From Eubacterium sp. (lineage in GTDB: Bacteria > Bacillota > Clostridia > Lachnospirales > Lachnospiraceae), in NCBI GenBank assembly GCA_017433295.1, contig JAFRHL010000011.1:1-64000 (forward strand): a stretch of 64,000 nt of DNA. Direction: 5' to 3'. How positions within the stretch are numbered: the first letter of the stretch is position 1; each line of letters begins with the position of its first letter. The translations under genes were made by a program, and so were the position numbers. The notes under the pieces were generated by a model. The model was not told where the DNA came from and did not search any database. It was given only the letters and a program-made list of their open reading frames with translations. Below are positions 1 through 64,000 of the stretch, one piece after another.

Positions 1-120
1 AATGGCTTAATCTGCAAAGGGAAAATCATTTCATCTCTATAAAATATATCCAAAAAGATCATTTCAAGACCGAATCGTGTTAAATTTTCAAGGTACAATC
101 AAAATGTAATAATCATTAAT

Positions 121-240
121 GTGTCTTTTGACACCCTAATCCTATAGAGCAAAAAACGCTCCGCTTAGGATGCGCACTCGCGCGTACTGAAATTTGTCGC
201 GGAGCGAGTGTCTCGCGAGCGAGACACTTTATTATTTTTA
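121..240 (+). other. Cluster of hairpins upstream of asnB, the last terminator-like
   Basis: Three consecutive stem-loops. GTGTC/GACAC with a TTTT loop lies at 121-135. An 8-bp helix CGCTCCGC (157-164) pairs with GCGGAGCG (199-206) and encloses a GCGC-rich inner hairpin. Directly abutting it, AGTGTCTCG (207-215) pairs with CGAGACACT (220-228), followed by a T-rich tail at 228-240. The last one has the form of an intrinsic terminator for a transcript entering from the left edge. The adjoining helices could also be a small structured RNA. Nothing else was recognised in 1-390 apart from the asnB promoter. Confidence 0.45.
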
Positions 241-298
241 AGGCTTCTATATTCTCATTTTTTAATATCATCCATATCTATTTCGTATGCTGTCCGCC

Positions 299-327
299 TT
301 GACATCATATATATAAAATGGTTTAAT
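299..327 (+). promoter_or_regulatory. Predicted sigma-A promoter of asnB
   Basis: TTGACA at 299-304, a 17-base spacer and TTTAAT at 322-327. The predicted start near 334 leaves a leader of about 57 bases before the asnB ATG, with AAAGGAG just ahead of the start codon. No T-box or other leader structure was recognised. Confidence 0.6.
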
Positions 328-390
328 TTGAATAATTAAATGATGAAAAATTCATTTTGATTATTATTAATTTATGGAAAGGAGAAAAAG

Positions 391-1977
391 ATGTGTTCTG
401 TATTAGCTTACTGCAGTCCCGTGGCAGATAAGGAACTTTTTAAGGATCTCCTGTCAAGAACTGCTTCCAGAGGTCCGGATATGTCTGAGATTTATGATAC
501 CGGGAAGGGGCTGATGGGATTTAATCGCCTTTCCATTATGGGTCTGACGGTATCCGGCATGCAGCCCTTCCGTTATCATGGAAATGCCTGCATCTGCAAT
601 GGGGAATTATATGGATTCCGGCCCTTAAAGAAATACCTGGAGGAACTGGGATATGAATTTTTCAGCGACAGCGACTGCGAAATTCTGCTTCCTCTCTATG
701 AAAGGCTGGGTACATCCCTGTTCGGTTTTCTGAATGCGGAATTTGCCCTGGTGATCTTTGATGAAAAGGCAGGGTCATTCATTGCAGCCAGAGATCCCAT
801 AGGAATTCGTCCTCTTTATTATGGATATGATAAAGAAGGAGCCATCCTCTTTGCTTCGGAGCCTAAAAGTCTCACGGGAGTTTGTGAGAAGATCCGGCCC
901 TTCCCGCCGGGACATTATTATAAAGACGGCAGCTTCATCTGTTACCACAACCCGGCGGATGACTACAGCCCCGTAGAAGAGGAGGACCTGGAGACGATCT
1001 GCGGGCAGATCCACGATCTTCTGGTAAAAGGGATCAAAACCCGGCTGGATTCTGACACACCGGTAGGATTTCTTCTGTCAGGCGGCCTTGATTCATCTTT
1101 AGTCTGCGGCGTGGCCGCCACATATCTGGACAGTCCCCTGGAAACCTTCTCCATCGGGATGGATAAGGATGCCATTGATTTAAAATATGCCAGGGAAGTG
1201 GCAGACTATATCCACAGCAGCCATCACGAGGTCATTATCACCAAAGATGATGTGATCAATGCCCTGGAACCGGTCATCGCGGCCCTTGGGACCTACGATA
1301 TCACCACCATCCGGGCATCCATCGGTATGTATCTTGTGTGTAAGTGGATTCATGAAAACACAGATATCCGGGTGATCCTGACCGGGGAAATATCCGATGA
1401 GCTTTTCGGATATAAATACACAGATTTTGCCCCGGATGCTGAGGAATTTCAAAAAGAGGCCAGGAAGCGCATCCGTGAGATCCATATGTATGATGTGTTG
1501 AGAGCCGACCGCTGCATTTCCGTCAATTCCCTGGAAGCCCGGGTTCCCTTCGGTGACCTGGCCTTTGTTGATTATGTCATGGGGATCGATCCCCAAAAGA
1601 AGATGAATCATTACGGGATAGGCAAATATCTGCTGCGGCATGCTTTTGAAAAGGACGCCCTGATTCCCCATAATATACTGATGCGGGAGAAGGCGGCATT
1701 TTCGGATGCCGTGGGTCACTCCCTTAAGGATGATCTCTGTGAATACGCAGAAAGCCTCTATACCGACAGTGAATTTGAAGAAAAGATACAGCAGTATGGG
1801 CATGCGGCTCCCTTTACCAAGGAATCTCTCCTTTACCGGGAAATATTTGAAAAATATTACCCGGGTCAGTCGGAGATGGTTACTGACTTCTGGATGCCCA
1901 ACCGCAGCTGGGAGGGCTGCGATGTGAATGATCCCTCGGCCCGGGTATTGTCCAATTACGGAGAAAGCGGGGTCTGA
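391..1977 (+). CDS. asnB: Asparagine synthase (glutamine-hydrolysing), AsnB type
   Basis: Makes asparagine from aspartate, ATP and glutamine amide nitrogen in the cytoplasm. The protein has 528 residues, close to the usual size of bacterial AsnB. The N-terminal class II glutaminase domain starts MCSVLAY, so Cys2 becomes the N-terminal nucleophile after Met removal; NRLSI (around 45-49) and NGE (70-72) are the expected glutamine-site motifs. The C-terminal synthetase domain carries the pyrophosphatase loop SGGLDSS near residue 230. The start follows GGAAAGGAG. It is the first gene of a nitrogen block and is followed by a LysR regulator 72 bases on. A strong promoter lies upstream. Identification is firm; whether it responds to the adjacent regulator is inference. 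Confidence 0.95.
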   Translation: MCSVLAYCSPVADKELFKDLLSRTASRGPDMSEIYDTGKGLMGFNRLSIMGLTVSGMQPFRYHGNACICNGELYGFRPLKKYLEELGYEFFSDSDCEILLPLYERLGTSLFGFLNAEFALVIFDEKAGSFIAARDPIGIRPLYYGYDKEGAILFASEPKSLTGVCEKIRPFPPGHYYKDGSFICYHNPADDYSPVEEEDLETICGQIHDLLVKGIKTRLDSDTPVGFLLSGGLDSSLVCGVAATYLDSPLETFSIGMDKDAIDLKYAREVADYIHSSHHEVIITKDDVINALEPVIAALGTYDITTIRASIGMYLVCKWIHENTDIRVILTGEISDELFGYKYTDFAPDAEEFQKEARKRIREIHMYDVLRADRCISVNSLEARVPFGDLAFVDYVMGIDPQKKMNHYGIGKYLLRHAFEKDALIPHNILMREKAAFSDAVGHSLKDDLCEYAESLYTDSEFEEKIQQYGHAAPFTKESLLYREIFEKYYPGQSEMVTDFWMPNRSWEGCDVNDPSARVLSNYGESGV

Positions 1978-2049
1978 GCATAAGAGGAAAACACCCTGAG
2001 TATCCCGGTAAAATAACACTGCTTTTGTCTCACATAAGAAGGTGAAGTT

Positions 2050-3003
2050 ATGGATTTCAGATCATTAAAATATTTTCTTGTTGTTGCGGAGGAATTAAAT
2101 ATAACCAGGGCTGCCAGTCTGCTTAAGATGAGCCAGCCGCCTTTAAGCAACAGAATAAAGCAGCTTGAACAGGAACTGGATACCAGTCTTTTCATCCGCA
2201 AAAAAAGCGGACTGACCCTGACCCCCACAGGGAAAATACTCTATAAAAGAGCCCGCCAGATGATGGAGCTTTCCGAACGGACCAGGGAAGAGATCATGCA
2301 TTTTGAGAAGGAGCTTTCAGGCCATCTGGTTTTAGGAACTGTGGAAGGCCGGGCCCCCTATCTGCTTGCCAGATGGATCTCAGGATTTCGGGAAGAATTC
2401 CCCCTGGTGACCTATACCATAAGAAATGGCGGAAGCGACGATATTCTTGAGCAGCTCCAGCGTCATCTGATCGATCTGGCCATTATTGCCGCTCCCTATA
2501 ATCAGGAGCTTCTGCAGGGGTTTTCTGTGGGCCGGCAGCCCTGGGTGGCCATCATTCCGGGCGATCATCCCCTGGCTGTCAGAGAAGGAGATGAGATCCT
2601 TTTAACGGATCTGAAAGATGAACCCCTGATCCTTCCGGAAAGGCTCTCCAGGGTACAGGCCATTGAAAGATGGTTTCTTGAGAAGGATATGACCCCCAGA
2701 ATGGTCTGCAAGGTATCCAACTATGTCAACGCCGTTGCCCTGGTGGAACAGAACATTGGTATCTGCATTTTTCCCCAGACCACCTATTCTCCCAATCCCC
2801 ATATTGTGACCAAGCTGATCATGGATACACCCAAATACGCTGAACATGTCCTTGTATATACCAAAGATCATCCTCTTTCAGAACTGGCGGAGAGTTTTGT
2901 GGATTATGTGAAGGATTTTCTGGAGGAAACCGGGGGTCATTCCCAAAAATTTCAGACCACAGAGCGGGAATTCGCCCTGCCGGAGGATGCCACCTTCCTG
3001 TGA
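2050..3003 (+). CDS. LysR-family transcriptional regulator
   Basis: A 317-residue LysR-type regulator. The N-terminal winged helix-turn-helix (about 1-60) reads MDFRSLKYFLVVAEELN, then the typical AASLLKMSQPPLSNRIKQLE, followed by a periplasmic-binding-like effector domain (about 90-300). It lies between asnB and the glnA-pyrG-gltB-gltD operon, the position a nitrogen regulator would occupy. GltC of Bacillus subtilis, which controls glutamate synthase, is a LysR protein, so control of the flanking nitrogen genes is a reasonable guess but not shown by the sequence. The start is preceded by AAGGTG. The C-terminus is slightly longer than usual and acidic/polar. Confidence 0.9.
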   Translation: MDFRSLKYFLVVAEELNITRAASLLKMSQPPLSNRIKQLEQELDTSLFIRKKSGLTLTPTGKILYKRARQMMELSERTREEIMHFEKELSGHLVLGTVEGRAPYLLARWISGFREEFPLVTYTIRNGGSDDILEQLQRHLIDLAIIAAPYNQELLQGFSVGRQPWVAIIPGDHPLAVREGDEILLTDLKDEPLILPERLSRVQAIERWFLEKDMTPRMVCKVSNYVNAVALVEQNIGICIFPQTTYSPNPHIVTKLIMDTPKYAEHVLVYTKDHPLSELAESFVDYVKDFLEETGGHSQKFQTTEREFALPEDATFL

Positions 3004-3024
3004 ATATAAAAAACCGGAAATTAT

Positions 3025-3077
3025 CTGACCGTCAGGATTTCATGTATATATTTATGCATGGAAGCCTGGCGGTCTGT
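3025..3077 (+). terminator. Stem-loop downstream of the LysR gene
   Basis: A long hairpin: GACCGTCAGG near 3027 pairs with CCTGGCGGTC near 3065 (one G-U), continued by TTTCATG against CATGGAA. It lies 22 bases after the LysR stop. It lacks a clean T tract (TTAATTAGA follows), so it may be a 3' end stabiliser or processing site rather than a true intrinsic terminator. The rest of 3004-3361 holds a weaker CCTGC/GCAGG hairpin and the glnA promoter; no known riboswitch was recognised. Confidence 0.4.
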
Positions 3078-3246
3078 TAATTAGAGGGAACCTGCAGGAT
3101 ATGGGCAGGACAGATTGCCTTTGCTTCCCACGGTTTGTAGATTGAAATGAATTAGAAAATATAAAATTATTCATATAATATATCGAAAACCTATGAATAG
3201 CCATATATCAAGAGCGATTTATGAATAATATAAAGAGAAATCCTTC

Positions 3247-3274
3247 TTGACTAATGATACAAAATCCGTATTAT
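3247..3274 (+). promoter_or_regulatory. Predicted promoter of the glnA-pyrG-gltB-gltD operon
   Basis: TTGACT at 3247-3252, a 16-base spacer and TATTAT at 3269-3274. The predicted leader is about 80 bases and contains a GGCAGAGA/TCTTTGCC hairpin. Direct repeats or palindromes typical of GlnR were not recognised. Confidence 0.5.
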
Positions 3275-3361
3275 ATTTGGTATGGCAGAGAGAAAAAAGA
3301 ATCTTTGCCGGAAACATTTTTATGAAAAGTATTAAAGTTGATAATGCAAGGAGTGAGTTTT

Positions 3362-5473
3362 ATGAGCAAATCTATTCCCGAAATCTATGGATGCAATGTA
3401 TTTAATGACAAGATCATGAGGAACAAGCTTCCCAAGGACATCTATAAGGCATTAAAGAAAACCATTGAAAACGGAACCCATCTGGAGCTGGATGTGGCAA
3501 ATGCAGTGGCAGTAGCCATGAAGGAATGGGCGGTCGAAAACGGAGCGACTCATTTTACTCACTGGTTCCAGCCCATGACAGGATTTACCGCAGAAAAACA
3601 TGACAGCTTCATCACACCGGTGGGAAGCGGCCAGGTGATCATGGATTTCTCCGGCAAGATGCTGGTTAAAGGTGAGCCGGATGCCTCCAGTTTTCCGTCG
3701 GGAGGTCTGAGGGCAACCTTCGAAGCAAGAGGATACACCGCCTGGGATCCCACCTCTCCGGCATTCATTAAGGATAAGACCTTATATATCCCCACAGCCT
3801 TCTGTTCCTACAGCGGAGAAGCCCTGGATAAGAAGACTCCACTGCTGCGTTCCATGGAAGCTCTTTCAAGAGAAGCAACCAGAATACTTCATTTACTGGG
3901 GAACAGCAAAGTCACCGGTGTATCTACTACCGTGGGTCCGGAGCAGGAGTATTTCCTGGTAAAAAGAGACCTGTATGAGAAGAGAAAGGACCTGGTTTTT
4001 ACCGGAAGGACCCTGCTTGGTGCCCTGCCTCCCAAGGGACAGGAACTGGAGGATCATTATTTCGGAGCTTTGAAGCCTGAGATTGCTTCTTTTATGCATG
4101 ACCTTGACGAAGAGCTGTGGAAGCTGGGGATTCCCGCAAAAACCAAGCACAATGAAGTGGCGCCCGCCCAGCATGAGCTGGCTCCGGTTTTCGATACCAC
4201 CAATGTGGCAGTGGACCACAACATGCTGACCATGGAGATCATGAAAAAGGTTGCCAAGAAGCATGGACTTACCTGCCTGCTTCATGAGAAGCCCTTTGCA
4301 GGCATCAATGGATCCGGCAAGCACAACAACTGGTCCATGGTTACAAATACAGGAGACAACCTTCTGGAACCTGGAAAGTCCCCGGAGGAGAATATACAGT
4401 TCCTTATCCTGCTTACGGCCGTGATTAAAGCTGTGGATGACTATGCAGACCTGATGCGTCTGTCCGTGGCAACAGCAGGCAATGACCACAGGCTGGGAGC
4501 CAATGAAGCGCCGCCTGCCATCATTTCCATGTTCCTGGGGGAAGAGCTTAACGCTATTATGGAGTCCATTGAAAACGACACCCTCTTCGAACACCACGAC
4601 AAGATTCAGATGGAAACCGGAGCTGCTGTGCTGCCCCATTTCTTTAAAGATAATACAGACAGGAACAGGACATCACCCTTTGCCTTTACAGGAAATAAAT
4701 TTGAGTTCCGTTCCCTGGGATCCTCCTTATCGGTGGCAGGACCCAATGTGGTGCTTAATACGGCTGTGGCGGAATCACTGCGGCAGTTCTATGAGGAGCT
4801 TCATGGTTCTGTCACCGGAGAAAGCAGTCCCGAACAAATCAGGGAAAAGGTGATGGAGCTTCTGAAAAAGACCATAAAAGCCCATAAGAGAGTCATCTTC
4901 AACGGCGACGGATATACCGATGAATGGATTGAGGAAGCAGAACGCAGAGGCCTTGAGAATATGAAATCAACCCCCGACGTACTTCCCAGCTTTATCCGTC
5001 CGAAGAATATAAAGCTTTTCACGAGTCATGGAATCTTTACTGAATCAGAGATCATGTCAAGATATGAGATCCTGACGGAGGCTTATGTAAAGACCATTTT
5101 CATCGAGGTGAAGACGCTGATCAGTATGCTTTCCCATGATTTCCTTCCTGCCCTGAACTCCTACGCCATGTCCCTGGCCGGGTCTCTTTCCATCAAACAG
5201 GGACTGCTCGGAAGCGGGAGCTATGCGGAAAAGGAACAGCTGGAGAAAGTGACAGAGGATTATAACAGTATCTATGAAAAGCTGAAAGGTCTTGAGGAAG
5301 CCCTGGCGTCGGCGGAAAAAATAGATGAGTCCCTCAAGCAGGCAGCCTTCTGCCATGATGTTCTCCTGAAAAAAATGGATGAGATCCGAATGACCGCAGA
5401 TCCTGCCGAAGCCAGACTGCCCAAGGAAATGCTTCCCTATCCTACCTATGAGGAGCTGCTGTTTACGATCTAA
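3362..5473 (+). CDS. glnN: Glutamine synthetase type III
   Basis: Condenses ammonia and glutamate to glutamine with ATP; the entry point for ammonia. About 703 residues, the length of the large GSIII family rather than the roughly 450 of type I. Family marks are SFPSGGLRATFEARGYTAWD near the N-terminus, GPEQEYF in the catalytic site, and HNEVAPAQHELAP plus NGSGKHNNWS in the nucleotide/metal region. I chose ATG 3362 because AAGGAG at 3348-3353 sits 8 bases ahead; TTG 3338 and ATG 3344 lie at or before that site. pyrG follows after 45 bases with no terminator. GSIII is common in Bacteroidetes, cyanobacteria and Clostridia. No second glutamine synthetase is present in the window. Confidence 0.93.
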   Translation: MSKSIPEIYGCNVFNDKIMRNKLPKDIYKALKKTIENGTHLELDVANAVAVAMKEWAVENGATHFTHWFQPMTGFTAEKHDSFITPVGSGQVIMDFSGKMLVKGEPDASSFPSGGLRATFEARGYTAWDPTSPAFIKDKTLYIPTAFCSYSGEALDKKTPLLRSMEALSREATRILHLLGNSKVTGVSTTVGPEQEYFLVKRDLYEKRKDLVFTGRTLLGALPPKGQELEDHYFGALKPEIASFMHDLDEELWKLGIPAKTKHNEVAPAQHELAPVFDTTNVAVDHNMLTMEIMKKVAKKHGLTCLLHEKPFAGINGSGKHNNWSMVTNTGDNLLEPGKSPEENIQFLILLTAVIKAVDDYADLMRLSVATAGNDHRLGANEAPPAIISMFLGEELNAIMESIENDTLFEHHDKIQMETGAAVLPHFFKDNTDRNRTSPFAFTGNKFEFRSLGSSLSVAGPNVVLNTAVAESLRQFYEELHGSVTGESSPEQIREKVMELLKKTIKAHKRVIFNGDGYTDEWIEEAERRGLENMKSTPDVLPSFIRPKNIKLFTSHGIFTESEIMSRYEILTEAYVKTIFIEVKTLISMLSHDFLPALNSYAMSLAGSLSIKQGLLGSGSYAEKEQLEKVTEDYNSIYEKLKGLEEALASAEKIDESLKQAAFCHDVLLKKMDEIRMTADPAEARLPKEMLPYPTYEELLFTI

Positions 5474-11751
<6,278 letters not shown>

Positions 11752-11755
11752 GCAG

Positions 11756-13240
11756 ATGGGAACATCAGAAGGATTCATGAAATATATAAGAAAAGATAAT
11801 CCGGCCATTCCGGAAGAAGAACGTATCCTTAATTTCAGGGAATTCCACGAATCCCTGCCGGGATTTGACAGGGAGCTCCAGGCTGCCCGCTGCATGGACT
11901 GCGGGGTTCCCTTCTGCCAGTCCGGCCTGCTGATAGCCGGGATGACCTCCGGCTGTCCCCTTCATAACCTCATTCCCGAGATGAATGACCTGCTGTGTCA
12001 GGGCAACTGGAAAAAAGCCTGGGAGAGGTTGTCGGTGACCCACAGCTTCCCGGAGTTTACAGGCAGGGTCTGCCCTGCTCTCTGCGAAAAGGCCTGCACC
12101 TGCGGCCTGCATGACCAGCCGGTGGCGACCAGAGAAAACGAGCTGGCTGTTACGGAATATGCTTTTTCCCATGGCTTTGCCAAAGAACCTGCTCCCGATG
12201 TCCGTACAGGGAAAAAGGTGGCAGTGGCAGGCAGCGGTCCGGCGGGACTGGCTGCAGCCCAGCTATTAAACCGGCGGGGGCATCTGGTGACGGTCTATGA
12301 AAGAAAGGACCGGCCGGGCGGGCTTCTCCGGTACGGAATACCGAATATGAAACTGGATAAAAGGATCATCGACCGGAGGATCCAGCTGATGGAGGAGGCC
12401 GGTGTCCGCTTTATCTGCAATACAGATGTGGGAAAGGACATTTCAGCTGATGAACTTCTGAATGAGTATGACCGGGTCATACTGGCCTGCGGCGCATCCT
12501 CGCCCAGAGATATCAATGTTCCGGGCAGAGAAGCGGGAGGGATCCGTTTTGCCGTGGACTTTTTAAGTGAGGTCACAAAACGTCTCCTGGACAGCAATTT
12601 TACAGCTATCCCCTATGATCTGGCTGAGGGAAAGGATGTGGTGGTCATCGGAGGAGGAGACACCGGAAATGACTGCGTGGGAACAGCCCTGCGTTTAAAA
12701 GCCGCCTCCGTCACCCAGCTCGAAATGATGCCCAAGGCTCCTGATGAGCGGACAAAAGATAATCCCTGGCCCCAGTGGCCGAGGATCAGTAAAACCGACT
12801 ACGGCCAGGAGGAAGCCGCCGCAGTATTCGGCAAAGATCCCCGGATCTATCAGACCACAGTCAAGGAGTTTCATAAAGACGAGAAGGGAATGTTGAAAGA
12901 GATCACTTTAATAAGTCTTGAAAGCCAGACTGATCCGGAAAGCGGTAGGAGAAAGATGGTCCCGGTGGAGGGAAGCGAAAGGAAGATACCTGCCGGGCTT
13001 GTACTGATCGCGGCAGGATTTACCGGATGCCAGGCCTACATCGCCGAAGCATTCGGTGCGGAACTTGATGCCAGGACCAATGTACTTACGCCGGAGGGAG
13101 GCTTTAAGACAAGCGTACCCGGAGTGTTTACCGCGGGAGATATGCACCGGGGCCAGTCTCTGGTGGTCTGGGCCATTACCGAAGGCAGAGCTGCCGCCAG
13201 GGCCGTGGATGAAGACCTGATGGGTTACAGTAATTTGTGA
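11756..13240 (+). CDS. gltD: Glutamate synthase, small (beta) subunit
   Basis: NADPH-oxidising electron-input subunit of glutamate synthase, passing electrons through 4Fe-4S centres to GltB. About 494 residues. The N-terminal ferredoxin-like domain has [10 protein letters not shown] (about 46-54) and a second cysteine group [12 protein letters not shown]; the first dinucleotide fold [13 protein letters not shown] lies near 157 and the second, [11 protein letters not shown], near 300, with the C-terminal [17 protein letters not shown] 11756 is chosen for the GAGGAGGAA site 7 bases ahead; ATG 11777 is an alternative. It is the last gene of the operon. No clear T-tract terminator follows; instead repeat A1 begins 36 bases after the stop and may take that role. 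Confidence 0.96.
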
Positions 13241-13276
13241 TTTGCGGGCTGTGTTTGTCTGGCCAGATAGACGCAG

Positions 13277-13398
13277 AGAAAGAGGGGGACCATGTCTGCA
13301 AGTTCCGTTGCTCCTCGGAAATTGAAGCTTTATGTCTGCATATTTTCTTTGATTTCCTGCGGTGCAAAGTCACTTTCAGACATGGTCCCCCTCGTTCT
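13277..13398 (-). repeat. Palindromic repeat family A, copy A1 (minus orientation)
   Basis: Arms at 13277-13303 and 13372-13398 are complementary over 27 bases with two mismatches. They enclose a 68-base core which, read on the minus strand, starts GACTTTGCACCGCAGGAAAT, has 25 variable bases and ends TTTCCGAGGAGCAACGGA. The same core occurs at 13629-13696, 46074-46141 and 46317-46383 with different arms. The variable segment carries ATGTCTGCA (13332-13340, plus strand), also present in the left arm (13292-13300). The copy starts 36 bases after gltD. Small reading frames across it are not protein-like. Confidence 0.85.
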
Positions 13399-13608
13399 TC
13401 GCTGATTATTGTCTGGCAAAGGAAAACCCAGTTCGATTTTTTTGTTTGAGTAAACTGGGAGGAAATATGGTATATTCTTCCTGTTCTTATCTGCCCTGAG
13501 CCGATGATAGGACGAATTCAGAGACAGATATGACCGGGGTTTTGCTTTTCTATCCAGCATTCAGCCGGAAGGGTGCCTCCTTCTACATCAGGTATATAGT
13601 AGTGGGGA
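13399..13608. other. Spacer between the two opposed family A repeats
   Basis: 210 bases with no convincing gene. One hairpin is visible, CCCAGTT near 13428 with AACTGGG near 13452, around a T-rich loop. Short reading frames here begin without a plausible ribosome-binding site and run into the repeats. Confidence 0.5.
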
Positions 13609-13716
13609 ATGGGTATATGTCTGAAAGTGACTTTGCACCGCAGGAAATCGAAAAAAAGCAACCGCCACATAACTTCTGTTTCCGAGGAGGAACGGAACTT
13701 TCAGATATATACCCAT
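13609..13716 (+). repeat. Palindromic repeat family A, copy A2 (plus orientation)
   Basis: Arms at 13609-13628 and 13697-13716 pair over 20 bases; the only exception is a G opposite T, which would still pair in RNA. The 68-base core has the conserved 25-base left block beginning GACTTTGCACCGCAGGAAAT, a 25-base variable block and the right block TTTCCGAGGAGGAACGGA. It faces away from copy A1. The arm sequence (TGGGTATATGT) differs from every other copy, while the innermost CTGAAAGT is shared with A1 and A4. The zinc-ribbon gene on the minus strand ends 59 bases further on. Confidence 0.85.
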
Positions 13717-13774
13717 CATCTACAACTACTTCAAACCTGGGGAGATCTATAGGCCCCTCCAGAACTACTTCGCT

Positions 13775-14290
13775 TTAAAGTTTATTCCCGCATTTGGGAC
13801 AATAGGCAAAGTCCTCGTCCGTTCTATAGCCGCATTGCCCGCACACCTTTACATGGGTATCCGAGGAGCTGCGTCCATCTGGCTTATCCTGTCCAATATA
13901 CCATGCTTCTTCCTGCTGCATATCCTGATCTGCCTTAGAATCATATCCACTATACCGGTCAGACCGATAATCCATATCAGGTCTGTAATTTTGATACCTG
14001 CAGGTATACTGATCTGCGACAGGATCCAGATCCTCCGGCCTTATACTGACAGCCTCACCCCTTAAGATCCGGCGGCCCATATCCTTATCCAGATGCCAGG
14101 TTCTATGACAACAGCTGCTGACTGCATAATAGTGGCGGTTCCATTTGAATACAGGGATAAAAAACAAGGACAATACAGTATATGTCATATAAATGGTGAT
14201 CCTTCCGTACTGGCCGCAGGAGGGACAGATCAGCATCTGGCTGAAATCCAGGTCTTTCCGTCCGGTGTTGATGCCCATAATAAAAAACAT
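13775..14290 (-). CDS. Zinc-ribbon domain protein
   Basis: A 171-residue protein of unknown function. It has CPSCG near residue 22 followed by a hydrophobic stretch (about 32-48), then a second Cys pair partner region, a long polar Tyr/Asp/Arg-rich middle, and a C-terminal zinc ribbon CGQCG...CPKCGNKL (last 25 residues). The two cysteine pairs of the C-terminal ribbon match the short zinc-ribbon domains found in many Clostridia proteins. AGGGAGGA lies 10 bases ahead of the start and inside the end of yaaA, and the start is 3 bases after the yaaA stop, so the two are co-transcribed. A role in DNA, RNA or protein binding cannot be decided from sequence. Confidence 0.75.
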   Translation of the reverse strand: MFFIMGINTGRKDLDFSQMLICPSCGQYGRITIYMTYTVLSLFFIPVFKWNRHYYAVSSCCHRTWHLDKDMGRRILRGEAVSIRPEDLDPVADQYTCRYQNYRPDMDYRSDRYSGYDSKADQDMQQEEAWYIGQDKPDGRSSSDTHVKVCGQCGYRTDEDFAYCPKCGNKL

Positions 14291-14293
14291 GAT

Positions 14294-15085
14294 CTATACT
14301 TCCTCCCTGTAAATATCTTCATCAATCATTTTCTTTTTCAGATCTTCTTTAATATAAACAAAGTATGTATCGGTTGAGAACTCCTTGCTGAATCTGTATC
14401 CATGTCCCCTGAAGGCTTTCAGGTCTTCCGGATCTTCTATTTTATTTTCTGCCATGTACCGGACCATCTCGCCCCGGGCCATTTTGGCATAGACCCCTTT
14501 TTGTACAACTTTTCCTTTAATTAATTCACCAAATACACATGTAATATAAAGATCGTCTCCGGTCAGGTATTTTTCGATACATTTTGAATATTCTTTGGAG
14601 GCCAGATTGATTATTATATGACTCCCATCTGATACCTCCCGGTAGAGACTGTCACCCCATAATTCGTATAAATTCCTGGTACCGTCGATGCGGGCTTTGG
14701 CCTGCATCTCCAGCCGGTAGGGCGTTACGCCATCCATGGGCTTTAACACTCCGTAGAAGCCTGAGAGAATGCGCAGATGCTCCTGCAGATACTCAAACTG
14801 ACCGTCCTCAAAAACAGCAGGCGCCATATACTGATAGGCTATCCCCTCATAGGAGAGGACAGCCGGAACCAGGTGCTTTTTCAGATCCATACATTTGAAT
14901 CTATCATAATTCTCAAGGGCAATCTTATCATTGCAGGCCCAGAGCTTTTTGGCTTCGTCATAGGAAAGACCCTGCATCCACCGCATGATCTGAGCGGTCT
15001 TCTCCAGAAAAACAGGGAGACCGTCCCAGGACATGGCCTCAACCTCGGAGATCATTTTTTTGGCAGGCGATAGTATAATTCTCAT
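14294..15085 (-). CDS. yaaA: YaaA-family (DUF328) peroxide stress protein
   Basis: 263 residues beginning MRIILSPAKKM, the invariant opening of the YaaA/UPF0246 family, and containing SGFYGVLKPMDGVTPYRLEM and FKGHGYRF-like residues near the C-terminus (here AFRGHGYRF). In Escherichia coli YaaA limits intracellular iron and DNA damage under peroxide stress and has a DNA-binding fold. In this anaerobe a role in oxidative stress protection is inferred from family only. It lies between a nitroreductase upstream (13-base gap) and the zinc-ribbon gene downstream, all on the minus strand, suggesting a small stress-related operon. Confidence 0.9.
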   Translation of the reverse strand: MRIILSPAKKMISEVEAMSWDGLPVFLEKTAQIMRWMQGLSYDEAKKLWACNDKIALENYDRFKCMDLKKHLVPAVLSYEGIAYQYMAPAVFEDGQFEYLQEHLRILSGFYGVLKPMDGVTPYRLEMQAKARIDGTRNLYELWGDSLYREVSDGSHIIINLASKEYSKCIEKYLTGDDLYITCVFGELIKGKVVQKGVYAKMARGEMVRYMAENKIEDPEDLKAFRGHGYRFSKEFSTDTYFVYIKEDLKKKMIDEDIYREEV

Positions 15086-15098
15086 TTTATCACCTTGA

Positions 15099-15758
15099 TT
15101 ATTTCACTTTATGACCGGAGGCTGCTTCAAAATGATACTTTACAATACCCAGGTCAACCCTGGTATAAAAACCCTTCCCATCAATCTTTATGGCCGGTTC
15201 TCCATCGATCATGCCTATTTTGAATTTCTGCTGGTTCATGGCAGTGGGAGCCAGCAGGGCGGCCTCAGCCCCGGCCTTGAACCAGTCGGGCATGGTACCC
15301 TTCGTTGCCACGATATCCTCTAAGGATTTACTTTTCCTGGGCACTCCCTGGGTCTGTCCGTAGCCCAGGGCGATCACCATGCATAGCTTTTCCCCTTCTG
15401 GAACGATTCGCTTCACAGCCCGTTTATTAAAGGTCAGGGCGGTCCAGCAGGTGTTCAGTCCCAGCATCTGGGCAATAAGGACCAGCTTTTCTCCATAATA
15501 GCCGCAGTCTTCTTCAAAACTGTCGCTATCCGGCCCCTTCAGCACAATGAAATTATCCACATTCTGGAACTTCCCGTAATGGGCGAGTCTGGATTCAAAA
15601 CCCCGGGGATCATCATAATGGATAGTGATATTAAGACCACTTTCCTTATTGATCTCCTCAACAGCCTCGGACAGCTTCTCTCTTTTCTCATCTTCAATCA
15701 CCTGCATGGTATAGGCTCTGACAGAATGTCTTGCATTAATGGCTTCCTGGATCGTCAT
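15099..15758 (-). CDS. Nitroreductase family protein
   Basis: 219 residues, an FMN-dependent nitroreductase-fold protein. The N-terminus TIQEAINARHSVRAYT carries the Arg/Ser residues that bind FMN phosphate; the middle has GYYGEKLVLIAQMLGLNTCW, typical of the family, and AALLAPTAMNQQKF near the C-terminus. The arrangement resembles the Clostridia nitroreductase branch in which the C-terminal half duplicates the FMN-binding motif. The substrate is unknown. It is the first gene of a minus-strand set with yaaA and the zinc-ribbon gene; the start has CAGGAGGTAATG ahead and a promoter further upstream. Confidence 0.88.
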   Translation of the reverse strand: MTIQEAINARHSVRAYTMQVIEDEKREKLSEAVEEINKESGLNITIHYDDPRGFESRLAHYGKFQNVDNFIVLKGPDSDSFEEDCGYYGEKLVLIAQMLGLNTCWTALTFNKRAVKRIVPEGEKLCMVIALGYGQTQGVPRKSKSLEDIVATKGTMPDWFKAGAEAALLAPTAMNQQKFKIGMIDGEPAIKIDGKGFYTRVDLGIVKYHFEAASGHKVK

Positions 15759-15801
15759 TTCATTACCTCCTGTTACATATATTTGTTATTTTTTTCAAAG
15801 A

Positions 15802-15829
15802 ATTATATCTATAATATACCACATCACAA
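15802..15829 (-). promoter_or_regulatory. Predicted promoter of the nitroreductase-yaaA operon
   Basis: On the minus strand TTGTGA (complement of 15824-15829), a 16-base spacer and TATAAT (complement of 15802-15807). It is divergent from the Uma2-gene promoter that begins 65 bases away. Confidence 0.5.
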
Positions 15830-15893
15830 AGACAATAAAAACAGCTATAGAATAAAATTAAAAGAGTGTAAGCAAGGAAACAATTTACTGGAG

Positions 15894-15922
15894 TTGACAA
15901 TATATATTATAAAATGTATAAT
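15894..15922 (+). promoter_or_regulatory. Near-perfect sigma-A promoter of the Uma2 gene
   Basis: TTGACA at 15894-15899, exactly 17 bases, then TATAAT at 15917-15922: both hexamers match the consensus. It excludes the in-frame ATG at 15914, which lies upstream of the -10 hexamer, and supports the GTG start at 15956. Confidence 0.8.
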
Positions 15923-15955
15923 AATGTTAATTTAGTAAATAGGAGGTGTTTTTCT

Positions 15956-16564
15956 GTGTCTATTTATGATAAAAAAGATGATGAGAATTTAAATTCAATA
16001 CTAAAAGATTCATTGCCGGCTTACAACCTGAACAAAGACACCTATACCATAGAGGATATCTATGCCATGCCGGAGGATATCCGGGTAGAGCTGATCGATG
16101 GGAAATTATTTTATATGACAGCGCCCACCAGGACCCATCAGAGAATTATCGGAGAATTGTATCTGGCGACAGCCAATTTTATCAGGTCCCGCAATGGAGA
16201 TTGTGAGGTATATATTCCGCCTTTTGGTGTGGATCTGATGGAAGATCATTCGGTTTATCTGGAACCGGACCTGACGGTGGTATGCGATATCACCAAGCTG
16301 GATGAGAGGGGCTGTCATGGTGCCCCTGACTGGGTGGTGGAGGTACTTTCCCCCTCCTCCAGGAAGAAGGACAGTGTTATTAAGCTCGGAAAGTACCGGG
16401 AAGCCGGCGTGAGAGAGTACTGGATCGTATATCCAGATAAGAGAATGATACTTGTATATGGATTTCAGGGAGGAGATGAGGACATGATGATGTATTCCTT
16501 TGACGATGAGATTCAGAGTCTGGTATTTCCGGAGCTTGTTGTGAGGTTGGGGGAGTATGTGTAA
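15956..16564 (+). CDS. Uma2 family (DUF820) restriction-endonuclease-fold protein
   Basis: 202 residues from a GTG start; AGGAGGTG at 15941-15948 sits 7 bases ahead and the promoter lies before it. The Uma2/DUF820 domain (about 25-190) has the family opening YTIEDIYAMPEDIRVELIDG, the PD-(D/E)XK core YLEPDL and VVEVLSPSSRKKD, and KYREAGVREYWIVYPDKR. Members are predicted nucleases, abundant in cyanobacteria and scattered in other phyla, mostly of unknown biological role. The gene is alone, under a strong promoter, with repeat B1 immediately downstream. The isolated setting and patchy family distribution suggest acquisition, but base use is not strikingly different from its neighbours. Confidence 0.88.
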   Translation: MSIYDKKDDENLNSILKDSLPAYNLNKDTYTIEDIYAMPEDIRVELIDGKLFYMTAPTRTHQRIIGELYLATANFIRSRNGDCEVYIPPFGVDLMEDHSVYLEPDLTVVCDITKLDERGCHGAPDWVVEVLSPSSRKKDSVIKLGKYREAGVREYWIVYPDKRMILVYGFQGGDEDMMMYSFDDEIQSLVFPELVVRLGEYV

Positions 16565-16611
16565 GGGGTAGTTAGAGATTAGCTTCCGGCGGGTGCGGTC
16601 GTCCAGTGGAC

Positions 16612-16742
16612 GACTCTGCGAAGCAAAACTCGCTTCGCTCAAACAAGCTGCAAAGTCCAAAATGTCTGTCATTTCGATGATAAGCAGTTGCCATTTCTTC
16701 ACACAGTACCGGTCAGATTTCCTCTGGAATACAGACTGATTC
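16612..16742 (+). repeat. Repeat family B, copy B1 (right arm only)
   Basis: Closely matches the apical loop and right half of the full copy at 62533-62747: the apex AACTCGCTTCGCTCA, then AGTCCAAAATGTCTGTCATT, the block around CACACAGTACCGGTCAGA and the end GGAATACAGACTGAT. The left arm is missing beyond GACTCTGC; upstream is an unrelated short palindrome GTCGTCC/GGACGAC. It begins 47 bases after the Uma2 stop. The rest of 16565-16890 holds only the promoter of the next gene. Confidence 0.8.
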
Positions 16743-16797
16743 TATCTGTGTTTGTCAGAAAGTAAACAGGTTTTTGATACTATTAATCTGGTTTCCA

Positions 16798-16826
16798 TTG
16801 AAAAATATCAGAAAATATGCTAATAT
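16798..16826 (+). promoter_or_regulatory. Predicted promoter of the secreted protein gene
   Basis: TTGAAA at 16798-16803, a 17-base spacer and TAATAT at 16821-16826, in a very AT-rich stretch. AAAAGGAGGAG lies just ahead of the ATG at 16891. Confidence 0.45.
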
Positions 16827-16890
16827 AATATAAAAATTCAGAAATATAGGATATTTCATTTAATAATATTGATAAAAAGGAGGAGTAAAA

Positions 16891-18288
16891 ATGAGAAGAA
16901 TGAAATCAGACTATTATTGCAAATTTTCTGACGGTTTTATGTTAGGTATTTTAACTCTCTTATTCTTTTTTGTTATAATACCAGTGAATACTTTGGCTGG
17001 AGGTGACAAAACCCAGTTACCAAAACCAACTTTAAGTCTTGATGGGCCAAGTGGACAAAAAATAACCATCAAAGTGAAAGCATCTTCTGAAAACTTTCAA
17101 AAACTTAAAGAGATAAGTATATTAATAAGAAAAACGGATGTTGAACCAAATATTGATGCGAAGACAGACTCAATAATTAGAGATTATTTAACATCTTTTT
17201 CTTCTGGATATTCCAGAAGCTATTATCTCGATCCTGGTAGTTATGTCATCATTGCGACAGCCATAACAAATGAGCCAAGTAATTATGATAATAGTGAACC
17301 CGTTATGTCTAATTATTTTAACATTGTTTCTTCAGGCGGCTCCAGTGGTTCCGGCGGTTCCGGTGGTTCCAGTGGCTCAGGTGGCTCCGGTTACACACCC
17401 ACTCCCACCAAACTCAGCGATGCAAAGGTACTAATTTACAGTTCTTCGCCGGGAATGGCTACCATAGATATGACAGGCTATGATTATGGTATCGGTGTTG
17501 AGGTTTATAAAGGAGATACACTGGTTGCCAGCCGTCTGCTGGGATATTACGGGAATCGGACGGATTATACACCTATCCCATATCAAGGGAGTACGACATT
17601 CAAGTACCGGGTGTCTACCTATGGAAAGAACTATTCGCCATGGGCTACAGTAACTATTTTCTCGGCAAAACTTGGCAGGCCGTCTCTTTCTGTAACTAAG
17701 ATTTCCGCAACAAGGGCTGGTCTTAAGTGGAGTGGAACAGATGGTGCCACGGGATTCAAGGTATACAAAGGGAATAAACTGATCAAAACCTTAAGTAATA
17801 AGAAGAAATCATATATTGTAAAAGGGAAAGGCGCAGGAAAAGCAAAGTACAGCGTGCAGGCAATTCGCAGCCTCGGCGGTGGTAAATACGCCTCCGGGCC
17901 CAGATCCAAAGCGGTAAAAGGAAAGGCCAATCTCAGAACATACAGCGGAAGCAGCAGCGTCAATTCCGTGAGCTATGGGCATGCTCCATTTCACGTTAAA
18001 AAGGTCACCTTAGTGGGAAATACATACACAGTTACAGGTTATGTGGTAAATAACCGAATTTTTGATTTGAAAAAGTATTCTAAATTTGAGATAACGTTAC
18101 TTTGTAATGGAAAGAAAGTAGCCTATAAGAAATACACTAATATGAACATGAAAGTCAAAGCAAAAAAGTCTAAAAAGGTGGTGCTGAAAATCAAGGGAAA
18201 GGGCGGAGTGGACTTCCGGAATTCAGAGGGAACGACCATCCGCTGGTCAACAAAACCTTATTGGGGACCGGGAATATCGCAATGGTAA
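16891..18288 (+). CDS. Secreted protein with Gly/Ser linker and a fibronectin-III-like region
   Basis: 465 residues. A signal peptide (hydrophobic 17-34, likely cut after TLA at 36) is followed by a beta-rich N-terminal part, a flexible Gly/Ser linker at about 148-167 made of GSGGS-type units, and a C-terminal part. That part includes a stretch near 250-330 (SLSVTKISATRAGLKWSGTD, then FKVYKGNKLIKTL) which resembles a fibronectin type III domain. No LPXTG anchor, membrane segment or catalytic motif is visible, so release or non-covalent wall association is likely. The first 150 codons and the last 80 are clearly more AT-rich than the middle, as if parts had separate histories. Function unknown. 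Confidence 0.75.
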   Translation: MRRMKSDYYCKFSDGFMLGILTLLFFFVIIPVNTLAGGDKTQLPKPTLSLDGPSGQKITIKVKASSENFQKLKEISILIRKTDVEPNIDAKTDSIIRDYLTSFSSGYSRSYYLDPGSYVIIATAITNEPSNYDNSEPVMSNYFNIVSSGGSSGSGGSGGSSGSGGSGYTPTPTKLSDAKVLIYSSSPGMATIDMTGYDYGIGVEVYKGDTLVASRLLGYYGNRTDYTPIPYQGSTTFKYRVSTYGKNYSPWATVTIFSAKLGRPSLSVTKISATRAGLKWSGTDGATGFKVYKGNKLIKTLSNKKKSYIVKGKGAGKAKYSVQAIRSLGGGKYASGPRSKAVKGKANLRTYSGSSSVNSVSYGHAPFHVKKVTLVGNTYTVTGYVVNNRIFDLKKYSKFEITLLCNGKKVAYKKYTNMNMKVKAKKSKKVVLKIKGKGGVDFRNSEGTTIRWSTKPYWGPGISQW

Positions 18289-18312
18289 TAATGGATTGTA
18301 ATAATAAAAGCA

Positions 18313-18352
18313 GGGCAGATAAGAAGGGGATATAGTACAATTCTATCTGCCC
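18313..18352 (+). terminator. Hairpin after the secreted protein gene
   Basis: GGGCAGATA (18313-18321) pairs with TATCTGCCC (18344-18352). It lies 24 bases after the stop; what follows is A-rich rather than T-rich, so termination would be weak. Its 3' arm can also pair with the 5' arm of the next hairpin. Confidence 0.4.
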
Positions 18353-18375
18353 GGACTTAAAATAACAAACATACT

Positions 18376-18416
18376 ATGGCAGATAATTATACTAAATCTG
18401 ATATATTATCTGCCAT
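18376..18416 (+). other. Second hairpin sharing the GGCAGATA motif
   Basis: ATGGCAGATAAT (18376-18387) pairs perfectly with ATTATCTGCCAT (18405-18416). It repeats the GGCAGATA/TATCTGCC helix of the hairpin at 18313-18352, so the two can form either separately or as an alternative pairing across them. A predicted promoter for the next gene lies further downstream, so this belongs to the upstream transcript or is a DNA site. Confidence 0.5.
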
Positions 18417-18488
18417 GACACAAGATTGTATTATTATGGATGGGGTCATATGGAAATCTTTTATCATAGACCGACAACATAAAAATTA

Positions 18489-18517
18489 TTGATTTCACAT
18501 ATGGAACGTAGTACAAT
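18489..18517 (+). promoter_or_regulatory. Predicted promoter of the cysteine-synthase-like gene
   Basis: TTGATT at 18489-18494, a 17-base spacer and TACAAT at 18512-18517; start of transcription expected near 18524, with AGGAGA ahead of the ATG at 18560. Confidence 0.55.
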
Positions 18518-18559
18518 ATTTGGGATTGAACAAAATATTTACAATAGGAGACAGTTGTT

Positions 18560-19489
18560 ATGATTTATAAGAACGTGCTGGAAGCCATGGGTGACACCCC
18601 GATTATTGAACTTGCTCATATGACAGAGCCGGATTCTGCCAGAGTCCTGGTGAAATACGAAGGCCTGAATGTGGGAGGGTCCATTAAGACCAGGACTGCT
18701 TTTAACATGATAAAACATGCCGAAGACCAGGGCCTGATCGATAAGGATACCATTATTGTGGAACCTACCAGTGGCAACCAGGGGATAGGCCTTGCCCTGA
18801 TTGGAGCGGTAAAGGGATACAGAACCATCATCATTATGCCGGATTCCGTCAGCGAGGAGAGACGTAAGCTGGTGCGTCATTATGGTGCAGAGGTAATTCT
18901 GGTCCATGATGCCGGTGACATAGGAAAGTGTATTGACGATTGTCTTCAGAAGGCCCTGAGAATGGCGGCAAAGAATCCTAAAGTATATGTACCCCAGCAG
19001 TTTGCCAACCCGGCCAACGTAGAGATCCAGCGGACTCAGACCGCCGAGGAGATATTAAGACAGGTGGACGGACCTATCCACGGCTTTTGTTCCGGCGTGG
19101 GCACGGGTGGAACCATCACCGGCATCGGCGAGCGGCTGAAAGAGGCGAATCCGGACATGGTGATCTGGGCGGCGGAGCCGGAGAATGCAGCTATTCTGGC
19201 CGGAGGTAATGTTGGCACCCATCTTCAAATGGGGATCGGGGACGGACTGATTCCACCGATTCTGAATCAGGATATCTATGACGATATCCACATTGTTACA
19301 GATGAGGAGGCTATTGAGACGGCAAAGGATTTAGCAAGGCTGGAAGGACTTATGTGCGGAATCTCCAGTGGGACAAATGTAGCCTGCGCTCTGGCTCTGG
19401 CGAAGAAACTGGGGCCGGGTAAAACTGTGATTACAGTTCTTCCGGATACGGCAGAACGTTATTTCAGTACACCATTGTTTGAAGATTAA
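18560..19489 (+). CDS. cysK: Cysteine synthase family PLP enzyme
   Basis: 309 residues, a fold-type II PLP enzyme of the O-acetylserine sulfhydrylase group, expected to make cysteine from O-acetylserine and sulfide. The opening NVLEAMGDTPIIEL is typical. The PLP lysine lies in GGSIKTR (K43), where most CysK proteins have NPAGSVKDR, so the usual Asn-Pro and Asp are replaced. TSGNQG binds the substrate carboxylate and GTGGTITG binds the PLP phosphate; GISSG and PDTAERY complete the site. The altered lysine region leaves room for a related beta-replacement activity. A shikimate-kinase-like gene starts 11 bases later and is probably co-transcribed. Confidence 0.85.
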   Translation: MIYKNVLEAMGDTPIIELAHMTEPDSARVLVKYEGLNVGGSIKTRTAFNMIKHAEDQGLIDKDTIIVEPTSGNQGIGLALIGAVKGYRTIIIMPDSVSEERRKLVRHYGAEVILVHDAGDIGKCIDDCLQKALRMAAKNPKVYVPQQFANPANVEIQRTQTAEEILRQVDGPIHGFCSGVGTGGTITGIGERLKEANPDMVIWAAEPENAAILAGGNVGTHLQMGIGDGLIPPILNQDIYDDIHIVTDEEAIETAKDLARLEGLMCGISSGTNVACALALAKKLGPGKTVITVLPDTAERYFSTPLFED

Positions 19490-19500
19490 ATGGGAATAAG

Positions 19501-20025
19501 ATGAATAATATAATACTAATTGGCATGCCCGGGGCAGGTAAAAGTACCCTGGGCGTTGTTTTGGCAAAAATACTTGGATATGATTTCCTGGATTCGGATC
19601 TCCTGATTCAGAAGCAGGAAAAACAAAGACTTCCGGAGATTATCGCAAAAATCGGTACAGATGGTTTTAAAAAGATTGAAAATCAGGTAAATGCATCTAT
19701 TGTTGTATCAGAGACCGTAATTGCCACCGGAGGAAGTGTTGTTTATTGCCCGGAGGCCATGAAACACCTGAAGTCCATCGGTATCCTTGTATACCTGAAA
19801 CTGCCCCTTGATACTCTTGCCGGTCGTGTGGGCAATCTGAAGGGAAGAGGTGTTGTCCTCGAGGAAGGGAAGACACTGGAGGATCTTTACCGGGAACGCA
19901 TACCTCTATATGAGAAATATGCCGATATTACTATTGAAGAAAGAGAGAAAGATTTGGAAGAATGCCTCCAGATGCTGCTGGAAGAGCTGGATTCTGCCGG
20001 GAGCAGACCTGACGTAATTTCCTGA
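19501..20025 (+). CDS. aroK: Shikimate-kinase-like protein
   Basis: 174 residues with the nucleoside-kinase fold of shikimate kinase, which phosphorylates shikimate in aromatic amino acid synthesis. The P-loop is GMPGAGKST (8-16) and the Asp pair DSD lies at 31-33. The Gly-rich ATGGS is near 75-79 and the lid/shikimate region ends in RIPLYEKYAD. The normally conserved Arg of the F-R-x-x-E shikimate-binding motif is Lys here (F56-K57-K-I-E60), and the third Gly of the GGG loop is Ser. No other aromatic pathway gene is nearby. It may be a true shikimate kinase variant or a paralogue with another small-molecule substrate, so the symbol is provisional. The minus-strand membrane gene converges 3 bases downstream. 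Confidence 0.7.
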   Translation: MNNIILIGMPGAGKSTLGVVLAKILGYDFLDSDLLIQKQEKQRLPEIIAKIGTDGFKKIENQVNASIVVSETVIATGGSVVYCPEAMKHLKSIGILVYLKLPLDTLAGRVGNLKGRGVVLEEGKTLEDLYRERIPLYEKYADITIEEREKDLEECLQMLLEELDSAGSRPDVIS

Positions 20026-20027
20026 AT

Positions 20028-21332
20028 TCATACCAGCCCTATGGGCTCAAATATACTTCTGGTCTTATTCAGGAGAGCGATGGCTTCGTTGTCAGAACCC
20101 CAGCTTCCCTGCATGTGCATATCCACAGGGATAAGCTCCAGCTTTTCTCCCTGACTGAGCTTTGCAATCATAATATCTTTCATATTTTCTACAGTGGCTT
20201 CCGGATGATAGAAGTAGAGGCCGCTGTAGCCTTTCATTTTGGGCTGGGGTCTCCTGACGATCCGGAACCGGTTTTCCGGGATAAGTTCTTTTATACACAG
20301 CTCGAGATCATCAATGTTTTTATCTGTATCGACGACCCGGATAAAAGTGACCTGGTCATTCAGATCATAATTCCCGTCTACATAGTTCCTGTAGGGGGAA
20401 TGTTTCATGATCTCATAATCCTGATCCTCTGCCTGATTCATAAATCCCCTCCGATAGATCATCAATGAGTTGTCTTTAATGGCATAGATGCAATAGCCCT
20501 GATTCATTCCGTGGAAAATGTTCTGCAGATAGTATACATCTGCATTGGGGATGGAGATAATATTCAGGTATTGTCTCTCAGGAATGTCGTAAAGGGCGGC
20601 CCCATCCATGACGATCACCGGGATTTTTATATCAAGAGTTCCCATCTGGGACAGCATGAAGGCCGGCGCCCATTTGGAAACAAGGCAGATTTTTGCCCCT
20701 TCATCCAGGAGTCGGTTCATCATCACAAGGATGTTGGGGGAGACATGGGAATAACGGTCGGGTGCCAGGTCCTGCAGCCTGATAAAAAAGAGATATTCGG
20801 GATGTTTTTTTCTGGGTAGGTTCAGTGAATTCACAAATCCTGCAACGATAATACCGATCACTGTATCAATGATCCTGTCTATGGCCAGGGCCACCGGGGC
20901 ATCCAGGTTAGGGTAGGCAGCTACGATGCATATAAAGACAATGGCTGCCAGGTCGGCGGCATCTGTTTTTTTTATGACGACAGTGGTATATAATGTCACG
21001 ATAATACCGGCAGCCATGATCAGATATACAAGGATCATGGATAAAGATATGGAATGAGCGTTCAGAAAATACATGGCATACAAAAACAGGAGTGCCCAGG
21101 CAACACCCACCAAAGTGCCGATAATGCGGTTTATGGAGGTCCTGATGACATTAGAACGGTAGGGCTGAATACAGATGATGGCCGCCACTGTGGACTGGGT
21201 GACCAGGCCCTGATAATCCCGCAGCATATAGATGAGCAGACAAAGGAATACTGCGGCAGCAGTCTTTACAATGCGCTGCCCCAAATGCGGCATGTGTTTT
21301 TCAAACCGGTTTTTTCTGACCTCGATTTTCAT
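20028..21332 (-). CDS. ArAE/FUSC-like membrane protein fused to a degenerate HAD domain
   Basis: 434 residues. The N-terminal half (about 20-170) has some five or six hydrophobic segments and the pattern STVAAIICIQPYRSNVIRTS followed by NRIIGTLVG, characteristic of the aromatic acid exporter / FUSC family. The C-terminal half (about 180-434) resembles the Cof-type HAD phosphatases: RLLDEGAKICLVSKWAP, IPVIVMDGAALYD and near the end SWGSDNEAIALLNKT match motifs II, the NGA strand and motif IV. The DxD nucleophile motif and the motif III lysine setting are not visible, so phosphatase activity is unlikely. A ligand-sensing role is a guess. It converges with the shikimate-kinase-like gene. Confidence 0.8.
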   Translation of the reverse strand: MKIEVRKNRFEKHMPHLGQRIVKTAAAVFLCLLIYMLRDYQGLVTQSTVAAIICIQPYRSNVIRTSINRIIGTLVGVAWALLFLYAMYFLNAHSISLSMILVYLIMAAGIIVTLYTTVVIKKTDAADLAAIVFICIVAAYPNLDAPVALAIDRIIDTVIGIIVAGFVNSLNLPRKKHPEYLFFIRLQDLAPDRYSHVSPNILVMMNRLLDEGAKICLVSKWAPAFMLSQMGTLDIKIPVIVMDGAALYDIPERQYLNIISIPNADVYYLQNIFHGMNQGYCIYAIKDNSLMIYRRGFMNQAEDQDYEIMKHSPYRNYVDGNYDLNDQVTFIRVVDTDKNIDDLELCIKELIPENRFRIVRRPQPKMKGYSGLYFYHPEATVENMKDIMIAKLSQGEKLELIPVDMHMQGSWGSDNEAIALLNKTRSIFEPIGLV

Positions 21333-21392
21333 TTGATTACTCCTGTAATATCCTGTATATCAGGATCCAAAGATTTCTGGAACCACGGTTTT

Positions 21393-21428
21393 AAAATGGC
21401 TCCCTCCACAAGAGGAGGGAGCCATTTT
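21393..21428 (-). terminator. Terminator after the metNIQ-type operon
   Basis: A 15-bp perfect stem: AAAATGGCTCCCTCC (21393-21407) with its complement at 21414-21428 and a 6-base loop. It lies just past the metQ stop in the minus direction. Both ends are A/T-rich (TTTT on the minus strand, TTTTTT on the plus strand), so it can act in either direction. Confidence 0.85.
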
Positions 21429-21446
21429 TTCCTAAATAATCATTAT

Positions 21447-22298
21447 TTACTTCCAGGGGATTACAGATCCCTTATATTTCTCGTTAATGAAATTAACGAT
21501 CTCTTCAGATTTCAGGACATCCACTAATGCTTTAACTTTCTCAGAGCTTTCATTTCCTTCCTTTACAGCAATAATATTTACATATGTCTTTGCTGCCAGG
21601 GAATCTTCCTTCTCATATAATAAAGCATCTTTCGTTACGCTTAAACCATCCTGGAGGGCATAGTTTCCGTTGATCACGCCGAAGGCAACACTGCCCAGCT
21701 GTTTACTGATCACAGCAGCTTCGAACTCCTTAAACTGAAGATTTTTGGGGTTTTCCACAATATCAAGCTTGGTTGCTGTAATGCCTGCGTCGTCTTTTAA
21801 CTTAATGATACCGGCCTCCTGAAGGAGAAGAAGAGCGCGGGCTTCGTTGGTGGTGTCATTGGGAACTGCAATGGTATCACCGTCAGCAAGATCATCAAGG
21901 CTCTTCTTGGTTCCGGGATAGAGACCCAGAGGCTCATAGTGGACGCCGCCGGCATTTACCAGATGAGTACCGTTCATCTCATTAAAGCTGTCCAGATAGG
22001 GAACGTGCTGGAAGTAGTTGGCGTCAAAATCGCCGGACTCAACCTGCATGTTGGGCTGAACATAATCATCAAAAATGGTGACCTTAAGTTCATATCCCTG
22101 GTCAGCCAGTACCTTCTTTGCTTCCTCAAGAATCTCGGCATGGGGAGACGCGCTGGCGGCAACCGTGATGGTCTTGTCTCCGGAATCAGAAGCAGATGAG
22201 CCTTCAGGGCTGCTTCCGGAAGAAGAACCGCCGCAGCCTGCTATCAGGGCTGCAGTCATTCCAAGTGCCAGGATTCCTGCCAATAGTTTCTTTTTCAT
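21447..22298 (-). CDS. metQ: MetQ/NlpA-family substrate-binding lipoprotein
   Basis: 283 residues. The lipoprotein signal is MKKKLLAGILALGMTAALIA with the modified Cys at 22 (IAGC), then a Ser/Gly linker and a NlpA/MetQ domain. Family marks are ASASPHAEILE, VQPNMQVESGDFDANYFQH and EPLGLYPGTKK. Such proteins capture methionine or related amino acids outside the membrane and deliver them to MetI/MetN. It is the last gene of a minus-strand set, 94 bases after metI, and is followed by a strong hairpin. Substrate is assigned by family; other amino acids handled by NlpA homologues are possible. Confidence 0.92.
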   Translation of the reverse strand: MKKKLLAGILALGMTAALIAGCGGSSSGSSPEGSSASDSGDKTITVAASASPHAEILEEAKKVLADQGYELKVTIFDDYVQPNMQVESGDFDANYFQHVPYLDSFNEMNGTHLVNAGGVHYEPLGLYPGTKKSLDDLADGDTIAVPNDTTNEARALLLLQEAGIIKLKDDAGITATKLDIVENPKNLQFKEFEAAVISKQLGSVAFGVINGNYALQDGLSVTKDALLYEKEDSLAAKTYVNIIAVKEGNESSEKVKALVDVLKSEEIVNFINEKYKGSVIPWK

Positions 22299-22392
22299 GT
22301 GTTTTCTCCTTTTCTATAATTTTTTATATGCAACTATTCAGTACCGCATAATGATGAAAATGTAAAGCCTGCCCGGTTCTGAATAAAGTTAC

Positions 22393-23052
22393 TCATTTTC
22401 TGTGGTCAAGCTTTGAGGCAACGGCCATGCCGCTTGTCTGGATCAACTGAAAAATCACTATGATAAGGACGACTGTTATGACCATAATCTGGGTATTCCA
22501 GCGATAATAACCGTACTGGACTGCTATGGAGCCCAGACCGCCGCCTCCGACTGTTCCTGCCATGGCAGTGTATCCGAGGATGGTTCCTGTGGTAATGGTG
22601 GCATTCACAATAAGGGAAGTCTTGGCTTCCACCAGAAGAACCCGGAAAACGATGTCAAAATTGGAAGCACCCATGGACCTGGCTGCCTCAATCACACCGG
22701 GATCCACTTCTTTTAAAGAGGATTCCACCAGCCTTCCTATGTAGGGTGCCGCGCAGACAAACAGTGGAAAAACCATGGCGGCAGTACCATAACTCTTACC
22801 GACCACCACTGTAGTGAGGGGAATCAGCAGAATAAGAAGGATAATAAAGGGGATACTTCTTAAAATATTACATATGAAATCGAGGATCTTATAGACCAGA
22901 GCGTTTGGCCTGATACCGTTTTTATCTGTTACAGTTAATATGATGCCGATGGGAAGTCCCAGAACATAGCCGAGAAAGGTAGAACCGAGGGTCATAATGA
23001 GAGTTTCAATGATACCTTTTCCCAGTAGTTCAAAATAGGCTGAATTATCCAT
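22393..23052 (-). CDS. metI: MetI-family ABC permease
   Basis: 219 residues with five predicted membrane segments and the binding-protein-dependent permease loop EAARSMGASNFDIVFRVLL that couples to the ATPase. The start at 23052 is preferred to 23070 because GAGGAGG lies between them, 9 bases ahead, and this gives the 8-base overlap with metN typical of coupled genes. It forms the membrane channel of the methionine-type importer with MetN and MetQ. Confidence 0.92.
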   Translation of the reverse strand: MDNSAYFELLGKGIIETLIMTLGSTFLGYVLGLPIGIILTVTDKNGIRPNALVYKILDFICNILRSIPFIILLILLIPLTTVVVGKSYGTAAMVFPLFVCAAPYIGRLVESSLKEVDPGVIEAARSMGASNFDIVFRVLLVEAKTSLIVNATITTGTILGYTAMAGTVGGGGLGSIAVQYGYYRWNTQIMVITVVLIIVIFQLIQTSGMAVASKLDHRK

Positions 23053-23803
23053 CTGAGTCTGCCTCCTCATACTTAAGTAGTCTTTTTGCGGCCTTGGTCC
23101 CAGGATTGAGAAAAACCTGGGTTACATCGCCATGCTCTACCAGATGACCCTGCTCGAGGATGGCGACCTTGTTGCAGATATCCCTGACAACAGCCATCTG
23201 ATGGGTGATTATTACAATAGTGATACCCATATCCTGGTTGATCTGCTTTAAGAGGCTTAAAATGGAAGATGTGGTCCGGGGATCAAGGGCGCTCGTTGCT
23301 TCATCACACAGAAGGATCTCCGGTTCGGAAGCCAGGGCCCTGGCAATGGCCACACGCTGCTTCTGGCCTCCGGATAACTGTGCCGGATAAGCTTTCTCCT
23401 TATCACTGAGCTCTACGATCTTTAAAAGCTCTCTGGCCTTCTCCCGGGCTGCCTTTTTCTTAACGCCCTTTATAATAAGAGGGAAGCATACATTATCAAT
23501 GACATTTTTCTGCATCAGAAGGTTGAAATGCTGAAAGATCATGGAAATCTTGCTTCGTTCCCGGCGAAGCTCCGATTCGGAAAGGGTTCCCAGATCCTTT
23601 CCTCCGATATACACATGTCCCTCTGTAGGAACTTCAAGATAATTCAGGCACCGGACCAGGGTACTTTTTCCCGCTCCGGACATACCTATGATACCGTATA
23701 TGTCACCGGAATCAATATTCAGATTGATATCATGCAGAGCATGAACCTGTATCTCGCTGTTCTCAAAGGTTTTGGATACATGGTCAATTATTATATTACT
23801 CAT
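23045..23803 (-). CDS. metN: MetN-family ABC ATPase without the regulatory C-terminal domain
   Basis: 252 residues: Walker A GMSGAGKST, Q-loop IFQHFNLL, signature LSGGQKQRVAIARAL and Walker B ILLCDEATSALD. Typical MetN proteins have about 340 residues with a C-terminal NIL domain that binds methionine and shuts down transport; that domain is absent here. The gene is first in the operon, read from a TTGACT/TATAGT promoter about 95 bases upstream. I looked for an S-box (SAM-I) leader in that stretch and found none, so the usual methionine controls seem to be missing at both levels. Confidence 0.9.
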   Translation of the reverse strand: MSNIIIDHVSKTFENSEIQVHALHDINLNIDSGDIYGIIGMSGAGKSTLVRCLNYLEVPTEGHVYIGGKDLGTLSESELRRERSKISMIFQHFNLLMQKNVIDNVCFPLIIKGVKKKAAREKARELLKIVELSDKEKAYPAQLSGGQKQRVAIARALASEPEILLCDEATSALDPRTTSSILSLLKQINQDMGITIVIITHQMAVVRDICNKVAILEQGHLVEHGDVTQVFLNPGTKAAKRLLKYEEADSDG

Positions 23804-23898
23804 TATCTGTCCCTGTAAATCTGTAGTATTTATGAGTTTTATCTGTCTGTGTTATCCTGCTTGGGTATGACAGAAAAACTTAATTATTTAATGCGTCT

Positions 23899-23926
23899 AC
23901 TATATCATAATCTGAAATTTAGTCAA
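23899..23926 (-). promoter_or_regulatory. Predicted promoter of the metN-metI-metQ operon
   Basis: On the minus strand TTGACT (complement of 23921-23926), a 16-base spacer and TATAGT (complement of 23899-23904). The leader of roughly 90 bases shows no SAM riboswitch or T-box features. Confidence 0.5.
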
Positions 23927-23955
23927 TAGATATCACCGTCATGGAGTGATGAAAT

Positions 23956-24041
23956 TTTACATGAAAGTAAACTTCTTTACAAAAACTTTACAAAAGTCGG
24001 TAATACTTTACAGTTTACATAAATAGGACATGTGATATAAT
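23956..24041 (+). promoter_or_regulatory. Candidate Pho box array and promoter of the Na/Pi symporter gene
   Basis: TTTACA occurs five times on the plus strand at 23956, 23976, 23987, 24007 and 24014. The pair at 23976 and 23987 has an 11-base period, and TATAAT follows at 24036-24041. PhoP of Bacillota binds TTAACA-like hexamers repeated every 11 bases upstream of phosphate genes. The match to a phosphate symporter downstream makes PhoP control likely, though the other spacings are irregular. Confidence 0.55.
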
Positions 24042-24118
24042 ATGTTGTCAGGATAAATCCTTATCCGGCAAACTACTTTCCTGGAAAAGTCTTAAAAAAA
24101 CATAAAGGAGAAAAGAAA

Positions 24119-25933
24119 ATGGAAGTGTTTTATAGAATAATCGCCATGCTTGGCGGCCTTGCCATGTTCTTATATGGCATGCGCATCATGGGGGACGGAC
24201 TCAAGCGTTCTTCAGGAGGTGCCATGAAGGCTGCCATGGAGAAGGTAACCAACAAGCCTGCCATCGGTTTCCTGTTTGGTATGCTGGTGACCTGTATGAT
24301 CCAGAGCTCAACGGCAACGATCGTACTTACTGTAGGTCTGGTGGGCGCAGGTTTGCTGAATTTCCGGCAGTCCGTGGGTATCGTCCTGGGGGCCAATGTG
24401 GGAACTGCCATAACGGCCCAGATCATCAGGCTCATGGATGTCAGTGCAGGGTCCGCCAGTATCCTGTATTTTTTCAAGGCGGATAACCTGGCGCCGGTGG
24501 CCCTGGTCATCGGTATGATCTTTATCATGTTTGTAAATAAGGACGGATTTCAGAATGCCGGATCCATCCTTGTGGGCTTCGGCGTCCTCTTTATGGGACT
24601 CATTTATATGAGCTCCGCGGTCAGTGAGATGGGAGAGGGATTAAGTTCCCTGCTTACAAGATTTGAAAGCAACTATTTACTTGGCTTCCTGTCAGGTGTA
24701 TTCGTCACCGGTGTGATCCAGAGTTCCTCGGCCGTGGTTGGTATCCTCCAGTCCATGGCCAGCTCTGTAGGCCTGAGCTTCTGCGGCGTCTTTGCCGTGA
24801 TCATCGGCGTGAATATCGGAGACTGTCTGACTACATTTATTGTGAGTCGGATCGGGGCGTCACCGGATCAGATCCGTACAGCCCTGGTCCATGTGATCTA
24901 CAATGTGCTTGCGGCAACTCTGGTGGCGCTGGCTGTTTTTGTCGGCAGAGAAACAGGTCTGATCAATGACGCACTCTGGAATATGAAGCTGAATTCCGGC
25001 GGCGTGGCCAACCTTCACGGAATATTCCGTCTGGTTCCCGCAGTGATTTTTCTTCCTTTTTCCGGTGCCATGGCAACCCTGGCGGAAAAGATCGTTCCGG
25101 ATCGGGAGACAGATAATGATGAGGATGCCGTATATGAAGAATATCTCCGGGAACTGGACAGCCACCTGATCACCAATCCGGCCATTGCCCTGGGTCAGGT
25201 TTCTGTTCTGATCGGGCATATGGCAGATGTGGCTCTTCATAATGTGGGTTCGGCCTTTGACCAGATCTTTAAATATGAATCCGCCAGGAAGGATAGGATC
25301 GATCAGAGAGAACATTTGCTGGACCGTATGGCAGACGCCTCCAACCAGTATCTGATCGACATTTCTCCCTATATGACCCTGGAGTCGGAAAACAGGACCC
25401 AGAGCTTTCTGATCAAGGCATTGAACAGCTTTGAAAGAATAGGTGACCACGCTGTAAATGTGGTAAATGAATTTTACGATGTAAGACGTAACGACAAGGA
25501 CTTTTCGGAAATTGCCATGAATGAACTGGATGTTCTGGTCCATGCCATCCGTGAAATTCTGAACCTTACCTACGATGCCTATAAGAATAATGACGTGGAA
25601 ATTGCCAAAAAGGTAGAACCCATGGAAGAGGTTATCGATGCCCTGATCGATTCTGCCAAAAACAAACATGTTTACCGAATGACTCATCATATATGTGACA
25701 TTTACAGTGGGATCCATTTCGAAAATATCCTTTCCAATCTGGAGAGGATATCGGATCAGTGTTCTGATCTTGCTCTTGCAATTCTGGGCATGAATTATCC
25801 CGGCATCCTGGGAAGGGAGCATGACTACATCCATACCCTCCACCACTCAGGCAACCCGGACTACCTGAAAGAGTATGACAGCAGGTATGATGAATATTTC
25901 CAGATGCTGGAAGAGGCTGAAAATACAGATTGA
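24119..25933 (+). CDS. Na+/phosphate cotransporter family protein with PhoU-like domain
   Basis: 604 residues. The membrane half contains the two inverted repeats of the Na/Pi (NptA/PNaS) family, each with a QSS motif: IQSSTATIVLT near 62 and IQSSSAVVGIL near 203. The cytoplasmic C-terminus (about 350-590) is an all-helical PhoU-like domain with paired Asp/Glu motifs (GDHAVNVVNE, SDQCSDLA). It takes up phosphate using the sodium gradient; the PhoU part probably regulates it. AAAGGAG precedes the ATG. TTTACA repeats upstream point to phosphate-starvation control. The next gene starts 20 bases on. Confidence 0.93.
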   Translation: MEVFYRIIAMLGGLAMFLYGMRIMGDGLKRSSGGAMKAAMEKVTNKPAIGFLFGMLVTCMIQSSTATIVLTVGLVGAGLLNFRQSVGIVLGANVGTAITAQIIRLMDVSAGSASILYFFKADNLAPVALVIGMIFIMFVNKDGFQNAGSILVGFGVLFMGLIYMSSAVSEMGEGLSSLLTRFESNYLLGFLSGVFVTGVIQSSSAVVGILQSMASSVGLSFCGVFAVIIGVNIGDCLTTFIVSRIGASPDQIRTALVHVIYNVLAATLVALAVFVGRETGLINDALWNMKLNSGGVANLHGIFRLVPAVIFLPFSGAMATLAEKIVPDRETDNDEDAVYEEYLRELDSHLITNPAIALGQVSVLIGHMADVALHNVGSAFDQIFKYESARKDRIDQREHLLDRMADASNQYLIDISPYMTLESENRTQSFLIKALNSFERIGDHAVNVVNEFYDVRRNDKDFSEIAMNELDVLVHAIREILNLTYDAYKNNDVEIAKKVEPMEEVIDALIDSAKNKHVYRMTHHICDIYSGIHFENILSNLERISDQCSDLALAILGMNYPGILGREHDYIHTLHHSGNPDYLKEYDSRYDEYFQMLEEAENTD

Positions 25934-25953
25934 GCCGCAAAGGGAGAAACAGG

Positions 25954-27786
25954 ATGCAGAAAAATGCAAAGGATAAAAAACTAAAAGAAAAGGGGACAAC
26001 CGGCCGTTTCCGACACCAGAGAATGAGGGACCGCCGGTGGAAAAGAAAGAAAAGAAGGTGGATGATGCGGAATGCTGCTTTCTTTCTGATCTTGTTTGCG
26101 GTACTGGCATCCTTGATCTATCTGATAACATATAATTATTCCGGTAATCATTCCGGGAAAAAGCATAAGGCGGAAAAGAGTACCGCTTCTGGGAAAAAGA
26201 CTGTTGACAAAAAGACTGCTTCCGGTAAAAAAAAGAAGAAGAAAAAAGGGAAGGTTCCGGACTCCTTTTCTCCCCATGCCGTAAAGGAGACCAGGCCGGA
26301 CAAAATGATCGTTTCCACAAAGATCATGGACGATGACCGGGTCCTGTCGTCAGATGAGGACTTTGAACCATGGTACCATATGAACTACACAAGCGGTTCT
26401 GATTATACGGATACAGAAGGAATCGTTACCTTCAGGGGTAACAATTTCCGGGACGATCCCAGCTTCGGTCATGCCGGCATGAAAGACTACACCATTCATG
26501 AAGAATGGGAGATTCCCACAGATTCCCTGGGCTTTAACGGAAAAGCCTGGACCGGAAGCGGCTGGACCGGACAGCCCCTTATGATGAAGTGGCCCCGGAA
26601 AGTCAAGAAAGCCATGAATATGTACGATTGGGCCAAAGAGGATGATGACCTGGTGGAGGTAATATATGCCTGCCTTGACGGCAATATCTATTTCACCGAC
26701 TTAGAAACCGGCAGGGCTACCCGGGATACTCTGAAACTGGGGTTTACCTTTAAAGGATCCGGGGCCCTGGACCCCAGGGGTTATCCGATTCTATATCTGG
26801 GAGCAGGTTATAACAGCCGGAATGGGAAGTCGAGGGCTTTCGTTATCAGCCTCATTGACTGCAGCGTTGCCTACAGCTTTGGGAATGAGGATTCCTTTGC
26901 TGACCGGTCTGTAAGCTTTTTTGATTCTTCTCCTCTGGTGGATGCTTCCTCGGATACCCTGATCTATCCGGGAGAAAACGGGGTCTTATATCTGATTCAC
27001 CTGAATACAAAGTATGATGAGAAAAAGGGGACTTTGACCGTGGATCCTGACCGGGTGGCCAGGTGGAAATATAAAGGAGCCCGCTCAGGAGACGAGTACT
27101 GGCTGGGAATGGAAGACAGTGCGGCCATTTACGGAGGGTACCTTTATATAGCAGACAACGGGGGCCATCTCATGTGCCTCAACCTTAACACATTAAAACT
27201 GGTCTGGGTTCAGGATACCCTGGATGATTCCAATTCCACGCCGGTCCTTTCGGTAGAGGACGGCCGGCTCTATCTGTACATCAGTACCTCCTTCCATCTG
27301 GGCTGGAGAAGTTCTTCCTCAGCCACGGTGCCCATCTGGAAGATCGATGCGGAGACCGGTGAAATCGTCTGGCAGAAGGATTATCAGTGCCATTCCAAAG
27401 AAGGTGTATCGGGCGGAGTAGAATCCACCATCGCTCTGGGAAAAAATGGATTAAAGGACTACATTTACGTGACGGTATCCATGACGGAAAATACGGGAAA
27501 AGGAGTCCTGGCCTGCCTGAAAAAGGAAACCGGCGACCTTGTTTTCGAGCATGAAGCGGCCTATGCCTGGTCGTCACCGGTCTGCGTATATAATAAAGAC
27601 GGCAGCGGTGCAGTGATCTACTGCAGCTCTGACGGGAAAATGTACCTGCTGGATGGAAAAATCGGCAAAGAGCATGATACATATGATTTCGGCGGAGCTA
27701 CCATTGAAGCATCCCCGGCTGTTTATAACAATTATCTGGTGGTCGGGACCAGAGACTGCAGGATATGCGGCTTTGTATTAAAATAA
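25954..27786 (+). CDS. Membrane-anchored PQQ-like beta-propeller protein
   Basis: About 610 residues from ATG 25954 (AGGGAG 7 bases ahead; the in-frame TTG 25930 lies before that site). A very basic cytoplasmic N-terminus is followed by one membrane segment (about 40-60), a Lys/Ser-rich low-complexity stalk (about 65-105), and an extracellular part built of repeated blades. These are PQQ-like/WD40-like, for example VIYACLDGNIYFTDLETG, ADNGGHLMCLNLNTLKLVW and CLKKETGDLVFEHE. No catalytic motif or PQQ ligand set is evident, so a binding or scaffold role is most likely. It is probably co-transcribed with the phosphate symporter. Repeat B2 follows the stop. Confidence 0.85.
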   Translation: MQKNAKDKKLKEKGTTGRFRHQRMRDRRWKRKKRRWMMRNAAFFLILFAVLASLIYLITYNYSGNHSGKKHKAEKSTASGKKTVDKKTASGKKKKKKKGKVPDSFSPHAVKETRPDKMIVSTKIMDDDRVLSSDEDFEPWYHMNYTSGSDYTDTEGIVTFRGNNFRDDPSFGHAGMKDYTIHEEWEIPTDSLGFNGKAWTGSGWTGQPLMMKWPRKVKKAMNMYDWAKEDDDLVEVIYACLDGNIYFTDLETGRATRDTLKLGFTFKGSGALDPRGYPILYLGAGYNSRNGKSRAFVISLIDCSVAYSFGNEDSFADRSVSFFDSSPLVDASSDTLIYPGENGVLYLIHLNTKYDEKKGTLTVDPDRVARWKYKGARSGDEYWLGMEDSAAIYGGYLYIADNGGHLMCLNLNTLKLVWVQDTLDDSNSTPVLSVEDGRLYLYISTSFHLGWRSSSSATVPIWKIDAETGEIVWQKDYQCHSKEGVSGGVESTIALGKNGLKDYIYVTVSMTENTGKGVLACLKKETGDLVFEHEAAYAWSSPVCVYNKDGSGAVIYCSSDGKMYLLDGKIGKEHDTYDFGGATIEASPAVYNNYLVVGTRDCRICGFVLK

Positions 27787-27788
27787 TA

Positions 27789-27898
27789 AAATTTTCCATA
27801 TAGGACAAAGGGACAGTCTGTTCCAGAGGTATCTGACGGTACATGGGCTCACCTCTGGAATACAGACTGATTCCACTAATAACAATGTGGGAAAATTA
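27789..27898 (+). repeat. Repeat family B, copy B2 (internally deleted)
   Basis: CAGTCTGTTCCAGAGGT (from 27814) pairs with ACCTCTGGAATACAGACTG (to 27870), with two extra bases on the right. Between them only ATCTGACGGTACATGGGCTC of the left half remains; the central hairpin of the full copy (62533-62747) is gone. An outer helix AATTTTCCATAT / ATGTGGGAAAATT extends the fold to 27789-27898. It lies directly after the beta-propeller stop codon. Confidence 0.8.
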
Positions 27899-27996
27899 TT
27901 ATTTTAACCGAAAAAAGGAATTTTCTAAAAAACAGCCTGGTATATGATGTACCTGCATTACAGGTTAAATGATTGATTTGTAGAGGAAATGATAAT

Positions 27997-29304
27997 ATGA
28001 AGACATTATATTTTGACTGTGCCAGCGGAATCAGCGGCGACATGGTCCTGGGGGCCCTTACAGAGCTGGTCGGTGATGAGAATTATCTCATAAAGGAGCT
28101 TCAGAAGCTGAATATTGATGGTTTTAAGATTGAAATCAGCAAGAGTATGAAAAAGGGGATCACAGGAACCCATGTCAATGTAATCGTAGACGGCGAAGAC
28201 GAGTACGGCCATATTCACCATCCTGGAGACCACGGCCATGACCACGAGCATCATCACGGTCACGACCATCATCACGAGCATGACCACCACCATGACCATG
28301 GTCACGGCCATCACCACGATCATGACCATGGTCACGGCCATCACCACGATCATGTTCACAGAAATCTGGATGATGTAAATGCCATCATTGATAACAGCAG
28401 CCTGAATGAACGTACCAGGGACCTGGCCAGGAGGATCTTTCTCAGGGTGGCCCGGGCCGAGAGCAAGGTGCATAACAAGCCCCTGGACCAGGTACATTTC
28501 CATGAGGTCGGTGCCATTGATTCCATTATTGACATAGTGGGGACTGCCATATTGATCGATAAGATCAATCCGGACAGGGTCCTTTCCGGCATAGTGAATG
28601 AGGGATACGGTTTTATTGAATGTGCCCATGGAACCATGAGTGTTCCGGTTCCCGCCACCAGTGAGATCTTTGCGGCCTCCGGAGTAAAATTCCGGCAGAT
28701 CGACGTAGATACGGAGCTGGTAACACCCACCGGAGCAGCTATCATTGCGGAACTGGCAGAGGAGTATATCCCCATGCCCTCCATGTCCGTCTCCGGAATC
28801 GGCTGGGGGGCCGGAACAAAGGATCTTAAGATACCAAATCTCCTGAAAGTATATCTGGGTGACAGCAACAGGGAAGCTGACACAGGTGAGAATGACTTTA
28901 TCGTGATGGAGACAAATATTGATGATTGTCCGGGCGAGATCCTGGGTTATACCATGGAGCTGCTCTTTAAGAAGGGCGCCCTGGATGTTTTTTATACTCC
29001 GGTTTTTATGAAAAAGAACAGACCGGCCTACCTTCTTACAGTGACATGCCATGAGGCAGATATGGAAAGACTTCAGACAGTTATATTCCGGGAGACCACC
29101 ACCACAGGGATTCGATACAGGCGTGAAGAAAGAACAAAGCTTCCGTGGCAGGAGGTGGTCCTGAATACACCCTGCGGGGATGTCAGAGGAAAGAAGGCAG
29201 TCTATAAAGGTGAGACCTATATCTATCCGGAATATGAGAGCATAAAGAAAGCCGCACAGGCCTCAGATGTTCCATTAAAAGAATTATACGGAAGATATAA
29301 ATAA
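27997..29304 (+). CDS. larC: LarC, nickel-insertion enzyme for the NPN cofactor
   Basis: About 435 residues; ATG 27997 chosen for the AGAGGAAA ahead. LarC inserts nickel, using CTP, into the pincer nucleotide precursor that becomes the cofactor of lactate racemase and related LarA enzymes. Family marks: FDCASGISGDMVLGAL, HFHEVGAIDSIIDIVG, GTMSVPVPATSEI and in the C-terminal part METNIDDCPGEILGY. In some lactobacilli the two halves are joined by a frameshift; here they are a single frame. A His/Asp/Gly-rich loop (about 78-118) is a probable nickel store and includes a perfect 10-residue duplication. larA, larB and larE are not in this window. Confidence 0.93.
   Translation: MKTLYFDCASGISGDMVLGALTELVGDENYLIKELQKLNIDGFKIEISKSMKKGITGTHVNVIVDGEDEYGHIHHPGDHGHDHEHHHGHDHHHEHDHHHDHGHGHHHDHDHGHGHHHDHVHRNLDDVNAIIDNSSLNERTRDLARRIFLRVARAESKVHNKPLDQVHFHEVGAIDSIIDIVGTAILIDKINPDRVLSGIVNEGYGFIECAHGTMSVPVPATSEIFAASGVKFRQIDVDTELVTPTGAAIIAELAEEYIPMPSMSVSGIGWGAGTKDLKIPNLLKVYLGDSNREADTGENDFIVMETNIDDCPGEILGYTMELLFKKGALDVFYTPVFMKKNRPAYLLTVTCHEADMERLQTVIFRETTTTGIRYRREERTKLPWQEVVLNTPCGDVRGKKAVYKGETYIYPEYESIKKAAQASDVPLKELYGRYK
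28291..28350 (+). repeat. Perfect 30-base tandem duplication inside larC
   Basis: 28291-28320 and 28321-28350 are identical. Each unit starts CATGACCATGGTCACGGCCA and encodes ten residues of the His-rich loop (HDHGHGHHHD). The unit length keeps the frame, so copy-number change by slippage would lengthen or shorten the metal-binding loop without breaking the gene. Confidence 0.95.
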
Positions 29305-29352
29305 ATGCAACTTGTTTTGCTTATTTCGTCAATAATTTACAGGTATAATTCA

Positions 29353-29381
29353 TTGTATTTTCTTATGGTTTATTATAAAAT
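29353..29381 (+). promoter_or_regulatory. Predicted promoter of pta
   Basis: TTGTAT at 29353-29358, a 17-base spacer and TAAAAT at 29376-29381. A second TATAAT at 29344-29349 has no good -35 partner. Confidence 0.4.
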
Positions 29382-29425
29382 ATGAATTAGGGAAAACTGA
29401 CTGATGAATGACTGGAGGTTATGAT

Positions 29426-30478
29426 ATGCTGACAAAGATGATCGAGAATCTCAAGAAGAATCCAAGAACCATCGTTTACACAGAGGGAACGGACAGCCGT
29501 ATTCTTGATGCTGCCTCGAAACTGACGGCAGAAGGCATCCTTGGCGTTATCCTGCTGGGTAATGAGGACGAGGTTAAGGCTGCCGCGGCAGCGGGTAATT
29601 ATAATATTGACAAGTGCCAGATCATAGATCCTCTGACCTATCCCGAGATGGATGCCATGGTTGCGGAGATGGTGAAGCTTAGAAAAGGCAAGATGACAGA
29701 GGAGAAGGTCCGCAAGGCTTTGACCCAGAGCAACTATTTTGGCACCATGCTCGTTAAGATGGGCAAGGGTGACTGCCTTCTTGGAGGAGCTACTTATTCT
29801 ACTGCAGACACCGTACGTCCCGCACTTCAGCTTATCAAGACCAAACCCGGCAACAAGATCGTAAGCTCCTGCTTTATCATGGTAAAGGGAGATGAGAGAC
29901 TGGCCATGGGCGACTGTGCCATCAATATCGATCCTTCCGAGGACGACCTGGTGGAGATCGCCATCGAGTCAGCCAGGACTGCCAGAGTATTCGGCATCGA
30001 TCCCAAGGTTGCCATGCTGTCCTACTCCACTTTAGGATCCGGCAAGGGTGAGTCCGTAACCAAGGTTGCCAATGCCACAAAGAAGATCAGGGAGGCCGCT
30101 CCGGACCTGGCCGTAGAGGGTGAGATTCAGTTTGACGCTTCGGTATCTCCGGAGGTTGCCGCCATCAAGTGCGCCGGTTCACCGGTGGCAGGGCAGGCAA
30201 ACACCTTCATCTTCCCGGATATCAATGCCGGCAACATCGGCTATAAGATTGCTGCCCGTCTGGGCGGTTATACTGCGGTAGGTCCTGTTCTTCAGGGACT
30301 TAACGCACCGATCAATGACCTGAGCCGCGGATGTAACGCAGAAGAGGTTTACAGTATGTCCATTGTCACAGCCGCATTAAGCATTCCGGAGGATGCTGCA
30401 TCTGAAGTAGACATGGAAGAACTGGAAGTGATCGTAAGAACCGTGATCGAAGCCATGAAGGCTATGGGAAAGATCTGA
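29426..30478 (+). CDS. pta: Phosphate acetyltransferase
   Basis: About 350 residues from ATG 29426 (GGAGG 7 bases ahead; the upstream in-frame ATG 29408 lies before that site). It exchanges acetyl between acetyl-CoA and phosphate to give acetyl phosphate, the first step of acetate and ATP formation in fermentation. The whole protein is the PTA_PTB catalytic domain: GGATYSTADTVRPALQLIKT, GDCAINIDPS, SYSTLGSGKG and the C-terminal QGLNAPINDLSRGCN. It is the short Pta form without the N-terminal regulatory domain of the enterobacterial enzyme. Codon use looks strongly biased, fitting high expression. Acetate kinase is not adjacent. A terminator follows. Confidence 0.95.
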   Translation: MLTKMIENLKKNPRTIVYTEGTDSRILDAASKLTAEGILGVILLGNEDEVKAAAAAGNYNIDKCQIIDPLTYPEMDAMVAEMVKLRKGKMTEEKVRKALTQSNYFGTMLVKMGKGDCLLGGATYSTADTVRPALQLIKTKPGNKIVSSCFIMVKGDERLAMGDCAINIDPSEDDLVEIAIESARTARVFGIDPKVAMLSYSTLGSGKGESVTKVANATKKIREAAPDLAVEGEIQFDASVSPEVAAIKCAGSPVAGQANTFIFPDINAGNIGYKIAARLGGYTAVGPVLQGLNAPINDLSRGCNAEEVYSMSIVTAALSIPEDAASEVDMEELEVIVRTVIEAMKAMGKI

Positions 30479-30557
30479 CCTGTCAACAGGATTAAGGGAT
30501 CCTGGCTGCGTTTATGGTTATTGTACTTACTGAAAAGTCATATATTCATTATACACC

Positions 30558-30593
30558 AAAAGCCGTACTTCCAAAGGGAGCATGGCTTTTTTT
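30558..30593 (+). terminator. Intrinsic terminator after pta
   Basis: AAAAGCCGTACTTCC pairs with GGGAGCATGGCTTTT (one mismatch, two G-U) around a short loop, followed by a T run at 30587-30593. The remaining part of the 30479-30817 gap is AT-rich and holds no gene that I can see; a promoter for the next gene must lie there, but several weak candidates compete. Confidence 0.8.
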
Positions 30594-30817
30594 CCTTTAC
30601 GGGAAATTCTGGTTTTCTATAATGAAAAAATGTTCCGTTTACAGACTTTATTCATAAAAAAATATATAATAAAAAATGAAATTGATAATTCTGACACATT
30701 GTTGTATATTATCATTAAGAATTTGTAAAATCTACAGGATATCTTAACATTTACAGATATTATTCGTAAGTATACAGGCTTAATATACAGTATTATAAGC
30801 AGGGAGATAATACCATT

Positions 30818-33349
30818 ATGAAACATGGGTTGCTCAGCATATTCTCAGTGGAGGATGTCAGAAGCTCTTTAATCGATTATCTTAATCATTCTTCTTTTGA
30901 CGTACTGATTGAAATAGATATTTCCAATGATCATTTCAAATATATCTATAATATTAGTTCCAAGTACCAGGCTCCGGTGACAGAAGGTTCCTACAGTAAT
31001 TTCTGTTCTTACAATGTAGATCATATGATCCATCCGGATCATGTGGCGGATTATGCTGCCTCCATGGAGCCCGGGGGTCTTGCGGACAGGCTCAGCCACA
31101 GCAGTCTTCCGGGCACTTATGAGATGCAGTTCAGAGGCCGTAATATCTCAGGTGAGTGGAGCTGGGTGGATCAGGTACTTATCACCGGAAAAGAATATGG
31201 AATTCCTGAGGGGAAAATCTGGTGTTATGTCTATGACATTCAGAATATTATGGAAAGAGAAGAGGGAAAGACCAGGGTTTTACATGACAAGGAGATCAAA
31301 AAGGATACGCTGACGGGTCTGCTTAAAGACAGCGACTTCTATACAGCTGCTGAAGCCTTACTTAAGGATCAGTCTGTAAACTGGATGATGGTCGTGATCG
31401 ATATTGAACAGCTTAAACTGTTTAACGAATGGTATGGTATGGAGGCAGGAGATTTCGTGCTGGCCAGGATCGGAAGCGGCCTGGATAAGGATGCCGGACT
31501 TTATAATGGTCTGGCAGGCTATATGGGAAATGATGATTTCTGCCTTATGGTTCCGAAAGGAAGTCTTGATGTACAGGAACTCTTTACCAGTGTACACAAT
31601 GTGATCATCCGATACGGAGTCTCCATCGGTTTCCTCCCTGCCTTTGGGGTAAGCTATTCCGAAGGCTGCACATCCGTGCGCAGTCTTTTTGATCAGGCCG
31701 ACCTGGCCTGCCATATGGCTAAGGAAGATTTTAAACACAGGATACGTTATTTTGATAATTCCATGTATGAGAAGACAGCTGATGAATACCAGCTTCTCTC
31801 TGATTTTCAGAAAGCCCTGAAGAACCATGAGATCAGTTTCTACCTGCAGCCCCAGTGCAGGGCATCCACCGGAAAGATCGTAGGAGCCGAATCTCTGGCC
31901 AGGTGGATCAAACCGGATGGGACCAGGATCCCTCCGGCAGATTTCGTTCCCATCCTGGAGAAGTATGGATTTATCCCTGACCTGGACCAGTTCATCTGGG
32001 AGGAGGTCTGCAAGTGGAGCAGGTCCTGTATAAACAGAGGTCTGCCCGCAGTCCCTGTCTCCGTTAATGTTTCACAGGTTGATATATTTACTCTGGACGT
32101 GCCCGCCTTTTTCAATAATCTGGTACGCAAGTATGACCTGCCGAAGATGACAGTAAAGGTTGAGATCACTGAGTCGGCCTGCGGTGAGGATTCCGAAAAA
32201 GTAAGAAGGACCGTGGAAGAACTCAGGGCTATCGGTTTTACAGTCCTGATGGATGACTTTGGAAGCGGCTACTCTTCACTGAATATGCTCAACGAACTCA
32301 ATATAGATATCATAAAGCTGGATGCAGGATTTTTAAGACTTGGAAAGACAGCTGCGGAGAAGGGAATACATATCCTGGAGTCCGTTGTCAATATGGCCAA
32401 GACCCTGGAACTGCCTATTATTGTTGAGGGGATTGAAACAAAAGAACAAAGTGATTATCTGATGAGCCTGGGATGCCGGTATATCCAGGGATATCATTTT
32501 TACAAACCCATGAGCATAGAAGATTTCGAGAAGCTGATCATGGATCCTGAAAAGATAGATACTACGGGCTTTTCTTACAAGCATAATGAAGAGTTCCATA
32601 CCTGGGAGTTTGTAAACAGTGCGGTTTACAGCGATTCCATGCTGAATGCGATCCTGGGTCCCGCAGCCCTGTATTCATGGCACCAGGACCAGGTTGACAT
32701 CATACGCTTTAACCAGCTCTTTTATGATGCCGTGAATCTGAAAGAGTTCCATGACCGGCTGAAGGGTATCCAGCAATATATGTTTAAAGCAGATGCGGAA
32801 ACACTTTTCGACACCTTGTCCAAGGCCAAAAATGACAGGCTTAACGGAGCCAGCAGCCTGATGAGCTTTTTTAATCCCGACGGAGGTTTTTCCCGTTTCC
32901 TGATTCATTTTTATTATCTTGGAGAAGGTGTCGAGGGTAAACGTTTCTTCGGCTCCGCCAGAAATGTTACTGAGATCACCAATATGCAGAACCATATGAA
33001 CCTGATCAGCAGGTTCTCATCAGACAGCATTATCTTTCTTTTAAGAAGAAAGGATAAGATCTCCTTTGAGGTGGCAGCCCACGGCCTTGAAAAAAATATG
33101 GGAATATCAAAAGAAGAGCTGGAGGCTGAATTGAACTCAGGTGTGTTCTATTCGCGGATCGTCCCTGAGGACCGTCAACGGCTCGGCAAACTGAGTATGG
33201 ATTCAGTCAGAATGGAAAAGAGCTTTTCCACCACCTTCACCATGCCGGACGCTGATGGCAGAAAGAGCGTTTACTCCATTCATTCTGATTATGTAAATGA
33301 TGAAACCAGTGATGTAAGAGGGATCATTTCCTTTCGGAAACAGTCATAA
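30818..33349 (+). CDS. Degenerate GGDEF / intact EAL domain signalling protein
   Basis: 843 residues, no membrane segment. An N-terminal PAS-like region (about 25-155) is followed by a GGDEF-fold domain (about 160-320). Its signature is GNDDF rather than GGDEF near 237, so cyclase activity is doubtful. The EAL domain (about 335-590) keeps its catalytic set: E-S-L-A-R near 357, NVSQVDI, the Glu of ITES, DDFGSGYSSL near 478, KLD and VEGIET near 535. It should therefore hydrolyse cyclic di-GMP. The C-terminal 240 residues look like further PAS-type sensing domains. The start follows AGGGAGATAATACC. It stands alone, so its target process is unknown. Confidence 0.9.
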   Translation: MKHGLLSIFSVEDVRSSLIDYLNHSSFDVLIEIDISNDHFKYIYNISSKYQAPVTEGSYSNFCSYNVDHMIHPDHVADYAASMEPGGLADRLSHSSLPGTYEMQFRGRNISGEWSWVDQVLITGKEYGIPEGKIWCYVYDIQNIMEREEGKTRVLHDKEIKKDTLTGLLKDSDFYTAAEALLKDQSVNWMMVVIDIEQLKLFNEWYGMEAGDFVLARIGSGLDKDAGLYNGLAGYMGNDDFCLMVPKGSLDVQELFTSVHNVIIRYGVSIGFLPAFGVSYSEGCTSVRSLFDQADLACHMAKEDFKHRIRYFDNSMYEKTADEYQLLSDFQKALKNHEISFYLQPQCRASTGKIVGAESLARWIKPDGTRIPPADFVPILEKYGFIPDLDQFIWEEVCKWSRSCINRGLPAVPVSVNVSQVDIFTLDVPAFFNNLVRKYDLPKMTVKVEITESACGEDSEKVRRTVEELRAIGFTVLMDDFGSGYSSLNMLNELNIDIIKLDAGFLRLGKTAAEKGIHILESVVNMAKTLELPIIVEGIETKEQSDYLMSLGCRYIQGYHFYKPMSIEDFEKLIMDPEKIDTTGFSYKHNEEFHTWEFVNSAVYSDSMLNAILGPAALYSWHQDQVDIIRFNQLFYDAVNLKEFHDRLKGIQQYMFKADAETLFDTLSKAKNDRLNGASSLMSFFNPDGGFSRFLIHFYYLGEGVEGKRFFGSARNVTEITNMQNHMNLISRFSSDSIIFLLRRKDKISFEVAAHGLEKNMGISKEELEAELNSGVFYSRIVPEDRQRLGKLSMDSVRMEKSFSTTFTMPDADGRKSVYSIHSDYVNDETSDVRGIISFRKQS

Positions 33350-33437
33350 AAGTGTCCGGAGGCCTGTAATTCTTTTGCCGGCAGAAATCCTGTCAGGATC
33401 AGGGCGGCAGATATCGTAGGAGTAAGAAGTTAAAGAA

Positions 33438-33788
33438 ATGGGTATTATCAGTGATATTTTCTCTGTCAAAGAAAAACTGTGGCAGGGAGAGGACAAGCAT
33501 CTTTATGACAGTTACTGTGAGAAGCTCAGGTCCGGGGGCCTGGTGATCCAGGCCTTCAAGGTGAACCAGGAGAGACCCAAATGTAACGGTAACTGCGCAA
33601 CCTGCCCCGCCCGGGGAAGCTATGACGAGAACGCCGGCTTTAAAGAGAAGCTTGGAAGCGGGTTTTCTGCCGATCTGCTGACCCATAAGGGGGAGAATGA
33701 GATATATGCAATCTATGTCAAGAAAAAAGAATTTGAAAAGGCTAAGGAATTGATTTCATTTTCTTCTTTACAAGAGAAAGATTTGTGA
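33438..33788 (+). CDS. Small protein with a CX3CX2C motif
   Basis: 116 residues, not assigned to a family. The notable feature is CNGNCATCPARG: C49, C53 and C56 are spaced CX3CX2C, the spacing used by radical-SAM enzymes to hold a 4Fe-4S cluster, with another Cys at 27. The protein is far too short for a radical-SAM barrel, so a small iron-sulfur or zinc protein is more likely. The rest is mixed alpha/beta with a Lys-rich C-terminus (KKKEFEKAKELISF). The ribosome-binding site is weak (GTAAGAAGTTAAAG). It lies between the EAL gene and a membrane gene with no clear operon partner. Confidence 0.65.
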   Translation: MGIISDIFSVKEKLWQGEDKHLYDSYCEKLRSGGLVIQAFKVNQERPKCNGNCATCPARGSYDENAGFKEKLGSGFSADLLTHKGENEIYAIYVKKKEFEKAKELISFSSLQEKDL

Positions 33789-33853
33789 TATATTTAAAAG
33801 GATATATTGTGTACAAGTGTTAATTACACCCAATTTGCTAAAGGAGAAAGAGG

Positions 33854-34945
33854 ATGGAATCATTCAGGAGTTTTTGTAAAAGAAAGGATATCGAGGTATC
33901 CCTGCAGCGATATGGCGTTGACGCCCTGGGCGCAATGGCCCAGGGACTTTTCTGTTCCCTGCTGATCGGTACGATCATCAATACAGTGGGGACCCTCTTT
34001 CATATTGGATTTCTGACCTCCCCGGTGGCAACGGTGGCGGGTTCAGATTATACAGTGGGCGGACTTGCCATGGCCATGAGCGGTCCGGCCATGGCTGCAG
34101 CCATAGCCTTCGCTTTGAAATGTCCCCCTCTGGTCATGTTTTCCATGATCACGACCGGCTTTGCTGCCAATGCCCTGGGCGGGGCCGGAGGCCCCCTGGC
34201 CGTATTGTTTATCGCCATTATCACCTCTGAGATCGGCAAGATGATCTCAAAGGAGACCAAGGTAGATATCCTGGTTACTCCTCTGGTGACCATAGGTGTC
34301 GGCGTCTTCCTGTCCTGGCTTTTCGCGCCCTGGCTTGGAAGACTGGCCATGAAGGTGGGTGAGATCATCATGTGGGCTACAGAGCTCCAGCCTTTCCTGA
34401 TGGGCATTCTCGTTGCGGTAATTACCGGCATCGCTCTTACTTTGCCCATATCATCCGCTGCCATCTGTGCGGCCCTGGGTCTTACGGGACTGGCCGGCGG
34501 TGCTGCCGTGGCAGGGTGCTGTGCCCAGATGGTCGGATTCGCGGTCATGTCCTTTCCTGAGAACAGGTGGGGCGGACTGGTTTCCCAGGGGATCGGAACC
34601 TCCATGCTCCAGATGCCCAATATCGTAAAGAATCCCAGGATATGGATCGGACCCACACTGGCTTCCGCCATCACCGGTCCCATTGCCACCTGCATATTCC
34701 ATTTAAAGATGAACGGTCCTGCCATAGATTCCGGCATGGGAACCTGCGGTCTTGTAGGTCAGATCGGTGTATTCCAGGGCTGGCTTACAGATATTGAAGC
34801 CGGGAGCAAAGCGGCCATTACAGGAATGGACTGGATAGGACTGATCATGATCTCCTTTATCCTGCCGGCCATACTGGCCCCCCTTATCAACATGGGATGC
34901 CGAAAACTCGGCTGGGTCAAGGATGGAGATATGACATTATCTTAG
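33854..34945 (+). CDS. PTS_EIIC_2 / PfoR-like membrane protein
   Basis: 363 residues, about nine or ten hydrophobic segments rich in Gly and Ala. It resembles the PTS EIIC type 2 / PfoR family: the opening YGVDALGAMAQGLFCSLLIGTI, GGAGGPLAVLFIAIITSEIGK and KMNGPAIDSGMGTCGLVGQIG are characteristic. PfoR was named as a regulator of perfringolysin in Clostridium perfringens, but the fold suggests a sugar or small-solute carrier. No EIIA, EIIB or sugar-metabolism gene is nearby, so coupling to the phosphotransferase system is uncertain. AAAGGAGAAAG precedes the ATG; a hairpin follows the stop. Confidence 0.85.
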   Translation: MESFRSFCKRKDIEVSLQRYGVDALGAMAQGLFCSLLIGTIINTVGTLFHIGFLTSPVATVAGSDYTVGGLAMAMSGPAMAAAIAFALKCPPLVMFSMITTGFAANALGGAGGPLAVLFIAIITSEIGKMISKETKVDILVTPLVTIGVGVFLSWLFAPWLGRLAMKVGEIIMWATELQPFLMGILVAVITGIALTLPISSAAICAALGLTGLAGGAAVAGCCAQMVGFAVMSFPENRWGGLVSQGIGTSMLQMPNIVKNPRIWIGPTLASAITGPIATCIFHLKMNGPAIDSGMGTCGLVGQIGVFQGWLTDIEAGSKAAITGMDWIGLIMISFILPAILAPLINMGCRKLGWVKDGDMTLS

Positions 34946-34957
34946 GACCCTGCCCGC

Positions 34958-35005
34958 GAAAATCACCCACCGGAACAACCAAGGCTGCTCCGGTGGGTGA
35001 CTTTC
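34958..35005 (+). terminator. Hairpin after the PfoR-like gene
   Basis: TCACCCACCGGA (34963-34974) pairs with TCCGGTGGGTGA (34989-35000); flanking GAAA and TTTC lengthen the stem. The T tract is short (CTTTCG), but the stem is strong and lies 18 bases after the stop. Confidence 0.65.
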
Positions 35006-35040
35006 GTAATCGGGAGATAGTTTTTTAGAAAGGAGCCGAT

Positions 35041-36273
35041 ATGGAGGGTAAGTTTTCTTCAGCAGCCGCTTTTCCGGGAAATCCTTCCTATGAGAAGCTG
35101 ACAGAGCGGGCAGATCCTCTCTACAGCAGGCAGGATGACATCCGAAGCCCCTTCGCCAGAGATTATACCAGGGTGCTTCATTCCCTGGCCTACCGCAGGA
35201 TGAAGCACAAGACCCAGGTTTTCTTTAACGCGGCCCATAATGATCATATCTGTACCCGGATCGAGCATGTGGCCCATGTGGAATCCGTCAGTAATAATAT
35301 TGCCAAAAGACTGGGTTTAAATGAAGACCTCACAAATGCCATCGCCATTGCCCATGATCTGGGACATGCACCCTTCGGACATGAGGGAGAGCGGGCTCTC
35401 TCTGAACTTACCATGGAATACCTGGGCAGATCCTTCTGGCATGAGAAGAATGGAGTACATTTTGTAGATGATGTGGAACTGCTCAGGGATAATGAGAATA
35501 ACCTGCGCAATCTGTCTCTGACTTATGGGGTGAGAGACGGGATCATATCCCATTGCGGAGAGATCGACCAGAACGGACTGCTGCCCCGGCATGACCTCTT
35601 TGACCTTTCACGTTTCCAAAAGGCAGGGCAATATCAGGCTGCCAGCTGGGAAGGCTGTGTTGTCAAGCTGGCAGATAAGTTTGCCTACATAGGAAGGGAT
35701 ATTGAGGACGCCAGCAGGCTGGGGTATTTTTCGGAGACGCAGAAGAAGCAGCTTCGGGAAATGGCTCAGATACATAACCAAAAGGCCATCAACACCACAG
35801 TGATCATGCACAATATGATCATCGACCTCTGTGAAAACAGCAGCGTAGAAAAGGGTCTGCTATTAAGCAGAGCCATGTCAGAGCAGCTTGACAGCCTGAA
35901 GCGGTTTAATTATGAGGCCATCTACCATAATAAAAGACTTGAGCCTTATAAAGAGTATTCCAGACTGGTGATCCGGCAGATCTTCAGGATACTCTTTTCC
36001 TGTTACAGGGGCGATGCCACCATCCGGGAGATGGAAAAGCACGGCTTTTACCGGAGAAATCTGGTCATGGAGTTCGGTAAATGGATCAGCAGGTACTGTG
36101 ACGATGAGATCATTCCCGAGTGCTTCAGGGACATCACCGGTCAGTGCAGGAACAAAAAGATCTATGGTTACCTGGATAATGAAACCATCTATATTCAGGC
36201 TATTATTGATTATATTGCGGGCATGACGGATATTTATGCCGTCGAGACTTTTAATGAGCTGCTGGCATGCTGA
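35041..36273 (+). CDS. dgt: dGTPase (deoxynucleoside triphosphate triphosphohydrolase)
   Basis: 410 residues of the HD superfamily dNTPase family, which cleaves dGTP or other dNTPs to nucleoside and triphosphate. Metal ligands are visible as RIEHVAH near 73-79 and AHDLGHAPFGHEGE near 104-117; the N-terminal YSRQDDIRSPFARDYTRVLHS and RRMKHKTQVF match the family. Length fits the short type. The start is preceded by AAAGGAG. It may help balance dNTP pools or restrict foreign DNA replication; the neighbours give no further clue. Confidence 0.92.
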   Translation: MEGKFSSAAAFPGNPSYEKLTERADPLYSRQDDIRSPFARDYTRVLHSLAYRRMKHKTQVFFNAAHNDHICTRIEHVAHVESVSNNIAKRLGLNEDLTNAIAIAHDLGHAPFGHEGERALSELTMEYLGRSFWHEKNGVHFVDDVELLRDNENNLRNLSLTYGVRDGIISHCGEIDQNGLLPRHDLFDLSRFQKAGQYQAASWEGCVVKLADKFAYIGRDIEDASRLGYFSETQKKQLREMAQIHNQKAINTTVIMHNMIIDLCENSSVEKGLLLSRAMSEQLDSLKRFNYEAIYHNKRLEPYKEYSRLVIRQIFRILFSCYRGDATIREMEKHGFYRRNLVMEFGKWISRYCDDEIIPECFRDITGQCRNKKIYGYLDNETIYIQAIIDYIAGMTDIYAVETFNELLAC

Positions 36274-36338
36274 TGCATTTTAAGTATCGGTTTTTACAGT
36301 TAATTTGACGTGAATTATACAGAGGGAGAATACCTGTT

Positions 36339-37076
36339 ATGAATTACAAAATCAGCTTCAGAAGAGGAATCCGGGATGGTATTCCCATCGGCCTGGGGTA
36401 CTTTGCCGTATCCTTTGCTTTCGGTATGATGGCTGTTTCAGGCGGCCTGCATACGGGAGAAGCGGTCCTTATCTCTCTTACCAATCTGACCTCGGCCGGT
36501 CAGTTTGCGGGACTTGATATCATAAGAACGGGGGGGACCCTGATGGAAATGGCTCTCACCCAGCTCATCATTAATCTCCGCTATCTTCTTATGTCCTTTT
36601 CCCTGTCCCAGAAGCTTGATCGGAAGGAACCCTTTGCCTTCCGTTATATTGTGGCGTTCGGGATCACCGATGAGATTTTTGCTGTCAGCGCCAGCCAGCC
36701 GGGAAAGGTCAGTGCCTTTTATAATATCGGCGCCATGATGATGGCAATTCCCGGATGGACTCTGGGGACTCTGGCGGGGGCCATATCCGGTAACCTGCTT
36801 CCGTCTTATATTTTAAGCGCCCTGTCGGTGGCGATCTATGGAATGTTTCTGGCAGTGATTATTCCTCCGGCAAAACAGAACCGGAATGTATGTATCGCGG
36901 TGGCGGCTTCCATGCTGATGAGTACTGTCTTTTATGTGGCTCCGGTCCTAAAGGATATCTCTTCCGGTTTTACAATTATCATAATTACATTGGTGGTGGC
37001 CGGTCTTGCCGCATGGCTGGCGCCGGTTCCTTCAGGAAGTCCGGATAAGAGGGAGGGAGAGTGTGACAATGCATAA
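36339..37076 (+). CDS. azlC: AzlC-family branched-chain amino acid exporter, large subunit
   Basis: 245 residues with several membrane segments. The family opening FRRGIRDGIPIGLGYFAVSF and the stretch LINLRYLLMSFSLSQKL followed by ITDEIFAV identify AzlC, which with AzlD exports branched-chain amino acids or analogues. It overlaps azlD by 8 bases, and the frames then continue by ATGA overlaps into two MutS-like genes and a hypothetical, so it heads a five-gene operon. That linkage of amino acid export to MutS-like ATPases has no obvious functional reason. Confidence 0.9.
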   Translation: MNYKISFRRGIRDGIPIGLGYFAVSFAFGMMAVSGGLHTGEAVLISLTNLTSAGQFAGLDIIRTGGTLMEMALTQLIINLRYLLMSFSLSQKLDRKEPFAFRYIVAFGITDEIFAVSASQPGKVSAFYNIGAMMMAIPGWTLGTLAGAISGNLLPSYILSALSVAIYGMFLAVIIPPAKQNRNVCIAVAASMLMSTVFYVAPVLKDISSGFTIIIITLVVAGLAAWLAPVPSGSPDKREGECDNA

Positions 37077-37398
37077 TGTGTATCTTTATATTCTGGTGAT
37101 GGCAGGGACCACCTACCTGATCCGGCTGATCCCTCTGCTTCTGGCAAAAAAAGAGATCAAAAGCCCCTTTATCAAATCATTCCTCTTTTACGTTCCCTAC
37201 GTGTGCCTGGCAGCCATGACATTCCCCGCCATATTGTTTTCCACAGCCAGTGTGATATCCGCCCTGGCGGGATTTGCCACGGCGGTATTCCTGGCTTACA
37301 GAGGAAAAAGCCTGCTGACGGTGGCGGTTTTTGCCTGTATTGCAGTTTTTATCACAGAACGGATACTGGCTTTTCTTCCCGGAGGTTTTAGTCTATGA
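37069..37398 (+). CDS. azlD: AzlD-family branched-chain amino acid exporter, small subunit
   Basis: 109 residues from ATG 37069, with GGAGGGAGAG about 8 bases ahead and inside azlC. Three or four membrane helices; TYLIRLIPLLLAKKEIKSPF and FLFYVPYVCLAAMTFPAI are typical. It partners AzlC. Its stop overlaps the next start as ATGA at 37395-37398. Confidence 0.9.
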   Translation: MHNVYLYILVMAGTTYLIRLIPLLLAKKEIKSPFIKSFLFYVPYVCLAAMTFPAILFSTASVISALAGFATAVFLAYRGKSLLTVAVFACIAVFITERILAFLPGGFSL

Positions 37399-38936
37399 AA
37401 TATCATGATATTTTATTTCCATATGGCAGACCAAAGGAGCGGGTTTCAGAGGAGCTTCTAAAGGATCTCAGGATCGATTCGGTCCTATTAATGCTATCCC
37501 AGGGCCCCAACCAGCTGAAATACGATACCTGCTATCTGCCTCTTACAGACAAGGAAAGTGTCCTGTACAGACATGCCATTTTTCAGGATATCATGCGGTT
37601 TGACCTTTTTCCTGTCCTGATGAAATTCCAGGAAATGATGGACACCATCAATCTGCTGGAAGACCAGTTAAAGCGGCTGGATCTGCCTGTCTTACGATAC
37701 CGCTATCAGCTGAACCGGATGATAGAGCTGAAAAAAACTCTGCTGGACCTGCTGGATTATTTAAAAGGTCTGCCTCTAAAATCGGAAGGCCTTGCCAGAT
37801 TTCGTGAAGACCTGTCTGAATATGTCTCTTCAGAAGCCTTTATTTTGCTTGATAAGGAGACTTCTGAATTAAAAGCAGCACTTGCTGAAATAACATTCAG
37901 CGTATATGTTCACGATAATCACATTGCGGTAAGAAAAATAGACGGAGAAGAGCTCATCAAGACCGGAAGCACTGAGTTTGAGAAGGAGGTAAGCGGTTTT
38001 TTTGATCAGTTTATCCACGGAAGAGCCCCCTTTCAAAGGTCCGCCACGGACGGATGGTTTTTGAATCCTGTTGAGGAGCAGATCCTCGGAGCCCTTATGA
38101 CCCTTTTCCCCGAACCCTTTTCCCGGCTTGAGAAAATGGCCGGAAAAAAGAGCCGGTTTGTTCCGGATGCTTTGATTTCCTACCATCAGGATCTTGGTTT
38201 CTACACAGTCTGGATGGAGTATATCCTGCCCAAACAGGCAGCCAAACTGAACTTCTGTTTTCCCATGATCACCGGAAGGGAGGACGGTTTCATGGCAGCA
38301 AACTGTTTTGATCTGGTTCTGGCAGATCAGATGCTTGAGGCAGGGCAGCAGGTGGTACGTAATAATCTTGTGTTGAAACCGGGGGAACGTATCCTGGTCC
38401 TGACCGGCCCCAACCAGGGTGGAAAAACCACTTATGCCAGGATGCTGGGACAATTGTTTTACCTGGGCTCCCTGGGGATTCCCGTACCGGGAACCGCTGT
38501 AAAAATATTTCTTCCGGACAGGATATTCACTCACTTTGAGAGACAGGAAAGCCAGCAGACACTTAACGGAAAGTTAAAGGATGACCTGATCAGAATCCAT
38601 GATATTTTGCAGAAGGCCACAAAAAACAGTCTTATTTTGATCAATGAAATGTTTTCCTCCACCACATTAAGGGATGCCGCATGGCTGGGGAAGAACATCT
38701 TGAGCGAGATCCATGACAGAGGGGCTCTCTGCCTGTATGTGACTTTTATCAATGAACTGGCTTCTTTCATACCGGGAACGGTAAGTCTGGTCAGCGAGAT
38801 CGGAGAAGATCTCAACCAGCGGACTTATCAGATCGTCAGGGCAGCGGCTGACGGCAAGGCCTATGCTAAGTCTATGATCCAACAATATGGTCTTACCTAT
38901 GAAAGCATCTCAGAGAGGATCGGTGATCGTGAATGA
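37395..38936 (+). CDS. MutS-like ATPase, first of a tandem pair
   Basis: 513 residues with the MutS lever/clamp-like helical region (about 60-320) and a C-terminal MutS ATPase domain; the mismatch-binding domain I is absent. Walker A is GPNQGGKTT near 337. The Walker B region reads LILINEMFSSTTLRDA near 416, with Asn where MutS has Asp (NE instead of DE) and FSST in place of GRGTST. This is a MutS-related branch without proven mismatch repair role. It is translationally coupled to azlD before it and to a second MutS-like gene after it. Confidence 0.85.
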   Translation: MKYHDILFPYGRPKERVSEELLKDLRIDSVLLMLSQGPNQLKYDTCYLPLTDKESVLYRHAIFQDIMRFDLFPVLMKFQEMMDTINLLEDQLKRLDLPVLRYRYQLNRMIELKKTLLDLLDYLKGLPLKSEGLARFREDLSEYVSSEAFILLDKETSELKAALAEITFSVYVHDNHIAVRKIDGEELIKTGSTEFEKEVSGFFDQFIHGRAPFQRSATDGWFLNPVEEQILGALMTLFPEPFSRLEKMAGKKSRFVPDALISYHQDLGFYTVWMEYILPKQAAKLNFCFPMITGREDGFMAANCFDLVLADQMLEAGQQVVRNNLVLKPGERILVLTGPNQGGKTTYARMLGQLFYLGSLGIPVPGTAVKIFLPDRIFTHFERQESQQTLNGKLKDDLIRIHDILQKATKNSLILINEMFSSTTLRDAAWLGKNILSEIHDRGALCLYVTFINELASFIPGTVSLVSEIGEDLNQRTYQIVRAAADGKAYAKSMIQQYGLTYESISERIGDRE

Positions 38937-40489
38937 ATGCTTTTCTATTATTTAAAGACAGGGTTATCGAGGATTCTCTTACGGATTGCCGTCTGAAGGA
39001 TGACCTGGAGCTTTCCCGTCTCATTGAAAGCATGGCTTTGGAGGAGGGTATGGGCAGACCGGACCCTTATATAAAAGAGACTGTCTCCATGGTTTTTTCC
39101 TCCGGGAATCTCTGCAGGACAAAGGAAGATATCCTGTACCGCCAGGAGATCCTGACAGACTGTATCCATAATCCTGAAAAGATCCGCCGTCTTTATATTC
39201 TTATCAGTAAATGTATAGAAGCAAACAGGGACACTTATTTGTCCATTACCCATAAAAAAGCAAAATTCATGCTGGATGTGTCGGTAAAAACCCTGCTTGC
39301 CATGGAGAAGATCCTAAAAGAAGTTTTCCGGTGCGCCCGGGAAATGCTTCCCCTTTGTCATTCGGAAGGATTATGCAGACTGCTTAATGATCTTCTTCTC
39401 CTGTTTGACCCGGTTCATCTGGACCGCATGAGAAGTTTTGCGGAAGATATGTCAACGAAAAACGGCATCACCTCCGCTGCTACCCTGGGGAAATACTTTA
39501 AGGCGGACGGATTTCATTCCTGCCGGAATCAGAAGGTTGAAAAAAAAGGATTACTTCGCTTTCTGTCCAGAGAGAAAAACTGTGTGGAATTTGATATTGA
39601 CATGAATGATCCGGATGTTTCTCCGGCACTGTCAGCTCTGAGGGACGACATGGTCATTTCATCTGCTTCCGTTTTAGTACAGTCGAAAAATGAACTGTAT
39701 GAGTATTTTAATGAATTAAAAAGGGAACTGTCCTTCTATATAGGATGCCTGAATCTGAAAAATGAACTTGAAAAACTGGGGATCAGTGTGTCCATGCCAA
39801 AGGTCTGCGGTAAGAAGCCGGTGCCGGAAAAGGTCTTGCCGGCGGATTCCGGAGGGATAGCTTTTGTGTCCTTTAAAAATCTGTACAATGTGTCTTTTTC
39901 CCTGCAGGAGAAAAGGGCTTCCGTCAGCAATACCATAGATTGCCCCGGTGAAAAGATCATTGTGATCACCGGATCCAATCAGGGAGGAAAAACCACTTTT
40001 CTAAGAAGCCTGGGTCAGGCTTTATTAATGATGAACAGCGGTATGTTTACAGCCTCCGCTGCCTTTGAAGCCTGCCCCGGAGAGGTGTTCAGTCACTTTA
40101 TCCGGGAAGAAGATGAGAGCTTAAAAAGCGGGAAGCTGGACGAGGAACTGCTGCGAATGAACAACATTGTTGATCATATAACACCGGGCAGCTGGCTCTT
40201 GTTAAATGAATCCTTTGCCTCCACCAATGAAGAAGAAGGCTCCGAAATCGCCATGGAGATCATATCTGCTCTCCATGATCATGGAATTCATATTGTATAC
40301 GTTACCCATTTTTACCATCTGACCCGTTTACTGATGGAAGCGGACCCGGAAGGCGTCCTGTATCTGAATGCCCCCAGAGACGAATCGGGAGGCAGGTCAT
40401 TCAGGCTGGAACCTGGCGAGCCCGTGGTCAGAGGCTACGGGGAAGATCTTTATGAAGAAATCTTTAATATAGAAGGAGTAACATTATGA
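38933..40489 (+). CDS. MutS-like ATPase, second of a tandem pair
   Basis: 518 residues, a diverged relative of the preceding protein. It has no mismatch-recognition domain, Walker A GSNQGGKTT near 347, and a Walker B region LLLNESFASTNEEEG near 423 that again has NE for DE. The shared motif pattern and ATGA overlap on both sides suggest that the two proteins form a heterodimer, as MutS-family ATPases work as dimers with composite sites. It ends with an ATGA overlap into a 143-residue hypothetical gene. Confidence 0.85.
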   Translation: MNAFLLFKDRVIEDSLTDCRLKDDLELSRLIESMALEEGMGRPDPYIKETVSMVFSSGNLCRTKEDILYRQEILTDCIHNPEKIRRLYILISKCIEANRDTYLSITHKKAKFMLDVSVKTLLAMEKILKEVFRCAREMLPLCHSEGLCRLLNDLLLLFDPVHLDRMRSFAEDMSTKNGITSAATLGKYFKADGFHSCRNQKVEKKGLLRFLSREKNCVEFDIDMNDPDVSPALSALRDDMVISSASVLVQSKNELYEYFNELKRELSFYIGCLNLKNELEKLGISVSMPKVCGKKPVPEKVLPADSGGIAFVSFKNLYNVSFSLQEKRASVSNTIDCPGEKIIVITGSNQGGKTTFLRSLGQALLMMNSGMFTASAAFEACPGEVFSHFIREEDESLKSGKLDEELLRMNNIVDHITPGSWLLLNESFASTNEEEGSEIAMEIISALHDHGIHIVYVTHFYHLTRLLMEADPEGVLYLNAPRDESGGRSFRLEPGEPVVRGYGEDLYEEIFNIEGVTL

Positions 40490-40917
40490 ATCATTACGCC
40501 ATCAGCCAATGTGTCAAAGAACTTGGCAAAAAAGACCTGTTCATAACATCTGAACACCGGCAGCTCTTCAGTGACCTGCTGAACTGTTATTCGGAATATC
40601 CTTTTTTCCATAAAGGACTTTGTAAATGCATGTATTTGTCATCATGGGATATAGAACACTATATGATCATGCTGGATATCCTGAATGATATGACCATCGG
40701 AAAAAGTCAGAATACAGATGAAATGTCAGATAACGGTATTACTCTGGAAAGCCAGGCCACAGGTTACGAGCGCTATGTGATGCAGATGTCCGGGGCCTTT
40801 ATAAGGAATGAACCTTATGTGATTCCCGATGAACCCATTGAGGAAGAAGGCTTGAGAATCATGAGGATGGGACTGATGGCGGCCGAAGTAATTGATGAAA
40901 TATTTGAAAAGTACTAG
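40486..40917 (+). CDS. Hypothetical protein coupled to the MutS-like pair
   Basis: 143 residues, no family recognised. Predicted mostly helical, with a Cys-containing stretch FHKGLCKCMYLSSWDIEH near the middle and an acidic C-terminal third (PDEPIEEEGLRIMRMG). Its start overlaps the stop of the second MutS-like gene (ATGA, 40486-40489), so it is made together with that protein and is a candidate partner or regulator. The operon ends here; no strong terminator was identified in the AT-rich 128 bases that follow. Confidence 0.75.
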   Translation: MNHYAISQCVKELGKKDLFITSEHRQLFSDLLNCYSEYPFFHKGLCKCMYLSSWDIEHYMIMLDILNDMTIGKSQNTDEMSDNGITLESQATGYERYVMQMSGAFIRNEPYVIPDEPIEEEGLRIMRMGLMAAEVIDEIFEKY

Positions 40918-41045
40918 GATAATCCGTTGATTATAATATATTTTTAGTACTTTTTTTCGTAATTTGCCCTTTACTAATTTGAATATTTATCTTAAGATAT
41001 AGGTGTTCACATAATTTTCATTTTTTAATGAGGAGGAAATTCAAA

Positions 41046-42287
41046 ATGAAAAAGTTACTCGCATTTCTCCTTGCCGCAACCATGGTTATTTCCCTCTGTG
41101 CCTGCGGCGGTTCCGATAATAAGTCTTCGGAGTCCACAGGTGCTGCAACAGGAACCAAAGCCGTTGATGCAGGCAGCATCAAGATCGGCGCCATCATGGT
41201 AGGCGATGAGAATGAAGGCTACACAGAGGCTCATCTTAAGGGTATCCAGGCCATGAAGGAAGCCCTGGGACTTTCAGATGACCAGGTAATCATCAAGACC
41301 AACATTGGCGAAGACCAGAAGTGTTATGACGAAGCAGTCGACCTGGCAGAGCAGGGTTGCAGCATCATTTTTGCCAACAGCTTCGGCCATGAGGATTATA
41401 TGATCCAGGCAGCCAGTGAGTATCCTGACGTACAGTTCTGTCACGCCACAGGATATCAGGCAGCATCCTCAGGACTTCCCAACATGCACAACTTCTTTAC
41501 CAACGTTTATGAATCCCGTTATGTTTCCGGTGTGGTTGCCGGTCTCAAGTTAAACGAGATGATCGAAAAGGGTGAGGTTACTCCTGATGCATGCAAGATC
41601 GGTTATGTAGGCGCTTACCCCTATGCTGAGGTTGTCAGCGGTTTTACTTCCTTCTTCCTTGGAGTAAGATCAGTATGCGAATCCGCCACCATGGAAGTGA
41701 AGTATACTAACGACTGGGCATCCATGGATCTTGAGAAGGAATGTGCCAAGCAGCTGATCGCTGACGGATGCGTCCTGATCAGCCAGCATGCGGATACCAC
41801 CGGAGCTCCCAGTACCTGTGAAGCAGAAAAGGTTCCCTGCGTAGGCTACAACGTCGATATGGTTCCCACTGCTCCCCACTATGCCCTGACATCTGCTTCC
41901 ATCGACTGGGCTCCTTACTATACTTTCGCAGTACAGAGCATCATCGACGGACAGACAATCCCCACAGACTGGGCACAGGGTTATGCAGGAGATGCTGTAC
42001 GCATCACACCGATCAATGAGGCTGCATGTGCTGAGGGTACCGCTGATAAGGTTGCGGAAGTAGAAGCAGCCATCAAGGATGGTTCTCTTAAAGTATTTGA
42101 TACATCTAAATTTACAGTAGGCGGAAAGACACTGGAAGAGCTGGTTGAAGCAGGAGATGAAACTGCCAAGAACCTCTCTGCACAGATTTCTGACGGATAT
42201 TTCCATGAATCAGATGTGGCTAACGGATTTAACTCCGCTCCCGCGTTTACATTTATTATCGATGGTATTACCTCTGTCACTGAGTAA
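41046..42287 (+). CDS. BMP-family (nucleoside-type) ABC substrate-binding lipoprotein
   Basis: About 413 residues from ATG 41046 (AGGAGG at 41031-41036; ATG 41028 lies before it). The lipoprotein signal ends LCAC with Cys20 as the lipid site, then a linker and a basic membrane protein (BMP/PnrA) domain. Marks are IKIGAIMVGDENEGYTEAH, GCSIIFANSFGHEDYMIQAA and GYNVDMVPTAPHYALTSAS. The related proteins NupN/BmpA and PnrA bind purine nucleosides. It is followed by a hairpin and by the ATPase and two permeases of the same transporter. As the extracellular component it is expected to be made in excess over them. Confidence 0.92.
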   Translation: MKKLLAFLLAATMVISLCACGGSDNKSSESTGAATGTKAVDAGSIKIGAIMVGDENEGYTEAHLKGIQAMKEALGLSDDQVIIKTNIGEDQKCYDEAVDLAEQGCSIIFANSFGHEDYMIQAASEYPDVQFCHATGYQAASSGLPNMHNFFTNVYESRYVSGVVAGLKLNEMIEKGEVTPDACKIGYVGAYPYAEVVSGFTSFFLGVRSVCESATMEVKYTNDWASMDLEKECAKQLIADGCVLISQHADTTGAPSTCEAEKVPCVGYNVDMVPTAPHYALTSASIDWAPYYTFAVQSIIDGQTIPTDWAQGYAGDAVRITPINEAACAEGTADKVAEVEAAIKDGSLKVFDTSKFTVGGKTLEELVEAGDETAKNLSAQISDGYFHESDVANGFNSAPAFTFIIDGITSVTE

Positions 42288-42310
42288 TCTGATATAGACA
42301 GGAACTTTAA

Positions 42311-42337
42311 GGCAGAGTGGCATTTTGCCACTCTGCC
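42311..42337 (+). other. Intercistronic hairpin after the binding-protein gene
   Basis: GGCAGAGTGGCA (42311-42322) and TGCCACTCTGCC (42326-42337) form a perfect 12-bp stem with a TTT loop and no T tract. Such hairpins after binding-protein genes often protect the upstream mRNA, giving more binding protein than permease. Confidence 0.7.
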
Positions 42338-42363
42338 TGCCTATTTATTAAGGAGGAGTAATA

Positions 42364-43905
42364 TTGGATCAGACATATGCCATAGAGCTTAAGAATATTA
42401 CGAAACGTTTTGGCAAAAAAGTCGTGGCAAACAAGTCGGTCAGTCTGAATGTGAAACAAGGAGAGATCCTTTCACTGCTGGGAGAAAACGGAAGCGGAAA
42501 AACTACTTTGATGAATATGATATCCGGTATCTATTTTCCGGATGAAGGCCAGATCTTTGTAAACGGCAAAGAAGTATTTATCAGATCTCCCAAAGATTCC
42601 TTTGATCTGGGGATCGGCATGATCCACCAGCATTTCAAACTGATCGATGTAATGACAGCCGCGGAAAACATCATTCTCGGTCTGCCGGGAAAAGCTGTTC
42701 TCAACATGAAAAAAGTACATCAGGAAATACAGGAGCTGGTGGACCGCTATGGCTTCGATCTTGATCCTGCCCAGAAGATCTATAATATGTCTGTTTCACA
42801 AAAGCAGACTGTAGAGATCGTCAAGGTGCTTTACAGGGGGGCTAACATCCTGATACTTGATGAGCCCACCGCTGTTCTGACCCCCCAGGAGGTTGAGAAG
42901 CTTTTTGATGTCTTAAGAAAGATGAAAGAGGATGGCAGATCCATTATCATCATCACCCATAAGTTAAATGAGGTTCTGGCAATATCGGATCGTGTTTCCA
43001 TCTTAAGGAAGGGACGGTATATCGGAACCCTCAATACATCAGAAGCCACGGTTTCCTCCCTGACGGAGATGATGGTGGGAGAGAAGGTGTCCCTTGACAT
43101 CAACCGCCCCATGCCCCATGATACAAAGCTTCGGCTTTCCGTAAACAATATCTCATGCCCCGGTATGGACCAGTTAAAATCTCTTGACAGTATAACCTTT
43201 GAAGCCTACGGAGGCGAGATCCTGGGTGTGGCCGGCATATCAGGGTCCGGCCAGAAGGAACTGCTTGAGTCCATCGCAGGACTGACAAGGATTTCTGAAG
43301 GAAGTATTATTTTCCACTCCCCGGAGGGCGAAGATATTGAACTTTCGAAATATGATTCGGTTCAGATCAACCGGATGGGCGTCAGGTATTCATTTGTTCC
43401 CGAAGACCGCCTTGGCATGGGCCTTGTAGGTTCCATGGGAATGACCGGCAATATGATGCTGCGGAGCTTCAGGAACGGAAGGGGGCCCTTTACCAGTACG
43501 GCAGAGCCCAGGCAGCTGGCTGAGGAGATCAGGGAGTCCCTGGAAGTAGTAACCCCCAATGTGAATTATCCTGTCCGCCGTCTTTCCGGAGGAAATGTTC
43601 AGAAGATTCTTGTGGGTCGTGAAATATCTTCAGATCCCGCCCTGCTCATGGTGGCATATCCTGTACGGGGACTTGATATTAACTCCTCCTACATGATCTA
43701 TAATCTGCTGAACGAGGAGAAGGAGAAGGGAGTAGCGGTGATCTGCGTGGCCGAAGACCTGGACGTGCTTCTGGAGCTCTGCGACCGCATCCTGGTTCTT
43801 TGCGGCGGCCGGATCAGCGGGATCGTGGACGCCCGGACCACCACAAAAGAGGAAGTGGGATATCTCATGACATCCCATAAAAAGGATCGAAAGGAGGATG
43901 CATAA
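42364..43905 (+). CDS. Sugar/nucleoside-type ABC transporter ATPase with two cassettes
   Basis: 513 residues starting with TTG; AAGGAGGAG at 42350-42358 and the lack of a nearer ATG fix the start. First cassette: GENGSGKTT near 40, VSQKQTVEIVKVL signature and LDEPTAVLTPQE. Second cassette: GISGSGQKE in place of Walker A, LSGGNVQKILVGRE, and an altered Walker B (LLMVAYPVRGLD). This asymmetric double cassette is typical of RbsA/NupA-like transporters of nucleosides and sugars. The permease gene starts immediately after its stop. Confidence 0.93.
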   Translation: MDQTYAIELKNITKRFGKKVVANKSVSLNVKQGEILSLLGENGSGKTTLMNMISGIYFPDEGQIFVNGKEVFIRSPKDSFDLGIGMIHQHFKLIDVMTAAENIILGLPGKAVLNMKKVHQEIQELVDRYGFDLDPAQKIYNMSVSQKQTVEIVKVLYRGANILILDEPTAVLTPQEVEKLFDVLRKMKEDGRSIIIITHKLNEVLAISDRVSILRKGRYIGTLNTSEATVSSLTEMMVGEKVSLDINRPMPHDTKLRLSVNNISCPGMDQLKSLDSITFEAYGGEILGVAGISGSGQKELLESIAGLTRISEGSIIFHSPEGEDIELSKYDSVQINRMGVRYSFVPEDRLGMGLVGSMGMTGNMMLRSFRNGRGPFTSTAEPRQLAEEIRESLEVVTPNVNYPVRRLSGGNVQKILVGREISSDPALLMVAYPVRGLDINSSYMIYNLLNEEKEKGVAVICVAEDLDVLLELCDRILVLCGGRISGIVDARTTTKEEVGYLMTSHKKDRKEDA

Positions 43906-45000
43906 ATGACTGACAATAATTTCAAGGAGCCTTTCGTCCATATAGCCAGAAGGGATGATATGCAGATGTGGAAAAGGTGGCTCGTCCGTCTTATTGCCAT
44001 CTTAATGTCCCTTCTTGTCTGTGCTGCATTTATTGTGGCTATTGTCCATATGAACCCGGTCCAGATCTATCAGGGGATCATCGACGGCGCCATAGGCACC
44101 AACCGGAGACTCTGGGTCACGATCCGTGATTCACTGACCCTTTTGCTTGTGGCAGTGGCCGTTACTCCGGCCTTCAAGATGAGATTCTGGAATATCGGTG
44201 CGGAAGGCCAGATCCTTATGGGCTGCCTGGCTTCATCTGCCCTCATGATCTATGCGGGCAATTCCCTGCCCACCTTTCTGCTGCTGCTTTTGATGTTTGT
44301 CTGCAGTTTCCTAGCCGGAATGATATGGGGAATGATACCTGCTGCCTTTAAATCAATCTGGAATACCAATGAGACTCTGTTTACTCTGATGCTGAATTAT
44401 ATTGCCATGCAGCTGGTAACCTACTGTATCGTATTCTGGGAGAATCCTGCCGGTTCCAATACGGTGGGTATCATCAACGGAGCGACAAAAGCCGGCTGGC
44501 TTCCCAAGCTGTTCGGCCTGGACTACGGCTGGAATCTGCTTATTGTCTTCCTGATCACTCTCTTTATGTACATTTATATGAAGAGAAGCAAACAGGGCTT
44601 TGAGATAGCGGTGGTAGGAGAAAGTGAAGATACCGCCCGCTATGCGGGAATCGATGTCCGCAAGGTAATTATGAGGACAGTGGGACTCTCCGGCGGGATT
44701 GCGGGGATCGCGGGCTTTATTCTGGTCAGCGGCTCTTCCCATACCATATCCAACAGTATTGCGGGAGGCAGAGGCTTTACAGCCATCATTGTTTCCTGGC
44801 TGGCTAAATTTAATGTCTGGGTCATGGCCGTCATTGCCTTCCTCCTGGTCTTCATGCAGCAGGGAGCCATACAGATCGCTACCCAGTACAATTTGAACGA
44901 GAATGCCTCCGATGTTGTCACAGGTATTATCCTCTTCTTCGTAATCGGATGTGAGTTCTTTATCAATTATAAACTTGAGTTCCGCAAAAACCATGAATAA
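43906..45000 (+). CDS. Nucleoside-type ABC permease, first subunit
   Basis: 364 residues, a BPD_transp_2 permease with about eight to ten membrane segments: ITPAFKMRFWNIGAEGQILMG-like region (here TPAFKMRFWNIGAEGQILMG), IWNTNETLFTLMLNYIAMQL and GESEDTARYAGIDVRKV are typical of the NupB/YufP group. It forms the channel with the next gene product. AAAGGAGG lies within the end of the ATPase gene. Confidence 0.92.
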   Translation: MTDNNFKEPFVHIARRDDMQMWKRWLVRLIAILMSLLVCAAFIVAIVHMNPVQIYQGIIDGAIGTNRRLWVTIRDSLTLLLVAVAVTPAFKMRFWNIGAEGQILMGCLASSALMIYAGNSLPTFLLLLLMFVCSFLAGMIWGMIPAAFKSIWNTNETLFTLMLNYIAMQLVTYCIVFWENPAGSNTVGIINGATKAGWLPKLFGLDYGWNLLIVFLITLFMYIYMKRSKQGFEIAVVGESEDTARYAGIDVRKVIMRTVGLSGGIAGIAGFILVSGSSHTISNSIAGGRGFTAIIVSWLAKFNVWVMAVIAFLLVFMQQGAIQIATQYNLNENASDVVTGIILFFVIGCEFFINYKLEFRKNHE

Positions 45001-45015
45001 GGAGGATTGCATAGT

Positions 45016-45996
45016 ATGAGTTTAATAATCACATTTATTCAAAACGCTATTATTCAGGGGATTTGTATGCTTTTCGGAGCCAACGGCGAGATCCTGACGG
45101 AAAAATCCGGCAATCTGAATCTGGGTGTTCCCGGCATGATGTACATGGGAGGAATCGGCGGACTCATGGCGGCCTTCTTCTATGAGAAAGGGAACGAGAA
45201 TCCAAACGGTTTCGTAGGACTGGTCCTGTCATTTATCGCAGCCTTTGTCTTTGCGGCCATCGGCGGACTGATCTTCAGTATCCTGACCATTACCCTAAGG
45301 GCCAACCAGAATGTGGCGGGTCTTGCCCTGACCACCTTTGGTACAGGCCTGGGTAACTTCTTTGGCGGTTCCCTGTCCACCCTGGCAGGCGGTGTGGGAC
45401 AGATTTCCGTGGCCAATACTGGAAGTGCCTATATGGCAAAACTGCCCCTGTTATCAGATATACCGGTGCTGGGAGATATCCTCTTTCATTATGGCTTCCT
45501 TACTTATTTTGCCATTATCCTTACTATAGGACTTTCCTACTTTTTGAACAGGACCCGCTGGGGCCTGAACCTCAAGGCTGTGGGAGAGAATCCGGCTACG
45601 GCAGACGCCGCCGGAATCAATGTCACCTTATATAAATACCTTGCCACCGTCATCGGCGGAGGAATTGCCGGCCTGGGCGGCCTCTATTTCGTAATGGAGT
45701 ATACCGGAGGCACCTGGACAAATAATGGATTCGGAGACAGAGGATGGCTTGCCATCGCCCTGGTAATCTTTGCCCTCTGGAAACCATTAAATGCCATCTG
45801 GGGATCACTGCTTTTCGGTGGATTATATATTCTCTATCTTTACATTCCGGGTCTTGGAAGAAGCATGCAGGAGATCTTCAAGATGCTTCCCTATCTGGTA
45901 ACTGTTATCGTCCTGATTTTAACAAGCCTCAGGAAGAAGAGAGAACAGCAGCCGCCGGCAAGTCTCGGACTGGCTTATTACAGAGAAGACAGGTAG
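45016..45996 (+). CDS. Nucleoside-type ABC permease, second subunit
   Basis: 326 residues from ATG 45016 (AAGGAGG at 44999-45005; TTG 45007 is too close to it). BPD_transp_2 fold: LFGANGEILTEKSGNLNLGV, RANQNVAGLALTTFGTG and NLKAVGENPATADAAGIN are typical of the NupC/YufQ group. It completes the four-gene importer; purine or pyrimidine nucleosides are the most likely cargo by family. The inverted arm of repeat A3 begins at the base after its stop codon. Confidence 0.92.
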   Translation: MSLIITFIQNAIIQGICMLFGANGEILTEKSGNLNLGVPGMMYMGGIGGLMAAFFYEKGNENPNGFVGLVLSFIAAFVFAAIGGLIFSILTITLRANQNVAGLALTTFGTGLGNFFGGSLSTLAGGVGQISVANTGSAYMAKLPLLSDIPVLGDILFHYGFLTYFAIILTIGLSYFLNRTRWGLNLKAVGENPATADAAGINVTLYKYLATVIGGGIAGLGGLYFVMEYTGGTWTNNGFGDRGWLAIALVIFALWKPLNAIWGSLLFGGLYILYLYIPGLGRSMQEIFKMLPYLVTVIVLILTSLRKKREQQPPASLGLAYYREDR

Positions 45997-46192
45997 ATGT
46001 GTTTTTAAAACGGACGCCGGGAGGAGTGGTGATAAAACAGACGCCTGGTGGGGGCATAACTATCTCCCCAGGTTCCGTTCCTCCTCGGAAACCGGAGTGA
46101 AAAGACGGTTTTTTGTCTTTGATTTCCTGCGGTGCAAAGTCACCTGGGGAGATAGTTATGCCCCCTCCCGGCTGGTTGTTTAAGAAACACAT
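45997..46192 (-). repeat. Palindromic repeat family A, copy A3 (minus orientation, extended arms)
   Basis: Inner arms at 46050-46073 and 46142-46165 are complementary over 24 bases with no mismatch. The complementarity resumes outside, through GCCGGGAGG and ATGTGTTT (45997-46004) against AAACACAT (46185-46192). The left arm is about 25 bases longer because it holds two imperfect direct repeats beginning AAAACGGACGCC and AAAACAGACGCC. The 68-base core matches copies A1 and A2 in both conserved blocks. Innermost arm bases are CCCCAGGT instead of the CTGAAAGT of other copies. Confidence 0.85.
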
Positions 46193-46221
46193 GGTAAAGG
46201 CCCGATAGGATGATTTCTAAT

Positions 46222-46265
46222 AAACGGTTATTGGCAAAATATAATAATAATCTGAAACGGTTATT
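46222..46265 (+). repeat. Short direct repeat between copies A3 and A4
   Basis: AAACGGTTATT occurs at 46222-46232 and 46255-46265 (33-base period) in the AT-rich spacer of about 100 bases between the two family A copies. Nothing else was recognised in this spacer. Confidence 0.6.
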
Positions 46266-46291
46266 CATTTTTATATCCGATAAACAGCAAA

Positions 46292-46408
46292 GCAGGCGGA
46301 AAATATCTCTGAAAGTGACTTTGTGACGAAGGAAGCAATATTCTCTTCCCATAAGTCAGATTCCTGTTCCGAGGAACAACGGAACTTGCAGAGATATTTT
46401 CCGCCTGC
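46292..46408 (+). repeat. Palindromic repeat family A, copy A4 (plus orientation)
   Basis: Arms 46292-46316 and 46384-46408 are complementary over 25 bases with one mismatch, at the same position as one in copy A1. The core is more diverged (left block GACTTTGTGACGAAGGAAGC, right block GTTCCGAGGAACAACGGA) and one base shorter. It faces away from A3. The degV stop codon on the minus strand is 35 bases further on. Confidence 0.8.
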
Positions 46409-46442
46409 ATTACGTCTATTTAAACCCAATAACCAGTTCCAA

Positions 46443-47429
46443 TCACAACCTCTTTACGATCTCACTGGTACTCTTAAAATCATTGGGCTGGTGGCGGTGA
46501 AAATTAATATGAACGGATGTGGGTCCTCCGTGGACCTGGATACCTGCGCTTACCCTCCATTCCGGCCCGTAGAGGACTCTTGCTTCGGGCAGCGCTTTTT
46601 TTATGCGGGCAGCTATGGTGTCAGCAAACTCCTGCACATCCCCGTGGGCAACTATGATGGTACCCCTGGGGTCGACAATCGTTTCTTTGGCAAAGGCAGC
46701 CACAAGTCTTGCAAATTTCTCCTTGCCTCTGACAGAGCTTTTTACAGGGAGAAGGACTCTGGCACCGTCATGCTTTTCATCATATTCATTGGAACAGAAG
46801 GGCTGAAAGTGCAGTGCACTTCCTAAGAATGCGGGAAGCAGTCCAACCCGGCCGCTTTTACGGATAAAGCTGAACTCACTCCAGGAAAAGATATGGGCGA
46901 TTCCAGCCCTGGACTTTTCAATGAAGGGCACAAGCTCTTTTACATCTGTAATATTTTCCTTTTTACAATAATCTATGATATCCATGATAAGCATGGCAAG
47001 ACCTGTAGACATACAGTGGGAATCCACACATATTACGGTCCGGTCCGGATATTCAGCGGAAAGCTCCCGGTAGAGACCGGTCACATGTCCGTAGGTACTG
47101 CTGAGGGAACCGCTCATGACAACATAGATTACGTCCCTGCCCTGGTTCAGATAGCGTCTGGTGATCCTTTCCACCGATTCATACTGGAGATCTTCCGGTT
47201 CATCATCCCCCATATAAATGCAGGGGCAGCTGGTATGAACAGAGTAACCCTTATCCACATAGGCAGCAACCTGTCCGAAATCCTGAGGCTTGAGCCCACG
47301 CATGATGATGGATTCCTCACCGCTTGATACGGTGATGGGTGTATCTATTATCGTCACATTTTTATATTCTTCTGCCAGTGCGTCCGGCAGGTCACAAAGA
47401 CCATCAGTTAATATCTGAAAATCACTCAT
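46443..47429 (-). CDS. DegV family fatty-acid-binding protein
   Basis: 328 residues. DegV proteins bind a long-chain fatty acid and in several Bacillota hand it to the FakA fatty acid kinase. Family marks: FQILTDGLCDLPDALAEEY (normally TDSSCDL), VVMSGSLSSTYGHVTGLY with the fatty-acid-contacting SGSLSSTY, VDSHCMSTGLAML, and SFIRKSGRVG. The C-terminal end has VHGGPTSVHINFH. No fakA is in the window. The upstream region contains the tRNA-Leu gene in the same direction with its own terminator between. Confidence 0.92.
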   Translation of the reverse strand: MSDFQILTDGLCDLPDALAEEYKNVTIIDTPITVSSGEESIIMRGLKPQDFGQVAAYVDKGYSVHTSCPCIYMGDDEPEDLQYESVERITRRYLNQGRDVIYVVMSGSLSSTYGHVTGLYRELSAEYPDRTVICVDSHCMSTGLAMLIMDIIDYCKKENITDVKELVPFIEKSRAGIAHIFSWSEFSFIRKSGRVGLLPAFLGSALHFQPFCSNEYDEKHDGARVLLPVKSSVRGKEKFARLVAAFAKETIVDPRGTIIVAHGDVQEFADTIAARIKKALPEARVLYGPEWRVSAGIQVHGGPTSVHINFHRHQPNDFKSTSEIVKRL

Positions 47430-47491
47430 TTACTAATGTCTCCCTCCCGTATATAATCCAAGATAAATTAGTATTTATAAATATTAACAAA

Positions 47492-47520
47492 GGGGATATG
47501 GTTAGTTAAGCCATATCCCC
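47492..47520 (-). terminator. Terminator of the tRNA-Leu gene
   Basis: GGGGATATGG (47492-47501) and CCATATCCCC (47511-47520) form a perfect 10-bp stem; on the minus strand it is followed by TTTGTTAATATTT. It lies 5 bases past the 3' end of the tRNA. Confidence 0.85.
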
Positions 47521-47525
47521 AATCA

Positions 47526-47609
47526 TGCCGGCTGTGGGACTTGAACCCACACGATGTTGCCACCAACGGATTTTGAGTCCGTCTCGTCTGCCAATTCCGA
47601 CAAGCCGGC
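47526..47609 (-). tRNA. tRNA-Leu (anticodon CAA)
   Basis: 84 bases, read on the minus strand. The acceptor stem GCCGGCT pairs with AGCCGGC, with discriminator A. The anticodon stem is ACGGA/TCCGT with loop CTCAAAA, giving anticodon CAA for the UUG codon. The long variable arm (TGGTGGCAACATCG) is typical of leucine tRNAs, and the T arm GTGGGTTCAAGTCCCAC is perfect. The CCA end is not encoded. Confidence 0.95.
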
Positions 47610-47621
47610 GAACTACTATAC

Positions 47622-47648
47622 ATTATCATAATGCGGGTTCCCTGTCAA
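47622..47648 (-). promoter_or_regulatory. Predicted promoter of tRNA-Leu
   Basis: Minus strand TTGACA (complement of 47643-47648), a 15-base spacer and GATAAT (complement of 47622-47627), 12 bases before the tRNA 5' end. The spacer is short, so the exact -10 is uncertain. Confidence 0.5.
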
Positions 47649-47689
47649 GATTTTAAAAAGGTCAAAGATTATTTTTGTTTTGTGAATTG

Positions 47690-47718
47690 TTGACAATAAA
47701 TGCCTTAATAAGTAAAAT
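47690..47718 (+). promoter_or_regulatory. Predicted promoter of the vanW-type gene
   Basis: TTGACA at 47690-47695, a 17-base spacer and TAAAAT at 47713-47718. The roughly 120-base leader contains CTCATGA/TCATGAG (near 47775-47795) flanked by ATTCCT repeats; no known riboswitch was recognised. Confidence 0.65.
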
Positions 47719-47845
47719 ATCAATGAAATGCAGTTACATATGATGCCGGAGACAAGCGAATCCTGCGCATTCCTCTCATGACTATAGATCATGAGATTCC
47801 TGCGTCTGAGATTGAAACATTTGTGAAATGGAATAGGAAGTAAAG

Positions 47846-49315
47846 ATGAAGAAACTAAAGATAACAGGCATTATATTTCTGGTGCTTATTTTCCTGGCCA
47901 TTGCCGGAGTATCAGGATATACCGCTTACTATTATAATACTTATGTAGATATTGATAAAGTGTATCCCGGCATATCCATAGGGGATATGGATGTGGGGGG
48001 AATGACCATGGATGAAGCGGAAAAGGTGGTTAATGATTATGTATCCTCGGTAAAAAGTCAGACCATTACCCTGGAGGCCGGGGAGAAGAAGGATTCCTTT
48101 CCCGTTACGGAGATCGGTCTGGAATGTCAGATGCCTGACGTGGTCCGGGAGGCTTATGATTATGGTAAGAGCGGGAATCTTTATGAGAGGATCAGGACCG
48201 TTTATGATCTGACCGAAACAGCCAGAAATTATCCCCTGACTTTTGCCTTTGATGAAGGAAAGGCCAGGAATAAGATCATAGAAACGGAAAAGACCTTTCT
48301 TGCGAAAAAGAAGAATGCCACCATAAAACGTAAAAAAGGAAAGTTTATTGTAACGGAAGAAGTAAACGGCCTGGATATGGACCTTGATAAAAATGCGGAC
48401 CAGATCATCCGGGAATTATCCAAAAATGACTGGGGACCGGAATCTCTGGTTTTTCCCCTGGATTATACAGAGGATAAGGCCGAGCATACAAAAAAACAGC
48501 TGTCCGTCATTAAAGATAAGCTGGGTACTTTTACCACCTCCTATGCCGGATCAGCCAGCGGAAGATGCGTTAACGTGGCAAATGGAGCGCGGCTTATCAA
48601 CGATTCGCTGCTTTATCCCGGAGATACCCTTTCCGTACATGATAAGGTTTCCCCCTTTAATAAGGAAAACGGTTACGAGCTGGCAGGCTCCTATGAAAAC
48701 GGAACCACGGTGCAGACCTATGGAGGCGGTATCTGCCAGGTATCCACGACCCTTTATAATGCGGTTCTGCGGGCCGAGCTGGAGGTCCTGGAGCGTTCTA
48801 ATCATTCCATGACGGTCCATTATGTGAAGCTGTCCGAGGATGCAGCCATTTCAGGAGACGATAAGGATTTCAAATTTAAAAATAATCTAAAGGATCCGGT
48901 CTATATCGTGGGTTCAACGGATGCTGGCGCTCAGACGATTACTTTTACCATCTATGGCAAGGAATATCGTGAAAAGGACAGATCCATAGAGTTTGAGTCA
49001 GAGACTATAAAAGAGTATCCTCCAAAGGAAGAGATCATAAAAGACGATTCCATGAAAAAGGGCAAAAAAGAAGTGGAGAAATCCGGGCACACCGGTTATT
49101 CCGCCAGGCTCTGGAAGATCATTCGTGTTAAGGGAAAAGAATATAAAAGAGAGCAGGTCAACAGCAGTTATTATATTTCTACACCCAAAGTCGTCCGCAT
49201 AGGGACCAAAGAAGAAAAGAAAGAGGAGCCAAAAAAGACAGAAGACTCAACAAAGACAGGAAACGAGAACAGTAACGAGACAACTGAACAAGTTAAGACT
49301 AATACAGGAAACTGA
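47846..49315 (+). CDS. VanW family protein with peptidoglycan-binding-like and G5-like regions
   Basis: 489 residues. One N-terminal membrane segment (about 5-28) anchors an extracellular protein. Residues 40-230 hold the repeated peptidoglycan-binding-like domain seen in YoaR-type proteins (YPGISIGDMDVGGMTMDEAE). Residues 240-365 are the VanW domain (YPGDTLSVHDKVSPFNKENG, then YGGGICQVSTTLYNA near 293). The end is a G5-like stretch and a Lys/Glu-rich tail. VanW was named from vancomycin resistance clusters but its biochemical role is unclear; here no other resistance gene is present, so a general cell wall role is likely. A small gene follows after 18 bases. Confidence 0.9.
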   Translation: MKKLKITGIIFLVLIFLAIAGVSGYTAYYYNTYVDIDKVYPGISIGDMDVGGMTMDEAEKVVNDYVSSVKSQTITLEAGEKKDSFPVTEIGLECQMPDVVREAYDYGKSGNLYERIRTVYDLTETARNYPLTFAFDEGKARNKIIETEKTFLAKKKNATIKRKKGKFIVTEEVNGLDMDLDKNADQIIRELSKNDWGPESLVFPLDYTEDKAEHTKKQLSVIKDKLGTFTTSYAGSASGRCVNVANGARLINDSLLYPGDTLSVHDKVSPFNKENGYELAGSYENGTTVQTYGGGICQVSTTLYNAVLRAELEVLERSNHSMTVHYVKLSEDAAISGDDKDFKFKNNLKDPVYIVGSTDAGAQTITFTIYGKEYREKDRSIEFESETIKEYPPKEEIIKDDSMKKGKKEVEKSGHTGYSARLWKIIRVKGKEYKREQVNSSYYISTPKVVRIGTKEEKKEEPKKTEDSTKTGNENSNETTEQVKTNTGN

Positions 49316-49333
49316 TGAGGGAGGAAAAGAAAG

Positions 49334-49666
49334 ATGCAGACTTATATTTCAGAACGTAACGACAGAGGATTATTTCATGTGACACCACTTAACAGCAGCG
49401 GTACCCGGTACGATGTGCTTTATATCGGCCTTGATCATGTGGAAGATGTATTCTGGTCCTGGAAGGTGAAGGTGGAGGCGGAATCAGAAGAAGATTTCCT
49501 GACCACCATCAAGTATATCATTAATGACCCGGATTATGATGAGGAGGGTCAGTCCCTTTACGGGTATGAAACCTATGAGGAGCTTATTGAAGAACTGAAG
49601 CTGCCTGATGACGTGGCAGAGGTATTCCGCAAGAAGCTTTCCCAGGTAAAAAGAAGCAGCAAATAA
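49334..49666 (+). CDS. Hypothetical protein downstream of vanW
   Basis: 110 residues, no family recognised. Acidic, probably alpha/beta (MQTYISERNDRGLFHVTPLN, then a Glu/Asp-rich helical C-terminal half). A good site GAGGGAGGAAAAG precedes the start, 18 bases after the VanW stop, so the two are co-transcribed. Soluble; no signal peptide or metal motif. Confidence 0.7.
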   Translation: MQTYISERNDRGLFHVTPLNSSGTRYDVLYIGLDHVEDVFWSWKVKVEAESEEDFLTTIKYIINDPDYDEEGQSLYGYETYEELIEELKLPDDVAEVFRKKLSQVKRSSK

Positions 49667-49718
49667 CCTTTCGTCAGGCCCGGCAGCATCGTTGATTTCC
49701 CGGAGCTGGAGACCGCAT

Positions 49719-50639
49719 TTACTTTATTCTGCTTTTCGAAAGAATGGATTTATCACACCGGTCCAGGACTGTCTGGTCTGAGGCCACGATATACAGGAAT
49801 ACCGATACATCCTTCTCCGGGAAATAGCGGGCGTAGATGCGGCCCTGCATGGCTGCCGGGGAAAAATCCTCTGTCCCGGTCCCGGTGTCGGTGTCGGAGG
49901 GCCTGCCATATTGATTATAGGAAAAAACATTCTGCTTTGGCCGATGATAGGCGCCGCTGACCCTAAGGTCCGATTCGATGACTGTCCAGTCTGTAAGCCC
50001 CAGGTAGTCTGCCTTTTCCTTAAGACCGGTTATCTGCCAGTCAAATACAAAATCCTTTTCCTTAAGACCAAAATCCCCTAATACCAGCTGACTATAGTCA
50101 AAGTAAGGGATTTTTGCGATGGAGGCAGGATCGCATTCCAGGCGGCCGTCCGAAGTCTTATGAAAGCCATAGGGGGCGGATGAACTGTTCCTTACAACAT
50201 AAGCCCCGTAAAAGCTGTTATAATAGGGGGAGCGGGGATCGTAAAGTCTGCTGCAGCGATTCTTTATGGACCAGGCGGGAAAATTATAAAGGACAGTCAG
50301 TCTAAGATCAGACTGCCGGCAGTAGCGGGAAAAATAAGGATCCGCATGAAAAGTCATGACAAAGGGGAACCAGTCTGATTCCGGAGTGGAGAAGCCGCCG
50401 GGGATCTCAAGGGACAGACCGCAGTCCGACAGGAGACTCTCTTTTTTCTGGACCCGGTTCCACCAGGTCATCAGAGCCATGGCCTTTAATTCAGGACCAA
50501 AAGTATATAAGAGTAATAGTGCCGAAAGCATGATAAAAAAGAGCAGGACTAACCTGCTCTTTATCATAGGTAAGCATTTTCGGGACCCGGTATGATTCCG
50601 GGATTCTGTTTTTAAATCCATGTATCCATCATTCATCAT
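49719..50639 (-). CDS. Hypothetical membrane-anchored protein
   Basis: 306 residues with one N-terminal membrane segment (about 29-47, RLVLLFFIMLSALLLLYTFG) and an extracellular part with no recognised domain; Tyr- and Ser-rich stretches and a Thr/Gly/Asp run DTDTGTGTED are visible. The start overlaps the end of the flavoprotein gene by 11 bases, which implies coupling. Several Met codons follow each other, so the exact start is uncertain (50639, 50636 or 50621). Confidence 0.65.
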   Translation of the reverse strand: MMNDGYMDLKTESRNHTGSRKCLPMIKSRLVLLFFIMLSALLLLYTFGPELKAMALMTWWNRVQKKESLLSDCGLSLEIPGGFSTPESDWFPFVMTFHADPYFSRYCRQSDLRLTVLYNFPAWSIKNRCSRLYDPRSPYYNSFYGAYVVRNSSSAPYGFHKTSDGRLECDPASIAKIPYFDYSQLVLGDFGLKEKDFVFDWQITGLKEKADYLGLTDWTVIESDLRVSGAYHRPKQNVFSYNQYGRPSDTDTGTGTEDFSPAAMQGRIYARYFPEKDVSVFLYIVASDQTVLDRCDKSILSKSRIK

Positions 50640-51396
50640 CTTCCTGGTAGGCCTTATTTACCTTATTATAGGATGTAAAATAGGGGGCAAAATCCTTGTA
50701 GTCGGAACGCTTTTCGGCGTTTTTCTTTTCGGAAGCCTGTCCGTCTTTCTCACTGGAAGATGCCTTGACGGTCCTGATAAAATTAGTGCGGATCTTTCCT
50801 TCATCCGGCGGAAGGGCAAGGCCGGCGGCTTTACCGGCTTCAATGGATTTAAGCATCCAGGCCATGTTCCGGGCCAGGGTACGCATCACCATCAGGCCTT
50901 CCTCATCCTGTTCCACTTCCTCGGCGGAGTTGCCATGGACCATATTCCAGTAGGCAGAGGGGACAAGGGGCATGTTATTCATCATGAAATACTTGTTAAG
51001 CTGTTCCAGCGCGGCGGTGGAACCGGCCCGGCGGCAGCTGACCACCGCTGCTCCCGGTTTATAGGGGAAGCCCCTGCTGGCATAAAACATACGGTCCAGG
51101 AAGGAGGTGATATCACCCGCGGCAGCGGCGTAATGAACCGGGGATCCGACGATCAGGGCATCACATTCCTGCATGCGGCTGATGGCCACATTGACCGGAT
51201 CATCTCCGAAGATGCACTTGCCGAGATGGTTCTTTCGGCAGGTTCCGCAGCCCTTGCAGCCTCTGACCACATGCATGCCGATCTGCATCAGCTCGGTCTC
51301 GATCCCTTCCTTCTGAAGCTCAAGGATAATCTCTTTTAATGCCCGGAAGATAGCCCCGTTCCTGTGGGGACTCCCGTTGATCAGTAAAACCTTCAT
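50629..51396 (-). CDS. Iron-sulfur flavoprotein / NADPH-dependent FMN reductase family
   Basis: 255 residues. Flavodoxin-like fold with the FMN phosphate loop NGSPHRNG (7-14). The cysteine set C47-X2-C50-X2-C53-X7-C61 is the 4Fe-4S motif of the archaeal/clostridial iron-sulfur flavoproteins, and GSPVHYAAAAGDITSFLDR is a second flavin contact. Such proteins take electrons from ferredoxin and reduce oxygen, peroxide or quinone-like compounds. The C-terminal 50 residues are a charged tail of unknown role. ATG 51396 is the family start. Confidence 0.88.
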   Translation of the reverse strand: MKVLLINGSPHRNGAIFRALKEIILELQKEGIETELMQIGMHVVRGCKGCGTCRKNHLGKCIFGDDPVNVAISRMQECDALIVGSPVHYAAAAGDITSFLDRMFYASRGFPYKPGAAVVSCRRAGSTAALEQLNKYFMMNNMPLVPSAYWNMVHGNSAEEVEQDEEGLMVMRTLARNMAWMLKSIEAGKAAGLALPPDEGKIRTNFIRTVKASSSEKDGQASEKKNAEKRSDYKDFAPYFTSYNKVNKAYQEDDE

Positions 51397-51550
51397 ATTA
51401 TCTGACTCCTTACAAAACTATATCAGCTTAATTATACCAGCTTATCACCTGTCATAGATGATACAAAAATCCTACTGTAAGTGTATCATAAAATCAGATA
51501 TATGGATAGGAAAAAAAGGAAAAATTCTGATAAAAATCAGTATCTTGTAC

Positions 51551-51579
51551 TTGTTTTTAATGACAAATCTTTATATACT
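51551..51579 (+). promoter_or_regulatory. Predicted promoter of pyruvate carboxylase
   Basis: TTGTTT at 51551-51556, a 17-base spacer and TATACT at 51574-51579, about 40 bases before the start codon. Confidence 0.5.
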
Positions 51580-51619
51580 TAATAGATAAAAGTAAACACC
51601 CGATTTTCAGGAGAGCATC

Positions 51620-54600
51620 ATGGATTTAAGAATCAAAAAGTTTAAAAAAGTACTGGTAGCCAACCGGGGAGAAATCGCCATCCGCATTTTCCGGGCCCTG
51701 GAAGAACTGGACATCAGCTCGGTGGGAATTTATTCCAAGGAAGACCGTTACGCGCCGTTTCGTTCCAAGGCAGATGAGGCTTATCCCCTGGATCCCGGCA
51801 AGGGACCGGTTGACGCCTACATGGACATACCCACCATTATCCGTATCGCGAAGGAGAAGAAGGTCGACGCCATCCATCCCGGATACGGATTTTTATCGGA
51901 AGACCCTGCCTTTGCGGAGGCCTGCCGGAAGAATGATATTGTTTTTATAGGCCCCACCGTGGAGACCATGAACATCATGGGGGACAAGATCTCCGCCAAG
52001 CAGGCGGCTTTTGAAAGCCGGGTGCCTATTATAGAAGGCAGTGATACCATTTTGTCCGATGCCGCTGAAGCAGCCGGGATCGCCGAAAAGATCGGTTATC
52101 CTGTCATGCTCAAGGCCAGCAATGGCGGGGGCGGAAAGGGCATGCATCTGGTCCGCAGCGAAGAAGAGATGCCCCGGGCCTTTGCCCAAGCCACCAATGA
52201 GTCTAAAAAGGCCTTTGGCCAGGCCAGGCTCTTTCTGGAAAAATATCTGGAGCATCCCAAACATATCGAAGTCCAGATCCTGGGGGATAATTACGGGAAT
52301 ATCGTTCACCTTTTTGACCGGGACTGCTCGGTACAGAAGGATAACCAGAAGCTGATCGAGTTTGCCCCGGCCTGGTCCATCCCCGAGGATGTCAGGAAAA
52401 AGATCATGGACAGCGCCAAGCGGCTGGCCAGAAGAGTAGGCTACAGCAACGCCGGCACCATGGAATTTCTGGTGGACCGGGACCTGAACCCCTATTTTAT
52501 CGAGATGAATCCCAGGATCCAGGTGGAGCATACCGTATCTGAAATGATCACAGGCATCGATATCGTCTGCAGCCAGATACTGGTGGCCGAAGGCTATCCC
52601 CTGAATTCACCGGTTATCCATATATATTCCCAGAATGAAGTAAAATGTACGGGCTTCTCCATCCAGACCCGGGTAACCACCGAGGACCCTGCCAATCATT
52701 TCCGGCCGGACCATGGGAAGATCGACCTCTATCGGTCAAGCTCGGGAAACGGTATCCGTTTAGATGGAGGCAGCGCTCATACCGGGGCTGTGGTAAGCCC
52801 CCATTATGACAGCCTGCTGATCAAGATCATTTCCCATGACAGGAGCTTTGAGGCGGCCATCAGAAAGTCAGTCCGAAGCTTAAAGGAATTTCGGATCCAC
52901 GGCGTTAAGACCAATATGAGTTTCCTGATCAATGTCCTCAATCATGAGACATTTAAAGAGGGAAAATGTTTTACAACCTTTATCGAGGAAACGCCGGAGC
53001 TTCTTGACCTGCATCTGAGGCTGGACCGTCCCAGCAAGATCCTTGAGTTTCTTGCCAATAAGATGGTCAATGTCCATACCGGTCCCAAGCCTTATCTTGA
53101 GAACAGGAAGGTGCCGCAGATCCCGGCGGACAAGAAGATATACGGCACCAGGGACGACTTTCTCCGGCTTGGTCCGAAGGAATTTACCCAGAAGATCTAC
53201 CGCAATAAGAAGCTTTATATCACGGATACTACCATGCGGGACGCCCAGCAGTCGCTGCTGGCCACCAGGATGCGTACCAAGGAGCTGGCGGGGGCGGCCA
53301 GAGCCACCAACCTCTACCTTAAGGATACCTTCTCCATCGAGGCATGGGGAGGTGCCACCTATGATACCGCCTACCGCTTCTTAAAGGAGTCTCCCTGGCT
53401 GAGACTGGACCTTTTGCGGGAGAGGATGCCCAATGTCCTTATTCAGGCCCTGATCCGGGCTTCCAATGTGGTGGGCTACAGCACCTATCCCGATAATGTC
53501 ATCAGGAAATTCATCAAAGTATCCAGTGATCACGGTGTGGACGTTTACCGGATCTTCGACAGCCTGAACTGGCTTGAGAATATGAAGCTGCCGGTGGAGG
53601 AAGCTTTAAAAACAGGAAAGATTGTCGAGGGCGCCATCTGTTATACCGGTGATATTCTCAATCCAAAGGAGAATAAATACACTCTGGATTACTACATCAA
53701 TATGGCAAAGGAACTGGAGGCCATGGGCTGCCATACTGTTGCCATAAAGGATATGGCCGCTCTTTTAAAGCCCTATGCGGCAAAGAAGCTCATAGGGGCC
53801 CTCAAGGAGGAGTTAAAGGTACCTGTACACCTGCATACCCATGATACCACCGGAAATGGCATAGCCACTTATCTTATGGCAGCAGAAGCAGGTGTGGACA
53901 TCGTGGACTGCGCCATCGGTTCCATGAGCTCCCTTACCAGCCAGCCCTCCATGAATGCCCTGATCGAGGCATTGAAGGGGACAGAAAGAGATACGGGGAT
54001 CGACACAGCCGGCCTTTCTGTGCTGGATGACTATTACAGCCATGAACGAAAGGTATATAAAGTATTTGAGAGCAGTATCAATGCGCCCGTGGCAGATACC
54101 TATGAGACAGAGATACCGGGAGGCCAGTATTCCAACCTGGATGCCCAGCTGAAAAGTATGGGGTCCGCGGGAGATGGAAAAGAGATCCGCCGGCTTTATA
54201 AAGAAGCAGACGACCTGCTGGGCCATATTATAAAAGTCACCCCAAGTTCCAAGGTAGTCGGCGACCTGGCTATCTTTATGCTGGAAAATAACCTGACAAA
54301 GGAAAACATTTTTACAGAGGGAAAGGACCTGTCTTATCCCGATTCGGTGGTGGAATACATGAAGGGTATGCTGGGACAGCCGGAGGGCGGCTTCCCGGAA
54401 GAACTGCAGAAAATTGTCTTAAAAGGACAGGAGCCCATCACCGTCCGTCCCGGTTCTCTGCTGCCGGATGTGGATTTTGATGCTATAGAGGCTTATCTCA
54501 GGGAGCACTATTACATGGAGAAAATGGAAGAGCCGGGAGTGATGGAACAGAAGACCTTAAGCTATGCCCTTTATCCGAAGGTATATGAGGATTACTGTGA

Positions 54601-55165
54601 ACATTTTGAGGCTTATAATGATGTCTCCAAGCTGGAAAGTCATGTATATTTCTATGGCTTAAGACCCAATGAGGAGACCACCATCCAGCTGGTGGAGGGC
54701 AGGGATACCCTGATCAAGTTTGTCCGTGCCTCGGAGCCGGATGCAAACGGTTACAGGACTCTGGAATTTGAAGTCAACGGATTCTACCGGGAGGTCCGCA
54801 TCCTGGACAGACATTTTGAAGTAAGGGCTGACAGGAGACTGAAGACAGATCCCAGGAATCCGGGCCACCTGGGAGCCGCCATCCCCGGTGTAATAACCGG
54901 ACTGCGCGTAAAGGAAGGTGATCATGTGGCTAAAAATGATCCTCTGCTGACCATTGAGGCCATGAAGATGGAGACCACCGTCACCTCAAAGGTTTCCGGT
55001 ACCGTAGATAAGATTTATGTAAAAGACGGCGATGAGATCAACCAGAATGATCTTCTGATCTCCTTTGCCGTGGATGATAAGGATATGAAGGAAATATCCC
55101 ATCCGGAGCTTCCCAAAATGGATCTCTCTCTCCTGGATAAGGACGACTTTCATACCATCACCTAA
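51620..55165 (+). CDS. pyc: Pyruvate carboxylase
   Basis: 1181 residues, the single-chain form that carboxylates pyruvate to oxaloacetate with ATP and bicarbonate. Domains in order: biotin carboxylase (about 1-460; VLVANRGEIAIRIFRALEEL, ATP-grasp loop SNGGGGKGM, EMNPRIQVEHTVSE), carboxyltransferase (about 530-800; DTTMRDAQQSLLATRM, KDMAALLKPYAA, HLHTHDTTGNG), the allosteric/PYC linker and the biotin domain with AMKME, the biotinylated Lys being K1116. It supplies oxaloacetate for the aspartate and glutamate families, which the nitrogen block at the other end of the window consumes. It stands alone under its own promoter. Confidence 0.97.
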   Translation: MDLRIKKFKKVLVANRGEIAIRIFRALEELDISSVGIYSKEDRYAPFRSKADEAYPLDPGKGPVDAYMDIPTIIRIAKEKKVDAIHPGYGFLSEDPAFAEACRKNDIVFIGPTVETMNIMGDKISAKQAAFESRVPIIEGSDTILSDAAEAAGIAEKIGYPVMLKASNGGGGKGMHLVRSEEEMPRAFAQATNESKKAFGQARLFLEKYLEHPKHIEVQILGDNYGNIVHLFDRDCSVQKDNQKLIEFAPAWSIPEDVRKKIMDSAKRLARRVGYSNAGTMEFLVDRDLNPYFIEMNPRIQVEHTVSEMITGIDIVCSQILVAEGYPLNSPVIHIYSQNEVKCTGFSIQTRVTTEDPANHFRPDHGKIDLYRSSSGNGIRLDGGSAHTGAVVSPHYDSLLIKIISHDRSFEAAIRKSVRSLKEFRIHGVKTNMSFLINVLNHETFKEGKCFTTFIEETPELLDLHLRLDRPSKILEFLANKMVNVHTGPKPYLENRKVPQIPADKKIYGTRDDFLRLGPKEFTQKIYRNKKLYITDTTMRDAQQSLLATRMRTKELAGAARATNLYLKDTFSIEAWGGATYDTAYRFLKESPWLRLDLLRERMPNVLIQALIRASNVVGYSTYPDNVIRKFIKVSSDHGVDVYRIFDSLNWLENMKLPVEEALKTGKIVEGAICYTGDILNPKENKYTLDYYINMAKELEAMGCHTVAIKDMAALLKPYAAKKLIGALKEELKVPVHLHTHDTTGNGIATYLMAAEAGVDIVDCAIGSMSSLTSQPSMNALIEALKGTERDTGIDTAGLSVLDDYYSHERKVYKVFESSINAPVADTYETEIPGGQYSNLDAQLKSMGSAGDGKEIRRLYKEADDLLGHIIKVTPSSKVVGDLAIFMLENNLTKENIFTEGKDLSYPDSVVEYMKGMLGQPEGGFPEELQKIVLKGQEPITVRPGSLLPDVDFDAIEAYLREHYYMEKMEEPGVMEQKTLSYALYPKVYEDYCEHFEAYNDVSKLESHVYFYGLRPNEETTIQLVEGRDTLIKFVRASEPDANGYRTLEFEVNGFYREVRILDRHFEVRADRRLKTDPRNPGHLGAAIPGVITGLRVKEGDHVAKNDPLLTIEAMKMETTVTSKVSGTVDKIYVKDGDEINQNDLLISFAVDDKDMKEISHPELPKMDLSLLDKDDFHTIT

Positions 55166-55239
55166 AAGATCCCGGATTCGCCCCGGTAATTTGATCTTTA
55201 TGAATAAACATAAAAAAAAGCATCAGGAGGAAGCATAAT

Positions 55240-56634
55240 ATGAAAGAAAATGTATGGCTTACATATGACAAGGAAGATACAGAAAGACTCCACCAGCTGG
55301 CTGACCGCTATAAGGACTTCATAAGCCGGTGTAAAACAGAAAGAGAATGTGTCGCTTTCTTCATGGAGGAGGCCGCCAGGGCAGGCTATGAGGATATAAA
55401 CGACAGGATCAGATCGGGAAAGCCCTTAAAGCCGGGAGACAAGGTTTATGCGGTCTGGATGAATAAGACCATCGCCCTGTTCCGGATCGGTGAAGAAGAC
55501 ATAACCGACGGGATGAATATCCTGTGTGCCCATATAGATTCCCCGAGACTCGATTTAAAACAGGTTCCCCTCTATGAGAATACGGAGCTGGCCTTCCTGG
55601 ACACCCATTATTACGGAGGCATCAAGAAATACCAGTGGGTGACCATACCGCTGGCCCTTCATGGTGTAGTGGCTAAAAAGGACGGTTCTGTTATCTCCAT
55701 ATCCATAGGGGAGGATCCGGCTGACCCGGTGGTCTACATCACAGATCTTCTCATCCACCTGTCGGGCAAGCAGATGACAAAGAAAGCCAGCGAAGTGGTC
55801 GCCGGTGAGAACCTGGACATTTTAACAGGAAGCATTCCTCTTGGGGAGGAAACAGATTTAAGCGGGGAAGCAAAAGAAGCTGTGAAGGCGAATATCCTTA
55901 AGCTGTTAACGGATAAATACCAGATCGAAGAGGATGACTTCCTTTCAGCCGAGATAGAAGTGGTTCCTGCCGGCCCGGCCAGGGACTGCGGCCTTGACCG
56001 CAGCATGGTGGCCGGATACGGACATGATGACAGGGTCTGCGCCTTTCCCTCCTTTGAGGCCATTCTGGAAGCGGGTCCGGTCAGACGGACCGCCTGCTGC
56101 CTGCTGGTGGATAAGGAAGAGATCGGCAGTGTGGGCGCCACCGGAATGGAGTCCATGTTCTTTGAGAATACAGTGGCTGAGCTGCTGGCCCTGGCCGGTC
56201 AAGATTCCAATCTGGCGGTGAGAAGGACCCTGGCCAGGTCCAGGATGCTTTCCTCTGATGTCAGCGCTGCCTTTGACCCTGCCTACAGTGAGGCCTTTGA
56301 GAAGAAGAACTGCGCTTATTTTGGAAAAGGACTGGTGATCAACAAATATACCGGTGCCAGGGGCAAGGCCGGCTCCAATGATGCCAATGCAGAATACCTG
56401 GCCCGGATCCGCAGGATCTTTGACGAAAACAAGGTGGCCTTCCAGACGGCAGAGCTGGGAAAGGTAGATTACGGCGGAGGAGGAACCATTGCTTTTATTG
56501 CCGCCCTTTACGGAATGGAAGTGGTGGACAGCGGGGTCGCCGTTTTAAGCATGCATGCTCCCTGCGAGATCATCAGCAAGGCGGATCTTTATGAAGCAAA
56601 AAAGGGATATGCCGCTTTCTTAAAGGATGCATAG
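55240..56634 (+). CDS. M18 family aminopeptidase
   Basis: 464 residues, a zinc aminopeptidase of the M18 family that removes N-terminal residues from peptides. ILCAHIDSPRLDL provides the first metal His/Asp, DTHYYGGIKKYQW is a family block, and DKEEIGSVGATGMES carries the catalytic Glu and metal ligand; the end has SMHAPCEIISKAD. Typical length. TCAGGAGGAAGC precedes the start, 74 bases after pyc. Confidence 0.93.
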   Translation: MKENVWLTYDKEDTERLHQLADRYKDFISRCKTERECVAFFMEEAARAGYEDINDRIRSGKPLKPGDKVYAVWMNKTIALFRIGEEDITDGMNILCAHIDSPRLDLKQVPLYENTELAFLDTHYYGGIKKYQWVTIPLALHGVVAKKDGSVISISIGEDPADPVVYITDLLIHLSGKQMTKKASEVVAGENLDILTGSIPLGEETDLSGEAKEAVKANILKLLTDKYQIEEDDFLSAEIEVVPAGPARDCGLDRSMVAGYGHDDRVCAFPSFEAILEAGPVRRTACCLLVDKEEIGSVGATGMESMFFENTVAELLALAGQDSNLAVRRTLARSRMLSSDVSAAFDPAYSEAFEKKNCAYFGKGLVINKYTGARGKAGSNDANAEYLARIRRIFDENKVAFQTAELGKVDYGGGGTIAFIAALYGMEVVDSGVAVLSMHAPCEIISKADLYEAKKGYAAFLKDA

Positions 56635-56703
56635 AAGCCGGCAGCCCATTTCATTTGTCCCGGTTTACCCGGGGATAACAGATTAATGAAGGAGAGATAA
56701 TTC

Positions 56704-59391
56704 ATGCCGGATAAAATTATGTTGCTGGACGGACACAGCCTGCTGAACCGGGCATTTTACGGACTGCCCGACCTTACCAATGCAGACGGGCTCCACACCA
56801 ATGCGGTTCTGGGCTTCTTAAATATTATGCTGAAATATATTGAAGAAGAACAGCCCACCCACCTGCTGGTGGCCTTCGACAGGAAAGAGCCCACCTTCCG
56901 GCATCTTCGATATGAAGCTTATAAGGGGACCAGAAAGCCCATGCCCGCGGAGCTTCACCAGCAGGTTCCCCTGACGAAGGAAGTCATGGCTGCCATGGAG
57001 ATTCCGGTGGTGACCCGGGCTGGGATCGAGGCGGATGATATTCTGGGCACCATCGGGCATACAGCCGAAAAGGAAGGCTATGAGGTGGTCATCGTCTCAG
57101 GGGACCGGGACCTTCTGCAGCTGGCTACGGATCATGTCAAGATCAAGATTCCAAAGACAAAGGCGGGAGGTACTGTCACAGAGGATTATCACGCCGCCGA
57201 TGTCAAGGCCTTATACGGAGTTACTCCCCTGGAGTTTATCGACATGAAAGGTCTGATGGGAGACCCCTCTGATAATATACCGGGTGTACCGGGCATAGGA
57301 GAAAAGACAGCTGCCAAAATCATCGGCACATGGCATTCCATCGAGAACGCCTACAGTCATATTGAGGAGATCAAACCGAAGAAGGCCAGGGAGAACCTGG
57401 AGACCTATTATGACCAGGCTCTTTTAAGTAAGGAACTGGCGACGATCCGGCTCGACTGCAGCTTAGATTATGATTTTCAGAATGCCAGGCTGGGCCTGCT
57501 TTTTACCGCCGATGCCTACAGCCTGTTTAAAAAGCTGGAGTTTAAGAGCCTGTTTAAATATTTTGAAGCAGATCAAAAGGAAGAGAACAGCTTAAAGGTT
57601 CAGCTGGTAAAGGACCCGGAGGAAATTCAGGAGTTACTAAAAACTCTGCCTTCCGCCGGATCATGTACGGATTCGTGCCCGTTCGCACCCGGGTCTGTCT
57701 CCGGGAATAGCAGAACCGGACTGGGCCTTGTGGGGAAATCCGGGGATTTTAAGGCCCTGTCCCTGACTCAGGGGGACAAGTGCCGGGTCATCCTCGCAGG
57801 AAACTCTTTTTCAGAAGATATGGCCCGGGTTATGATCCGGGATCTGCTGATGGCAGGGGTGGCTCTTTCTGTCCTGGATTATAAGGCCCTGCTGCATTTT
57901 ACGGAGGAAGCCAGAGACTATGAGACTTTGATCGATGACGCAGGTCTCATGGCCTATCTGATCAATCCCCTCAAATCATCCTATGACTACGACGACCTGG
58001 CCGGGGACTGGCTCAATATGGTTACCCACTCCAGAAAAGAACTCTGCGGGAAGAAAGCTTTTTCAGAGGTCTTTGATCCTGAGGATGAAAAGCTCCTCCA
58101 TGCCGCCGGCCTCCTGTCCTATGTGCCGGCCCATGTCACGGGAATCCTTAAAGAAAAATTAAGGGAACTGAACATGGACAGACTTTATGAGGAGATTGAA
58201 AAGCCTGTGGCCCCTACCCTCTATGATATGGAGAAATACGGGATCGCTGTACAAAAGGATGCCTTAAAGGATTACGGTGACCAGCTTGTGGGACGGATTC
58301 AGGAGCTGGAAGAATCCATACACAAGAAGGCGGGGAAAGTCTTTAACATCAATTCTCCCAAGCAGCTGGGTGTTATCCTTTTTGAAGATTTGAAGATGCC
58401 CTTTGCCAAAAAGACAAAAACCGGCTACAGCACAGGGGCTGAGATTCTGGAGAAGCTGGCTCCCGACTATCCCATTGTCGAAGAAATTTTAGAGTACCGG
58501 CAGCTTAGCAAACTGAAATCCACCTATGCTGACGGCCTGGCAGCCTTTATCAGAGAAGATGGCAGGATCCATGGTAAGTTCCACCAGAAGGTGACGGCCA
58601 CGGGACGCCTGTCCAGCTCAGATCCCAATCTGCAGAATATTCCCATCAGAATGCCGCTGGGCAGAGCCATCCGCAAGGTATTCGTTCCCGAGCCCGGTTA
58701 TCTCTTTATCAGCGCGGATTACTCCCAGATCGAACTGCGGGTCCTGGCCCATATGGCCGACGATGAGAATCTGATCGCTGCTTATCAGAATAATGCGGAT
58801 ATTCATACTGCCACAGCCTCTCAGGTGTTTGGCGTTCCGGTGGAGGAGGTCACTCCGCTGCTTCGGAGGAATGCCAAGGCTGTGAATTTCGGAATTGTTT
58901 ACGGCATCAGTGCCTTTGGCTTAAGCCAGGATCTTGGCATCACCCGGAAAGAGGCTACGGACTATATCAAAAAGTATTTTAAAACCTATCCCGGTATCAA
59001 GGCATATCTGGACGGCAATGTGGAAAAGGCCAGAAAAACAGGCATCACCAGGACCCTCTACGGGCGTATACGGCCCATTCCGGAGCTTTCCTCAAGTAAT
59101 TTTATGACAAGGAACTTCGGGGAGAGGGCTGCCATGAACAGCTCCATCCAGGGGACAGCGGCGGATATCATAAAGATCGCCATGATCCGGGTGAGCCGGA
59201 GACTTAGGGAAGAAGGGCTTGCCTCAAGGCTGATCCTGCAGATCCACGATGAGCTGCTCATAGAGACGAAGGAAGAAGAAGCAGACCTTGTGGCAGGGAT
59301 ACTGTCTGAGGAGATGACAGGGGCCGCCGAACTTAAGGTTCCGCTTATCATAGATATTGAAAAGGGGTATAACTGGTATGACGCAAAATAA
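56704..59391 (+). CDS. polA: DNA polymerase I, proofreading domain apparently inactive
   Basis: 895 residues. Domain order: 5'-3' exonuclease (about 1-290; LLDGHSLLNRAFYGLP, AGIEADDILGT, GDRDLLQL), a 3'-5' exonuclease-like domain (about 320-500) and the family A polymerase (about 510-895; SADYSQIELRVLAHM near 670, NFGIVYGISAFGL near 727, QIHDELL near 845). In the middle domain I see none of the paired acidic residues (the DTE-type motif) needed for proofreading, as in other Bacillota. It fills Okazaki gaps and repairs DNA. The end overlaps coaE by 14 bases. Confidence 0.95.
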   Translation: MPDKIMLLDGHSLLNRAFYGLPDLTNADGLHTNAVLGFLNIMLKYIEEEQPTHLLVAFDRKEPTFRHLRYEAYKGTRKPMPAELHQQVPLTKEVMAAMEIPVVTRAGIEADDILGTIGHTAEKEGYEVVIVSGDRDLLQLATDHVKIKIPKTKAGGTVTEDYHAADVKALYGVTPLEFIDMKGLMGDPSDNIPGVPGIGEKTAAKIIGTWHSIENAYSHIEEIKPKKARENLETYYDQALLSKELATIRLDCSLDYDFQNARLGLLFTADAYSLFKKLEFKSLFKYFEADQKEENSLKVQLVKDPEEIQELLKTLPSAGSCTDSCPFAPGSVSGNSRTGLGLVGKSGDFKALSLTQGDKCRVILAGNSFSEDMARVMIRDLLMAGVALSVLDYKALLHFTEEARDYETLIDDAGLMAYLINPLKSSYDYDDLAGDWLNMVTHSRKELCGKKAFSEVFDPEDEKLLHAAGLLSYVPAHVTGILKEKLRELNMDRLYEEIEKPVAPTLYDMEKYGIAVQKDALKDYGDQLVGRIQELEESIHKKAGKVFNINSPKQLGVILFEDLKMPFAKKTKTGYSTGAEILEKLAPDYPIVEEILEYRQLSKLKSTYADGLAAFIREDGRIHGKFHQKVTATGRLSSSDPNLQNIPIRMPLGRAIRKVFVPEPGYLFISADYSQIELRVLAHMADDENLIAAYQNNADIHTATASQVFGVPVEEVTPLLRRNAKAVNFGIVYGISAFGLSQDLGITRKEATDYIKKYFKTYPGIKAYLDGNVEKARKTGITRTLYGRIRPIPELSSSNFMTRNFGERAAMNSSIQGTAADIIKIAMIRVSRRLREEGLASRLILQIHDELLIETKEEEADLVAGILSEEMTGAAELKVPLIIDIEKGYNWYDAK

Positions 59392-60022
59392 TCTGCCTGT
59401 CATTGGAATAACCGGCGGTGTGGGCTCCGGTAAAAGTGTCGTGATGGATATCCTTTCAGAGGAATATGGCGGTGCCGTGATCCTGGCAGATCAGGTAGGG
59501 CATGATCTGATGCAGCCCGGGGCTGTAAGCTACAGGCAGATCATCAGCCATTTCGGCCGGGAGATCCTTGGCGAAGACGGGCAGATCAACCGTCAGGCCC
59601 TTGCCGCCATTGTATTTTCCGATGAAGCAAAGCTTAAAGAGCTGAATGGGATCACCCATCCCAATATCCGCCGGGAGATCATCGAAAGGATCAAAGGATT
59701 CCGGACCGGAGGAGAGCATCCTTTTATAGCCCTTGAGGCAGCACTGCTGATAGAGGGAGGCTATGAGGAGATCACCGATGAGCTGTGGTATATCTATGTA
59801 ACAGAGGGAAACCGCATAAAAAGACTGATGGCAGCGAGGGGGTACTCTGAGGAAAAATGCCGTGCCATCATTTCTTCCCAGCTTTCCGACACCGTTTTCC
59901 GGCAGCACTGCCGGACCATTATAGATAACAACGGGTCTGTGGAGGAGACCAGGAGATCTGTGGCTGCGGCTCTTTTAAAAAGCGGGATCATAAAGGAATA
60001 CACAGAGGATGAAATGGCATGA
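59378..60022 (+). CDS. coaE: Dephospho-CoA kinase
   Basis: About 214 residues from ATG 59378 (AAAGGGG ahead; inside polA by 14 bases). P-loop GITGGVGSGKS at 10-20, DQVGHDLMQPGAVSY and ITHPNIRREI match CoaE, which adds the 3' phosphate in the last step of coenzyme A synthesis. An in-frame TTG at 59357 would add seven residues but has no good site. Translationally coupled to both neighbours (ATGA overlap with the next gene). Confidence 0.94.
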   Translation: MTQNNLPVIGITGGVGSGKSVVMDILSEEYGGAVILADQVGHDLMQPGAVSYRQIISHFGREILGEDGQINRQALAAIVFSDEAKLKELNGITHPNIRREIIERIKGFRTGGEHPFIALEAALLIEGGYEEITDELWYIYVTEGNRIKRLMAARGYSEEKCRAIISSQLSDTVFRQHCRTIIDNNGSVEETRRSVAAALLKSGIIKEYTEDEMA

Positions 60023-60810
60023 AACTGGCAAGTATCGGAAGCGGCAGCAGCGGTAACTGTATCTATGTAGGAAATGAGAAAGATCATTATCTGGTTGACG
60101 CAGGCTTCAGCCGGAAACGGATCCTTGATGGCCTGTCCAAAATCGGAGTGCAGCCGGAGAAGATAAAAGGAATATTTGTAACCCATGAGCATATGGATCA
60201 TATCAGCGGACTGGGTGTCTTCTTAAGAAAGTACCCGGTACCTGTTTTCGCCACGGGAAAAACCATTGACGCAATCCTTTCCACCGGCTCGTTGGGTAAG
60301 ATGGATGCGGGACTCTTTCACTCCATTGAGGCCGACCGGCCCATCAGGCTGGGAGATATAAAGGTTGAAGCCTCTGCTATTCTGCATGACGCGGCCGACC
60401 CGGTCTGCTATACATTTACAGATGGACAGTCCAAAGCAGGGGTGGCCACGGATTTCGGCACCTTTGATGATTACCTGGTGGAGAAGATGAAGGGCTGTGA
60501 ATCACTGCTGGTAGAGTCCAATCATGATCTGAATATGCTGATGGTGGGACCCTATCCTTATCCGCTTAAAAGAAGGATCATGAGCAATACGGGACACCTG
60601 TCCAATGAACGGGCGGGGCAGTTCCTTTCAAAAGTCATAGGAAAGGAATGCCGCCATATCTATCTGGGACATCTCAGCAAGGAAAATAACTACAGCGAGC
60701 TGGCCTATGAAGCGGTAAAGATAGAGCTGCTGATCCATAATATCAATTTAGAAAAAGAAAACATTATCATGAAGGTGGCCAGCCGGACAGAGCCCACCAT
60801 TGCCTGGTAA
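60019..60810 (+). CDS. MBL-fold metallo-hydrolase of the WalJ/YycJ type
   Basis: 263 residues. Metallo-beta-lactamase fold with THEHMDHISG near 55-64 as metal-binding loop; ASIGSGSSGNCIYVGNEK at the start and HLGHLSKENN-like LGHLSKENNYSELA at the end are typical of the YycJ/WalJ group. In Bacillus that gene belongs to the walRK locus and influences cell wall and DNA replication coupling. Here it sits behind polA-coaE instead, and no walRK is present. A soluble nuclease or phosphodiesterase role is likely. Confidence 0.9.
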   Translation: MKLASIGSGSSGNCIYVGNEKDHYLVDAGFSRKRILDGLSKIGVQPEKIKGIFVTHEHMDHISGLGVFLRKYPVPVFATGKTIDAILSTGSLGKMDAGLFHSIEADRPIRLGDIKVEASAILHDAADPVCYTFTDGQSKAGVATDFGTFDDYLVEKMKGCESLLVESNHDLNMLMVGPYPYPLKRRIMSNTGHLSNERAGQFLSKVIGKECRHIYLGHLSKENNYSELAYEAVKIELLIHNINLEKENIIMKVASRTEPTIAW

Positions 60811-60830
60811 ACAAACCTGTTGGAGGAGAT

Positions 60831-61121
60831 ATGGAAAACAAGAAAGCATTAAAGAAATCAATTATCACTGTGATCGGTAAAGATTCTGTGGGCATTATTG
60901 CCAAGGTATGCACCTATCTGGCAAGCAACCAGATCAACATTCTGGATATCAGCCAGACCATCACAGGAGGATACTTTAATATGATGATGGTAGTAGAATC
61001 GGAAGAAGTGCTCAAAACCTTTCCCATGATGGCAGAAGAGCTCAACCAGATCGGAGAGGAGATCGGATGTGTGATCCGGGCGCAGCATGAAGACATTTTT
61101 GAAATGATGCACAGGATCTAG
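60831..61121 (+). CDS. ACT domain protein (UPF0237)
   Basis: 96 residues made of ACT-type ligand-binding modules: KKSIITVIGKDSVGIIAKVC, then NILDISQTITGGYFNMMMVV. It is found next to UPF0210 genes in many Bacillota and Archaea, as here (9 bases ahead of it), and is thought to be its regulatory partner. The ligand, presumably an amino acid, is unknown. Confidence 0.92.
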   Translation: MENKKALKKSIITVIGKDSVGIIAKVCTYLASNQINILDISQTITGGYFNMMMVVESEEVLKTFPMMAEELNQIGEEIGCVIRAQHEDIFEMMHRI

Positions 61122-61130
61122 GAGGCAGCC

Positions 61131-62495
61131 ATGTTAAACATCAATGAGGTTATTGAGACCAACAGAATGATCCATGAGATGAATCTGGATGTACGTACCA
61201 TTACCATGGGCATCAGCCTTCTGGACTGTATCAGCTCAGATCTGGAGGAGGTTTGTGATAACATACATAAGAAGATCGTAGGAAAGGCCAGAAATCTGGT
61301 CCGGACCGGAAAAGAGATCGAGACGGAATACGGTATTCCCATTGTGAACAAACGTATCTCCGTTACACCCATCGCCCTGGTAGGGGGAGCCTGCTGTAAA
61401 TGCCCGGAGGACTTCGTAATAATTGCCCGGAAGCTGGATGATATAGCAAAAGAAGTCGGGGTGAATTTTATCGGGGGTTATTCCGCCCTGGTAAGCAAGG
61501 GGATGACCCAGGCAGACCAATGGCTTATCCGCTCCATACCCGAGGCCCTTGCGACCACCGAAAGGGTCTGCAGCAGCGTCAATGTGGGATCCACTAAAAC
61601 CGGAATCAATATGGACGCGGTAAAGCTGATTGGGGAGATGATCCTGGAGACCGCCCGGCTTACAGAGGATAAGGACGGGCTTGGCAACGCCAAATTTGTT
61701 GTATTTACAAATGCTCCCGATGACAATCCCTTTATGGCAGGGGCTTTTCACGGAGTGACAGAAGCCGATTGTATCATTAATGTGGGTGTCAGCGGGCCCG
61801 GCGTTGTCAAACGAGCCATAGAGCAGGTCAGGGGAGAGAATTTTGAAGTTCTCTGCGAGACCATCAAGAAGACTGCCTTCAAGGTGACCCGGGTCGGCCA
61901 GCTGGTAGCCCAGGCTGCATCGAAAAAACTAAATGTTCCCTTCGGCATCATTGATCTTTCTCTTGCGCCAACGCCGGCCGTGGGCGACAGTGTGGGCGAG
62001 ATCCTGGAAGAGATCGGACTGGAATATGCAGGAGCTCCCGGGACAACAGCGGCCCTCGCCCTGCTCAATGACCAGGTAAAAAAGGGAGGTGTGATGGCAT
62101 CCTCCTATGTGGGAGGCCTGAGCGGCGCCTTTATCCCGGTCAGCGAGGACCAGCGGATGATCAATGCCGTGGAGGCTGGAGCTCTGACTCTTGAGAAGCT
62201 GGAGGCCATGACCTGTGTCTGCTCCGTGGGACTTGATATGATCGCGATTCCCGGCAACACCAAAGCCTCCACCATTTCGGGAATCATCGCCGATGAGATG
62301 GCCCTCGGTATGGTGAACCAGAAGACCACCGCAGTCCGTATTATACCCGTGATCGGAAAGGATGTGGGTGATACAGTGGAATTTGGAGGGCTTTTAGGAC
62401 ACGCTCCTGTTATGCCGGTGAATTCCTTTGATTGTTCAGCCTTTATTAACCGGGGCGGACGGATACCGGCCCCGATTCACAGTTTTAAAAATTAA
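61131..62495 (+). CDS. UPF0210 / PFL family protein
   Basis: 454 residues, the DUF711/UPF0210 family, related in fold to pyruvate formate-lyase but without its glycyl radical motif. The opening [20 protein letters not shown] and [20 protein letters not shown] are characteristic, with [20 protein letters not shown] near the end. Function unproven. It is paired with the ACT domain protein and lies at the end of the polA-coaE-MBL-ACT series. Repeat B3 begins 38 bases after the stop. Confidence 0.92.
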
Positions 62496-62532
62496 TTTTT
62501 AAAGCTTCCCATATATTAATCGAAATCTAAAA

Positions 62533-62747
62533 GAAATCAGTCTGTTCCAGAGGTATCTGACGGTACATGGGCTCAGAAATGGACTGCTTAATCATTCATG
62601 ACAGACATTTTTGCGGACTCTGCTACGCAAAACTCGCTTCGCTCAGACAAGCTGCAGAGTCCAAAATGTCTGTCATTTCAATGATAAGCAGTTCCCATTT
62701 CCTCACACAGTACCGGTCAGATATCCTCCGGAATACAGACTGATTTC
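62533..62747 (+). repeat. Repeat family B, copy B3 (complete hairpin)
   Basis: A 215-base imperfect inverted repeat. GAAATCAGTCTGT at 62533 matches the complement of the end ACAGACTGATTTC. The pairing continues inward through CCAGAGGTATCTGAC, GAAATGGACTGCTTA, TGACAGACATTTTTG and GGACTCTGC, each with a complement at the mirrored position and a few one- or two-base bulges. The apex is ACTCGCTTCGCTC. Parts of it recur at 16612-16742 and 27789-27898. There is no reading frame of note inside. Confidence 0.88.
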
Positions 62748-62780
62748 ACTAATAACGATATGGGTAGTTTTAGTAATTTT

Positions 62781-62816
62781 TACCTCCGGATCTTGGAATC
62801 GGGAGGTATTTTTTTT
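62781..62816 (+). terminator. Intrinsic terminator downstream of repeat B3
   Basis: TACCTCC (62781-62787) and GGAGGTA (62802-62808) with an inner GAT/ATC helix, followed by a run of eight T. It ends transcripts of the ACT-UPF0210 operon after they have passed through the repeat. Confidence 0.8.
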
Positions 62817-62875
62817 ATTATTATATCATATAAAGAAATAAATAAGCTTTACTCCTTAAAAGGGTTTTAAGGTAT

Positions 62876-63145
62876 ATGAGTCAGAAAAGTAATAAAAAGG
62901 GCACCATTCAAACGAAAGGCAATGAACCTCTGCCTTATGTGGTCAGCCTGCGCTTAAGGATCATCCTTTGTGTGATTGCTTTTGTGGCATTTGCCGGCGC
63001 AGAATGGAGCCTGCCGGGAAGGATGGACAAATTGATTTACAGGAAACTGGAAGAGCCCATGTCCGTCGAAAGCATCGAGACATGGGCACATATTATTCAG
63101 GCACATAGCCAAAAGTTTTATTATCATCAGGAAAATGCTCAATAA
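62876..63145 (+). CDS. Possible small membrane protein
   Basis: 89 residues with a basic N-terminus, one predicted membrane segment (about 26-43, RLRIILCVIAFVAFAGAEW) and a polar C-terminal half. No family recognised. Against it: the ribosome-binding site is weak (TTTTAAGG) and the end overlaps the convergent XRE gene by 53 bases. In its favour: a clean helix-like pattern and ordinary codon use. Confidence 0.45.
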   Translation: MSQKSNKKGTIQTKGNEPLPYVVSLRLRIILCVIAFVAFAGAEWSLPGRMDKLIYRKLEEPMSVESIETWAHIIQAHSQKFYYHQENAQ

Positions 63146-63323
63146 TATCACCGATGTCACAGCTTAGAATATTGCAGAGCCTGTCCAGTGTAATCACAGT
63201 TACATTCTTATTGTGCTTCAGACGGTTAAGCTGTGAACGGTTCATATTGTATTTCGTGTACAGGTCGTATTGAGTTATGCCTTTTTCTTTCATGGTTTTC
63301 CATAATTTGTCATATGTAATCAA
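63093..63323 (-). CDS. XRE-family (Cro/C1-type) helix-turn-helix protein
   Basis: 76 residues, a compact HTH of the Cro/C1 type. YDLYTKYNMNRSQLNRLKHN forms helices 2-3 and TLDRLCNILSCDIGDIIEH is the usual C-terminal half (normally TLDKLCEALDCQPGDLLE). The start is TTG at 63323, supported by AAGGAGGG 8 bases ahead. The site is partly inside a 9-bp stem. A 20-base palindrome lies further upstream. As a lone XRE repressor it probably controls itself and a nearby gene; its C-terminal 10 residues (NKTFGYVPE) are variable. Confidence 0.85.
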   Translation of the reverse strand: MITYDKLWKTMKEKGITQYDLYTKYNMNRSQLNRLKHNKNVTVITLDRLCNILSCDIGDIIEHFPDDNKTFGYVPE

Positions 63324-63325
63324 AT

Positions 63326-63363
63326 AATCCGCCCTCCTTTTTTATTTTCATTATGGGCGGATT
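63326..63363 (-). promoter_or_regulatory. Stem-loop over the XRE gene ribosome-binding site
   Basis: AATCCGCCC (63326-63334) and GGGCGGATT (63355-63363) are perfectly complementary. In the minus-strand mRNA the second arm contains the 3' part of AAGGAGGG, so folding would cover part of the Shine-Dalgarno site of the TTG start. Confidence 0.5.
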
Positions 63364-63377
63364 CATGTTATGATAAT

Positions 63378-63397
63378 AGTGTTCATATATCGACACT
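63378..63397. promoter_or_regulatory. 20-base palindrome upstream of the XRE gene
   Basis: AGTGTTCATATATCGACACT: the outer AGTGT/ACACT and the centre ATATAT are symmetric (16 of 20 positions). It lies 55 bases upstream of the TTG start and is a candidate operator for the XRE protein. Confidence 0.45.
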
Positions 63398-63430
63398 ATA
63401 TTGCACAAAATATATTTGCAGTAAAGAAAG

Positions 63431-63452
63431 AGAGCATTTTTACGGATGCTCT
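63431..63452 (-). terminator. Terminator-like hairpin at the end of the RHH gene
   Basis: AGAGCAT (63431-63437) pairs with ATGCTCT (63446-63452); on the minus strand it overlaps the stop codon of the RHH gene by one base and is followed by CTTTCTTT. Confidence 0.55.
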
Positions 63453-63616
63453 CAGACTTCTATTTTGCCATATTTTCTTTCGTGTTCTATAATTGCCTGA
63501 CGAATCAGATAAAGAACCTCGCTGTTCATTGACCTGCCTTCAAATTCCACCAGATATTTGAACTTTTTGTGAGTTTCTTCATCAATACGCAGTCCAAGAT
63601 GTTTTGTCTTTTTCAT
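63452..63616 (-). CDS. Ribbon-helix-helix (Arc/MetJ-like) small DNA-binding protein
   Basis: 54 residues. HLGLRIDEETHKKFKYLVEF followed by RSMNSEVLYLIRQAI is the Arc-type pattern: a short beta strand that enters DNA, two helices and the conserved SEVLYLI-type second helix. ATG 63616 is chosen because AAGG lies 9 bases ahead; an ATG three codons earlier is possible. A perfect 25-base inverted repeat lies 20 bases upstream. It may be an antitoxin-like or element-borne regulator of the divergent gene at 63721. Confidence 0.85.
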   Translation of the reverse strand: MKKTKHLGLRIDEETHKKFKYLVEFEGRSMNSEVLYLIRQAIIEHERKYGKIEV

Positions 63617-63636
63617 GATTTTCATCCTTAGATAAA

Positions 63637-63661
63637 TTTTAAGTTTATTTTAAACTTAAAA
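63637..63661. promoter_or_regulatory. Perfect inverted repeat, candidate RHH operator
   Basis: TTTTAAGTTTA (63637-63647), TTT, TAAACTTAAAA (63651-63661): 11-bp arms with no mismatch, between the RHH gene (minus) and the partial membrane gene (plus). A second small palindrome ACTTATTATAAGT lies at 63684-63696. Confidence 0.6.
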
Positions 63662-63720
63662 TGGTCTACAATGTCTAAAATGAACTTATTATAAGTACAC
63701 TATATTTGGAGGGTACTCAC

Positions 63721-64000
63721 ATGCATAAAAATATCAAATCAAAAATTCTAAAGGGTATGTTGATGCTGAATCGCCATTCCGACCGGATTATCCGGCTGTC
63801 GTTTGTGTCCTATATATTCGCGTTTCTTTGTCTGATCCTGAATGGATTCCTAAACGGGTCATTGATCGGGGGCCTTTGTACTGTATTGATGATTTCTTTC
63901 TTAATTTCCGGGGCACTCTTATCCGGCATTGCCAATTTATGTACTATGGATTTTATTATTATTTATGATCCGGATCGTCATCGGGATGCTCCAATGCTTG
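63721..64000 (+). CDS. Membrane protein, partial (runs off the right edge)
   Basis: First 93 residues. ATG 63721 follows GGAGGG at 63708-63713 by 7 bases. A basic start (MHKNIKSKILKGMLML) is followed by two hydrophobic segments (about 29-45 and 50-75) and then a polar stretch (YDPDRHRDAP). No family recognised from this part. It is divergent from the RHH gene, with the inverted repeat between. Confidence 0.7.
   Translation, partial: MHKNIKSKILKGMLMLNRHSDRIIRLSFVSYIFAFLCLILNGFLNGSLIGGLCTVLMISFLISGALLSGIANLCTMDFIIIYDPDRHRDAPML

What the first reader, a model, noticed from the sequence alone, without database searches (positions are those of the whole stretch)
13277..46408. Four-copy repeat with a conserved core and copy-specific complementary arms
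Seen directly: copies at 13277-13398, 13609-13716, 45997-46192 and 46292-46408 share a core of 25 conserved + about 25 variable + 18 conserved bases. The blocks begin GACTTTGCACCGCAGGAAAT and end TTTCCGAGGAGGAACGGA. Each core is flanked by 20-27 base arms that pair within the copy (0-2 mismatches). Outside the innermost CTGAAAGT, the arm sequences are unrelated between copies. Ordinary transposition gives direct target duplications, not new inverted arms. Either the core drops into the loops of pre-existing hairpins, or the arms are made by fold-back copying, or the whole is a structured RNA with compensatory change in its basal stem. No protein gene travels with it.
Basis: partly seen in the sequence, partly recalled or inferred. 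Interest (0 to 1): 0.82.

Follow-up and report, generated by a model that had tools for sequence, protein, structure and literature searches.

The report
Hairpin repeat: fixed core, drifting arms
A DNA repeat that folds into a long hairpin keeps a short conserved core while the rest of its stem changes freely but mostly stays paired; it tends to sit where neighbouring genes end, looks like a new relative of known bacterial palindromic repeats, and what it does is still unproven.

Summary
The window's genome (G000) holds at least 38 copies; 29 more lie in 7 of the other 23 genomes searched in its genus; none was found in 39 other genera (102 scored candidates per genome). Each copy is a hairpin of about 100-150 nt. 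A core forms fixed mismatched internal loops. The stem on both sides is kept by pairing, not sequence (covariation 0.62 against 0.20 shuffled). In four orthologous comparisons (three sites) the core is nearly unchanged (6 of 172 bases) while the arms drift (75 of 240), partly by compensatory change. So variable arms come mainly from drift under pairing, not fold-back copying. The core is nevertheless separable: one orthologous site keeps the same arms without it, another has a plain hairpin instead, and window copy 2 is nested in remnants of another copy's arms. In relatives it lies between convergent genes (19 of 23 sites; 14 of 21 by a cruder rule). It is not in Rfam and does not track Y1/RAYT transposases. 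Best reading: a REP/REPIN/ERIC-like hairpin family acting at gene 3' ends, probably a bidirectional terminator with a factor-binding core. Terminator and factor are inferred.

The parts
13274..13402 (-). Copy 1, whole hairpin (B-type arms). Core blocks on the minus strand: 13351-13373 (GTGACTTTGCACCGCAGGAAATC) and 13302-13321 (TTTCCGAGGAGCAACGGAAC).
   Evidence: model R1 match 13286-13388, 107.4 bits
13600..13724 (+). Copy 2, whole hairpin. Core blocks 13627-13649 and 13679-13698.
   Evidence: R1 match 13612-13714, 111.1 bits
13561..13577 (+). Remnant of an A-type 5' arm (TCAGCCGGAAGGGTGCC) outside copy 2: copy 2 is nested in an older A-type hairpin
   Evidence: by eye; same nesting at G000:C22:57785 and C25:82335
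13734..13759 (+). Remnant of the matching A-type 3' arm (AACCTGGGGAGATCTATAGGCCCCTC)
   Evidence: by eye
13403..13560 (.). Spacer between copies 1 and 2, parts shared with other divergent pairs (CTGCCCTGAGCCGATGATAGGACGAATTCAGAG...)
13232..13249 (+). Degenerate outer end of the pair (consensus AAATGTTGATTTGTGGGGG, inverted at the far end in better preserved pairs); overlaps the end of the upstream gene
   Evidence: by eye
46040..46175 (-). Copy 3, whole hairpin (A-type arms). Core blocks on the minus strand: 46122-46143 and 46072-46091.
   Evidence: R1 match 46056-46158, 108.8 bits
46288..46412 (+). Copy 4, whole hairpin, diverged core: blocks 46315-46335 (GTGACTTTGTGACGAAGGAAG) and 46366-46385 (GTTCCGAGGAACAACGGAAC)
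   Evidence: R1 match 46300-46401, 79 bits

Best explanation
It is a family of dispersed intergenic palindromes found so far only in one genus (REP/REPIN/ERIC-like in kind; I know of no sequence link to those). Each unit folds, as RNA or single-stranded DNA, into a long hairpin. The outer and inner helices need only be paired, so they drift, in part by compensatory change. In between lies a fixed set of mismatched internal loops: G.A / A.G, C-G, U.C, U-A, U-A, G-C, then G.A, a bulged C, A.G. Shown: the structure, its covariation, the fixed mismatches, conservation of the core at orthologous sites, a preference in the relatives for places between convergent genes, and many copies in two genomes, in G000 often as divergent pairs. 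Inferred: the hairpin serves the 3' ends of both flanking genes as a bidirectional terminator or 3'-end stabiliser, and the fixed core is the docking site of an unidentified cellular factor, which may also explain its spread. Core loss, or entry into a hairpin, converts core-bearing and plain hairpins into each other.
For: 38 copies in G000 and 29 in 7 of 23 congeners (counted; one of 30 congener matches dropped, see report). Covariation on 26 diverse copies: 88.9% of cells paired against 67.0% shuffled, 28 of 33 pairs with double changes against 20.6, score 0.622 against 0.200 shuffled and at most 0.164 when slid. Orthologous comparisons: core differences 0/43, 4/43, 0/43, 2/43 against arm differences 21/60, 26/60, 2/60, 26/60. 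Convergent neighbours at 19 of 23 relative sites with both neighbours called, against 4 of 43 adjacent gene pairs in the window. T-richness just beyond the hairpin in relatives: 3.8 of 10 (29 copies) and 4.1 of 10 (27) in the two directions against 2.7 background. Orthologous plain hairpin with a T-rich tail. All 8 neighbouring copy pairs in G000 lie head-outward (-,+).
Against: In G000 there is no T-richness beyond the hairpins (2.3 and 2.4 of 10 against 2.9 background); the terminator scan found none at pair 1 and one at pair 2 where shuffles give 0.5, though it only counts loops of 3-8 and could not see the whole hairpin. Only 12 of 38 G000 copies lie between convergent genes by my calls; one pair (C42) lies between divergent genes. 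A cruder ORF rule gave 14 of 21 convergent in relatives. G-U is not commoner than A-C, so a single transcribed strand is not indicated. At three orthologous comparisons uncompensated changes are numerous (10, 10 and 4 against 5, 5 and 6 compensated; ungapped count); the fourth has 2 uncompensated and none compensated. No factor and no expression data.
Confidence: 0.5

Rival explanations
1. The core (about 70 nt with its inner helix) is itself a tiny mobile insert that enters the loop of ordinary terminator hairpins, like the SMR-A elements that enter palindromes in Haloquadratum.
For: Site G017:C280 against G018:C5: the same arms AGAGGGATAGATGAA..TTGACAATATCATCTATCCCTCT with and without the core (71-base gap in the alignment), TTG at both junctions; site G018:C35 against G017:C142: plain hairpin in place of a core hairpin. 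Window copy 2 and two other copies are nested in A-type arm remnants. Precedent, passages read: SMR-A, about 110 bp, up to 54 copies, no target duplication, inserting within near-terminal palindromes (PMC3119063).
Against: The difference at G017:C280 is equally a deletion between TTG repeats; the outgroup G015 has an unrelated short terminator there, so the direction is open. In four orthologous comparisons the core is conserved in place while arms drift, unlike a spent insertion. In G000 and G016 the arms are copied together with the core. In G017+G018 the loop inside the core is hardly more alike between sites than shuffled (0.52 against 0.44).
Confidence: 0.2
2. A transcribed structured RNA (regulatory RNA or ribozyme) encoded on one strand.
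Against: Promoter-like sites: none at pair 1 (shuffles 1.0), two at pair 2 (shuffles 0.8). Sites in relatives are mostly 3' ends of convergent genes, not leaders.
Confidence: 0.12
3. REPINs moved by a RAYT/Y1 transposase.
For: Dispersed extragenic palindromes, inverted doublets, compensatory changes in the hairpin (REPIN paper passages). G004, G006, G017 and G018, which hold copies, do have Y1 genes.
Against: Y1_Tnp (PF01797) is not found in G011, G015 and G016, which hold 3, 1 and 8 copies, and G000 has only a partial match at a contig end; no Y1 match lies on a contig with a model match except in the single-contig genome G004, where the nearest is about 128 kb away. The assemblies of G011, G015 and G016 are only 78-84% complete.
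Confidence: 0.06
4. No function: the stems stay paired only because template switching at quasi-palindromes copies one arm onto the other.
For: G-T and A-C mismatches both rare; mixed-arm copies L016, L025 and L029 suggest exchange at the palindrome.
Against: The core mismatches in the middle of the palindrome are not corrected away and are kept at orthologous sites.
Confidence: 0.08
5. Arms are made by fold-back copying at each insertion.
For: Arms differ between non-orthologous sites in G017 and G018.
Against: Orthologous arms are related and drift; copies in G016 share arms.
Confidence: 0.02

Closest known systems
REPINs (inverted REP doublets; PMC3116915, abstract and passages read)
   Same: Dispersed, extragenic, inverted conserved blocks forming a hairpin, with compensatory changes common in the spacer
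   Different: Conserved blocks are in the middle of a longer stem with free helices on both sides; no sequence comparison with REPs was run; no link to a Y1/RAYT gene found
ERIC, NEMIS/Correia, YPAL and other small mobile palindromes (PMC2229807, passages read)
   Same: Imperfect palindromes of 100-170 bp between genes; ERIC and NEMIS are described as acting on mRNA stability or processing; YPAL targets span or adjoin dyad symmetry
   Different: No target duplication at four pairs with recognisable ends; arm sequence is not conserved across species; no sequence comparison with them was run
SMR-A and PATE elements of Haloquadratum (PMC3119063, passages read)
   Same: Transposase-free repeats; SMR-A inserts inside palindromes without target duplication; core-deleted PATEs exist
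   Different: Here the hairpins of the relatives lie mostly at gene 3' ends and the core is conserved in place; no IS605-type link found
Bidirectional intrinsic terminators (general knowledge)
   Same: Long stem between convergent genes, T-rich beyond it in both directions in relatives
   Different: Stem much longer than is usual, conserved mismatched core, no T-rich tails in G000

Membership tests
REPIN / RAYT system | Associated Y1 (RAYT) transposase gene in the genome, near the repeats | tested here: not met
   PF01797 not found in G011, G015 and G016, partial in G000; no Y1 match on a contig with an element outside the single-contig G004. These assemblies are incomplete.
REPIN / RAYT system | Inverted conserved blocks forming a hairpin with compensatory spacer | tested here: met
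TIR-type MITE (ERIC, NEMIS and the like) | Terminal inverted repeats | tested here: inconclusive
   TIR-like AAATGTTGATTTGTGGGGG at both ends of some G000 pairs; I saw none in the relatives' copies, by eye only
TIR-type MITE (ERIC, NEMIS and the like) | Target site duplication | tested here: not met
   none in the 10 bases on either side of four pairs with recognisable ends
Known Rfam RNA family | Match to a covariance model at its threshold | tested here: not met
   window at gathering scores: only a tRNA; five loci at E up to 10: only sub-threshold miRNA, snoRNA, lncRNA and one sRNA models, best MIR4208 over one hairpin at 37.5 bits against a threshold of 140
Intrinsic bidirectional terminator | Hairpin then T-run, between convergent genes | tested here: inconclusive
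   position met in most relatives (19 of 23; 14 of 21); T-rich tails in relatives, not in G000; scan weak and not suited to long hairpins
Intrinsic bidirectional terminator | RNA 3' ends at the site | not testable with these tools
   no transcriptome held
SMR-A-like palindrome-inserting element | Filled and empty palindrome at orthologous sites | tested here: inconclusive
   one site with same arms filled and empty, one with a plain hairpin in place; direction of change not settled

The most novel reading that the evidence does not exclude
A new class of modular 3'-end element: a roughly 70-nt core cassette that enters and leaves the loops of terminator hairpins and, once there, is kept as a recognition site, turning a plain terminator into a controllable one, while the terminator stem is free to change sequence.
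Probability: 0.2. Interest if true: 0.78.

Novelty: new variant of a known kind. Interest (0 to 1): 0.55.

Why it matters
Bacterial palindromic repeats are common, but how much of their structure is under selection is usually unclear. Here one family combines a fixed mismatched core with drifting, paired arms, orthologous sites with and without the core, and in relatives a preference for places between convergent genes. That makes it possible to test directly whether such a repeat is a parasite, a terminator or a regulated 3' end, by comparing plain and core-bearing versions of the same hairpin.

Tried and rejected
Coding: core blocks read as peptide in some copies, but the loop length varies by non-multiples of three, so rejected. 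Rfam families: none at threshold. Near-exact core in other genera: up to 1 mismatch in 250 family genomes gave one or two hits in each of 21 genomes besides G000; I took these as chance and did not examine them. The two-block pattern in genome contigs gave 14 stretches whose titles name four assemblies (three uncultured Lachnospiraceae MAGs and one Eubacterium sp. MAG; that tool may leave out the window's own genome), and in viral contigs none. Model R2 in 397 family genomes scored only 10 candidates per genome (weak test): G000 only. In 40 family genomes, 102 candidates scored out of 433-1538 each: G000 only, so none in 39 other genera at that depth. RAYT/Y1 link: not supported. Strand test by G-U against A-C: no clear strand (one search used faulty 3' boundaries for some copies and its script stopped with an error, so its numbers are superseded). 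Alignment A3 misplaced one row (L138) and was replaced by A4 without it. Search for further plain hairpins of the GATATTTGAATTGAAAATATC type in 12 genomes: 11 hits, among them the known one in G017 and a similar plain hairpin in G003 and G004; of the other 8 I looked at 6 and they looked like chance. Whether cores are shared between sites more than arms: no clear difference in G017+G018. Papers: the 7 searches that ran listed none that I recognised as on this element; I read passages only of PMC3119063, PMC3116915, PMC2229807 and PMC1525189.
Full report
Observation. Copies 1 and 3 are on the minus strand, copies 2 and 4 on the plus strand, so the window holds two divergent pairs. Copy 4 is a diverged core. 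Every copy folds with one long basal stem on either strand; the tip is branched in the prediction for copy 4 and for one strand of copy 3.

Genome-wide. A pattern search of the window's genome gave 35 core hits with up to 2 mismatches and none for the reversed pattern. A covariance model built from 25 copies gave 56 matches in G000, of which 18 are the opposite strand of another match, leaving 38 distinct copies, and 30 matches in 7 of 23 other genomes of the genus. That search scored 150 candidates per genome, so the counts are lower bounds; two truncated copies seen (C43:23, C19:50277) are not among the 38, and a third hit (C23:61022) is probably chance. I dropped one of the 30 congener matches (G015:C200, a plain 25-bp hairpin without the core, E 0.0025), leaving 29; total 67. 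For base-level counts I also set aside G000:C22:68989 (core motif too degraded), leaving 66. All 8 neighbouring pairs of copies less than 600 bp apart in G000 are head-outward (-,+), with 132-328 bp between the model matches. Spacers and outer ends of several pairs are alike. At four pairs with recognisable ends the unit is 475, 523, 541 and 676 bp long, and the 10 bases on either side show no duplication; the longest complete ORF in the spacers of the 8 pairs is 44 codons.

Structure. On 26 diverse copies with a named structure of 33 pairs: 88.9% of cells paired (shuffled 67.0%), 211 double-change cells (64.2), covariation 0.622 (0.200; slid versions at most 0.164), 28 pairs with double changes (20.6), 0 of 500 shuffles as high for each. 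The structure was written by me from these sequences, which favours it against the slid versions. Column pair 30-81, for example, is C-G in 19, G-C in 4, other in 3. Conserved mismatches lie between: G.A/A.G next to C-G, U.C, U-A, U-A, G-C, and G.A, a bulged C, A.G. In the most distant copies (G011, G004) only the G-N-CUUUG / CAACG-N-A part remains recognisable. Own arms against swapped arms, ungapped, at least 14 of 20 pairs: relatives 19 of 29 against 31 of 812; G000 36 of 37 against 400 of 1332. With gaps allowed, 1962 of 2196 aligned arm positions are Watson-Crick over 66 copies.

RNA or DNA. In the arms G-U is 40 and A-C 59, in the inner helix 7 and 14. A single transcribed reader strand under RNA selection should tolerate G-U better, so either both strands matter (bidirectional terminator), or the other strand, or the structure matters as DNA. 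I leave this open.

Position. With a simple hexamer gene finder trained on the window, 19 of 23 relative copies with both neighbours called lie between convergent genes (3 tandem, 1 divergent; 6 more lack a called neighbour), against 4 of 43 adjacent gene pairs in the window (Fisher p about 3e-9; copies from related genomes are not fully independent). A cruder longest-ORF rule gave 14 of 21. Median distance from the model match to the stop codon at the 19 sites is 32 on the 3' side and 66 on the 5' side (Wilcoxon p 0.051). In G000 12 of 38 lie between convergent genes, 18 between tandem genes and 6 between divergent genes, 2 with a neighbour missing; members of a pair share one region, and the finder missed a likely gene next to window copy 2 (13775-14290). 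So amplification there has spread the element more widely. T-richness next to the hairpin supports a terminator in relatives (3.8 and 4.1 of 10 against 2.7) but not in G000 (2.3 and 2.4 against 2.9).

Orthologous sites. One aligned locus pair of G017 and G018 is 87.5% identical. Flanks of further sites were located, fetched and aligned. (i) Core in both: L132/L133, L147/L158, L159/L169 and L159/L136 (the last two are one site in three genomes). Core differences 0, 4, 0 and 2 of 43; arm differences 21, 26, 2 and 26 of 60; pairs compensated 6, 5, 0, 5 and otherwise changed 4, 10, 2, 10 (ungapped, so indels inflate the latter). L159/L169 match on both sides of the hairpin at 92% and 89%, L169/L136 on both sides at 84% and 82%; L147/L158 match at 83% over 267 bases that include the hairpin and one flank only. 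(ii) G017:C280 has core and arms; G018:C5 has the same arms, no core, and the same tail CTGTTATTTTTTAT; G015 has an unrelated short terminator. (iii) G018:C35 has a core hairpin; G017:C142 has a plain hairpin CCGGAGGATTGGAGATATTTGAATTGAAAATATCTCCAACCCTCCGG there. (iv) G017:C75 has a core hairpin; G018:C54 and G015:C366 have none. So the core is conserved in place where kept, arms drift partly with compensation, and core or whole hairpin can be gained or lost.

Nesting and exchange. Window copy 2 sits inside remnants of an A-type arm pair (13561-13577 and 13734-13759); the same nesting is at G000:C22:57785 and C25:82335. Copies C29:23421, C52:49607 and C56:52740 carry the 5' arm of one B-type variant and the 3' arm of another; the last two look reciprocal. 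Recombination or misassembly could both do this.

Mobility agent. Y1 transposases do not track the element. The ORFs overlapping copies in the window (13530-13778; 46323-46826 among others) look like chance frames.

Distribution. Strict two-block pattern in genome contigs (84,980 species): 14 stretches, whose titles name four assemblies (three uncultured Lachnospiraceae MAGs and one Eubacterium sp. MAG); none in viral contigs. Broad model in 40 family genomes with 102 candidates scored each: only G000.

Known relatives. Closest in kind are REPINs, ERIC/NEMIS/YPAL and SMR-A/PATE; passages of the papers were read. REP sequences are likewise frequent between convergent genes and are targets of IS elements, some at the palindrome axis (PMC1525189 passages). 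None of the 7 paper searches that ran listed this element. I file it as a new variant: it shares anatomy with REPINs and works at a place like a terminator, but fails the RAYT test and the target-duplication test.

Verdict. The finding is sound, its 'copy-specific arms' are explained mainly by drift under pairing and partly by exchange or core gain and loss, and fold-back copying is not needed. The mechanism proposed (bidirectional 3'-end hairpin with a factor-binding core) is inference.

Noticed in passing
window 13561-13577 and 13734-13759: Copy 2 is nested within remnants of an older A-type hairpin; same nesting at two other places in the genome.
   Followed up: partly
G000:C52:49607, C56:52740, C29:23421 (L025, L029, L016): Hairpins with the 5' arm of one B-type variant and the 3' arm of another; two look like reciprocal products, so chromosome rearrangement or misassembly at the repeat is possible.
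   Followed up: no
L133, L154, L217 (G018): A second palindromic repeat, GGGGTCAGACCCC or close to it, recurs near gene ends and beside some of the hairpins in G018.
   Followed up: no
L278 (G003), L279 (G004): Plain 18-bp terminator-like hairpin with the loop GAATTGA, the same loop as the coreless hairpin of G017:C142.
   Followed up: partly
window 47526-47609 (-): A tRNA gene (Rfam RF00005, 55 bits) near the second pair.
   Followed up: no
L145 (G015:C200:380-436): Plain 25-bp hairpin followed by a T-run, picked up weakly by the model; no core.
   Followed up: no
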